From the NCBI GenBank assembly GCA_036768485.1, contig JAVLUZ010000613.1, positions 558,001 through 622,000 on the forward strand: DNA of 64,000 bases, given 5' to 3'. Numbering within the stretch: position 1 is the stretch's first letter; each line of letters opens with the position of its first letter. The stretch is from Mermis nigrescens (taxonomy: Eukaryota; Nematoda; Enoplea; Mermithida; Mermithidae). The translations under genes and the position numbers were made by a program. This document shows positions 1 through 64,000 of this stretch, piece after piece. Under the pieces are notes generated by a model. It was not told the origin of the DNA. It searched no databases and was given only the letters and a program-made list of their open reading frames with translations.

Positions 1-827
1 AATAAAAGCATCAAAAATTAATAAATATAATTTTTCTTATCGATAAAATCCATTAAAACTTCACAACATTATGAGTAAAATATTAGTACAACTCGTAACA
101 AAAATTTTACTGAAATTTAACAATATGTTCAAATGTCATTTAAATGTTCACCATATTCGATTTTCATTTCATTTGCGCAGTAATTTCGTTATAAGCGAAA
201 AGGATATGATGCCTCATTTTCCAATACAAGCAGCAGGACGCGTCATGTAGACCTCACACAGGCAGCAAGAAAATTCTGGGGTCTGGTCGGGTGAAATCAT
301 CAAAAATATTACTAAAAATGGAATTCTGTGGTCTACAGTAATCTGCGGGTGTTTTCTAACTTCTAGGGGGTTTCAAAACCCCAACTCCCCACGCCAATGT
401 GTGATATATATCCTTAATTTAATTATGCCTAAAGGGAGAAGCCACTTGAGATTAAATGAAGCACTGGCAAAGTAATTGCGGGTGAAACACCGGCAATCCA
501 CCTTTCGGGTACCCATTCATCAGTCAATCACGCACAAATTAAATCAAAATCAATACATTAAAATTTGAATTCAGGTCTAATCTTAAACATTGAAATCAAA
601 ATGATAAAAGCAAAGTCTTTTTAAAAAGAGAAATAAAAAAATTTTATTTTCTAATTTTACTCCAATCGAACAAAACTACTGAGTTTCAAACAAGCACTGG
701 TTTTACCAAATGATGGAATTTAATCCCGATAAGTCACACCCTGAAAATATAACCTAACAGGGTCAGTAATTGACTAAGCTATAGTAAAATTATGGTAAGG
801 ATACTTAAGTGGGACACACAGTACGAG
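1..827. other. Gene intron or flank with no recognised feature
   Basis: AT-rich sequence. Bases 255-403 look like a decayed copy of the TGGGC MITE family (GGCAGCAAGAAAATTCTGGG at the left, CCCCACGCCAATGTGTG at the right) but no target duplication is visible. No exon found. Confidence 0.4.
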
Positions 828-1082
828 CACACCTGGGCGTGGGGGGTTTGGGGGGTATGCAGCCCCCAGAAACCAAAATACCCCCCAGAAATCAAAATAC
901 CCCCAGAATTCAATTTTTGAAAATTTTTTCGTTTTTTTCGCAATTTTTTGATGCCAATGGATAGTGCTTGATGAGAAACGTCGAAAAATGGTGTTTTTAT
1001 CGCCATACCACCATTTTTAAGGCCATTTTTTGACCTTCAAAAAAATCTTGCACCCCCAGATTTTTCTTGCTGCCCACGTATG
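828..1082. mobile_element. hAT-type MITE, family B (CAYACSTGGGC ends)
   Basis: Non-coding 255-bp element with imperfect terminal inverted repeats CACACCTGGGC and GCCCACGTATG. It is flanked by an exact 8-bp target duplication AGTACGAG (820-827 and 1083-1090). The G/C-rich end (GGGGGGTTTGGGGGG) and an interior with AAGGCCATTTTTTGACC recur in all copies. It lies in the intron just downstream of exon 14. Confidence 0.9.
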
Positions 1083-1141
1083 AGTACGAGTATATCTATT
1101 TATACAAATACACACGTATTATTTAATGTGATTTTTTTCAC

Positions 1142-12074
<10,933 letters not shown>

Positions 12075-12269
12075 CTTGTGGAAAGGGCGGTATATGTACA
12101 ATCTTCCGTCCGCCAAGTGCACATAACTCAAAGGACACTTCCGTCGAGTGTCGATGCATAGCGTAGCAATGTTTTTGGGCAAAAAATTACTGTTTATTCT
12201 GGCCAACGTATATTTTAGGATTACTCGCAGCAAATGGTATAGCAATACTATTGAAACTCTGCCTTAAAG

Positions 12270-14835
12270 ATCAGAAAAAACAAAGTTTTTTAAACGCCTT
12301 GCACGCTTTAATAATCAGGCAAGATTTTTCGCCCCTGTCTGTACGATAACGTCAGCGTTTCGAAACAAGTATTTTCGCAACAAAAAGGAGTTATCTGCGA
12401 GTGAACTGGTGCAAAGAAAGAAAAAATGCTGCGATTTTCGATATAAGTAGTAACAACAGCAACGTTCAGCAACCAACACTGAATATGTCAATATTGAATC
12501 TGAATCCAAGGTGTGATTTTTAGGGCCGCGCGAATATTCTATATTGACAAATGACTTTTCGTCATCGCTGAACCGAACAATTTTCTATCAGACTCCTCAG
12601 TCGCACGGATGAAGGCAAAACTTCATTGTTGTCGTCAAGCGCGCGGCGTTCTTGGAGTTTTTTTAATTACATCCGCCATCGAAGCAAGCATTCGAATAAA
12701 GCAAAGCTTTCAACATTTATAAGTCGGGGTACAAACCTATCTATTTATAAGCTTAAAAGGTTTTCACCGTCAATAAATCAATTAGGTACATATGTTTATA
12801 CGCCCATGCGGTAAAAAATAAAAAACATGAGTTTTGCCAATATCTTTAGAAAAACGCCAAAAACTGCTGTTTTCGATGTGATTCTTTGAATTTTTGTTTG
12901 GTTCATTCACGTTGGCAGTGGAACTGTGAAATGCGTTTATAAATCGGGAAACAATGCTGCGAGTGAAATTCCAAAATTTGCATTCATAACTGATGTATTC
13001 AGCTGTTAAGAGCGACCTATCCGGCTTTGAGCCTTAGAAACAGAGAGAAAAACCAAGACAGTATTCACTAGGGGTGGATTAAAGGGGGCAGGGCGGCGGC
13101 CGCTGTCCCCTCCATTGGCCAAAAATATTTGGCGAGATAAAGACTGGATATGTAATTTGCAATGATTTTTGGCCGTCAGTAACCATCATGTCTCAAATTT
13201 TTCTCGGCGCTGCGCGCCGGATTATACCTATTAATAACGTTTACTTTCTTGGCGACGTGAAAGACATTTTTGCTTATAGAATAGGCTTCAAAACAATTTC
13301 AACAGCCGAAACAGCTATTCTAGCATAGTTTTCGTCTATTTTCAATCAAAAATTTTCGACGTATCGCGTCAAAACAAGAAATCAACTTTTTGAACGTCCA
13401 TTCGCCTAAATTTAACAAATTTTCAGGTGCCTCGCGCCAGATTTTCGTAAAAGCCTAAGAAATTTTATGTTTTTTTTCGAAAAAAATTGTCGAAAATTTC
13501 AAAATTTCTTGAAAAAATATTGCGCTAAAAGTGATTTTTAGTAGAATTATACAGTGTAAAAGGCCGAAAAACACTATTTCGCGCGTGAAGGACAAAACTT
13601 TGGACCTGTTTTTGACTCTTTTTGTAAAAGTTAGGGTACCCCGCCAACTTAGAAAAATCCTAGATCATCCACGGGCATTCACGGTGTCCTAGAAGTATGA
13701 GGGACCGGACTAAGGGTCAATTTTTGGCTCTTAACCGAGCACATGTACTATGTATGAAATATCCGTGAAAGCCAGGAATATCATACGTTTTCAGTTTCCT
13801 AATGTGAATTAACATCAGATTTATTAAAAAACTTTCAAACTTTTGGACTATAGAAACTTCTGAGTACCAGTAACTTTTCCATGGTGCTATTTGAACGTTT
13901 ATCGAAAAATTCCATTCCAATTTAGAATAAAAGAATTTAATTTTTGAAAAAACACCAGAATTATGAAAAGCAAAAATTTTTGATGCTCTGACTGAAAAGG
14001 TACGCACTATACACGTAATGTACGTATGTTGTACATACGTACCTAATGTACTTTATGTGTTATCTACATGAAAATAAGTTAAATCCATTCTTCACGATTA
14101 AAAATCAAAGATTTCAATTGCATGAGGCCTCAAAAGTTTTGGTTTAAAAAATTTCTAAAATGAGTATTTCAAGGTTTTGGTTGCTACGCCATTTTATTAT
14201 ATTAGCCAACTGTTAAGCACGCTAATGTCGAATGTTGAAAAGTATTATTACTCTGCTCAAGAGCGTCTTGAGACACGATTTCTGAGAAGTTCAACCTTCG
14301 ACAACGGTGAGTTGTTGTGATAAATTAAAAATTAATCATACCTCAAAACGATATATGGCACAGTTTTTTATTTTAAACATCACGGTGCTATTTATTTGAC
14401 TTGAAATCAAAAATTCGGTATACTACAATATGCTTTACAAAGGAATTTTTATGATTTTTATCATTTTTTATTACTTTCATAAGAATTCTATTTTCTCTAC
14501 GGATAATTAATAATATTCGTCGAAACAGCTACTAATCGGTAGAAGAGCAAATTTGCTATTAGCTGAATGCAAAAAGTATTTTAACACACTAGTTAACACT
14601 TTACACTACAGTTTGAACATACTCACTGTTCATTAAAAATATATGTGAAGTTTAATGTACAGCATACCATAATATATTGGATCGTCAAATTCCATCAAAG
14701 GTTGCTGGATATTTTTTTGCAAATGGATCGCTTCTGTTCCCCATTTGCGAAAAAGCTAGATAAAAGTGGTGACTGACGTATGCTCTACAGATTTTCGATA
14801 ACATAAACTATAAGTCCTATGATGATCATATAAAA
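12270..14835. other. Upstream flank of the DOMON gene, no gene recognised
   Basis: AT-rich. A region starting near 13067 with CACTAGGGGTGGATTAAAGG and containing CGGCGCTGCGCGCCG (13205-13219) resembles the CAGTGGCGGATCC family seen at 51.9 and 56.1 kb, but the right end is not clear. The promoter of the DOMON gene should lie within 12.1-12.7 kb; no motif is firm enough to call. Confidence 0.35.
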
Positions 14836-15639
14836 ACTAGCAAAGAAAAATGCTCCGATGGAACAAAAAAGATGAATATACTTGGAATTGTAGATTATTA
14901 GGATGTAAAAGGAGGGGACTAGGAAAAAGCTACCAAAAGTCGCAAAATCTGATAGAAATCACACTTTCTCTAAGCAACGCAAAAATCTAAGTATATTCTG
15001 CGGCCTCTAAAAAAGTGTCTTTTTTAAATAATTTTCAAAGTTTCAGATAAGAGTGTATAAACGGAATCTATAATGTTTACTTTTTTTAAATTCCTGGCAA
15101 GTAGCAACGCTGACTAGCTTCGTATCCTGATCGATAGAAAACTAAGTGGTATTGTATTTAAAGTTGTTTTATTTTGTTATGAGCAATATAGCAAGCAAAG
15201 CAGGGGCCGATTAATTAGGGCACACAATCGTTACGGGCATGTCAGTGTACCTACGTTTAGTCTGTTTCAAGTCAACTTACGCGTTTCCTACTGTTTTAAA
15301 CCAACAATTTCTTCAATTGTCTTGCATGCATCAATGTTTGCTATTTCATTCAATTAGTTTAGAAAGACTGTTAGTTTACTCAATATCATTTCCCATACCT
15401 ACTGCATAGCTAACGTGCTGCTTTTTCAATCATTTTTATGGTTAAATATTCATTTTAATCTGTTGGCCGCAGAATATACTTCGATTTTTTGCGTTGCTTA
15501 GAGAAAGTGTGATTTTTAGCAGGTTTTGCGACTTTAGGTAGATTTTTCCTAGTCCCCTCCTTTTACATGCTTAATAATCCACATTCCAAGTATACCTATT
15601 CAGCTTCTTTGTTCCATCGGAGCATTTTTCTCTGCTAGT
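14836..15639. mobile_element. Fold-back element with about 175-bp inverted ends
   Basis: The left end (ACTAGCAAAGAAAAATGCTC onwards to about 15002) is the reverse complement of the right end (from about 15466, GGCCGCAGAATATACTTCG, to 15639, TGCTAGT). Shared tracts include AGGAGGGGACTAGGAAAA and AAGCAACGCAAAAA with small differences. The interior has no long ORF. Target duplication not identified, so the exact ends are approximate. Confidence 0.8.
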
Positions 15640-15889
15640 CCCCTACTTTTAATTAGCATGATTTGAGTACATTAATCAGTAAACACACTACAGTAGCATA
15701 CCACAATAATGACAGCAGTCCAAGAATGCGGAAAACAATATTGTTCTTAACATCAGCATTATCCTTTTTAAACAAGACAACTTTACATTATTTAAACAGA
15801 TCAAAGTTTTCCAGCAAGAACTTTACGCAAATGTCAAGTGTAAGGAACATTAATGCTCAGATTTGGAAGTAGGATAAATTCGTAGTATA

Positions 15890-18370
15890 AAGTACATTTT
15901 AACAACAAATTGATAGTGCAAACTTTACACAACCACTAGGTGAAGAGAAAACTAACAGTCAGATTCCCAATTCTGATTTTACGTAGAACATTTTGAAAAA
16001 AATTAAGCTTCCGCAAGGCTCTAGAACTAAAGTTAATATGCAGTGTAAACTTTACACAACCACAGAGTCTAGAGAAAATTTCAGTCGGATTCGTAATTCT
16101 GATATTACTCTGATATTACGATAAACATTTAAGAAAATATTCAGACTCCACATTGGCCCGAGGACAAATAAATATCAGATGTAAACTACTTTACATCACT
16201 GTTGAGTGCAAACAAACTGGCGTATCACATTTGGTTTGCGGTTCATTTTTAGACTTGAGAGTATGTCCAGACTCATAACCTAGAACTTGGCAGAAAAAAC
16301 AAGACAGAAACACGTTTAACTCCCCCATTTTTTTGACATTACACCTCCCGAAAAAGCTAAATATTGATGTAAACAAACGCAATTCGCTGTGACGCTTACC
16401 CCTTAGAAAGTACTTTATTTTTATCCTATTCGACCTCGCCCGACTTCTGAACACAGAAAGTGGCAAACAAAAAATGGACAAACACGTATTTTCCACTGTC
16501 CACCACATTGTAAACTTTAAAATACCGATGCTAACGCCCCATTGAGTGTAAATAAATTCGGTTCGGGCCAGTTTGTAGCCCTTTGATTTTAGTACGTTTT
16601 ATGTGCCAAACTTATGTTCCTCAAAATATTTGATATTATTTGCCAATCAAAACACGATAAAAACCTGTTTTTTTCGGGCCCATTTTACACCTCAGATTTC
16701 GAACTTTACACCCCCATAAACAACTCAATATTACGTTTTTTTTGAACGCGGCTTGCTTCGACGTGTAGCCCTTAAAAGTTACTTTTTTTCCATTTTATTC
16801 AATTTATCCCAACTCATAAGCGAAAAAGTTGGCAGAGAAATCTTGGACAAAATCTGTTTTTTTACTCATTCACTAGAGTGTAAAGTAAAGTTTAAACCCC
16901 TGGTACTATGTATTGATTGTAGAAAAGTTTGCTGGTAAGCACAAGATAGCCCTTGATCCGTAGTACATTTCTGTCAGAAAAAATTTCTTTAAACTCATGA
17001 TCGGAGTTGTTGGCAGACATAAACAAGTCGAAAACCCGACCAAAATGTGTCATTTCACCCCCAGATTTTCGCACACTTTTTATATTCCCATTCGAGAACT
17101 AAGGCGAAATTCAAAAAACAAAAAAGTGTCACCTGCAGAAACTAAATAGATGAATAAGTCAAATAAAGTGTTTGGTTTTGCCAAAAGAATTAAAAAAATG
17201 AAAAAGTCAGTATTCAGAAGATTTTAAACCCATTAGTCTCTTTTTAAATCCGCATGCGAGAATGGATGCGTCAGCCTCTGCCCCAACTAAACATATCGGC
17301 GGATTTTAATACTTAGTCGCACTATACTTAACACTTTTGTGCAACAACCATTGCGTATAAAAAAATATAGGTCAGATTCGTAATCTATAATTGAGGGGCA
17401 ATATTTAAAAAATGGCCCTCCGCTAATTGTTTGATACTGGGCGGAAAAATGCTTCTCGATGTAAACTTTACACTTGTGCTAATACCGCAATATTGGGTGT
17501 ATAGAAACAAAATAAACTAGGATCTGTAACGCTAAAGTCAGGGCACATTCTAAGCATAATTAGCATGTTCCGCCTACTTAGCAGAGTAGCTGAAGAAATT
17601 TCGTTTTTCGTCTCGAACCCTTTACACTTTAACGATCACAGATCAAGAAATATTGCGTAATAAGAGAAGAAAAAAGGTTTTGAGATATTGCAATCCTCTA
17701 CAACATAAAACCAATTGGACTGCACAAAAACTCAAATTGAGTTAGATAAGCTGAAGGACACGCAAAGAGTTAAAAATCCTTATACTTTCTATTTTTGTGG
17801 TGCAACAACTACTGAGTGTAAAGAAATTTTAAGGTCAGATTCGTAATCTACAGCTCAGGGGCAACATTTAAAAAACTGGCCCGCCGTAAATTATTTGAGT
17901 TTCCGGTTTACACTTTACACACTCATTGCTAACTCGGTATTGAGTTTAAACAAAAAAAACACCGGCATCAAATTTTTTAATCATCTATCGATGAAAAAAC
18001 CGCATCTCCCAGGTGTGTGCCGTTGTTGCTGTGAGGGGGGGCACAAATTTCGCACTCGCTGTGATAAACATATAAGAAAGAAGGATGACCAAGTATATTA
18101 TAGGTAGCGCTATCGCGCTACCTGTGATATTGTGAAGGAGCGCTAATCAGAATTTATTAATCATTCTATGCTTGCCTCCACTCCACAATTTAAATAAATT
18201 ATTCTTATTCAAAATCATCACACCCACAAAAATTTACAATGTCTGCTCAATAATTTTACAACGAATCATTCCATTTTGCTACGTTTAGTAAACTTTTCAG
18301 ACTCTTTTTTCTGCTCGTATGACAGTTTGAGGGCATTGTAAACTGCACAAAAAATTAATTCAAATGTATC
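15890..18370. repeat. Degenerate repeat region with TGTAAA/TTTACA cores
   Basis: Words such as GTGTAAACTTTACAC, AGTGTAAAG and TTTACACT recur at 15920, 16050, 16185, 16545, 16880, 17460, 17815 and 17915, often followed by CAGTCGGATTCGTAATTCTG or close variants. The spacing is irregular (about 130 bp in the clearest pair). It looks like an old, diverged tandem array or clustered insertions of one element. No gene recognised; a small Cys-rich frame at 17994-18107 (CRCCCEGGHKFRTRCDKH) has no support. Confidence 0.55.
18102..18121. other. Perfect 8-bp stem hairpin
   Basis: GGTAGCGC-TATC-GCGCTACC, in otherwise AT-rich sequence at the edge of the TTTACA region. It is followed by another GGAGCGC. 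Role unknown. Confidence 0.7.
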
Positions 18371-18399
18371 CGCATTGTAAACAAACGCAAAAAGTTCCA

Positions 18400-19328
18400 C
18401 GTAAAATTAATCGGTAGAAGTAGATATCTAAAATTGTGTCAGTCTTCTCGAAAGTCGTGCGATTGCTGCTTTCATTTGATTCACATAGTGTTGCACGCAC
18501 GTTGGTTTATATCGAGAGCATTTATTAGTTGATATTTTGGCTTACTGTGAGTTTCTTCTCATTGATTGTTCACATTTTTGTACAACATTCCTTAATTTTC
18601 TGTCAACCCGTTTTTAGCCGTTTTAGGTAGGTACCAGTTCAGTAATTTTGAGTATTCGACTCGCAATTGTAGGTCAAACTAACCCCAGGGGCCAAATTTA
18701 GTGAGAAATTCCCAAGTTATGCTCCTGCAAAACGACAAAACCCAAAATTTTACGTTATGGATAAGGCATGTTTGGGATCCTGTATTTTAAAAACCAATCT
18801 GTGAATTTTCTTTAAATTCCACAGTAAGGTCATCCAAGGCATAACTTAAAAATCACTATAATTTAAATAAAATATACATATATGCTGCAATTTGAGATAT
18901 TAGTAAAAATGCAATGTTAAAAAAGTGTTTTTCTTACAGTTTTTTTGTCAGTTTTTACTGCGGTGTAAAGTAGTTCACACCGATCAATAGCGCATTAAAA
19001 CTTGGTCTAGGGTGGCATAAAAATTTCCCCACCGGCAATTACGTAAGATCTTAGTAGCCACCACAACGTCTTATAGTATCCGTCCTTTCGGGCTTTCAGA
19101 AGCTTGATGGAACCATTTTGATCAAATATTCGGAATCAAGGGCCCGGAATATCTAGTGAGTCAAAATATGAGGTTCACTCGATTATACAGTAAAAACTTG
19201 TTTCTCGGACAAACACGCAGACAACTCGGAATTGATATAATAGCTTCTAGCTATTGATTGTTTTGTTAGAACTAATTTCTGATTAATGTATTCTTCACTG
19301 TTTACTGTGGTTAAGTTTTCTGGCTGGC
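18400..19328. other. No feature recognised
   Basis: AT-rich sequence without repeats shared with the rest of the window as far as I can see. Confidence 0.35.
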
Positions 19329-20352
19329 TGAAGAAAAGAAGAAAATTTATTCGGTAAAAGTATTAAAGAAAACACATAAAAACTAGGTAAAAACGCATTG
19401 TCAATGTGAACATAATACACAATCTGCATAAAACAAAGTATGTGCATTAAGCAACAGATAATACGATGGTACCAGGAGCGTAAGGCACAATGCTCTTACG
19501 TACGCCCCTTAAGATAAACACTAAAATCAATTTCCGAAATCATATTCCTAAAAGCTATTGGGTTATTACAGTCAACTGTATTCTGCGGGAGAATGTTCCA
19601 AATTTTAGCCACCCTGTTCGCAAAGTCATGTTTTCTACAATCTAAACGTGATTGTTTGATGAACAGTTTCATGTTATTTACGTATCTAGTACCTCTATCA
19701 GGTGCAAGCTCAAAAAATTCATTAAATGTCAACATTTTGTGTTTAACAATTTTAAAGGCAAAAACAAGATCAGTGTGGATACGACGGGTTTCGAGTCGTT
19801 CTAAGTTTAGGATATTCAACCTTTCATCATACGATAAAGTTTTATTCCAAAATAATTTTTTGTGAATTTTCTTTGTACTTTTTCAAGTCGTGTAATATCT
19901 CCAATTTGGTATGGATTCCAGACAACGGATCCGTATTCAAGGATAGGTCTAACGTATGTTTTAAAAGCTCTGATCATCAAATCGGTATTTTTTGAGACGA
20001 ATGTTTTGTGTATTAAGGATGCGACTCTAGCAGCTTTAGACGCAATATTTGTACAATGAATGCCTGATGATAAATCATTAGATATGTAGATACCAAGGTC
20101 CTTCATACAATTTTCAGCATTTTTTAACTCAGATAGACCTAACTTATAGCCCACTTCCGGATTTCCGTAACCCAAATATAACGTTGCACATTTTTCGTAG
20201 CTAATTTTCAGTTGCCATTTATCGGCCCAAGAATGCAATGAATCAAGATCAGACTGTAACAGGATGGAATTTTCAGATTTGTTGAAAATTTTCAAATCGT
20301 CAGCAAACAGCATTATATTGCTATTTTTAATCGAATCTACTAAATCGTTTAT
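19329..20352 (-). mobile_element. LINE0 (CR1-like), 3' part: degraded reverse transcriptase C-terminus
   Basis: Reads NIMLFADDLKIF, WADKWQLKISYEKC, YVRPILEYGSVVWNPYQI and WNILPQNTV, the end of a CR1/jockey-type reverse transcriptase (FADD catalytic motif at the right end). Two frames (19816-20313, 19496-19819) show a frameshift near 19818. The left end carries an A/G-rich tail, GAAGAAAAGAAGAAAA (about 19333-19348), the LINE's 3' tail. The sequence stops in codon context FINDLVD at 20345-20352 and resumes at 24397 on the other side of LINE1. Confidence 0.9.
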
Positions 20353-20469
20353 GAATGAATGAATGAATGAAGATTTATTGTCAAGTGAATACTAAATAAT
20401 GAGTACAAGTAAATGCGACGAATAAAAAGGAATGACAAAAGGACATACGGTCACGATAATCATGACGAA

Positions 20470-23382
20470 TTAAGTATGCCCCTTCAAAAATGAATTTAAA
20501 TTAATGTTGGCTAATCTCGTTTTGAAAACTTCAATATTAGGAGATGAAACGACAGTGTCCGGTAAACTATTCCAAATGTTAATGTATCTATGAGAAAAAT
20601 TACTTTTATGCAAATTTGAACGGGCAGTAGGTATAACTAGTTTATACGAATTGAAAGCACGTGTAATAGTGGTATTAGCGATAAAAAAGTCATCGAATTT
20701 ATAACACGAAAAACCTCGAACGATTGAAAACATTTTACATAAGCATAGGTGTAATCGGCGTAGCTCAAGATGACAGAGATTCAATTCTTTCAAACGATCG
20801 TTATAAGATAAAGCACTGCGATAACCAAATATGCGTTTAGTAAACCTGCGTTGAACATTTTCGATTCGATCAATATCAGTGATATAGTAGGGGTTCCAGA
20901 CTGAGCATGCATATTCCAAGATTGGACGTACATAGGTAACAAACGCGCGAATTAAATTTTCTCTGTCACGCGAGAAAAAAGATTTGTAAATAAGAAAAGA
21001 CCGAGAATAAGCTTTTTTAATGATGTGATTATAGTGGTCCTTAAAACTAAGGTTTTTAGAAACTAGAACACCAAGATCGCGAATATATTCGAAATTATCA
21101 GGGATATTTAGGTTGCAGAGGCAATAATTTATTTTAGGGTTGTTTTTTCCCAAATGAAGAACACAGCTTTTTTCAGAAGAAATCGGAAGTTGCCATAATT
21201 TAGACCAGCTTGAAATTTTATCTAAGCAAGATTGAAGAGAAATGTGGTGTGATGAAGGGCCAAAAACCTTAACATCGTCTGCAAACAAATACAAATTGAT
21301 ATTCACGGCAAAATCACATATATCGTCAATAAACATCAAAAATAAAGTCGGACTTAAAGGGCTACCTTGCGGCACACCACTAGTAACGGGTAAATACTCA
21401 GAAAATAAATTTCCTATACAAACGCGTTGGAATCGATCGCGAAGGAAAACATTCAACCATACAAGAAGGTTACCTCTTAATCCAAAATTAGAAAGTTTAT
21501 GTAAAAGTTTGATATGGGATACCTGGTCAAAAGCTTTAGAAAAATCAATATAAATAATGTCTAATGGAATTTTATTGCTCAAAGAATCGACCCAATCTGA
21601 TTTACATTTCAGAAGTTGCAATTCACAAGATTTAAATTTTTGAAAACCAAATTGATTTGGGTGTAAAAGACTATTTTCAGTCAAAAATTTTGAGATTTTA
21701 GAGTTGATAATATTTTCCATAATTTTACTAGCAGAACAACAAATGGAGATAGGTCTGTAGTTAGAAATTAGTGCCGAATCGTTCTTTTTATAAATAGGAA
21801 TAACGTTAACTAATTTCCATAGATTTGGGACCTGTCCAGAAGCAAAAGAAACATTAAAGATAGTACTTAAAGGTTCAGCTACTTGAGTCATTAATTTTTT
21901 CAAAAATAGCATTGGAATGCCATCTGGACCGGTTGAAAGCGATCCTTTCACTTTTCGTAGTACGTCCATAATAACAAATGGGTCGAAATTAACGTTGTGC
22001 AACACGCGATCGGAACGCTCCTGGAAGAAGGGTAAAGAATTATTATCTTTAGAAAAATTTGAAACAAAATACTGATTAAAGAGATCAGATTTTAATTTAG
22101 GATCATGTATGATTTTTAGATTATGGTTGATTGGGGGTATAGGGTTACGATTATCTAGTCTTTGGTTAACAAAATTGTAAAACGATTTTAAGCTTTTATC
22201 TTTCAGAATATTCTTTTCTTGGGTAGCAAAAAAGTTTGAAATTTCGGATTTCAAAATATTACAATGGTTTTTATATAGGACTTTATTAGTTGTGGAGCGA
22301 ATATTCTTATATCTTTTCCACAATTTAAGTTTTTTTGAAAATAATTTTCGCAAATTTTGGGGATAATTACGGTGGTTTTTTGATTTTCGATATGTCCTAG
22401 GAACGAAAGAGTCGATCAATGAGTTTAATATCGTTAAAAATAATTCATACATTTCATTAACATTAGTGCATTGAGAAAAGGCATCAGGCCAAGATATGCA
22501 ATTAAGTCTATTAGCGATTTCGGTATAATTTGCTTTTCTAAAGTTAAGTTGAGCCAAATTGTATTTATCTTTGAGCTTGAGAGAACAATGAAAAGTTATA
22601 CAGTTATGATCGCTGTTAGAAAATGACGGTAAAACAGTAACATTGTGTACAAGATTTGTCCCAAAAACAAGGTCGATTATATTATTCTCGTGTGTACTTT
22701 GGCTTACTAATTGGTTTAGTCCTGTTTTAGATAGAGTATCGAAAAACAAGGTATTTAGGGGATCAGCAGGGAACGTGTTGTTTATCCAATTAATTTTAGG
22801 TAGGTTGAAATCACCTAAAATAACAACAGAATAAGGAACCATTATTGCCCATTCCAAGCATTTACAAAGTTTTTCAGCATAAGCAAAGTCATATTTAGGA
22901 GAGCGATATAGAAGAACGAAACGAATTTTGTTAAAACCATCAATAATATCAATCAGAAGCAGTTCAGGGACAACTAGAGCATCAGGGGGCTTTATAGATA
23001 TAGCATTATATGCATTTTTAATGAATAAAGCAACACCACCACCTCTGGAATTAACACGATCAGAGCGAAAAATTTGATAATTATTTAGAGGGCATAAAAG
23101 ACCATTAGTTATACCTTCGTGGAGCCAAGTTTCACAAAAAAATATGATTTCAAATTTTTCTTCAATTAACATAAAGTGTAGATCACCTAATTTGTTTACC
23201 AGACTACGAGAATTAGTGAAAAAACATTGAAACGAGTCAATTTTTTTGGGGCGAAAATCCCTAGCGCGCAACAATAGTTCGAGCACTATGTGATACGTTA
23301 ACTCCCTGATAGGTTTTCTTCTTAATGCAGTCAGCTCTGAAGTCGATGTAGAGATCAGATTCGCCAGATGCCTGACGCTCAC
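20470..23382 (-). CDS. LINE1 ORF2: apurinic endonuclease plus reverse transcriptase
   Basis: Makes the nick in target DNA and copies the element's RNA at that site in the nucleus (target-primed reverse transcription). Endonuclease (about residues 45-265): NSRSLVNKLGD, ETW at 84-86, RGGGVALFIKN, GDFN at 190-193 and SDHN at 257-260, the catalytic residues of the EEP family. Reverse transcriptase (about 470-750): GPDGIP, NYRPIS, IDFSKAFDQVSH, SGVPQGSPLSPTLF and FADD at 700-703. The C-terminal region (YVRPILEYACSVWNP) matches the CR1/jockey type. No stop or frameshift in 970 residues. The frame overlaps ORF1 by 122 bp; the first 40 residues, read over the ORF1 end, may not be used, and the true start is uncertain. 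Confidence 0.93.
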   Translation of the reverse strand: MSVRHLANLISTSTSELTALRRKPIRELTYHIVLELLLRARDFRPKKIDSFQCFFTNSRSLVNKLGDLHFMLIEEKFEIIFFCETWLHEGITNGLLCPLNNYQIFRSDRVNSRGGGVALFIKNAYNAISIKPPDALVVPELLLIDIIDGFNKIRFVLLYRSPKYDFAYAEKLCKCLEWAIMVPYSVVILGDFNLPKINWINNTFPADPLNTLFFDTLSKTGLNQLVSQSTHENNIIDLVFGTNLVHNVTVLPSFSNSDHNCITFHCSLKLKDKYNLAQLNFRKANYTEIANRLNCISWPDAFSQCTNVNEMYELFLTILNSLIDSFVPRTYRKSKNHRNYPQNLRKLFSKKLKLWKRYKNIRSTTNKVLYKNHCNILKSEISNFFATQEKNILKDKSLKSFYNFVNQRLDNRNPIPPINHNLKIIHDPKLKSDLFNQYFVSNFSKDNNSLPFFQERSDRVLHNVNFDPFVIMDVLRKVKGSLSTGPDGIPMLFLKKLMTQVAEPLSTIFNVSFASGQVPNLWKLVNVIPIYKKNDSALISNYRPISICCSASKIMENIINSKISKFLTENSLLHPNQFGFQKFKSCELQLLKCKSDWVDSLSNKIPLDIIYIDFSKAFDQVSHIKLLHKLSNFGLRGNLLVWLNVFLRDRFQRVCIGNLFSEYLPVTSGVPQGSPLSPTLFLMFIDDICDFAVNINLYLFADDVKVFGPSSHHISLQSCLDKISSWSKLWQLPISSEKSCVLHLGKNNPKINYCLCNLNIPDNFEYIRDLGVLVSKNLSFKDHYNHIIKKAYSRSFLIYKSFFSRDRENLIRAFVTYVRPILEYACSVWNPYYITDIDRIENVQRRFTKRIFGYRSALSYNDRLKELNLCHLELRRLHLCLCKMFSIVRGFSCYKFDDFFIANTTITRAFNSYKLVIPTARSNLHKSNFSHRYINIWNSLPDTVVSSPNIEVFKTRLANINLNSFLKGHT

Positions 23383-24175
23383 GCAACTCGGTCAATAGAG
23401 CGCGTTGTTGCTGACGCTGCAGAAACGACAAATCGGGACGGCTACAAAGTCGAGACAAAGGACCTTTAGTAGTGAGACGGACGGTTTTGTTAATCAGAGC
23501 AATGAACTGACGTTGAGCCTGAGTAGACGATAAACAGACTTTAACGAACTGCACCTTATTCGGGTGCTTGGGCCCATCTCTGAAGACGCGTTGAACGTCG
23601 TCAGGTTTCAGGTCCGGAGTTTTGGAGTAATTTCCAATCAACGATTTAACTTGATTAAGATCATCGGTCGATTCGGGTAGGTTGAAAAGAACCGCATTGT
23701 GCTTTTTCAATTCGCGTTCGATTGTATCTTTGATCAAGGTAGATAAATCGGGTTGGGCATGCGTAAAATCAGTAGGCAGTCTAGAAAAATGATTTTCTAG
23801 ATGAACAACACGGTCATTAAGTTCCATAAACTTCTTCGGTAAAGTAGCTAATTCGTCGAAATTAGGCTTGCAATTAGGACATATGAATGGAAAGGAGTGG
23901 CGAGCGTCAGAATAAGGCTGGCTATTGAAATAGTTAATAACCGCGATAGGGACTTTTAAACACTCGCCATGGGCCCAATTTGAACAAAGATGACATTGGA
24001 TAGCCGAGGAATCGTCATCCGTAACATCCTTTGAGCAGAGAATACATGGACAAATGCTAGAATCAAAGTTAAGCGAAGGATTTATTGGCGTGGATGTAGA
24101 TGATTTCGACGGCTTGTTCTTAATCGCTACACGAGGTGGAGATTTCGACTGGCGATTGTGTTTTTTTGATCCCAT
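23261..24175 (-). CDS. LINE1 ORF1: zinc-finger/coiled-coil RNA-binding-type protein
   Basis: Starts MGSKKHNRQSKSPPRVA at 24175; the frame is open upstream but that is 5' leader. A Cys/His finger follows: CPCILC, IQCHLC, WAHGEC and FICPNC, a PHD-like C4HC3 layout as in CR1/L2 ORF1 proteins. Then a coiled-coil-like piece (FMELNDRVVHLENHF) and a C-terminal part (VQFVKVCLSSTQAQR, PDLSFLQRQQQRALLTELRE) that recurs in LINE3. Expected role: binding the element RNA and guiding the particle. It ends TAG within the start of ORF2. Confidence 0.9.
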   Translation of the reverse strand: MGSKKHNRQSKSPPRVAIKNKPSKSSTSTPINPSLNFDSSICPCILCSKDVTDDDSSAIQCHLCSNWAHGECLKVPIAVINYFNSQPYSDARHSFPFICPNCKPNFDELATLPKKFMELNDRVVHLENHFSRLPTDFTHAQPDLSTLIKDTIERELKKHNAVLFNLPESTDDLNQVKSLIGNYSKTPDLKPDDVQRVFRDGPKHPNKVQFVKVCLSSTQAQRQFIALINKTVRLTTKGPLSRLCSRPDLSFLQRQQQRALLTELRERQASGESDLYIDFRADCIKKKTYQGVNVSHSARTIVAR

Positions 24176-24343
24176 AATGGAAGTTGAAAATGGCGTGAAT
24201 TGAATATATATATAATATAGTAAATACAATCGCTTTATAATTCGGAATCCAGTAGATCCGTGGATGTAGATGATTTCGACGGCTTCATTGAGTCGTGAAT
24301 AAGGAATTGAAGAAAGTTTACCATTCAGCTCAATAACTAGGGT

Positions 24344-24447
24344 AATAGCGGTGTTCCTCAAGGAAGTAGTTTGGGTCCCACGTTATTTTTATAAAGATCA
24401 AAAATAACGTGGGACCCAGAACACTTCCTTGAGGAACACCGCTTATT
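24344..24447. repeat. Inverted duplication at the 5' junction of LINE1
   Basis: Arms of about 46 bp: 24344-24390 (GCGGTGTTCCTCAAGGAAGT...) and 24400-24447, its near-perfect reverse complement (GAGGAACACCGC). The right arm is the original LINE0 coding sequence (SGVPQGSVLGPTLF); the left arm is an inverted copy placed between LINE1 and LINE0, a trace of how the 5' end was joined. Confidence 0.85.
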
Positions 24448-24705
24448 ACTGGCAATGAATTAGATATATGACCGTCAATTTTTACCTTCTGTGATCTGCC
24501 TGATAAAAATGATCGAATCCAGTTTAGCAAAACTCCAGAAATTCCCAAATATTCAACTTTCCGTAACAGTTTAGAATGAACAACAGAATCGAAGGCTTTA
24601 CAAAAATCTACATAAACTATGTCAGTAGGAATCCGATTATCTAAATTCTTAGTCCAAATATTGTTCCTTGAATTTTTGGAAGTTTTCCACTCCTATGCTT
24701 TACTA
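24397..24705 (-). mobile_element. LINE0, 5' part of the remaining fragment
   Basis: Reads IVYVDFCKAFDSV, LGISGVLLNWIRSFLSGRSQ and SGVPQGSVLGPTLFLIFI, reverse transcriptase palm motifs that connect to FINDLVD at 20345. 5'-truncated near 24700, where it meets the tail of LINE2. Confidence 0.85.
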
Positions 24706-24719
24706 AAGGGTGGAAGTTT

Positions 24720-25678
24720 TTAAGAAGAAGAAGAAGAAAGAAAGAAATTTTATTACTAATACACCAACTGATAAAATGCAAAATGACAAAATACATAATA
24801 CACGTTTACGAATTAGTAACGGGACATGCGAGTCAATGGAATGACAAGTTTTACGCGCGCCCCACAAGATATCTAGATAAATCAAAGTTTGCTAATCTAG
24901 ATTTGAATATGTTTAGGTTAGGGGAAGAAACAATGAAGTCAAGTAGATCGTTCCAAACTGCGATGTATTTGTAAAAGAAATCAAACTTTTCTAAATTAGA
25001 ATGTACAACAGGTATAACTAATTTAAATCTATTAATGCTGCGGGTAATATTATGATTAAATACAAAAAAATCATCAGCTTCCAAACATGATTTGTGACAA
25101 ATAATCTGATACATCATACACAGACAAATTTGCAAGCGTCTTAATTCAAGTCTGCACAATTTAAGTTGTATTAAACGATCCTCGTAAGAAAGAATATTAT
25201 TATAACCGAAAATATATTTAGTAAATCTACGTTGAACAGCTTCCAGTCTATCTATATCACTAATATAAGAAGGGTTCCATACACTACAACAGTACTCTAA
25301 TAAAGGTCTAACATAACAACTATAAGCTTTAACAAGGTTACATTTATCACGCGAAAAAAATGATTTGCGTATTAAAATACATATAGAGAAAGCTTTTTTT
25401 ATCAAAGAATTATAATGTTCCTTAAAATTTAAATTTCGGGAAATCAAAACTCCTAAATCACGGACAAACAAATCACTAGAAATAATTTCCCATTTAGTCT
25501 ATAAATAACTTTTTGATTATTATTACCCAAATATAGAACTTGACTTTTGGTTCGTGAAATAGGTAAATCCCATGTAATTGCCCACTCAAAAATCTTATCT
25601 AAATCAGACTGTCATAATCTATAGTTACGACTAATATTGAAAATTTTGATATCATCAGCAAACATATAAACCGTGCTA
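24720..25678 (-). mobile_element. LINE2 (CR1-like), 3' part
   Basis: 3' tail of AAG repeats (about 24721-24745), a UTR of about 110 bp, then the reverse transcriptase C-terminus (24851-25471: RDLGVLISRNLNFKEHYN, YVRPLLEYCCSVWNPSYI, WNDLLDFIVSSPNLNIF). Between 25472 and 25678 the frame is broken but FADDIKIF can be read up to YSTV at the insertion of the 3.5-kb hAT element. Confidence 0.9.
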
Positions 25679-26239
25679 TAGTGATCGACCGGGGCCCCGG
25701 CCCCGGCCCCGGCCCTGGCCCTGGCCCCGGCAATCCCCGGCCATTTTGCAGCATCCCCGGCCCCAGCCGGGGCAAAGTCGAAAAATGGCCGGGGCCGGGA
25801 AAAAATTTAGCGTAATTCGTATTTTGTACAGGCTGTGATACTGGCACTTAGTTATCAATGAGCAAGTGTTAATTTTGAGAACTGTACTGATTAGACCATA
25901 TGTATACTTACTTAGTCCTTGTTATATCTTTGTTACTGTGTATAAATGAGCTTTTACTGAATAAATGTTCAGGAAAATCTGCATGTTTTCGATCCTCCAT
26001 TTAAGTTATTTAAACTAAATGCTACTTTTAAGTCATTCATTCATAGCTATGGCTAAAAGATTTAGAATTGACAAATACGTTCTATTTCTAGCTGGAAACT
26101 GTACGTTTTCAACAAAGTATTTTTACAAAAAACACTTTTACATTTAATTGAATGGGAACCGCGTGCTTTAAAACGCGTTTCTTGTGTAATAGTTATCAGG
26201 ATGGAGATTAATTATAGGCGAATGTAAACTATGCTGCAG

Positions 26240-26501
26240 AATTGCGTCCGATCCGATAAACTTAATGTGTCTCAAATAGTTTCCTAAGGTCCAGAGTTGA
26301 GGGAGGGGTGAAATCCCAAATTGGAGGACCAGAAAATTGAGTGGTGGACTATTATTAGCCGACTCTATTTTGTTGTACGAGCTTCTTGTGCTTGTACAAA
26401 GATCTCCGAAAAGGTCTTTGTATGAGCTAACAAATTTTTGTAGCTATATTATGTAAATATATTTTTAAACATACACATTTTCGCATACTATCAGTATGTG
26501 A
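26240..26501. repeat. Interspersed repeat related to 43.8-44.0 kb
   Basis: Reverse complement of 43790-43990: shares TTTTGTTGTACGAGCTTCTT, ACAAAGATCTCCGAAAAGG-type sequence and a start at GTTTCCTAAGGTCCAGAG. Probably a relative of family A with different ends. Confidence 0.6.
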
Positions 26502-27170
26502 CAGTGTTTTTTTGTACAATGTACCTTTGTATATACATGAACAAAGATGGTACCCAAAAGTCTTTGTACATTTTGTACCAGTGTTTTTTTTTGTACACGG
26601 TCCGTTTGTGCATGTACAAAGATAGTCCTCGAAAGTCTTTGTACATTTTGTACACACAAATCTTTGGTTACTATAATATGGTACAGTGGCGATTTTAGTG
26701 TGGTAAAACAAAGTCTTTTGACTTTTGATTGTATATTTTAGCTAATTTCTGGGTTTCTAACGCCAAAAATTACTGAAATTGTCTCAAAAGGGCTTGAGGC
26801 GCCTAAAAATTTGACATTCTTTCATTCTAAATACAAATTTTGCCATTTTAAAGATATGTAGGACAGACAATTTTTCATATCGGAGCGCAGCGCCGAAAAT
26901 TTTTTTGGAATTTTACACCTTTTTACAGTTTTTATCTTCCCAAAAATCTTTGTACATTTACAAAGATAGTCCTGAAAAGTCTTTGTACATTGGGAAAAAT
27001 CTTTGGTGAATACAAAAAAACACTGTTTTGTACATGTAAATTTTTTGCATACTTTATGGTACAGTAACGATTTCAGTGTGGTAGAACATAGTTTTTCGAC
27101 CTTTAGTGGTGTATTTGGCTAATTTTTGGGTTTCTGAATATTTGACATTTTCCACTTTTCCATTCTAAGC
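26502..27170. mobile_element. Family A MITE, outer copy, 3' truncated
   Basis: Starts CAGTGTTTTTTTGTACA; family interior resumes after the nested copy (ATGGTACAGTAACGATTTCAG) and ends in divergent sequence near 27170. The inner copy 26579-27025 is inserted in it. Confidence 0.75.
26579..27025. mobile_element. Family A MITE, inner copy (447 bp)
   Basis: Ends CAGTGTTTTTTTTTGTAC and GTAC-less variant TACAAAAAAACACTG; exact 8-bp target duplication TTTTGTAC (26571-26578 and 27026-27033). It inserted into another copy of its own family. Both GCG hairpins are decayed here (CGGAGCGCAGCGCCG at 26881). Confidence 0.93.
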
Positions 27171-27183
27171 GCAGTGTTGCTTA

Positions 27184-27372
27184 TTACAAGATTTAATTCG
27201 CATATTACAATTTTTGTAATATTTCTGATCTCGTAGTACAAGTTGTTTTAGCTTTCTCAGTCGAGTTTTATGTGTGAATTCCATCAAAAGCTCATAAAAA
27301 TTTCGGCACTTCGCGCCGAACTAATATTATCAACTAAATTCAGGCCGAATTATCACATTTAGAATTACAGTC
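27184..27372. repeat. Interspersed repeat shared with 43575-43755
   Basis: Same-strand match: ACAAGATTTAATTCGCATAT, AATATTTCTGATCTCGTAGT, TCCATCAAAAGCTCATAAAA and TTCAGGCCGAATTATCA occur in both with few differences. One hairpin (CGGCACTTCGCGCCG) at 27304. A further family A fragment follows at 27372-27480. Confidence 0.75.
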
Positions 27373-27539
27373 TTTTTGTATTCGGCGAAGGTTTTCGCTG
27401 ATGTACAAAGACGTTTCAGGACCGTCTTTGTACATGTACAAAGATTTTTGAAGAACAAAAACTGTAAAAAGGTGTAGAATTCCTTATTGCAAATTCTACC
27501 TTTTCAAAGATTTTCAGGGAGGTAAGCGGCTTCAAAAAT

Positions 27540-27850
27540 GGAGCCGCTTACCCCCTTCCCCTGAAAATGGCCGAGAAATATACATGTGACAGGGGGCTTT
27601 GGCCATCCCTCATCCATGCTTTGAAGCCCCGAACTTCCTTGAAAGTCAGAAAATGTTTGACCACCCTACCCTCCCCATTTTTTTGGCGAAAACCTGCACT
27701 TTTTTGGCTATTTTTATGTGTTTTTACCATTTTTGATCTAGTCACTAACCCCCTCCTGAAAATGGCGAGGGACCCCTACCCTAGATTTCCAGCCGTTAAA
27801 TGTATATTGAGGGACCCTCATAAAATTTTAAGCGATTACATGCATGTTTC
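27540..27850. repeat. Interspersed repeat, family K
   Basis: CCCCTGAAAATGGCCGAGAA, AAGTCAGAAAATGTTTG, CCTCCCCATTTTTTTGGCG and a CAGCCGTTAAATGTAT end; related sequences at 41690-42060, 44635-44820 and 59110-59340. Non-coding. Confidence 0.6.
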
Positions 27851-27879
27851 ATAGTGATAGTTTATCTATTATCTCTAGC

Positions 27880-28640
27880 CACGGTTTTTTTTTGTACTCG
27901 GCAAAGATTTTTCCCGATGTACAAAGACTTTTCGGGACCGTCTTTGTACATGTACAAAGATTTTCGGGAAGACAAAAATTGCAAAAAAGGTCTAAAATTT
28001 GAAAAAATTTCGGCGCTTCGCGCCGAAATGAGTAATTGTGTGTTCTATATATCTTTATAATGGCAGAATTTGCATTTCAAAAGTAAAAATGTCAAATCTT
28101 TCGGCGCTTCGCGCCGTTTTGAGACGATTCTTAGTGATTTTAGCCCTTAGAGCCCCAGAAATTAGCTAAAACACACTACGAAAAGTCGAAGAACTCTGTT
28201 TTTGCCACACTAAAGTCGCTGCTATACCATATTATAGTGCCCAAAAATTTTGTGTGTACAAAATGTACAAAGATTTTTAGGAAGACAAAAACTGTAAAAA
28301 GATGTAAAATTCCCACACTTTTCGGTGCTTCGCTCCGAACTGACAAATTATTTGTCCTATATATCTTTAAAATGGCAGAATTTGCATTAAAAATGGAAAA
28401 ATGTCAACATTTTTCGGCGCTTCGCGCCGTTTTCAGATAAGTTTTAGTAATTTTTGGCGTCAGAAACCCATAAATTAGCTAGAATACACTACCAAAGATC
28501 GAAAACCCTGTTTTACCACACTAAAATCGCTACTGTGCTATATTGTAGTACACAAAAATTTGCATGTACAAAATGTACAAAGACTTTTGGGGACCATCTT
28601 TGTACATGTACAAACGGACCTTGTACAAAAAAAAACACTG
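27880..28640. mobile_element. Family A MITE, double-length form (761 bp)
   Basis: Ends CACGGTTTTTTTTTGTAC and TACAAAAAAAAACACTG with an exact 8-bp target duplication TCTCTAGC (27872-27879 and 28641-28648). It contains two successive family units, each with the CACACTAAA/GCTGCTATACCAT-type middle, and three perfect GGCGC-TTC-GCGCC hairpins (28011, 28102, 28415) plus a decayed fourth (28323). The same double form in the other orientation is at 62545-63292. Confidence 0.95.
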
Positions 28641-29183
28641 TCTCTAGCTCACATTCTAAAATAATCTACCACTTCGTGAAATTCTTATAGTTAGGTACAC
28701 TTTTGCCATACTAAAAAATTAAGTTAAAAAAATTCAAAAGGTTTTCACCAAAAGTTGTCTGACAGTGACTTGTGTCTTGGACCCTGAGGGGGTAATACCC
28801 CTCCCCCTTATGGGAATGTGTGATGTCTTATTACATTTAATACCTATTGCATCCAATTGCTACAGCAGGAGTAGCAGTAGCGAAGATTCAAATGATATAG
28901 AGTGTGCTAATAGCAGCAACATACACTCTATTGATGATTCAGACAATGAAAAACTGGACTAAATTTGTTTCTTGTGACACGAATAGTAATGAAACTTGAT
29001 ATGAAAAGGCGCACCTAACTTTGCGCTTGTGATTTACTACTGAATGGAGCAGTCGCTCATTATTTCTTTTCCTATGCCCACCCCAAGTATAAGTCATGCA
29101 ATAATATTTTCCTTGTCTGACCCCGGCCAGCCCCGGCCCCGGCCCCGCCAAAAAAGTCGCCCTGGTCGATCACTACCGTGCTA

Positions 29184-30245
29184 TAAATATTATCACATAT
29201 GTCATTGATAAAAATCGAAAAGAGCGTAGGTCCAAGGACATTTCCTTGGACGACACCGCTAGTAACAGGCACGTAACCTGAAAAGACTGATTAATGCGAA
29301 CAAACTGAGAACGATTGAACAAATAGGCCTTTAACCATGTAAACAAATTGCCCTTTATTCCATATCCGTTTAACTTAATGAGAAGTTTTTCACTATTTAC
29401 TTTATCAAATGCTTTTGAAAAATCTAAATATATTATATCAACAGTTTCTTTTTTAGCTAAGGACTGAATCCATGAAAACTTACATTTTAACAACTGTGTT
29501 TCACAAGATTTATTCTTTTGAAAACCAAATTGAAAAGGAGATATTAGTGAGATGGGCCTGTAATTTTCAACTAATGCTGAGTCCCCCTTTTTCAAAATGG
29601 GAATAACATGTGCCATGCTCCAAAGCTCGGGAATATTTCCAGACAGAAAAGATACCGTGAAGATAGAAACTAACGGCTTTACCATTTGAAACGACAATTT
29701 TTTAATAAAAAGATTACAGATTCCATCTGGGCCAACTGCAGTAGAATTATTCAGATGGTTAATGGCTTCCAATATGCAATTCTCACTAAAAATGACGTCA
29801 GAAAGCGAAAAATCACAGCGATTCTGAAAAAGAAAATTCGCGTTAGTAATGTCGCTAGAAAACACAGAAGCAAAATAATCATTAAAAGTGTTAGCCTTGC
29901 GTATTGAATCGCTTATAACATTATCATCAGAAAATGTTAGGGGAGGAATTTCACTGCGACTTTTTAACCTATTATTTACAAAAGTATAGAAAGCTTTAGG
30001 ATTATTATTCTTAAGCAATTCGTTTTCTTGAGAAGAGAAATAACTATGAATAATTCTACGTAAAGCTTTACAATGATTTCGATATTTAGTTTTAGTTTCT
30101 GGAGTTTTACACCTTTTATACTTATCCCACAGAGAACATTTTTTAAGGAATAATTTATGTAAGCTTTTAGGGTATTTAAATTTTCATTTAGTCCTAAAAG
30201 TAGGAACAAAACTGAAAATAAGAGGATTTAATATACTTAAAAAAA
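29184..30245 (-). mobile_element. LINE2, 5' part of the remaining fragment
   Basis: Reverse transcriptase N-terminal half: KAFYTFVNNRLKSRSEIPP, NNSTAVGPDGICNLFIKKL, KKGDSALVENYRPISL, FGFQKNKSCETQLLK, DIIYLDFSKAFDKVNSEKL. An in-frame deletion removes about 25 residues between PISL and FQFGFQ compared with LINE1. The frame breaks before GNVLGPTLFSIFINDI and the element is 5'-truncated near 30245. Confidence 0.88.
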
Positions 30246-30655
30246 ACATTATACATGGGATGACAGTGTTTCTCAAAAATTGTGGCAGTTTTTAAAATTT
30301 TGACCTGGCAACACTGCTGGCCAGGCCAGGTTGCCAAGTTGGAGGTTTCCCCCATTTAAGGGGTTTTTTCAGGCTGTTGAAGGCATTTTTAGCGATTGAG
30401 GTCTCTTGCGCCTATGCTTATCATTGGTTGGGTTTTTTAGGCAGTTCAAATCTAGATTAATTGATGTCGACTTATCCAAATATATATTTCCCACAATCTT
30501 AATTTTAAGGATAATTTAAATCACATAATTTGAAAAAGCGTTATTATTGTGCCTGGCGCACATCTACGTTTTGTGTTGAACATTGCTTTGCCTGAAGTAA
30601 GCGCTTGTAGTAGCACTTGGCTGCAGTTTCGGCATTCGTGTAGCAGCTCACATAT
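30246..30655. other. No feature recognised
   Basis: Spacer between LINE2 and the LINE3 tail. Holds a small inverted repeat GGCAAC...GTTGCC with GGCCAGGCCAGG between (30306-30334). Confidence 0.4.
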
Positions 30656-30751
30656 AACAACAACAACAAAAACAAAGGATTTATTGCTACGTCCAAGAAA
30701 ACACGTGATAAAAAATAATAACAGCATATTATAAAAAACGACAGCATTTGG

Positions 30752-32496
30752 GGCACTTATGCAGTTTAGCAGGTACGGAAAAAATTTTTCAACATTTTTC
30801 GAAATTTGATCGATTATAGTCAAATTTGATACGCTGATTACGAATACGATATTTATTTTAGCCCCAGTCAGTCATTTACATCGAAAAAATTGTTTTAAAT
30901 TTTTTTAATTTTTTGATGTTTTCTTTATTTTTCAATATTTTGTCGATTATAGTGAATTTTGATACGTTCATTACAAGTTAACGGAACGGTAGGTAGGTGC
31001 GTATTTTTACTAATTAACCACAATCAATACTCTTGCTCATCAAACGCCAGTGCAAAATTAACAAACTTTTAACTAAATTTCACAAAACAAAAATAAAAAG
31101 TAATCACTGTGCTGCTTTGGGATACACTAAACGAACATGCTCAACCAAGTTATGAAATGCGTCCTTTTGAAAACATTGACGCCACAAAAGTTCTGCCAAA
31201 TAGTTATCTAGCATAGTACGATGGGTACCGAATCTGCGTTTGTTTTTTCCTTGGCTTTCTGCCAAACAGATTCTACGTGATTGGTTGTAGCGTGAGTAAG
31301 GGGGTCAACAAAATTAATTGAATGGTTTACGGTCAAATGCTGATATGCCAGATTCCCCCACTGTGTTGTATGCTGCCCACAAATCCGAGACAACAGTAGT
31401 CCCAGGGAGCACAAGCTGTTGCAAAATAGGCAACAAAGTGCCAGCATCGCGCCTGTCTACAGTCACCATGAAACTTTCCTTTGTTTCCACATCGAAACCA
31501 CCAAAAACCCATTGTTCTCTAACGCGATGACCACGTTCGTACTTTCGACGAACAAAACAACTTTCGTCGATCTCCACAGTATGACCTCTGCCTCCCAGAA
31601 GGATCGGATTGAGCAAAAAATATTCGTGACAAATATCCCTACAAAATTGTTTCCAATCAACAATCGTATGGGCACTTCCGATTTCCAACTCCCTCTGTAA
31701 AAAGTCCTGCTTATCTACATCATAAGCCCACAGATACATCAGTTGCAAGATCTTGGAAACTTCAATATGGCTTCCTGAAAAGAATGAAATTTTCGAATTG
31801 ATGCCTGTTTCCTACAAACCCGACCTGCTGAACAACGCCAGATGACACCATCCGTAGAATTATTGTTTTCTAATCGCATTTCGTTGTATCCCACGCAGTT
31901 GCCATCACAAATCATCACGCTTTTTCAACAAACCGTGTTGTTGAGCCCAGTTAATCGCCTCCTGTTAGTGGCCGATATTTGGAATAAATTTTTGAGGCGA
32001 AATTCCGTAAGATTTGGAAATCTATTTGCCATATTCAAATAAACCTTTCAGAATATTGTCGACTAGCAAATCGTATTCAAAGCAACGAATTGGACACCAC
32101 AGACTACCAGTGTATTTGTTTCATTCTAAACCTTTTTTAGTTTAAACCTTCGCCTAGCGTATCCCAAAGCTGTAAACTAATCCGTTTTGTTTTTATTTCT
32201 ACTTATTTTTGTTTAAAATTATGAGCAGCATATTCTCATCATCAACTCATTAAATGAAAATGGATGTTATATTCGAAATCAGCGTATCAGAATTCACTAT
32301 ATCGACAAAATATTGAAAAATAAAAAAAACATCAAAAAATTAAAAAAAATTAAAACAATTTTTTTCAATGTAAATAATTGACTGGGGCGAAAATAAATAT
32401 CGTATTCGTAATCAGCTTATCAAATTTGACTATAATCGATCAAATTTAGAAAAAATTGAAAAATTTTTTCCGTACCTGCTAAACTGCATAAGTGCC
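30752..32496 (-). mobile_element. Merlin-type DNA transposon
   Basis: Long inverted ends (about 210 bp) beginning GGCACTTATGCAGTTTAGCA; exact 8-bp target duplication GCATTTGG (30744-30751 and 32497-32504), as is usual for Merlin. The element carries an ISXO2-like transposase on the minus strand with frameshifts. It inserted in the 3' UTR of LINE3. Confidence 0.93.
31208..31860 (-). pseudogene. Merlin transposase (IS1016/ISXO2-like DDE), frameshifted
   Basis: From the N-terminal side: VIWRCSAGRVCRKQASIRK, then SHIEVSKILQLMYLWAYDVD, then HTVEIDESCFVRRKYERGH (first catalytic Asp), [13 protein letters not shown] (second Asp) and [16 protein letters not shown] (Glu). This is the DDE order of Merlin transposases, which cut and paste the element by its ends. 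Two breaks are visible: a shift near 31783 between the zinc-ribbon-like N-terminus and SHIEV, and one extra C in the run at 31355-31359 (plus strand) that shifts NTVG away from [12 protein letters not shown]. The 3' end of the frame past 31208 is also degraded. Not functional as it stands. Confidence 0.9.
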
Positions 32497-32531
32497 GCAT
32501 TTGGGACACACAGTCACAAAGTGACGACAAC

Positions 32532-33777
32532 TTACGCGTGCCCCTTTACAAAAAAAGATAAATCGAAAGTACTGAGTTTGCGCTTAAAAATTTCCAAGCT
32601 AGGTGAATTTACAAGATCGTACGGAAGCGAATTCCACAGATTAACATATCTATGACTGAAATCATACTTGAGAATATCTGAACGAGCTACTGGAACAACA
32701 AGCTTAAAATTATTAACAGAGCGAGCATAATTGTTGTTGAAAGCAAAAAATTCGTCACAAAGAATATGGGTCTGTCCAGTAATAATTTGAAAATACAAGC
32801 ACAACGCAAAATGAATACATCGTGTTTCAAGACGTTCTAAAGACAATTTAATTAAACGATCGTTATAAGAAAAATCGCTGTTAAAGCCATAAATATTTCA
32901 CGTAAACCTGCGCTGAACTCTTTCAATGCGATCAATATCTCGAATACGATATGGACTCCAAACAGTAGAGCAATATTCAAGCAGTGGTCGAACATAGATC
33001 CTAAACGCACGAGACAAAATTTCATCATCACGAGAAAAGAATAACTTCAGTATCAGACTAGAGATCTGAGAAGCTTATTTCGTGATGGTGCTGATTAAAT
33101 TTCAAATTTTGAGACAGCAGAACACCTAAGTCATGGACACAGTCCGAATCAGAAGGCAAAAGTTGATTTCCAATGAAATATTAATATTTAGGATTTTTGT
33201 AACCCATGTACAGAACTGAACATTTATCGATAGATATCTGTAGCTGCCATTCATGCGACCATATATAAAGCTTATTAAGATCATTTTGAAGTATAGCATT
33301 ACAGGTAGACGAATTATACAATTTAACATCATCGGCAAATAAACGTACACAACTATTGATATTATCGCACAAATCACTTATATAAATGAGAAAAAGAGTT
33401 GGCAGACCATCAGGGCCTAATGCAGTACTTGGTTTAGATTAGCAAATAGCTCTGTAAACGGTGTCTACATCAAAATCGATAGTCGATAAAGATGAAAATG
33501 TACGAGCCTGAAAAACAGGAAGAATTTTATCACCAAAAGTGAAAACAGATGCAAAATATGAGTTGAAATGATTAGCTTCTACATGATCGTTATCTAATTC
33601 AATACCGTTACATAAAGTCAAGGGAAATGAATTTTTATTGATTTTTAAACGAGAATTAACAAAATTGTAAAAGTTACGGATATCGCCTGATTTTAAAACT
33701 TCTAATTCTTCGTTAGCAAAAAGTATAGATTTGCAGAAACTAGAATAGATGATACGATTAACATTAGTTCTAAACAA
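32532..33777 (-). pseudogene. LINE3 reverse transcriptase remnant
   Basis: Frames in pieces: SGDIRNFYNFVNSRLK, NSYFASVFTFGDKILPVFQA, the fused GPDGLPTLFLIYISDL, CDNINSCVRLFADDVKLYN and WQLQISIDKCSVLYMGYKN, then YVNLWNSLPYDLVNS at the C-terminus. The FADD motif remains but the palm segment before it is deleted, and there are several stops and shifts. Confidence 0.88.
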
Positions 33778-33837
33778 TTTGTATTTCTTTCATAGCCTTA
33801 AGTTTTTTGAATGTAATTTACGAATATGTTTAGGGAG

Positions 33838-34289
33838 CAGTGTTTTTTTTTGTACACGGTCCGTTTGTACATGTACATAGATGGTCCCTAAAAGTCTTTG
33901 TACATTTCGTACACACAAATTTTTGGGTACTATATATAATATGATACAGTATCGATTTTAGTGTGGCAAAAACAGAGTTGTTCGACCTTTGGTTACGTAT
34001 TTTAGCAATTTCTAGGTTTCTGAGAGCAAATATCAGTAATAATCGTCTCAAAACGGCGCGAAGCGCCAAAAATTTGGCATTTTTCCTTTCAAAATGCAAT
34101 TTCTGAAATTATAAAGATATATAGAACACACAATTGCTCATTTTCGGCGCGGAGCGCCGAGAATTTTTGCGAATTTCGAACCTTTTTTGCAGTTTTGTCT
34201 TCCAAAAAATTTTTGTACATGTACAAAGACGGTCCGCAAAAGTCTTTGTACATCGCGAAAAACCTTTGCCGACCACAGAAAAAACCGTG
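33838..34289. mobile_element. Family A MITE (452 bp)
   Basis: Ends CAGTGTTTTTTTTTGTACAC and AGAAAAAACCGTG; exact 8-bp target duplication TTAGGGAG (33830-33837 and 34290-34297). The insertion is inside LINE3. Hairpins GGCGC-GAA-GCGCC at 34054 and a GGA-loop form at 34145. Confidence 0.95.
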
Positions 34290-34327
34290 TTAGGGAGGGC
34301 TTTTTTTGAATTTTTTGTACTTTTTAG

Positions 34328-35408
34328 TAGAGGTGTGCTGTAGGCCCCCGGCCCCGCCGCCGGGGCCGGGGCCTGTAAAAACGATGAAAAATTAATGAAA
34401 ATCGAACAAAATTAATCTTTTTTTGCCAAATTACGCAACATAATATTTATTTATTCGCAAAAAATAAGCTAAATTTCGTTAAAATTTAGCTTAGGCTACT
34501 CTTGTGTTTCGCTTCAGGTAATCTAATAATAAAGATTTGAGTGAGCATTGAAACGATTCGATACATTCTTGAATAGCTTAGCTCAATCAAGAATTTTTAT
34601 TGCGAAAATAAGCACGTTTGACCGATAATTCTTAGACAATAAAGTTTAAAATGCAAGAGACTTTCACCAGTGTCTGTAAATTGTTTTATAAATCGATTTA
34701 TATACTTATGTACCTTAAAAAAATGCTAGGGTACGGCAACTTATTTTATCATCCAGATAGAATTTGTTTGCTTTAATATATGCGATTTTTCACTAATTTC
34801 AGGCGCTGTGCGCCAAATAATAGAGCAAATATCTTCACTTTTGTGTGCTTTTCAAATAATTTTTTAAATGTTATTTCAATTTGATTATGCATGTTCCCTA
34901 ATCTTGGTAAATGATTTTTCGTCGTACAAGCATTTTTCGCCCCTATGATTTTGTTGATATTCTAGAGATAAGTTTTTCAAGCGTGTAGTTAATCTCTGGG
35001 TTACTTATTTCTCGTGCAATGTAATCGTAATCTTTTGTTTTGTACTGTTTTGCTGGTCTATTTCTTTCATCGAATCAGCATAAATACTATAAAAAAGTCA
35101 TATTCTGTTCAGCTTAGCTTATTGTTTTCTATGCCTAACAGCTATATTCACAATTTTTAATTAATTTTTTCTTTGTTTCTCTTTTATCTGCTTATTTTTA
35201 AGTCTTTAATCCATTAAAGCAATATGTAATTGCTTACAATAGTAATACTAAGATGTTAGGTCAGTATAGAAATAATGTGGATGCTTGGTATAGCATGTAA
35301 GTTTAGGGTATATGTTTTGTACAGGCCCCGCTAGGCCCCGGCTCCCGGCGCCGGGGCCCAGGCCCCGGCCCCGGCCCCGGCAAAAAGAGCGGCCCCGGCA
35401 CATCTCTA
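34328..35408. mobile_element. Family C hAT-like element (1081 bp)
   Basis: Ends TAGAGGTGTGC and GGCACATCTCTA, next to blocks of CCGGGGCC. Flanks CTTTTTAG and TTTTTTAG match at 7 of 8. It interrupts LINE3 31 bp from the end of the family A copy. Interior, in opposite orientation, is about the same as 37154-38209 (AAACAATAAGCTAAGCTGAA, CACTCAAATCTT). Confidence 0.93.
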
Positions 35409-35409
35409 T

Positions 35410-36120
35410 TTTTTAGGTATGAGATCAGAACTAATAGTTCGAAGAAGAGAAATAAAAACATTATGCATATCATCCGCTGAAGTACACTGGTTAAATAAAT
35501 CAGGCCGAGAAACAGTGGCTAAGCAAATAGAGATTAATTCGTAATTAGCTTTACGAAAATTTCGATGAAAGAGCACGTTTTTTATCTCTTTTGACCCGTG
35601 AATCTAAAAAACAATAGAAATATGGTCACTATCTGAAAAGGAGGGAACACTTTCACGTTAGTGGCTATGTTATCTGAAAAGAGCAAATTAAAATATTATT
35701 ATTGTGAGTTGGACTACAAATTAGTTGATCTAAACCAGTTGTATAGAACGTATCATAAATATTGTAGTTGGGAGGACGATATGCTAAAATAAATCTGGTC
35801 TAATATCTTTATTGCATAAATCGAAAATTAAGATTTCACTAGCAGGAAAAATGACAGGAATTTTGATAATTTTTAAACGTAATCTGTTACTGACCAAGGC
35901 TATAACTCCACCCCCACATTTACTGAGACGGTCACGACGAAAAACTTAATAACTATCTGTACTGCAAAGTAGGCTATCTGGAATTTTAGGATAAAGCCAA
36001 GATTCACAAAGTATCATCTAGAATTCTTTGCTATTAAGTAAAAGTTTCAAATTACCTAGCTTATTTAACAAACTTCTTGAATTAAAATACAGAACTTTTA
36101 AACGTAAAATATTAAGAAGG
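35410..36120 (-). pseudogene. LINE3 endonuclease remnant
   Basis: Heavily mutated counterpart of the LINE1 endonuclease: plus-strand phrases such as ATATGGTCACTATCTGAAAA (the SDHN region) and CAAAGTATCATC (the ETW region) align with LINE1, but no frame stays open for long. Confidence 0.7.
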
Positions 36121-36180
36121 GCGCGGCACGACTACCTAGATTTTCCGTGAAGCACCAGGCTTTTTGAATTGACAGACGGA

Positions 36181-37012
36181 TTAGAACGTATATAACTGCT
36201 GAGAGTCCTGACGCTTTTTGATACAATTAGCTTGAAAATCGATGAAGAGGCCAGACTCGCCATAAGAAATCCGTTCATAGAGCTCACCCATCAACTCACG
36301 TTGACGTTGATGTTGGAGGTAGGATAAATCTGGGTGTGCTCTTAGGTGAGTGTAAGGACTGGAATTCCTATTTTTCAGCAATGTGTTTACGAAGCGGATG
36401 AAAGCCTTTTTGATTGACTGTTGGACATGCAAACTTTCAGAAAACGGGGCTTATTAGAGTTGGATGGTCCGTCATGAAAGCAGCGTACAATGACATTGGA
36501 CTTTAGTTGTGAATCAGTATTATGGTTGTCAACGAGTGATTTTGGGATAGCAAGGTCGTCCTGAGAATCAGCAAGGCCAAATAAAACAGCATTCGATTTT
36601 TTAGATTCCTTTTCCAGAGCATCCTGAATTAGGAGTTGGATATTTGGTAGATCAGGAGCGACTTTAACAGAAGTGAGCTTGGAAATTGCGTTGGATAGTT
36701 CAGACAGTTTCTCGTTTACGGAGGTTTCGAAGGAATTAAGATGGTTTTCTAATGAGACAATCTCGTGTTCAATAGCAAAAATACGCTTACCAGTAGGCAT
36801 GCAGGTCGGACAGAAGGACAATTGGTCCAATGAGGCTAGGAGATCGTATGCATCTCTGTCAAGACCGACACAAGATCCGTTAAACCAGTTCTTACAAAAA
36901 TCGTAAAAGATTCCATGATTATCGTCCACTGTCAAATCGCACTTCGGAGAATAAACAGTTACTTTCAGGTTATTCTTGTCTCGTCAGTAGTAGAACTTTT
37001 TGACCAAGGCAT
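36181..37012 (-). pseudogene. LINE3 ORF1 remnant (zinc finger and coiled coil)
   Basis: MPWSKSSTTDETRI begins at 37012 but shifts frame; then DNHGIFYDFCKNWFNGSCVG, LSFCPTC (PHD-like finger, compare LINE1), a coiled-coil piece FAIEHEIVSLENHLNSFE, and AHPDLSYLQHQRQRELMGEL at the C-terminus in another frame. About as far from LINE1 ORF1 as the two RTs are from each other. Confidence 0.82.
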
Positions 37013-37153
37013 CGTGCAAAACAGAAATACGCAATGACGAAAATGGACGATTGATGAATAGATAAACAATAGTATTGTATTGATCAGATCAAATATAGTA
37101 GTCACGCATTGTGGCTCTTCAGCTCATTTAGTTGCCACCTCCTTTGTATTAAG

Positions 37154-38209
37154 TAGAGATGTGCCGGGGCCGCTCTTTTTGCCGGGGCCTGGCGGGGCCT
37201 GGCCGGGGCCTGTACATATACCTATACTTACTAAGCTATACCAAGCATCCACATTATTTCTATACTGACCTATTATCTTAGTATTACTATTGTAAGCAAT
37301 TACATATTGCTTTAATGAATTAAAGACTTAAAAATAAGCAGATAAAAGAGAAATAAACAAAAAATTAATAAATAATTGTGAATATAGCTGTTAGGCATAG
37401 AAAACAATAAGCTAAGCTGAACAGAATATGACTTTTCTATAGTATTTATGCTGATTCGATGAAAGAAATAGACGAGCAAAACAGTACAATACAAAAGATT
37501 ACGATTACATTGTACGGGAAATAAGTAAACCAGAGATTAACTACACGCTTGAAAAACTTATCTCTAGAATATCAACAAAATCATAGGGGCGAAAAATGCT
37601 TGTACGACGAAAAATCATGCATAATCAAATTAAAATAATATTTAAAAAATTAATTGAAAACCACACAAAAATGAAGACATTTGCTCTATTACTTGGCGCA
37701 CAGAGCCCGAAATTAGTGAAAAATCGCATATATTAAAGCAAACGAATTCTATCTGGATGATAAAATAAGTTGCCGTACCCTAGCATTTTTTTAAGGTACA
37801 TAAGTACATACATCGAATTATAAAACAATTTTACAGACACTGTTGAAAGTCCCTTGCATTTTAAACTCTTATTGTCTAAGAATTATCGGTCAAACGTGCT
37901 TATTTTCGCAATAAATATTCTTAATTGAGCTAAGCTATTCAAGAATGTATCGAATTGTTTCAATGCTCACTCAAATCTTGATTATTAGATTACTTGAAGC
38001 GAAACACAACAGTAGCCTAAGCTTAATTCTAACGAAATTTAGCTTATTTTTGCGAATAAATAAATATTATGTTGCGTAATTAGGCAAAAAAGATTAATTT
38101 TGTTCGATTTTCATTAATTTTTCATCGTTTTTACAGGCCCGGCGCCGGGGCCAGCCTGGCGCCTGGGCCCCAGCGCCGGGGGCCGGGGCCGGGGCCTGGC
38201 ACATCTCTA
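37154..38209. mobile_element. Family C hAT-like element (1056 bp)
   Basis: Ends TAGAGATGTGCCGGGGCC and GGCCTGGCACATCTCTA; exact 8-bp target duplication GTATTAAG (37146-37153 and 38210-38217). YARNG-type end (TAGAG). Multiple GGGGCC blocks at both ends; AT-rich interior without a transposase. Confidence 0.95.
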
Positions 38210-38293
38210 GTATTAAGATAGTCATATTGTAAGGAGTATGTATGCAGTTCGTAGCATCCGATTAACAAAAAGTGGAAAAACGTTGCTCTCCAT

Positions 38294-38694
38294 CATACAT
38301 GATTTGGGGGGGGGTTTCATCCCCAGGAGAATTTTCACACCCCCCCACAAAAATTTTTTCACACCCCCAGAATTGGCGATTTTCTGGAAGTTCCCAAAAC
38401 TTTTCTAAATATTTGTCGAAAAGATGCTTTTTAAGCGTTTATAGCTGTCTACTTGCTCAAAAGTGCCAAATTTTAGGCGCTTCGCGCCTTATACTCATGT
38501 TTTGACTATATTTTGTTCAATTTCTTCCAATTTATATTTTTTTTCGAAATGCTTCTATGTTGTTATGCTCTAGAAAGATAGAGCATCGTCAGAAACGCTG
38601 AAAAAAGATGTTTTTGACGCATACCTACCATTTTTGTACCCAAAAAAGGCACCTTACGATTTCAACCCCAGAATTTCCATGCTGTGCATGTATG
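38294..38694. mobile_element. Family F MITE (about 400 bp)
   Basis: Ends CATACATGATTTGGGGG and GCTGTGCATGTATG, as in the better defined copy at 60802-61173. One hairpin AGGCGC-TTC-GCGCCT (38475-38489). The target duplication is not evident here, so ends are approximate. Confidence 0.7.
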
Positions 38695-38839
38695 CCCCCC
38701 ACCACACAAAGTCGTAAAGTTTTGGCCCCCGATTTTTGGCAAAAACTTGCGATTTTCAGCCATACTAGATATGTTTTGTTTATTTTACTTCTAAATATAC
38801 TTCTAAAAATGGCCAACCGGTCCCTTCCACAATTTTTAG

Positions 38840-39579
38840 TAGAGCTGTGCCGGGGCCGCCTTTTTTGAGGCCGGGGCCGGGCCGGCCTGGCCGGGGCAAT
38901 AATAGCGTGCTTTTCCATGCTCATAGTACAACCCCTGCCCTACCCCTTATATGTACCTATGCATATATTCTTGCTTGTAGATATGCACGTCAACCGTTAA
39001 TATTTGTTGGGATTTTAAGATGTAACAGAACATGGGCATCGGGGGATCTGGACCCCCAGAATTCACATTCTCCCCCCCCCCGAAAAAAATCCGCTAGACC
39101 CCCTAGAAATTGATTTTCAGAATTTTTTCTGTTTTTCTGCGGTTTTTGATGCTAATGGATAGCTCTCATTGAGAAACGCGAGAAAACGGTGTTTTTTTCG
39201 CTCTACCATATATTATCAGGCACTTTTTGACTTTGAAAAATTTTGGACCCCCTAGAATTTTTGAGCTGCCCATGTATGGATTTAACTCCCCTGACTTGGA
39301 TGCGTTTTTCAATGTGCTTTACTTTGCACTTTTTTTAGGCTTATTATTCTATTTGTTCTGATAGACGTAGCTGTCTGCTACCAAGCAAGCTGGAAATGCT
39401 CGTCTATATGAATTGCAATTTAAAATATGTCAATTTTGATTATTAACTAGAAATTTGCACCAATCTGACATAGTGAAATAAAGATTTGAATGAAATTGAG
39501 TTTGAAGGTAAATCTGCCCAAAAAATTATCAATTTTCTACATTATAATCAACTCTAACATTGGCCCCGGCACAGCTCTA
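38840..39579. mobile_element. Family C hAT-like element (740 bp)
   Basis: Ends TAGAGCTGTGCCGGGGCC and GGCCCCGGCACAGCTCTA (18 bp, exact); exact 8-bp target duplication ATTTTTAG (38832-38839 and 39580-39587). A family B MITE (39027-39278) is nested in it. Confidence 0.95.
39027..39278. mobile_element. Family B MITE nested in a family C element
   Basis: Left end AGAACATGGGCATCGGGGG, right end GCTGCCCATGTATG; flanks GATGTAAC and GATTTAAC match at 7 of 8. Interior TTGATGCTAATGGATAGCTC as in other copies. Confidence 0.85.
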
Positions 39580-39587
39580 ATTTTTAG

Positions 39588-40100
39588 CTAGTCTTAATCA
39601 TTCGTTCGGTCGTATGTCCAAGGCTAGATCATTTCTAATGAAAGAGACAGGCAAGACCGAATTTGAAGAGGGCGAGGCGGCTTTCCCCTTGGTCTAAAAA
39701 AATTTTTGAAAGGTAAGATAGTGCATGGGGAGATGTAAAAATAGAAAATCTCCAGATTTTCGGCGCAGGCCCGGCTCAGTCCTAGCAAAAGAAGACAGCA
39801 ACGGCATGACACATCTTTAAGTGATATATTTTTGCCATAAACGTTGTGTTAGCATTAACAGCTAACCCCATTAGTTTGTCTGTTTCAAATTGATTGTCGC
39901 ATTAATCAATGAACGTTTGGATAATCTATTGCTTAGGTGGACTGTTGAGCAAACTGTTAAGTGTTAGTCAGCATGTGTACCTAATCAAAATTTTCAAGCG
40001 GAATTTTCGTGTAAGTTCTAGCAAGGTAGGAAAACGATATTGTAATTTATTCAAATGTTTTTCAGTCATTCGTTAGCGTGTATTATGTGAAGGAGCAGCC
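39588..40100. other. 5' flank of the tweety-like gene
   Basis: No exon recognised. Holds a GCGAGGCGGCTTTCCCCTTG stretch (39670) akin to the 49.2-kb repeat. A promoter should lie here, but no motif is convincing. Confidence 0.35.
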
Positions 40101-43100
40101 ATGTGGTTATCAACTGTTTTGTACCGCACTTCAGTATTCTTCCATTCACTGCCAAGATTAAACTTCCGGTTTCAAGATGGAAAGTCTGATGCCGGATTTT
40201 GCAGCGATTATTTTCAGGCTAGTATTTATTTCATTATCGTATTCGTACCTATGACATAAATTTACATAGGAAGCGAGGATAGTATTTATTTTTCCTCGTT
40301 TGGAATTTAATGTTGTTTTAACTTAAAAAAACGCCCGATATGGTTCAAAGTGGTCTAAAAATATTAATTTATCGCTAAATTGACAATTTTCTATATTTGC
40401 TTACTGTTAAAAGCAATACAATGCAGTCAAAAAGAGCTAAAAGTGCTTTAAAAAACGCGGCCTATTACATAAGCGCTAGGTCCCGTTACAGCTCTAAAAT
40501 AAACACTCCTTAAAGGTCTGTTTAGGATTCAGTGCCCATGTTATAACACATGACGTAGTCGTATGTTTTGCATTGCTGTGCTGAAACATTTTACGACGTC
40601 CTAGGCAACTCAGCCCTTAAGATACGGTTTAAGGATGTTTATTGTTCAAATTTCATGGCGAGAGTTGTACTTACTTAATATTTATTTATGGGTGATACAA
40701 ACTGGAGCTGGAACCTGAAGCCGGAATTAACCACCGTGCTTTTTGGCCAATAAAAGCAGACTTTTTATTTACAATTTTTAACGGAGAAATAGTCAAAAAT
40801 CGCAGCTGCAAGTTAGTAAAAAATGCGATTACTACCTAAGTACTCAACGCATTACGAAAAACCTATTATGTGCAAGTCAAATTGATGTTTTTATACAGAC
40901 TATCTCTATTATGTATGTATAAACGTTAGTCTTGGTTCAGGAAATCTTATTTTTAATTGATGAAAAATACACAGGCTAGGGTCTACGACGTTTCGGCGCC
41001 GCCGTTTTGGCGCAAGTAACTTATAAATTATTCTAATTAAATCAATTTTGAACCAATTTTAAAATAAATTATATATTCAGAAAGCAGATACTACAAGCTA
41101 CAAAATGGCATATTGTTCATTTCGATTCAATGACTATTCATTTGTGTACGACTGAAAAACTGTAGAAGATCCAGTGTGCATTTAATCATCTCACTAAATT
41201 CAAACGTATTCTAAAAGTAATTTATACCATCACGTAGAGGATTGAATGGGCTTTCAGAATCTGTATTATACTTTAATCATAATTGAAATGTAAATAATTA
41301 ATAATACTACAAAGAGTGTGGCGCCAAAGCGGCGGCGCCAAAACGTCCCATTCCGCATAGGCTACTTTATGTGCTACTAGCTTGGCTTGCACTTTGTCTA
41401 TGCATGTAAGAACGTAAAATTGTGGAATTTTCTAAATTAGCCAGAACTAAACGTTTAGGGCATTTCCGCTGTTTTCGTCACACATTGGGGGTGAGAGGGG
41501 TGGTCCGAGACTCAAGTCACTGTCAGACGATTTTTGGTGAAAGCCTTTTAAATTTATTTGACCTCAATTTTTACTATGGTAAAAGTGCACTTAATATTAG
41601 AATTTCATGAAATGATACAGTATTTTTGAATGCAAGCAAGAGTAAATAGACAAACTTTCACTATAAGACATGCATGTAACAGCTCAGGCTGGAAATTTGG
41701 GTATGGGTCCGAGGACATTTTTAGAATAAGGGAGGTTAGACGACTCCAATTTTAGGCCAAAAATTGAAAAAACGCCTAAAAATAGCCAAAAAAATCGCAA
41801 GTTTTTGCCAAAAATGGGGGAGGGTGGTCCGAAATTTTCTGACTTTGTTTCAGGGGTGTGGGGCGTAAAAGCGTGGGTGGGTGATATCCTAAAACCTGAA
41901 AGTAGCCAGAAAGCGCAAGTTTTCGCCAAAAATTGGGGAGGGGTAGGTCAAAATTTTCTGACTTTGGGGAGGGAGGAGTGTGGAGAGGACGTCCAACCTT
42001 GGGTGGAGAATTTTCCAAAGCTCCCTGTTACACATATGGTTTTCGGCTATTTTTAGGGGGGGGAATGACTACCAATTTTTGGCCGAAAATCGCAAAAAAA
42101 GTCCCTAAAAATAGGCAGGAAATCAGGTTTTCGCCAAAAATTGATTTTGGCCACGGTTTTTTTGTACTCGACAGATTTTTCCTGATGTTCAAAGACTTTT
42201 GAGACCGTCTTTGTACGTGTACAAAGATTTTTGGGAAGACAAAAATTGCCAAAAAGGTCTAAAATTCGCAAAAATTGTAATTGTGTGTTATATATATCTT
42301 TATAATGGTAGAAATTGCATTTCAAAAAGGAAAATGTCAAATTTTTCGGCGCTTCGCGCCGTTTTAAGACGATTCTTAGTGATTTTTGCCCTTAAAGACC
42401 CAGAAATTAGCTAAAATACACCACCAAAAGTCTAACAGCTGTGTTTTTATTACACTGAAATCGCTACTGTATTATATCATAGTACCCGAAAATTTGTGTG
42501 TACAAAATGTACAAAGACTTTTGGGGACCATCTTTGTACATGTGCAAACGGACCTTGTACGTACAAAAAAAACACTGGTTTCGGCTGCCATATTTATACA
42601 ATATAGTAAGAAGTCATCAATATGAGAAAGAAGCAAATAAAAAAAGGAAAAGGAAAATTAGGGAAAAAAAGTAAATAAATAGATAAATAAAACAGCAAAT
42701 ACTAAAAAAAGAAAAGAGAAAAAATTGAACGAAAGAGAAAAAAAGAGAAGAAAGAAAGACAGATATAGAGGTGCATCATGCTATTAGTAAGAAAGAAACA
42801 AAAAGGACGCGTGAAATAGCACAAGTGTACCTAAAAAAATATATTATGATGGAAAATAAATGAATAAATAAAAATCATTGTAAACCTACACATGAAATAC
42901 TGCCGTACCTGGCTTGTTCAATCATGTGAGGAAATACAACGAGTAAACAAAAAGTATGAGCTAGATAGGAATAGAATGTATAAGTCAATATGCACCTACT
43001 CTTGTATTCTCGGAATGCAGCGCATTGCGAAAAAATATATAAGCGCACGCGGAAAAATCTAAGTCAATATGCGCCTACTCTGATATCGGTAATGCACTAC

Positions 43101-44454
43101 ATTGCGAATAATTGAACTAAGGCGGATAGTAATTTTAACGTATTTGAAGTATTTTTCAGGAAATTTCAAAAAATTTTCGGCGTTCCTCCCTTGAGTCTGG
43201 ACTTTGGGAAACTATGATTTTCGTCCACAAAAAATCATTGCGCATATGTCACCCAAGAAGTCTTTGTACCTCCAGAAAAATCTTTGCCAAAAAAAATAAA
43301 GCGTGACAGGTACCTTGGGATATTATTCCTCTTCAGGCCATTTAATTCAAGTATTTAGCTTCAAGTATTTAGCTTCAAGTAGGGGCATTAAACGCTCTAA
43401 AATTCATCTTTGCGTAATCTAGGTATCTTAATGCAGATTTAAATATCTTTTGTATCTATTTCTACTGTTTGTAAAAATTTTATGCAAAAATAAGTACTAT
43501 TTAATTTAAAGATAAAATTGACTCATTTACCTTTATGTTGCATCGAATTTATAAGCGCAGGGGTACTTATTATGTACAAGATTTAATCGGCATATTGCAA
43601 TTTCCGTAATATTTCTGATTTTGTAGTACAAGTTATTTCAGCTTTCACAGTTGAGTTTTATGTGTAAATTCCATCAGAAGCTCATAAAAATTTCCGCGCT
43701 TCTCGCCGAACTAATATAATGAACTAAATTCAGGCCGAATTATCATATTCAGGACTGCGTGCGGTTGGAAGGTCACACATTGGTAGTATATAAAAATGTG
43801 TATATTTAATAATATATTTATATAATATATCTACAAAAATTGTTCGCTCATGCAAAGACTTTTTCGGAGATCTTTGTAAATACCTACACGAAGAAGCTCG
43901 TACAAAAAATAGTGTCGGCTAATAATAATACACCACTTAATTTATTGGCTCTCCATTTTGGGATTTCAACCCTCTCTTAAATCTGGACCTTCGGAAACTA
44001 TGGTTTTCGTCCACAAAAAATCATTGCGCATATGTAACCCAAGAAGTCTTTGTACCTCCAGAAAAATCTTTGCCAAATACAAATAAAGCGTGATAGGTAC
44101 CTTGCCTTGGGATATTGTTCATCTTCAGGCCATTTAATTCCATTTAATTGAATTTTGATATGCGTACATACCAATGAGGTACTAGTATAATTCGAAACGC
44201 AAGACACAGTTGAGCTGGATCATTGCTTTTGCGATTGAAACATTTTATGCATTTTTAATGAAATGATCTTTGAATATACAGGCGCTCGTTTTGTGGGCTT
44301 GTGTTCCCGTATTGATCTGCATTATCCTGCTTGTCGTAATCTTCATTGCTTGGTCAGTGAAGTGCTCGCCGAAAAAGTCTTCAACCAAACAAAATGCCCG
44401 ATATGCTTCTAACGCTAGTGCTAATTGCCTACTCGTTGTAGTTGCCACCTGTTG
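40101..44454 (+). CDS. Tweety-like exons 1-2: N-terminus, helix 1, start of helix 2
   Basis: Exon 1 (40101-40217) reads MWLSTVLYRTSVFFHSLPRL, then NFRFQDGKSDAGFCSDYFQ, matching the family's short N-terminal segment (LHRLPR.N..FQ...DYQQ). It joins exon 2 (44282-44454), ALVLWACVPVLICIILLVVI, CSPKKSSTKQ and CLLVVVATC. The donor is CAG|GCTAGT; no GT donor keeps the phase here, so a GC-AG intron of 4064 bp is proposed. Exon 2 ends TGTTG|GTACGT, phase 2, and completes a second Cys (CC pair) with exon 3. Confidence 0.78.
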
Positions 44455-47400
44455 GTACGTAAGGTCAAAAATATTTTATTGAAAATCTTACGCGATCTCA
44501 ATAGGGACTCAGTGTACAACTGAACTTTTCCGGCTGCCTTTGCACACGTAAAGAAAGTAAACGTACATTCATACATCCAAAGCGTTTTATTAGAAATTAC
44601 GTATCGGATTGAATTGAAAAATATCCCATATGATCCTTCAAATCAAAGTTGGTTGTCCCTCCTATCCTCCTAAAGTCAGAAAATGTTTGCCCTCCCCTGA
44701 TTTTCGGAAAGAAGTCGATCTTCTGGCCGAAAATTGCGGGTCATTCACCCCCATCCCCCTTGAAATGGCTAGGGAGGGACCATTCCCCAAACTTTCAAGC
44801 CGTTACATGTATGATTCCAGTGGTATGATGGAAGAAGAATAAATATGTATTACAAATATCACTGATGATGTACGCCTGACTATTTGAGTCATGGCGCTTT
44901 GAAATGAAGCTTTCAGATTCAGTAGGGTTTGTAATAGCGAGCTTTTTTACGGCGGTTTGTTATTGAATTTTCTGCACATGAATTAAAATATTTCGCCATA
45001 CTTTCATAGGTATTAGCGTCTGAATGATAGAATAATGAAAGATTACTTAATTCTTATTGAACAGTAAGCCGCGCTTTATTGAACTGCACTGCACACCTGG
45101 GCAATATTGGACGGGGAGTTTGTATACATATGTTTATGTTATGTTTTATGTATATTTTTGTATATATTTTTTATGTTTTGTACAGTAAAGCCTGAAAATC
45201 TTACTTTTGGACCAAAGCAATGACTTTTCAAAGGGAGAACCACTTCTTTAGACCAGTCAAACCCATTTTCGGACTTGGATAGCCACTTTCTGGGCCAAAC
45301 CTACCATCTTTCAAAGCTTGATACCGAATCATTTTTTGAACAGGAAAACCAATTTTAGAAGGTGGACTGTCAATTTTCAAGCTGGCTATAGGAACACCAT
45401 GAATCAGGACGCCCACCTTTTATTTGGAAGATTGGACGGGGATAACCATTGACCATTACTTGGGTAGATATGTTGTACTTTCCGTGTATCGCTTTGCAAA
45501 AGTGCTAGCAGAGATTTTTAAGGACTGATTAGTGATTACTGCTCTGCTGTGTAGCTACTGATATGAAACGGGAGAAACAGCCGACCTTTTTTAAATAGAA
45601 ATCCTAAAAAATTGACATGAAAAAACACAAAAATAGAGTGGGAGTTGAAATTGCGATTTTTTTTGTGGATGGAGACAGCCTACTCCGGTTGGTGGTTACC
45701 TCCTTTCCCTGACATTTTACTGTACTGTCTGTCGTCCAATTTATGTCTTTTATGATGCAAAAAATATACGAAACGCGTGCCGCTTACGGTGTTTTTTCTT
45801 AGCGTAGAAATGGAAAATATGAAAATATGGAAAATATGATCAGGTTGCAAATACTTTTTAGTCTCTTGTTATGATTTTTTTATTTTTACGCGGGCATTGC
45901 TTAATTTATTTACAGTGGTTTATTGATGTTACATACATAAGTTGAACGATTATTGGATTAATTATTTATGCAATAATTTAAAAAAAATTTATTCATACTT
46001 TTTCTACCGGATTTAGTTCCTCCTTATTCGCTTGTCTACTCGCGAACGAAATGGCAAATCGAGGTATTACGAACGCATGCATTGCAGTTCAGCTATATCA
46101 TCGCCGGACGCATGATACGGTAAAGAAGGTGAGTAGTTGATTAGGTTATTTTGTATTAATTTGTCTATTACTCGTCTGGCGCCCATTATAACAAGATGAA
46201 TTTTTATACATAAAATTTAGTTAAATTTAAATTTAAATAAATTTGGCAACCTAAATCTAAGCTTTAATGAGTTATCTATGCACTTACTTATTCGGAGAGT
46301 AATGAAAGTTTCAGCAAGCTGAAAAGTTGCCAAGCACTCTTGAAACTCAAGAAACCTTTTCAATGTATGGATTCTAATCGACTTCCTCATTTTACGGGTT
46401 CTGATTATACCTGAAGATCTTTCTGCAATTTTTTTGCAGATCGATTCAATAAACGAAACTTTATACGGTAGAGTAGCGAATGATCTGGAATTATTGAAAT
46501 CAGGCCTGCAGAATTTGCGAAGTTTGCAGCAGAAATATTTAGTTAGTCAAAACTAGCATTGTGAAAACTTTTTCCTCAAAAAATACCAGTTTCAGGGCGC
46601 TGATTCTTGGGTGCTACGCATAACGGAAATCAAAAATGAAATCGCTAATGCCAGTCGCCATTTGGAGTCAGTTAATTCCGCCATGGAAGATTTCTCCTTA
46701 TTCTTCACTCACCTCGAAAACATGAGGCGTTATGAGTTTGAAAGGTAGATAATCATCATACTACATGCACACGGTCAAAAAGTTTTGGGAAAGGAATAAA
46801 CCGAGTTTTCTTGGGAGGGGGTGGTAAACAGGTGGGCGGCACCAAAGTTCTAGGTGGGTGCAAGATTTTTTCAAAGGTCAAAAAATGGCCTTAAAAATGG
46901 TTGTATGGCGAAAAAAACACAATTTTTCTACGTTTCTCATCGAGCACTATCCATTGGCATCAAAAAATTGCGAAAAAAATTTCAAAAATTTAGTTCTGGA
47001 GTATTTTGGTTTTTGGGGTTTTTTTTGCTTTCTGGGGGATGCATACCCCCAAACCCCCCTCACACCTTGGTATGATGGTAAATGAATACTTAATTTTGCT
47101 ATTTAATGTCAAATTTTGATTGTCTTAAAATTTGCATGAAATTAAATAAGAATAAGGGCGATGGAATGACCTGTAACATGAAATATATACGAAATGGGAC
47201 AAAAGCGTTCTGAATGAACGAATTGGTCATTCTGGTGCTCGAAAAATAAGTATTTGTACTTAAATTATAGTGATTAACGTCGTTTGGACGCTTTTTCACG
47301 GTTCGAGCAATAGTTTTGGTCCCAAAATTGCCTGAGGGGATATGCCCTTCAAAAGTCCTAGTAGGGGATAACCTTCGTGTGCATTTTTGTTAATCATCTA

Positions 47401-50400
47401 AGTATCCGTGATATTCAACATCGCTTATGAGGCCCTATGCAGAGTTGGCTTAATAGGGACGAGCTCCAAATGCATTGCTGTGTATCTCAAGAAAAATACA
47501 GTCGGGGAAAATAGATTAAGGAGCAGCGGAAACGGTATTTTTTTATGGTTCATGATTCTTCAGAGAACAATTTTCACTTTTCTGATCCACAAGGGTCCAG
47601 TTTCTATAAATTATGGCCTAAGCCGGGTTCAAAGCATTACATAAGAAACATAGGGAGCGTTCCAATTTTGATTTATGTTTCAACAATATCGTTTCGTTGC
47701 ATAGATGCACAAGGTCAGGGTCAGACGAAGTAAATTCAGCGTTCACGCCTTTTTTGCTAGTCAAATGAGAAAAATGATCAAAATAGCGTATATATAATAT
47801 TTAGCGTGGCATTACCGCACTTTTAAGCATTTTTAGTCAATTTTGGTTGCCTTATATCACTTTTAACACTAAAAAATATGCATAGAAATCAGAGATGAAC
47901 CTTGGCCGCCTTTTTTGCAGGGGGCCGGACCTGCGCAATACATGTACATTATACACATGTACTAAGGCACATCATGCATTCATATTATATCTGCATAGAC
48001 TTTGCATTTCAGTATCAGTATTGAAGGCAATTACATGATGCTTTAATGAATCAAAGATATACAAATAAACAGGATTAAAAAATAAATAAACGCAAGAAGA
48101 GAATAAATAAAGAATGTATATAAGCTACAGGCATCAAAAACAAACTGTACAAAAATACGAATTTTTCTGAAGATTTATGCTACTGCAAATGGAAGAAAGG
48201 GACGAGTTATACAGCACAATGCAAAACTTTATAAATACATTATATGAGTAATAAGTAGCCCAGGGCTTTTTCCTTTAGCAAAAGGTTGTGAGGCACGCTG
48301 CTTTTAAAATAATTGAACTGCAGATATAAAATGCCTCTGTTTAGAATATAAATGGAAAATTAAATATAAAACCTGTACATGAAATCGCACTGTGCATCGT
48401 TAGGGAACCATTCAAAATGAAGATATTGACTGAGCTATTTGTGGCGCAAAGCGTTTAAAATTAATGCAAAATCGTATATGTAGCAGAAATTAGCTATTTG
48501 TATATTTAAAAACTTGTCATACTCTAGCGTGTATTTACGTACATCGATGTATAGAACATTTTTACAGACACAGAAGCGAATCATCAGCCTTTCAAATTTT
48601 TTTGTCGAAAAAATTTCAATAAATATACCGAATTTGTGCAATGTTCATTTAGGTCCTACTTATTGGACTACATTAAAAGAAACAGCGGAAGTCTAAGCTT
48701 AATTTCAGCGTAGTCTAGCTTATTTTTGTAAATAAATAAATATTTCGTTGTATAATTCGACAAAAAAGATTTTGATTTGATCTCATTTCCATTGATTTTT
48801 TCGTTTTTTCACCCCCGGTATATCTCTATTAGAAGTTTATCAATTCAGCGATAAGTTTTGATTTTTAGACCATTTTGATAAAATTTTGGGCGCTTTTTGA
48901 TTTAATGTACATAAAATAATGAATTCGTCACGAAGCACGTGAAAACTTTTGTATTATTACTGCTTTTGTCCTCAAAACAGATGCAGAAAATGTTCTGTCA
49001 ACTCAAAATCGCCGGATAGTACCGAACCAACTACTAAGAAACCAGTCAACCAAGCAAACAACCTCATTTTAAAATAAGCAACCAAAAATCGGGCATGGAG
49101 AGAGGCATTATCTATGCGAAAAATACGTTTATGTACTACTTATTCTATTTCTTATTAGAAAGTATTTTGTAGTCAATGTAGCTTACTGCCTAATAAGGCC
49201 TAAATACAAATGCAGGCATGGGCTTACGCAGGGGGTGGGAGGCGGTCGCCCCCTTAGATCCTAAATATTATTTGAAAGGTAAAGTAATGCATGGAAAATA
49301 ATTAAAGTTATGTTTTTATCGGTAAATCATAAAGTATGCGCGGCTTCTCGCTGTAGGATCGTTATTTTCCATAAGTTTACCTTAGGCGCGGCCAAAAAAC
49401 GTCATTTTTTACAGCTTATAGGAGAAAATGAATTTTTGTTGGAAAAATTTGAATTTTCGCTTTATTTTGTGTTCCGCTGAGCGCATCCCTGAATGTAGGG
49501 TCACCCATTTCCGACTGCCCCGCCTTAAAAAATCCTGCGTACGTTCCGCCCCACGCACGCCCTGTTATGTAGGTATGCATAGGAAAAGCACGTCCTTAAA
49601 GTTATAACTTTTCTCGTAGATTTTCGGCTGATTTCCTGTCTAACTGTTTTTCGATAAAGGTGTGCATGTCGTGTATTAATCTACTTTAAATTATATTCTT
49701 ATATCTAGGCGGATACTATTCGGGAGCCTTTATACAATTATTCTTATAGTCATGATACCCGCATTGACTGTGGTTTCTGTGCAGTCTAGAAGAGGCCTGA
49801 TTATGTAAATTCGGCTGATAATTATTTTTTATTTAATCACATACTATTATCAGTAATAAGTATTAATATATTTAAATTATTAATATAATTGTTAATTCAA
49901 CGATTATTATTTCATTATCTCTGCTGACACTTCTTGATTTATTGGAATAAGAGGTAAGCAACATAAAGGTTTCTAATCTAGGGAGTGTCGACCTCGAGGT
50001 TTTTAGGAAGAATTACATCAGAATCTTTTTTCGACGAAAATCATTCGATTATTCATTTTGAGCTTTTGGATTTTGGTAGAAGGGTACGGCGATACAGTTT
50101 TATTGAAACTTTTAATATGCATCGCTACCGCATCATTACACGAACCGTTTTTATCAGAAACAATTATCACTATGAACGAAATATATGCGCATGTTGTGCG
50201 TCAGAATTTTTCACGGCCGTGCCAGAGAGAAAGGCGGGGTTCGCCTGCCTTCAAATGAAACGTTTTCTTTTTCTCAATGGTTTCGAATTAACAATTACTG
50301 AAGTTCTGCTCTTTCCGCCGAATTAATTTTTTCCAATGAAGTAAAGTGTATCTTGTAGGAGGCCAGTATTTGACTCACATGTGGGAATGTGTGAAAATTT

Positions 50401-53400
50401 CCCTTGCGAGCCGTTTATTAATTTTTCTTGCTTTATGTCTTACTAATATTGCCCCAAAATTACGCTTAAAGCTAAAATTGCGATATTTTCAGGGATCATA
50501 CTGTTTCAAAATATTGAAAAAATGTCTCTGAATAACGATAAAAATTTGGTAAGTATAATTTATGTTTTTTTATGTTATTTTCTTAATCAGTAAACATTTA
50601 CCTATACTTTGGAAGTTGCCCTGAATTGTTTATATGTGTTAAATGGTAAGTAAAAAACAAGCTTTTATTTTATTGCATATCTCTTTCATTGCGCCGCTTC
50701 CCAAAATAATTTCATACCTAATTCGTATTTACATTTTTCGACCTTATGTTTGCTTTTCGTACCGTATAATTAAAGATCCGTTTTCAGATTCGGCGCTCTT
50801 GCTCTTTTTATATTTATTATTTGCTGGTGTTTGGTTGGAGCAACTACGGCCTTCAACATCGTAAGCTTATTTTTGCAACGATTGATCTATTGCGTATTTA
50901 ATGCTGACCTTCTGGTCACAATGTCTTTCGTTATTTTAGCTTTTATCCGACGTGTGCAGAACACCCATTACAATGCTAATACCTTTTCTGACCAATGATT
51001 TAAGCAGGGGCTATGCTAATTTCTTAATCTTACAACGAATCTGCTCAATTCTTATGGGCTGTTTTCTATGCTGATACTCTTAACATTTTATATTTTCCAC
51101 TGGAATACGTAAATACGTAATATAATAATAATAATAATGTAATAATAATTAATAATAAGGATTAGCTAAGCACATGTAATATCATAGCTGAAGAATTCGC
51201 ATTGTTTAGCGGAATTTAACTCATAACTCGGATTATTCGATTTTCACCCGATAAGACCGACTTGATTTCGATTATTTGATTTTTTTTATTTTCCAGGCTA
51301 TGTGCTTGATCGATTCGTGAATAACCTCAATGATTCGAAAATTTTTTCCGCTCTGAATCCCTTACAGCAAGTGAGTTTCGTATCTCTAGAATGGTGCATT
51401 TAACTCAAGCGGCTATATGAGTCTTGTGCACACATGGGCGTGGGTGGAAGTTTGGGGGGGGTTGTAACCCCAGAAGTTGAAAAAACCCCTGCAGATGGCT
51501 GTAGACCCCAAGAATTCTATTTTTAGTAACATTTTTGGCGAATTACCCTATCCCGATTTGGTTGCTGCCTATGTATGGTCTTGCGCTTTTGTTCAATTAA
51601 TTTTACTTCTTATTTGCTTTCGTGATTAATACAGGAAATTTTATAAAGGATAATGTCAAGGTCGGACCTATTGACTGACTTTTTGATTAACAAGAGATTT
51701 TACGTTAATAATTAAGTTGCTAGAAGGACCTTTTTCAGGACTCTTCCTCTAAAGTCATTTTTGTTATTTCAAGACTTGAAATATGTTATTGAAAAATACA
51801 TTGATTTTTTTCGATTAAATATATTTTTTTATGCTCCACCAAAAAATCATGATATCAGTCACGTTCAGTAGCGGATCTAGGATTTTCCTAAGGTGGTGGT
51901 ACCTCAACTTTGCCAAAAACAGTCGAAAATAGGTCCAAAAATTTGCCTTTCATGTGCGAAATAGCGTCTTTTCGGCGTTTTGTGTTGTTTGTTTAATTTA
52001 AAATCACTGTTGGCGCAACGTTTTTTCGAAAAATTCTAAAATTTTAGACAATTTTGCTCTAAAAATCATTAAATTTTTGATTTTAGCGAAAATATGGCGC
52101 GAAGTGTCGGGAAATTTGTAAAAATATAAAGCGGAAGAACCTTCAGAAACTACAATCACTGTTCGATCTTCCTGTACATATTTATAGTGTTTGACGCAGA
52201 ACGTCGAAAATTTTGAAAAGGTATGCTTGAAAGTAGAAGCAAACTATGGTAAAAAAGCTGTTTCGGCTCTTGAAATCGTCCAAAACCTATTCCCTAAGCA
52301 AAAATATGGCTTCTGGACCGCCGAGAAAGCAAATAAATTTTAATAATAGGTATTATCCGGTGCGGAGCGCCAGAAAAATTTGAGAAATTAAGATCCTTGA
52401 CCAAATATTGCAAATTACACATCCTTTCTTTTCCTCGCCAATTATTTTTGGCCAGTGGGGAGGGAGCGGCCGTCTTCCCTCCGCCCTCTCCAATCCGCCC
52501 TTGGTCACGTTAAGGGTTTGCTTTAGGAGTTACAGTACGTCCAAGCTTCAGTTGAACACGTTCCGGCTATTATGAATGGCATTTCGTGTTCGTTGGGTCA
52601 AAGTGCTGGCGAAACATCTGCTTCAGTCGTCCAGGTAAAAACCTTGTTACTCACCTTCCATTTTTCGGCGCGCCGGATACATACTAATTTCCTACATTGT
52701 TCGCTTTTTAAAAAGCCTCTGTATGCAGTTTGGATCGAAAGAGATGCCGATATTTTCCGGAGAACTGCGTCAAATAAGTTATTGTTTGTTTTTCTGTTTT
52801 AAATCCTATAAAAGTGTAATAATGCAATTTTGCCACGTAAAATTCTTTTCTGCATAACGTTATATGCAGTCTTCACCAGTGCTTTTTGTACTCGGCAAAG
52901 ATCTTTCCCGATGTACAAAGACTTTTCGGTACCGTCTTTGTACAGGTACAAAGATTTTTGGGAAGACAAAAATTGCAAAAAGGTCTGAAATTCGAAATGA
53001 GTACATAATTGTGTGTTCTATATATCTTTATAATGGCAGAAATTGCATTTCAAAATGAAAAATGTCAAATTTTCGGCGCTTCGCTCCGTTTTTAAGACGA
53101 TTCTTAGTGATTTTTGCCCTTAGAGACCCATAAATTAGCTAAAATACACTACCAAAAGTCGAACAATTCTATTTTTACCACACTAAAATCGCTACTGTAC
53201 CATATTATAGTACCGAAAATTTGTGTGTACAAAATGTACAAAGACTTTTAGGGACCATCTTTGTTCATGTATAAACGGACCTTGTACAAAAAAACACTGT
53301 ACCCACGAAGTTTCGAGATATTAACGAATCTACCTATTCCGGGTACGCCCCATCATAAAATGCAGAAACTTGCAAATTCTGTCATTATAAAGATGTATAG

Positions 53401-56400
53401 AACAGACAATTACTGATTTCAAAGCGAAGCGCCGAAAATTTTTTTGGAATTGTAGATTTTTTCCAATTTTTTGTCTTCCCAAAAATCTTTGTACATATAC
53501 AAAGACGGCCTCGAAAAGTCTTTGTACATCGGGAAAAATCTTTGCCGTGTACAAAAAACTGTGCTCCTCCCCAACAATATCCCCAAGATAATGAGTGGGT
53601 ACGACCATACATTTGCCAAAAACTTGATGATTTTCTGGCAAACAGATGCAATTTTTCTTCTTTTTTCTATGCATTATCCTACTTGTCAAAATTTTTCTAC
53701 GATTAAGGGGCTGCCCCTCCCTCTAAATAGGGTCCTGCCCATACGTGATCTGGGTGGGGGGTTTGAAGGGGGCTTTCACCCCCATGCAAAAAGTTTTCAT
53801 TCGTTCCCCCCGTAAAAATATTTTAACTCCTCCCCCAAAAGTCGCGATTTTCCTGAAAAAAATCGTAAGAAACGTCCGGGTTTAAACGTTTCTAGCGATC
53901 TTTTAATTCGAAGTGCCCATTTTCGACTACATTGCGTTTAATTTTCTTGAATTTTTATGTTTTTATCGTCTGCGAGCCGCTGATTTCTTTTTTGTGCAAA
54001 AAAACTTCGATTTTTTTTGTACAATCGAAAATCGGCCAAAAACTGCCTATACTTTGTGTACAAAGATGCATAAAGATCGCTCCAAAAATCTTTGTACGAG
54101 CCTCAAAACCTTTGTCTCGTACAAAAATAAAAAATAGTGCTACGAGTTCCATTAGAAACGCCCAAAAGTTATGTTTTTGACGCGTTATCCAGCGTATTTA
54201 AGTTCGGAAAAATTCCTTTAAAGTTATAAGAAAGAGTTTATGTACCCTTTCCCGAGCTTATGTATTTAACAACGTTTTTCCATTGTCATAAGTTTAGCTC
54301 TCTATTAGGTATTGTCTCTGTGCCAACAAATTCAACGTGATTTTTACGACGCGTTGGAAAGATTGGCAGTCGTCAGCGATTTTGTGGACGTTTCGACCGA
54401 TATTGAGGATATTTCTTTTTTAAACAACGAAATTTGCAGATTGACGAGGTCAATCTGCGTTTTTAAACGATTTTTATGTTTAAATTTTCGGTTATGTTTT
54501 TCTCCGAATTAAATGTTCTAAAAAAATATGAAGTTTTCGCTTTTTCTATTCATTTTGCTTTAGCATTAGTTCATTAGCTGCTTTTATTCATTTAATTTTT
54601 TGCTCCTTTCTTCCGATTGTCTTACCAATTGACCTATGCTTTACTTTTGTATTTTTTGTTGAAAATGCATGGAATTAAATCAGAACGACTATGCGTCAAT
54701 TAATATTTCTGTTAAGAAATCAAGGTATAGCTGCAGTTTATACATTTTGTTATACAAAAATTCGCTGAATGGTTGAGAAACGATTTGGAAGTGTAGTTTG
54801 AGGTTGATACGCTTATAACCATAGGTGGGCGGCACGTGAATTCTGGGGGGGAGTGCAAGATTTTTCAAAGGTTAAAAATGGCCTTTAGAATGGTGATATG
54901 GCGAAAAACACCATTTTCAACGGTTTCTCATCGAACACTATCCATTGGCATCAAAAAATTGCGAAAAAACCAAAAAAATTTCAAAACTCGAATTCTGGGG
55001 GGTATTTTGGTTCCCGGGGGGTGCATATTTCCTCCCCGAATCCCCCACGCCCAGATGTGCTTGTGACTACAAAACGGTTCAGAATTTTTGTTGGGAGGAG
55101 TAGTAAAGATTTTTTGTATGGAGAAGGGGTAAACAATATGTTTGGCACAATGCCCCTTTGTCATGTACAAAGATGGTACCCAAAAGGCTTCGTACATTTT
55201 ATACATGTTAATTGTAGGGCTCGATAATATTGTACATTAACGCTTTATGTGTAATAAAACTGGGTTTTTCGACCTTTGTCACTGTAGTTTAGCCAGTTTT
55301 TAGGTTTCTATACAACGATGGAAAATAATATTAAGAAATTGGACGGTTTTACCTTTTTAAATGCAATTTTTGCAATTATCAAGATATATAGAGCAGGCAA
55401 TCGCTAATTCCTCGCGATGTAAATTTTTTTAGGAATTTTGATCCTTTCACAATTTCGCCCTGCCAAAAATCTTTGTGCATGTCCAGAGACGGTTCCAAAA
55501 ATTCTTTGTACATTGGGAGAAAGCTTTGCCGATTACAAAAAACCGTGATGTATATTTCACACGACGTTCTATTTCTTGCTAAAAATAGCAAAATAGTACC
55601 TGAATTGACCTTAAACGCAAATATCTCTATTTTTTTCGAAAGTCGTGAAGGGATTAAAATGTCTCAAATTTTGAGGGGGTGGAGACGGCTAGCTTTGTGT
55701 GGAGGGATACCTCATCTTTCTGATTGCATGCCCGCGTGTTGAATAGTTACGATCGGACATGCACAGCATTAAAATTCTGGGGTAGGAAACTGGAAACCGA
55801 ACAAATTTTCTAAAGCGCCTTTTCTAAGCTGAAAATCATAGCCATACGCGTCAAAAACATTAATTTTAGCGTTTCTCACAATGCTCTATCTTTATAGAAC
55901 GCAAAAATAAAAAAATTCCGAACAAATATGAAATAATTGAACAAAAAATAGTAAAAACGGAAATTTGACTTTTGGGGCGAATGCCAAAAACGCTTAGAAA
56001 TGCACTTGTTCTACAAATTATTTTGGAAAATCATTAATTTCAAAGGGGGTGAAAAATTTTCTGAGGAGGAGCATACATGCACATAGGGAGGAGTGCACTC
56101 GCGGATTTAGAGGGGCGGTCGCCCCTGTTGTCAAAAAATATTTGGGCACAATGAAGAATATGTGTTTATTTTTCGATGATTTCAGCCAATTTACTCATTT
56201 TTGACATTTACTGTTTTTATTGGCGCTCTAAAAAACTACTTTTACATCAGGAGAATATTCTTAGTTCTTTCAATGATTTCTCGAGTATCGTCTGGCGCTT
56301 TGTGTCGATTTTTGCATTAATTTTGCGAGTTATTCATAAAACAAATTCGGAATCTTTTTTCGTACATATAAGAAATAATTTCTGCTTATCAAAAGATGGC

Positions 56401-59400
56401 AAAAACGGCTAGTTTTAGCATAATTGCCTAATTTTTCGTACAATTTTTGACACCTTTAGGAAAATTTGGGCCCCCCCTGTCAGAAAATCCTGGATCCGCC
56501 ACTGGAGGGATGTGAGGAGTATTATCCCCTACTCTCGCTGAAGGGTGCGAGAAGTAGGTACTGTCGGCTTAATTCGGCCTAAAATAGTGTATTTGCAAGT
56601 GAATTCGTGCTGATTTACCGAATAAATACAACTACTTACTAGGGATGGACCGGTTCCAAAATTTTCAATTTTTCGGGTTCGGGTCCGGGTCTTAGCAAAT
56701 GAAAATTTCGGGTCCGGGTCTTAAAAAATAAAAATTTCGGGTCCGGGTCTTAAAAAATAAAAATTTCGGATCCGGGTCCGGGTCTTCAGCATAGGTGGGC
56801 GGCACCAAAGTTCTGGAGGGGGGTGCAAGATTTTTTCAAAGGTAAAAAATGGCCTTAAAAGTGGTAGTATGGCGAAAAAACACCATTTCTCAACGTTTCT
56901 CATCGAGCACTACCATTGGCATCAAAAAATTGCGGAAAAAACGAAAAAAATTTTCAAAAATTGAAATCTAGGGGGTATTTCGGTTTCTGGGGGGTATTTT
57001 GTTTTTTGGGGGGTATTTTGGTTTCTCGGGTGGGGTGCATACCCCCAACCCCCACGCCCAGGTATGGTCTATAGCCTTGGATCCGATCGGATCCGAGTCC
57101 AACCTGCTTGTATAATTTCTATATATACAAGCCATAGATATAAATACTTACTTTAAACATGGATTTCTAGCTGGTAGTACGATCGCTGGGTTTCACATGA
57201 CCTAAACATGCTAGGCTATCATTCTGTAACACGTAATTTACATTATATTTTTATTCAGAAAGAGGTTCATCCTATCCAGGAACATTGCAGACACGAGCAA
57301 GCCCGTTTTTAGGAGTTTGGGAGGAATCGCTAAAATAAAAAATGCAAATGCCTTTGTAAGCGATTTTACTTGATAAAAAGACCATTTTCGACATATTTTG
57401 TGTTTTTAAATAATTTAATCATTATTGTGGGTCAATGATATATTCTGATTAATTAAAAGTTCTAAACTCAAAGCAGAAACAAAAGGAAATGGCAATAATT
57501 TATAAAAACGGTGAAAAGCGCCTGAAATTTTTGGCGCTTTCTGCCCTTTTCAACTCAATTTTAAGCTGTGAAGGCAGACAATAAAAGTATACGAGTATAT
57601 CCGACATTTTTCCGATTTCTGTCCTCATGTAAAACATTTGCACATGTTCAGATAGAGTTACAAAAAATGTTTATACTGATTGAGACTGATTACAAAAAGC
57701 CAGGGTCAAATATGACAAACTTTCTAATAATGTTAATTATCATTATGTACATATGTATGGGCTATCTTCAGCCTCTTAAAATCCGTTTTAGATGTATAAG
57801 AAATGGATTAAAGTCAATTTAAAAATGCATTTTACAGAGTGAAACATCGGGTTCTTCCTCGATCACGATTTGTGCATGTGTTTAATCACTATCAAAGCTG
57901 ATTGATCAGTTCTTTTTGTACAAATGGCCCACAAGTCTTTGCATATTTTTTAAATAAAAATTTTAGGGTACTATATGATACATGAACGCGTTCTGTGTGG
58001 TAAACTGGGATTACGAACTTCAGTAGCGGAGTTTAGCCAGTTTCTGGGTTACCAGTGATGAAAAATATAATAACTTAAACATACGGCGCGAAGCGCCGAA
58101 AAATTTGATGACTTCACCGTTTCCAATCAGAATTTGCGGCCTTTCTACTGCACCAAGCTCTCTTGCGGACCTTTCGTCATCTAAAAATCGCCTGACGGTA
58201 CCACCTGATTTTTTTACAACCTGAGGTAGGGTATGCCCACGTGTGATAAGCTATACTGGAAATATATCTGATGCGACGCACCTAAAATATTCGACACGTA
58301 TCCCTTCAAGCTCAATTTTAGCTTTCTGAATGTAAGCAATGCAGTATTTATGAATGGCGCGAAGCGCCAGAAAATTTCGGCATTTTTATTCTTTTTAGAT
58401 CAATTTTGCACGTTTCTGAAGGAAACAATGTGATAAGTAGATCTGATGCGAAGTGCCGATAATTTTAGACGAGAGATAGAAAATATTATCTCGCGAAAAC
58501 TTTTTTTAGAAAAAGAATAAAATATGTATTGAAGATCGTTATTTAGATTGAATTAATGATGCGAAGCGCCTAAAATTCGATTATTTTCACGCTGGGGAAC
58601 GTCTTAGTATTTAATTATGCTATCAATTTTATTTTTTGAACACGTCAGCATCATTATTATTTGTAGACTTCGTAAGAACTTACTTGAGTCCTTTAAAGCC
58701 ATACCTACATCAGGTGCAGACTCCGTGAGCTTCTCAAGATAATGAGTCATATTACTTAGCAAGACAACACACAACATTTTAGGAATGCGAAAAATTGCAC
58801 GCACTAAAATAGTTTTGCTTATTGAAGATTTTTCAAACTTATGACCTTTCCCATTGAATGCAAAAAGTATTTGACACGGGGCCGTGAAATTCGAGAAAAT
58901 CGGGTCCGGGTCCTGCAACTTCCAGATTTCGAGTCCGGATCCGGGTCCAGAAAAATCGTCGGGTAGTGCCGGGTCCGGGTTTGTGGACTCGGTCCATTCC
59001 TACTACTTACATATAAATCCTGGATTTCACCCCTCTCTGGCCACATTGACCTCGTGCATCTATAGGAGGGGTGAAAAATTTCCTGGGAGGGATGAAAACC
59101 ATACACGCAACGGCTCGAAATTAGGGATGGGGGTCCCCGGCGATTGGGGGTGGGGGGTTAATGACGACAATTTTCGGTCAGAAATGGCAAAAAACATCTA
59201 AAAATAGTGTCAAAAAGGTAATTTTTTTGCCAGAAATGGGGGAGAGTCAAAATTTTTCTGACTTTATTGGATAGGAGGACGTCCAACTTCGAGTGGGAGT
59301 GAGATGATCCCTCCCAATTCCTCTGTAAGATGTATGGTGAAAACCCCCTATCTCTCTATGACCATACCTGGGCGTGGGGGGATTTGGGGAGGGGTATGCA

Positions 59401-62400
59401 CCCCAATTTTTAAAACTTTTTTCCCGCAAATATTTGATGCCAATGGATAGTGCTCAATGAGAAACCTTGAAAAATGGTGTTTTTCCGCCATACCACCATT
59501 TTTAAGGCCATTTTTGACCTTTAAATAATCTTGCACCCCCCAGAATTTTGGTGCTGCCCACGTATGTCTATGACCATTTATGGTTGTTATGCATTTTCAG
59601 CTTGTCCGCGTTTATTCTGCTTTGCGGTACGTTGTTTTCCGCATCGCTGCTCTTCCTAATTTTACTTGCGCTTAACCGGGCATGGCGCTGCCGTGGTCAA
59701 GGAACCAACGGCGTCTCAACCGGGCGATACGTGGGTGCCGGATCATGCGACGTCGACGATTTGTACGTCAGTGGCGGCGTTTCTGCCGACGCTGATCCAT
59801 TTCTGTTGGCCAATCATGACGAAGGGATTGTGCCGGCTGAATTCTACGGCACGCACATTTCTAATCCTCGAGCCAATCAGCGACGAGCGATCGGCCAGTA
59901 AGTTCGACTTTTATGATTCATAACGCTGCCTTATGCATATTTCTTTAATTCACTCTGTATTCTGTAAAAAAATGCGCGCTTCCAACTTTGATAATTATTT
60001 CGAATGGCAAAGTTGCGTCACGAAACAGTCACGTGCTTGTCCTCATGCATTCCGTGAGTATGCTGTGGTCGATTTCAATTTTCTGGGAATTAAGCCTGCA
60101 CGCCACACATGCACATAGGGGGCTGAGGGGGGGGGGGTATTACCCCCCTCTGAGGGTCAGCTAGACCGGTACTGTCCGGCGATTTTGAGCAAACAGGTCT
60201 TGTTCTGCATCATTTTTGACATCAAAATCAGTAAAAATGTCAAAAATTTTCCTGCGCTTCGCGCCAGATTAGTACTTTTAAGTACTTTTTACTCAAAATG
60301 CGCCCAAAATTTATAAATTTTTGCATTTTTTAGTGTTAAAAGTGATATAATGCAGTCAAAATGGACTAAAAAGGCTTTTAAAATGTGTTATTAACACGAA
60401 AAAACGTTTTATAGGCTATTTTGACCATTTTGATAATTAAAACAGCAAAAAAATCGTGAACGTTATATTTACTGTTTTAGATTTTTGGCATTTCACCCCC
60501 CGCCTGCCGACCCTGACCTTGTGCACCTATGGTGCACGCCGTAGTGAATCAAAAAGCGTGCCTGGTGAGGCAAAAACCAAAGACAAGTCTACAAATTTTT
60601 ATTGTCGTTGTAGCAATGGGGAGGAATTCTTCAAAACTAGCGACTATGCATTTAGTGAATGAGTTTTGTTGCTAGTAGAACGTAAAATTTGTTTCAAAAA
60701 TACATGCGAGTTTCGCATTATCTTGAAATAGTGTGTTGTGATTAGAGGACATAATTACATTAAAGGAATTAATAAAACTATATACGTAAACGGATGGCGT
60801 GCATACATGCATAGCATGGGAATTCTGGGGCGGGGAAGAGTTGAAAATTTAAAGTGCTTTTTGGGCCTAAACATGGTAGGTGCGCGTCTTCCTAGAGCAT
60901 AAAAACATTTAAAAATTTCAGAATTAAATTGAAAAAGTCAAATGAATTGAACAAAATATAGTCAAAACATGAGTATATGGTGCGAAGCGCCGAAAATTTG
61001 GCTTTTCTAAGCAATTAGATAGCTAAAAATGCTTAAAAAAGCACCTTTTCTACGAATTTTTTGAAAATTTGTAGGAGCTTTCGGAAAATCACGAATCCTG
61101 GGGAAAAGGTGAAAAACTTTTTGCGGGGTGAAAATTTTTTTTTGGCGATGAACCTTCCCCCATATCATGTTTGATGGCGTGGCGATTTCGCCACATATGA
61201 GCAAGGGGGTGTGGGGGTTTAGATCCCCAGAATCTGCAAAACTCCCCGCAAAAATCGATAAGCCCCCAGAATTGAATTTTTGGCATGTTTTTTTGGGATT
61301 TTCGCTGATTTGGACCTCTACAGAATTTGACTGCTGCCCGTGTATGGATCTCGCTTCTTATTCGGGAGAGCCACTCCTGAACAGGGTTGGTGGACACAAT
61401 GGGTTTAAAAATTTACCCCATACTTGACTATTCGAGATTAGCTACTGTGTTCACCTGACCTGGGCGGATTCAGAGCGGGTCTGGCGCGGCTGCTTTTTAT
61501 GGGATTATGAAGATCGAATTTATATTTTTCAATGCTTTTCGTAATTGTTAAAGGAATTCCTCGTAACGGAAATAATTATAAATACAGGAGAAGGGCGAAA
61601 ATCATAATTTAAGCGTAAAGCACGGATTTTCAAGACAATTATCCTTATTTTAAGAAAAAATGGGGTAGATGTCGCCTTCTTGTCTGGAAATAGTAATGCT
61701 CACACCTGGACGTTGGGGGTATGAACCCCCCCCGAGAAATCAAAATACCCCCTTAGAATTCAATTTTTAAAATTTTTTTGTTTTTTTTTCGCAATTTTTT
61801 TGAGGCCAATGGATAGTGCTCGATGAGAAACGTAGAAAAATTGTGTTTTTTCGCCATATCACTATTTTTAAGGCCATTTTTGACCTTTGAAAAAGTCTTG
61901 CAACCCCCAGAATTTTGGTGCTGCCCACGTATGGTAATGCTGCGCATTCATTTGCATATATGCTGACCCGCGTTCAGGGGGACTACGAAGACACAAGTTA
62001 CGAAAGTGTTTGTAGATTTAATGATGTGAATTGAGTTATCTAGATACTCGTAGTTTAAAATTAGATTTGTTTTATTCCATTATGAAGTAGAGTAAAAATG
62101 TTTAAGATTCTTTCCAAAATTTTTGCTCACCTTCGTATAAAGCTCGCCCTGATACGCTCAAAAATGCCTGTTTTCAACTAATGGTTGTCGAAATATTTGA
62201 CCACAAAATCTCCCCCCTAAATAAAATCCTGAATACGGGCCTGCATGTATGCATAATTTTTCAGCGTTTTTTACCATTATCTGCTGCTTATATCTTTTCG
62301 AATACGCATTTTCCAAAACGTCCCTTTACCTCCAAAGCCCACTAAATGCTAGTATGGATTGTCGATCAAATGCATTTATGTATGTATTTTTCATTTTGAA

Positions 62401-64000
62401 TACCCAGACACCCTGCTTTTTTGTTCCGAAAATTCGCTCTTTTTTGTACAATGACAAATCGGCCGAAAACTGCCTACACTTTATGTACAAAGTTAAAAAA
62501 CTATTCCCAGGCACGTAGCTGGCCTTTTGAATTTCGGGGGGGGGCAGTGTTTTTTGTACAAGGTCCGTTTGTACATGTACAAAGATGGTCCCCAAAAGTC
62601 TTTGTACATTTTCTACACGCAAATTTTTGTGTACCATAATATAGTACAGTAGCGATTTTAGTGTGGTAAAACAGGGTTTTCGATCTTTGGTAGTGTATTT
62701 TAGCTAATTTCTGGGTTTCTGACGCCAAAAATTACTAAAAATTATCTGAAAAGGGCGCGAAGCGCCGAAAAATGTTGACATTTTTCCATTCTAAATGCAA
62801 ATTCTGCCATGTTAAAGATATATAGGACAAATAATTTAACAGTTCGGCGCGAAGCGCCGATAATTCAGCGAATTTTACACCTTTTTACAGTTTTTGTCTT
62901 CCTAAAAATCTTTGTACATTTTGTACACACAAAATTTTTGGGTACTATAATATAGTACAGCAGCGATTTTAGTGTGGTAAAAGCAGAGTTCTTCGACTTT
63001 TCGTAGTGTGTTCTAGCTAATTTCTGGGTCTCCAAGGGCAAAAACCACTAAGAATCGTCTTCAAAACGGCGCGAAGCGCCGAAAAATTTGACATTTTTAC
63101 TTTTGAAATGCAATTTCTGCCATTATAAAGATATATAGAACACACAATTACTCATCCGAAATTTTTTTGAATTCTAGACCTTTTTTGCAATTTTTGACTT
63201 CCCAAAAATCTTTGTACATGTACATACAAAGACGGTTCCGGAAAGTCTTTGTGCATCGGGAAAAATCTTTGCCGAGTACAAAAAAAACACTGGGGGGACT
63301 AAAATTTTGAAGTCAGGTATCCCAACAACTACTCGCAGATAGACAAAATTAATGCTGTTTTTGAGCATTTCTCAGCGAGATCTACCTAATGAGAAGACAA
63401 TTCAAAAAAATTAAAAAATTAATTCTAATTCGAATTGTCTTTTAGAAGGAGGTCGTATGTAATGACCACACAAATGATTTCTCAATATTCTATTCAAGCT
63501 AGACCGTGCTGAAAAATTATTTAACTTGTTTTATACTCAATTCTGGTATACTGCAAACAAGACGAATTTAAAAAATAAATAATTCTACGTTAAGTGTCGG
63601 AAAATTTTGACACATTGACCGTGTTTACACAATACTTGTGCTGTTTGGAAGACAAATGTTATTTCTAATCAATAAATTGGGTGCGACGCGCGCGAAAATT
63701 TTGGACATATTGGCTCGAAAATATGCTGAAATACATTCCGCCGGTGTTTCAAATAGACTTCAAGGATTTGCACTATTTTTCTATCGGGGGACCCTTGTAA
63801 AAAATATTCGTACCTACTTTCGAAATTTGGGGGGAGAGGCTAGTCGCCGCTTCCTTCACATCTACGTGCCTGTGAATACCTACTCGTATGTACATTTCGA
63901 TATCAATAATTGCACTGAAAGTCATAAAGAGCATTTTTCAGACCAGAGCCTAGCTCACGGATCAGCGAAACGATTTCGGGCAACGGAATATGGCGCGCTA
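40101..64000 (+). CDS. Tweety-family (TTYH) membrane protein, multi-exon, 3' end beyond the window
   Basis: Exons: 40101-40217, 44282-44454, 46017-46128, 46440-46541, 46596-46744, (one not found), 50788-50860, 50940-51009, 51297-51370, 52527-52634, 54309-54448, 59601-59897, 63942-64000 (partial). All known junctions keep phase. About 490 residues so far, close to the family's usual 450-550. Tweety proteins are plasma-membrane proteins with five helices; they were first described as volume- or calcium-linked anion channels, and recent structures make a lipid role possible. Matches: N-terminal HSLPRLNFRFQ, first helix (LVLWACVPVLICIILLVV), basic loop, second helix with a CC pair, a coiled extracellular part, fourth helix, SDVCRTP, last helix followed by NRAW and an acidic tail with DADPF. 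The exon for helix 3 should lie between 46745 and 50787. First and eighth introns appear to start with GC. Introns are full of MITEs. Confidence 0.75.
40980..41353. mobile_element. Family J MITE with GGCGCCGCCG ends
   Basis: Left end CGACGTTTCGGCGCCGCCG and right end CGGCGGCGCCAAAACGTCC are near-perfect inverted repeats (TTTTGGCGC/GGCGCCAAA extends them). About 370 bp, AT-rich middle, in the first intron of the tweety-like gene. Target duplication not resolved. Confidence 0.75.
41690..42060. repeat. Interspersed repeat, family K, several copies or internal repeats
   Basis: TTTTTGCCAAAAATGGGGGA and GGTGGTCCGAAATTTTCTGA occur here and, changed, again 130 bp later (TTCGCCAAAAATTGGGGAGG). Related to 27540-27850. 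Confidence 0.6.
42152..42577. mobile_element. Family A MITE (426 bp)
   Basis: Ends CACGGTTTTTTTGTACTCG and TACAAAAAAAACACTG. Flanks ATTTTGGC and GTTTCGGC match at 6 of 8. One perfect hairpin CGGCGC-TTC-GCGCCG at 42347. Confidence 0.9.
42960..43160. repeat. Short tandem duplication, about 90 bp
   Basis: AAGTCAATATGCACCTACTC...TGCAGCGCATTGCG (42983 on) repeats as AAGTCAATATGCGCCTACTC...TGCACTACATTGCG (43060 on). Confidence 0.7.
43188..44150. repeat. Direct repeat pair around an inserted repeat
   Basis: 43188-43365 and 43970-44150 are the same sequence (TTTTCGTCCACAAAAAATCA, CATTGCGCATATGT, CTTCAGGCCATTTAATTC). Between them lie a copy of the 27184-27372 repeat (43575-43755) and a reverse copy of the 26240-26501 repeat (43790-43990). 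Confidence 0.75.
44635..44820. repeat. Interspersed repeat, family K
   Basis: AAAGTCAGAAAATGTTTGCC, GGCCGAAAATTGCGGG and AGCCGTTACATGTATG as in the 27.5-kb copy. Confidence 0.6.
44830..46010. other. Intron of the tweety-like gene, no clear feature
   Basis: 45100-45450 has unusual short alternating phrases (GGACCAAAGC, GGAGAACCACTT, GGGCCAAACC) and TTGGACGGGG at both sides (45111, 45431), possibly a short element. Otherwise nothing recognised. Confidence 0.35.
46017..46744 (+). CDS. Tweety-like exons 3-5: end of helix 2 and coiled extracellular region
   Basis: Exon 3 (46017-46128): SSLFACLLANEMANRG, VQLYHRRTHDTVKK. Exon 4 (46440-46541): IDSINETLYGRVANDLELLK, LQNLRSLQQKYL. Exon 5 (46596-46744): GADSWVLRITEIKNEIANAS, LESVNSAMEDFSLFFTHLEN. 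Heptad-like leucines and acidic residues fit the helical extracellular domain that follows helix 2 in tweety proteins. N-glycosylation sequons are present (NET, NAS). The intron between exons 4 and 5 is only 54 bp. Exon 5 ends GAAAG|GTAGAT, phase 2. Confidence 0.75.
46829..47074. mobile_element. Family B MITE
   Basis: Ends CAGGTGGGCGGC and CACCTTGGTATG; flanks GTGGTAAA (46821-46828) and ATGGTAAA (47075-47082), 7 of 8. Confidence 0.88.
47080..47889. other. Intron, no exon confirmed
   Basis: Searched for the missing helix 3 exon. GIFLWFMILQRTIFTFLI at 47535-47590 is hydrophobic but lacks family residues and convincing splice sites. The end TTGCATAGATGCACAAGGTC near 47700 resembles family H at 60.5 kb. 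Confidence 0.3.
47890..48828. mobile_element. Family C element, old copy (939 bp)
   Basis: CAGAGATGAAC at the left, TATCTCTA at the right, interior shares GCAATTACATGATGCTTTAA and TTTCATGCACTG-type stretches with 37154-38209 in the same orientation. Flanks ATAGAAAT and TTAGAAGT, 6 of 8. The G/C blocks are mostly lost. Confidence 0.75.
48840..50780. other. Intron region with a MITE-like repeat; missing exon expected
   Basis: 49210-49565 has inverted ends (GGGCTTACGCAGGGGG and CCTGCGTACGTTCCGCCCC). From 49985 to 50650 there are several possible small exons (SRLLIFLALCLTNIA near 50405 is the most hydrophobic), but none keeps phase on both sides, so I did not assign helix 3. Confidence 0.4.
50788..51370 (+). 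CDS. Tweety-like exons: helix 4 and following extracellular loop
   Basis: 50788-50860: FGALALFIFIICWCLVGATT, AFNI (helix 4). 50940-51009: LLSDVCRTPITMLIPFLTND, LSR; the SDxCxxP follows helix 4 as in known tweety proteins. 51297-51370: YVLDRFVNNLNDSKIFSALN, PLQQ. The second junction is AGCAGGG|GCTATG with acceptor TTTTCCAG|GCTATG: the phase is kept only with a GC donor. Because GGCTATG occurs on both sides, the exact cut is ambiguous, but the joined codons read SRGYVLD. Confidence 0.72.
51429..51577. mobile_element. Family B MITE, short copy
   Basis: Ends CACACATGGGC and GCCTATGTATG; flanks GTCTTGTG and GTCTTGCG, 7 of 8. Only 149 bp. Confidence 0.85.
51866..52503. mobile_element. Family G hAT-type MITE (638 bp)
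   Basis: Ends CAGTAGCGGATCTAGG and CCAATCCGCCCTTG; exact 8-bp target duplication GTCACGTT (51858-51865 and 52504-52511). It ends 23 bp before the next tweety-like exon (52527), so its target duplication is part of the splice-acceptor region. Confidence 0.92.
52527..54448 (+). CDS. Tweety-like exons: second extracellular segment
   Basis: 52527-52634: ELQYVQASVEHVPAIMNGIS, CSLGQSAGETSASVVQ. 54309-54448: VLSLCQQIQRDFYDALERLA, VVSDFVDVSTDIEDISFLNN, EICRLT. The DFYDAL with a Cys shortly before resembles the family's loop before helix 5. Ends GACGAG|GTCAAT in phase 2 and joins the last-helix exon to give SLSAFILL. Confidence 0.75.
52877..53299. mobile_element. Family A MITE (423 bp)
   Basis: Ends CAGTGCTTTTTGTACTCGG and TACAAAAAAACACTG; hairpin slightly broken (CGGCGC-TTC-GCTCCG at 53074). 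No clear target duplication. Confidence 0.85.
53355..53572. mobile_element. Family A MITE, partial
   Basis: Right half only: TGCAAATTCTGTCATTATAA, AAGCGAAGCGCCGAAAA, then TGTACATCGGGAAAAATC and CAAAAAACTGTG. Confidence 0.75.
54000..54150. repeat. Short relative of family A
   Basis: GTACAATCGAAAATCGGCCA and CTGCCTATACTTTGTGTACA; the same phrase occurs at 62440-62490. Confidence 0.55.
54830..55059. mobile_element. Family B MITE
   Basis: Ends CATAGGTGGGCGGC and GCCCAGATGTG; flanks CTTATAAC and CTTGTGAC, 6 of 8. Confidence 0.85.
55160..55548. mobile_element. Family A MITE, diverged
   Basis: TGTACAAAGATGGTACCCAA, TCAAGATATATAGAGCAGGC and TTACAAAAAACCGTG follow the family order; the hairpins are lost (CCTCGCGATG). 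Confidence 0.7.
55754..56095. repeat. Family F-related repeat
   Basis: CGGACATGCACAGCATTAAA and TTTTGGGGCGAATGCCAAAA match parts of 60802-61173 and 38294-38694; the right end is uncertain because a family G element follows. Confidence 0.5.
56096..56504. mobile_element. Family G hAT-type MITE (409 bp)
   Basis: Ends CACTCGCGGATTTAGAGG and CCTGGATCCGCCACTG; flanks GAGGAGTG and GAGGGATG, 6 of 8. The CAGTGGCGGATCCAGG end is a common hAT form in animals. Confidence 0.85.
56790..57066. mobile_element. Family B MITE nested in family E
   Basis: Ends CATAGGTGGGCGGC and GCCCAGGTATG; flanks GTCTTCAG and GTCTATAG, 6 of 8. Internal tandem of GGGGTATTTTG-type units. Confidence 0.87.
57895..58110. mobile_element. 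Family A fragment
   Basis: TTCTTTTTGTACAAATGGCC, TGTGTGGTAAACTGGGATTA and a perfect hairpin CGGCGC-GAA-GCGCCG at 58084-58098. Confidence 0.7.
59110..59340. repeat. Interspersed repeat, family K
   Basis: GGTCCCCGGCGATTGGGGGT, TCGGTCAGAAATGGCAAAAA and TTTTTCTGACTTTATTGG, as in the other K copies. Confidence 0.55.
59363..59566. mobile_element. Family B MITE (204 bp)
   Basis: Ends CATACCTGGGC and GCCCACGTATG; exact 8-bp target duplication TCTATGAC (59355-59362 and 59567-59574). It ends 34 bp before the helix 5 exon. Confidence 0.95.
59601..59897 (+). CDS. Tweety-like exon: helix 5 and cytoplasmic tail
   Basis: LSAFILLCGTLFSASLLFLI, LLALNRAWRCRGQG (helix 5 and the basic stop-transfer with R-A-W typical of the family), then DVDDLYVSGGVSADADPFLL, an acidic stretch with DPF found in the same place in tweety C-tails, then GTHISNPRANQRRAIGQ. 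G/C content is higher than around it. Donor GGCCA|GTAAGT, phase 2. Confidence 0.82.
60105..60532. mobile_element. Family H element (428 bp)
   Basis: Flanked by an exact 8-bp direct repeat TGCACGCC (60097-60104 and 60533-60540). Ends ACACATGCACATAGGGG and CCTTGTGCACCTATGG are only partly inverted (CATAGG core). Contains GCGC-TTC-GCGC at 60254. Confidence 0.8.
60802..61173. mobile_element. Family F MITE (372 bp)
   Basis: Ends CATACATGCATAGCATGG and CCCCCATATCATGTTTG; exact 8-bp target duplication ATGGCGTG (60794-60801 and 61174-61181). Hairpin GGTGC-GAA-GCGCC at 60980 (one G-T wobble). Confidence 0.93.
61192..61346. mobile_element. Family B MITE, short copy
   Basis: Ends CACATATGAGCAAGGGGG and GCTGCCCGTGTATG; flanks GATTTCGC and GATCTCGC, 7 of 8. 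Lies 10 bp after the target duplication of the family F copy. Confidence 0.85.
61701..61933. mobile_element. Family B MITE (233 bp)
   Basis: Ends CACACCTGGAC and GCCCACGTATG; exact 8-bp target duplication GTAATGCT (61693-61700 and 61934-61941). Confidence 0.95.
62545..63292. mobile_element. Family A MITE, double-length form (748 bp)
   Basis: Ends CAGTGTTTTTTGTACAAGG and GAGTACAAAAAAAACACTG. Reverse-complement counterpart of 27880-28640 with the same two-unit order. Perfect hairpins at 62754, 62845 and 63067. Flanks are G-runs (GGGGGGGG and GGGGGACT), so the duplication is only partly clear. Confidence 0.93.
63300..63930. other. Intron, no feature recognised
   Basis: AT-rich sequence before the last tweety-like exon. 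A G-rich patch GGGGGGAGAGGCTAGTCGCC (63829) resembles MITE ends, but no partner is seen. Confidence 0.35.
63942..64000 (+). CDS. Tweety-like tail exon, cut by the window edge
   Basis: Acceptor GCATTTTTCAG at 63931-63941; with the two bases carried from the previous exon it reads QPEPSSRISETISGNGIWRA and stays open to the end. Pro/Ser-rich as expected for the cytoplasmic tail. Weak by itself; supported by phase and composition. Confidence 0.55.

Follow-up and report, generated by a model that had tools for sequence, protein, structure and literature searches.

A palindrome shared by hAT-like MITE families of Mermis nigrescens resembles a protein-binding site more than a hairpin conserved for its folding

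MITEs are usually tied to a transposase by their terminal repeats. According to parts of PMC8097297, a preference for CGG or CGC is usual where BED and Hermes-type domains are combined in one protein, and subterminal regions are matched by the motifs of four hAT proteins. For Hermes, parts of PMC10368747 describe two repeats that form a quasi-palindrome and are cooperatively bound by two BED domains, an AAGT site that needs AT-rich sequence after it, and end-proximal repeats that need exact spacing. Interior BED sites can be mutated with ~70% of the activity retained, and in cells Hermes depends on an internal feature, of yet unidentified nature, that lies no more than ~220 bp from its ends (parts of PMC10368747). 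While hAT MITEs and subterminal repeats are thus known already, the case presented here is unusual in that a single internal module, with 47,266 exact cores, recurs in families with different ends. The 13-mer at its core was found in none of the papers searched, and no shared module of this kind is reported in the titles and abstracts listed, most subscription journals being outside this coverage. The motif resembles a shared binding site for a protein more closely than a hairpin conserved for its folding. We tentatively propose that it may be an internal duplex site of hAT-like MITEs, which would aid transposition by being read by a host factor or by a domain of a hAT transposase.

The window, i.e. 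the whole stretch of 64,000 nucleotides that was analysed, is eukaryotic and contains LINE reverse transcriptases; among the matches listed, the only named nematode relative of the LINE is one from Meloidogyne, with 34% identity. We found 11 exact copies of GGCGCGAAGCGCC, six in GAA and five in TTC orientation on the + strand (starts in Table 1). All of them had been recognised in the initial annotation, ten with a start one base too low, and the seven variant sites listed there are present in the window with one or two mismatches each. One of these variants, 60253, is a member of a further family (c5), and two carriers had been missed, 13206 and 52359, both of family c3. The exact 13-mer did not arise in any of 60 simulated versions of the window (first-order Markov). 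Across the 524-Mb genome (assembly of 523,963,438 bases in 860 contigs) 23,501 + 23,765 = 47,266 exact copies were counted, compared with 2 + 4 = 6 copies when the pattern was read backwards. For the published assembly of M. nigrescens, parts of PMC10989877 give 867 scaffolds and 440.21 Mb of repeats (83.98%). A sample of 264 kb was composed of the window and 20 stretches of 10 kb each from contig C11, and four more stretches brought it to 304 kb. In the 304 kb, GGCGCGAAGCGCC is the most frequent 13-mer with at least 60% GC (38 copies), and the 264 kb contain 31 perfect, 36 one-mismatch and 37 two-mismatch sites. Taken as a whole, the earlier observation holds as to the sites, which are even more numerous than reported, but not as to its rule for the outermost pair, and its view of the families as unrelated has to be given up in part (see below).

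Twelve delimited MITE-like elements, together spanning 6.4 kb, contain 16 of the 17 window sites that have no more than one mismatch, a fraction that is descriptive and no independent enrichment test, as the element intervals were drawn around known sites; the exception is the site at 27305.

Table 1. Motif-bearing elements of the window, and one site beyond them (positions in the window)
Feature	Position	Strand	Ends, flanks and basis	Motif sites
A-type MITE copy, inside older A-like copy	26579..27025	+	CAGTG..CACTG ends, perfect 8-bp duplication TTTTGTAC, alignment	26791 and 26882, both decayed
One-mismatch site beyond delimited elements	27305..27317	-	surroundings recur at 43557-43752 (blastn 86% over 196 nt)	one mismatch
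A-type MITE, two units	27880..28640	-	perfect 8-bp duplication TCTCTAGC	exact 28012, 28103, 28416; 28324 with two mismatches
A-type MITE, one unit	33838..34289	+	perfect 8-bp duplication TTAGGGAG	exact 34055; one-mismatch 34146
A-type MITE	42152..42577	-	flanks match 6/8, alignment	exact 42348; second site deleted
A-type MITE	52877..53299	-	alignment, duplication not seen	one-mismatch 53075; second site deleted
Element F, diverged A relative	57900..58640	+	masked alignment to A, z 26.2	exact 58085, 58356; decayed 58445, 58558
A-type MITE, two units	62545..63292	+	CAGTG..CACTG ends within G run, duplication unresolvable, alignment	exact 62754, 62846, 63068; last second site deleted
E-type MITE	38294..38694	-	CATACATG..CATGTATG ends, duplication not seen	exact 38476, outer A..T
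E-type MITE	60802..61173	+	perfect 8-bp duplication ATGGCGTG	one-mismatch 60979
c5-type MITE	60104..60531	-	flanking 8-mers match 7/8	one-mismatch 60253
c3-type MITE	51866..52503	+	perfect 8-bp duplication GTCACGTT	two-mismatch 52359
c3-type MITE	13069..13674	-	flanking 8-mers match 7/8	one-mismatch 13206

The elements resemble hAT-type MITEs in being short and non-coding as far as seen, in their terminal inverted repeats (CAGTG..CACTG, CATACATG..CATGTATG and CAGTGGCGGATC..) and in 8-bp target-site duplications in several copies, which are perfect in at least one copy each of A, E, c3 and c5. Among the 11 window elements delimited by their ends, the duplication is perfect in five, matches at 7/8 positions in two, and is poorer or unresolvable in four; the borders of F, which is not delimited by ends, are approximate and were placed by eye. 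For copies with both ends found in the 264 kb, inspection by eye gave perfect duplications in 5/16 E copies (one in the window), 2/6 c3 copies (one in the window) and 1/3 c5 copies, as well as 0/6 in c4, where the best match was 7/8. What distinguishes these elements from hAT-type MITEs as known is the internal palindrome with its tail, common to families with different ends.

When the sites of the 264 kb were grouped by their flanks with the motif masked, 25 groups resulted, the six largest of which were aligned: E, the second site of A (A-H2), the first site of A (A-H1), c3, c4 and c5 (32, 27, 23, 7, 7 and 5 rows). The ends of the families are unlike, being CAGTGTTTTTT in A, CATACATG in E, CAGTGGCGGATC in c3, CAGGCCCGTATCC in c4 and CATAGGTGCACAAGG/CATGTGTG in c5, and the core consensus equals GGCGCGAAGCGCC in five of the six groups, with c5 differing at the last base. 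A palindrome common to MITE families with different ends, as described in the initial annotation, is thereby borne out. To which extent these families are otherwise related was assessed on 264-kb consensuses with motif and tail masked (15 pairs, 100 shuffles each). Four pairs exceeded z 3, namely A-F (26.2), E-c4 (9.3), c3-c4 (3.8) and E-c5 (3.1), and 11 stayed below, including A-E (0.4), A-c3 (0.6), A-c4 (1.0), A-c5 (2.7) and c3-c5 (2.9). The term "unrelated" is therefore apt for A versus E, for which the motif is the sole detectable commonality, and does not apply to F, which is a diverged A. By consensus alignment, E and c4 are related outside the motif.

Relationships of this kind would fit the main rival of an internal duplex site, shared descent without present function. 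Here the motif would be a remnant of one old lineage or of exchanged pieces, conspicuous as a GC-rich stretch within AT-rich DNA. The status of F as a diverged A, the kinship of E and c4 and the weaker c3-c4 and E-c5 links point in this direction. On the other hand, A is not detectably similar to E, c3 and c4 outside a masked stretch of ~30 nt (z 0.4-1.0), although five of the six groups have the same core consensus. We regard shared descent as a possible explanation, though a somewhat doubtful one.

The shared unit exceeds the 13-mer by a one-sided AT-rich 3' tail, a feature absent from the initial annotation. In the 304 kb, 81 sites deviate by no more than one mismatch, and they fall into 22 left-flank clusters. 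In 16 of the 22, a tail composed of AAA, up to two A/T and TTT directly follows the palindrome on its 3' side, compared with 0/22 for the mirrored left flank. A reading as a terminator was rejected, as four T adjoin the palindrome on the TTC strand in only 1/22 clusters; at gathering score the window contains no known RNA family, and no tRNA was found in it. The number of sites per element ranges from one to four, with more than one in A, F and c3. For the ten window elements of A, E, c3 and c5 with ends set, the distance of the motif to the nearer end is 131-217 bp, which is unsurprising by itself in elements of ~400 bp; the spacing thus varies and is not fixed as that of Hermes LE-STR1/2.

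Conservation of the core was evaluated in members found by their flanks alone. In the 304 kb, core mismatches amounted to 0.92 versus 2.03 expected in A-H1 (24 of 27 members with motif), 1.05 versus 1.55 in A-H2 (21 of 32 with and 11 of 32 without motif) and 1.89 versus 2.39 in E (27 of 32 with motif). The 40 kb outside the seeds gave 1.80 versus 2.45 (A-H1, n=5), 1.25 versus 1.25 (A-H2, n=4) and 0 versus 1.33 (E, n=1), and E members whose flanks diverge by 20% or more had 3.50 versus 3.48 expected core mismatches (n=8). By composition-matched draws in the 264 kb, the core is less divergent than the flank in A-H1 (P 0.007), A-H2 (P 0.002) and E (P 0.004), but not significantly so in c3 (P 0.32), c4 (P 0.75) and c5 (P 0.10), and both this and the preceding test may slightly favour the core, with seeds of at most one mismatch and the best register taken. 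We read these sequence comparisons as pointing to a modest constraint in copies that spawn others, followed by free decay. Shared descent would account for cores that mostly diverge about like their near flanks and for a decay that appears free, given the numbers of sites with 0, 1 and 2 mismatches (31, 36 and 37); the low core divergence in A-H1, A-H2 and E speaks against it.

The seven bases at the centre of the motif are those of d(GCGAAGC), a minihairpin known to be exceptionally stable. The initial annotation read the motif as a selected DNA or RNA hairpin, with the folded strand being recognised or used in transposition. This interpretation stands as far as the shared palindrome and its predicted folding are concerned: for single-stranded DNA, -7.2 kcal/mol was predicted for the 15-mer, -11.4 for the A-H2 23-mer and -10.3 for the TCC..GGA form. 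Pairing selection, in contrast, found no support. The outermost pair, said to change on both sides, is C..A at 34055 and G..G at 62754, so that nine of the 11 exact window copies pair; among the 31 perfect sites of the 264 kb it is Watson-Crick in 24 and not in seven, three of the latter being T..G. Using 122 sites of the 304 kb that were validated by their tail, we counted eight Watson-Crick double changes in the inner five pairs versus ~4.8 expected by partner shuffling (smallest single-pair P 0.14), paired cells per inner pair remaining within two of the shuffle expectation; as the palindrome is nearly symmetrical, the reversed control of this test is contaminated in part. For stem pair 3-11, changed forms of the 13-mer are GGDGCGAAGCGCC, GGCGCGAAGCHCC and GGDGCGAAGCHCC. 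Eight of the nine both-sided changes in the 122 sites are Watson-Crick, but a G-C pair in which both bases undergo a transition necessarily stays Watson-Crick. The outer pair of the same sites gave 7 versus 5.8 in shuffles (P 0.35), and compensated pairs were found in 0/37 two-mismatch variants of the 264 kb.

Some observations do lean to pairing. Across the 22 clusters, positions -1/+1 pair in 13 versus 9.9 expected cases (P 0.075) and positions -2/+2 in 11 versus 7.9 (P 0.10). Of the 4,542 sites in the genome at which both outer bases had changed, the first 100 contained A..T six times versus 2.3 expected (2x2 Fisher P 0.009), a value confounded by families. A T..G outer pair is common in E copies, which means that subfamily history can generate an outer-pair signal and which is itself at odds with a hairpin. 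Also, the loop is more divergent than the stem in E (0.198 versus 0.153) and c3 (0.190 versus 0.114) in the 264 kb, whereas both are equal in A-H1, A-H2 and c4 and the order is reversed in c5; over the 122 sites, changes per position are 15.0 in the stem and 15.3 in the loop. The weak outer-pair excess and the loops of E and c3 thus favour a hairpin, while the lack of a pairing excess in the 122 sites and of compensated variants argues against it, and we consider a selected hairpin improbable. In the minihairpin and the motif the seven bases are shared, but here there is no evidence of selected folding, and the case calls for caution in that a perfect, well-folding palindrome is not necessarily selected for folding.

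Deletion of the palindrome is clearly elevated only in A-H2, where it affects 7/27 rows, compared with 0.010 on average and 0.07 at most in other segments. In E the palindrome is deleted in 5/32 rows (4/31 distinct ones, one stretch being counted twice in the E group), yet another E segment reaches 0.19; the remaining groups gave 1/23 (A-H1), 1/5 (c5), 0/7 (c3) and 0/7 (c4). The stem of A-H2 is the longest, and its deletion junctions vary from row to row. The data suggest that the A-H2 palindrome was extruded and lost, and its frequent loss there is a further argument against a hairpin kept for folding.

A family with both motif-bearing and motif-less copies might also result if a very small palindrome, mobile in its own right, were inserting into AT-rich MITEs, and this would agree with the sharp left edge of the motif and its AT-rich surroundings. 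The model for this would be the mobile GC clusters of yeast mitochondria, which resemble the present case as many GC-rich palindromes in AT-rich DNA (parts of PMC4478555); here, however, the palindromes are nuclear and lie within DNA transposons, and clean empty sites were not seen in the sample. Within this sample, the junctions of motif-less A-H2 copies vary by copy, as deletions would rather than one empty site. Since hAT-like elements also hold 16 of the 17 window sites, a mobile palindrome is very improbable.

Another possibility is a site for a host transcription factor, through which MITEs may profit from S-phase activity or disseminate E2F-type sites. The E2F consensus is TTSSCGCS, and the motif contains TTCGCGCC, which we take to be a fit to this sequence. 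In Brassica, E2F sites have reportedly been amplified by MITEs, similarly a case of a protein-site-like motif multiplied by such elements; it differs from the nematode-like genome analysed here, in which the whole palindrome and its tail are kept and the site is a putative one. For the worm, an E2F/LIN-54 composite motif is described in parts of PMC3093354. An E2F-type site would leave the other arm of the palindrome to be explained, as GCGCC is also kept, changes per position being similar in both halves of the 122 sites. We therefore see only a slim chance for this explanation.

An internal duplex site would be a cis-acting unit consisting of the 13-bp CGC-rich dyad GGCGC-GAA-GCGCC and the 3' AT-rich tail. 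We infer that a protein would read it as double-stranded DNA, and this could be a hAT transposase, through its DNA-binding domain, or a host factor that aids hAT transposition. Elements keeping the site would be copied and their copies would decay afterwards; the ability to fold would be a consequence of the dyad, and it may cause the deletion of the latter. The ratio of 47,266 copies to 6, the location of 16/17 window sites in MITE-like elements, the perfect 8-bp duplications, the one-sided tail, the core mismatches below expectation in flank-found members of A-H1, A-H2 and E, the similar rates of change in stem and loop and the analogy to the hAT and Hermes sites described above are all in favour of a duplex site. 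Arguments against it are the non-significant conservation of the core in c3, c4 and c5, the absence of core conservation in the A-H2 members of the 40 kb outside the seeds and in the E members with strongly diverged flanks, the existence of motif-less A-H2 copies (11/32 by flanks) and the variable distance of the motif to the ends, unlike the exact spacing of end-near Hermes sites. The result on interior Hermes sites, together with the lack of constraint in the small families, made us somewhat more hesitant about a duplex site than we would otherwise have been.

With Hermes/CGGBP-type subterminal repeats (parts of PMC10368747 and PMC8097297) the motif has in common a dyad or quasi-palindrome, a CGC-rich sequence, an AT-rich neighbour and more than one site per element (here in A, F and c3). 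It differs in that one strict 13-mer, putative as a site, recurs across families and at variable spacing, with 131-217 bp between it and the nearer end. A more far-reaching version of the duplex site, which we regard as rather unlikely, is that one module of 25-30 bp (dyad plus AT tail), 130-220 bp inside the ends, would be required in cis by many families of hAT MITEs, irrespective of the terminal repeats they have, via a common transposase domain or host protein. If this is true, the module would suggest itself as a candidate for an internal feature of the type on which Hermes depends in cells, and it would supply a concrete sequence for the internal requirement reported in parts of PMC10368747. 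A conserved internal site across different ends would represent a second layer of recognition besides the terminal repeats, and its sharing could help explain which MITEs amplify.

A prokaryotic or viral origin of the motif was rejected: a 23-mer has 0 matches in genome_contigs, and matches of an 18-mer, GGCGCGAAGCGCCGAAAA, in viral contigs are read as convergence. There are 15 such contigs, 13 of which share one related context, CTCCT..palindrome..AAATTT. The same palindrome followed by an A/T run thus occurs in an unrelated setting. In the two contigs whose ORFs were examined, L004 (7640-7657) and L005 (5742-5759), GGCGCGAAGCGCCGAAAA lies just ahead of an ORF of 619-620 amino acids that looks like a large terminase.

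Several other repeats were noticed. Near its ends, family A has palindromic repeats of its own around TGTACATGTACAA (e.g. 28573-28614 and 62568-62609); with 48 copies, TGTACATGTACAA is the top 13-mer of the 304-kb sample, and these may be A-specific subterminal repeats. A block recurring in further repeats, CTATCCATTGGCATCAAAAA, was found at window positions 46913-46995, 54904-54986 and 56876-56958, with 26 copies of its 13-mers in the 304 kb, and in E and c4 the motif is preceded by a block judged similar by eye. At 34460-38051 the window contains a long inverted repeat in three pieces, with arms of 405, 216 and 192 nt that are 94-95% complementary and GGCCCC-rich tips, flanking ~1.9 kb. Trinucleotide arrays are present at 5167-5409 (ATC x81) and 8782-9192 (AAT x~137).
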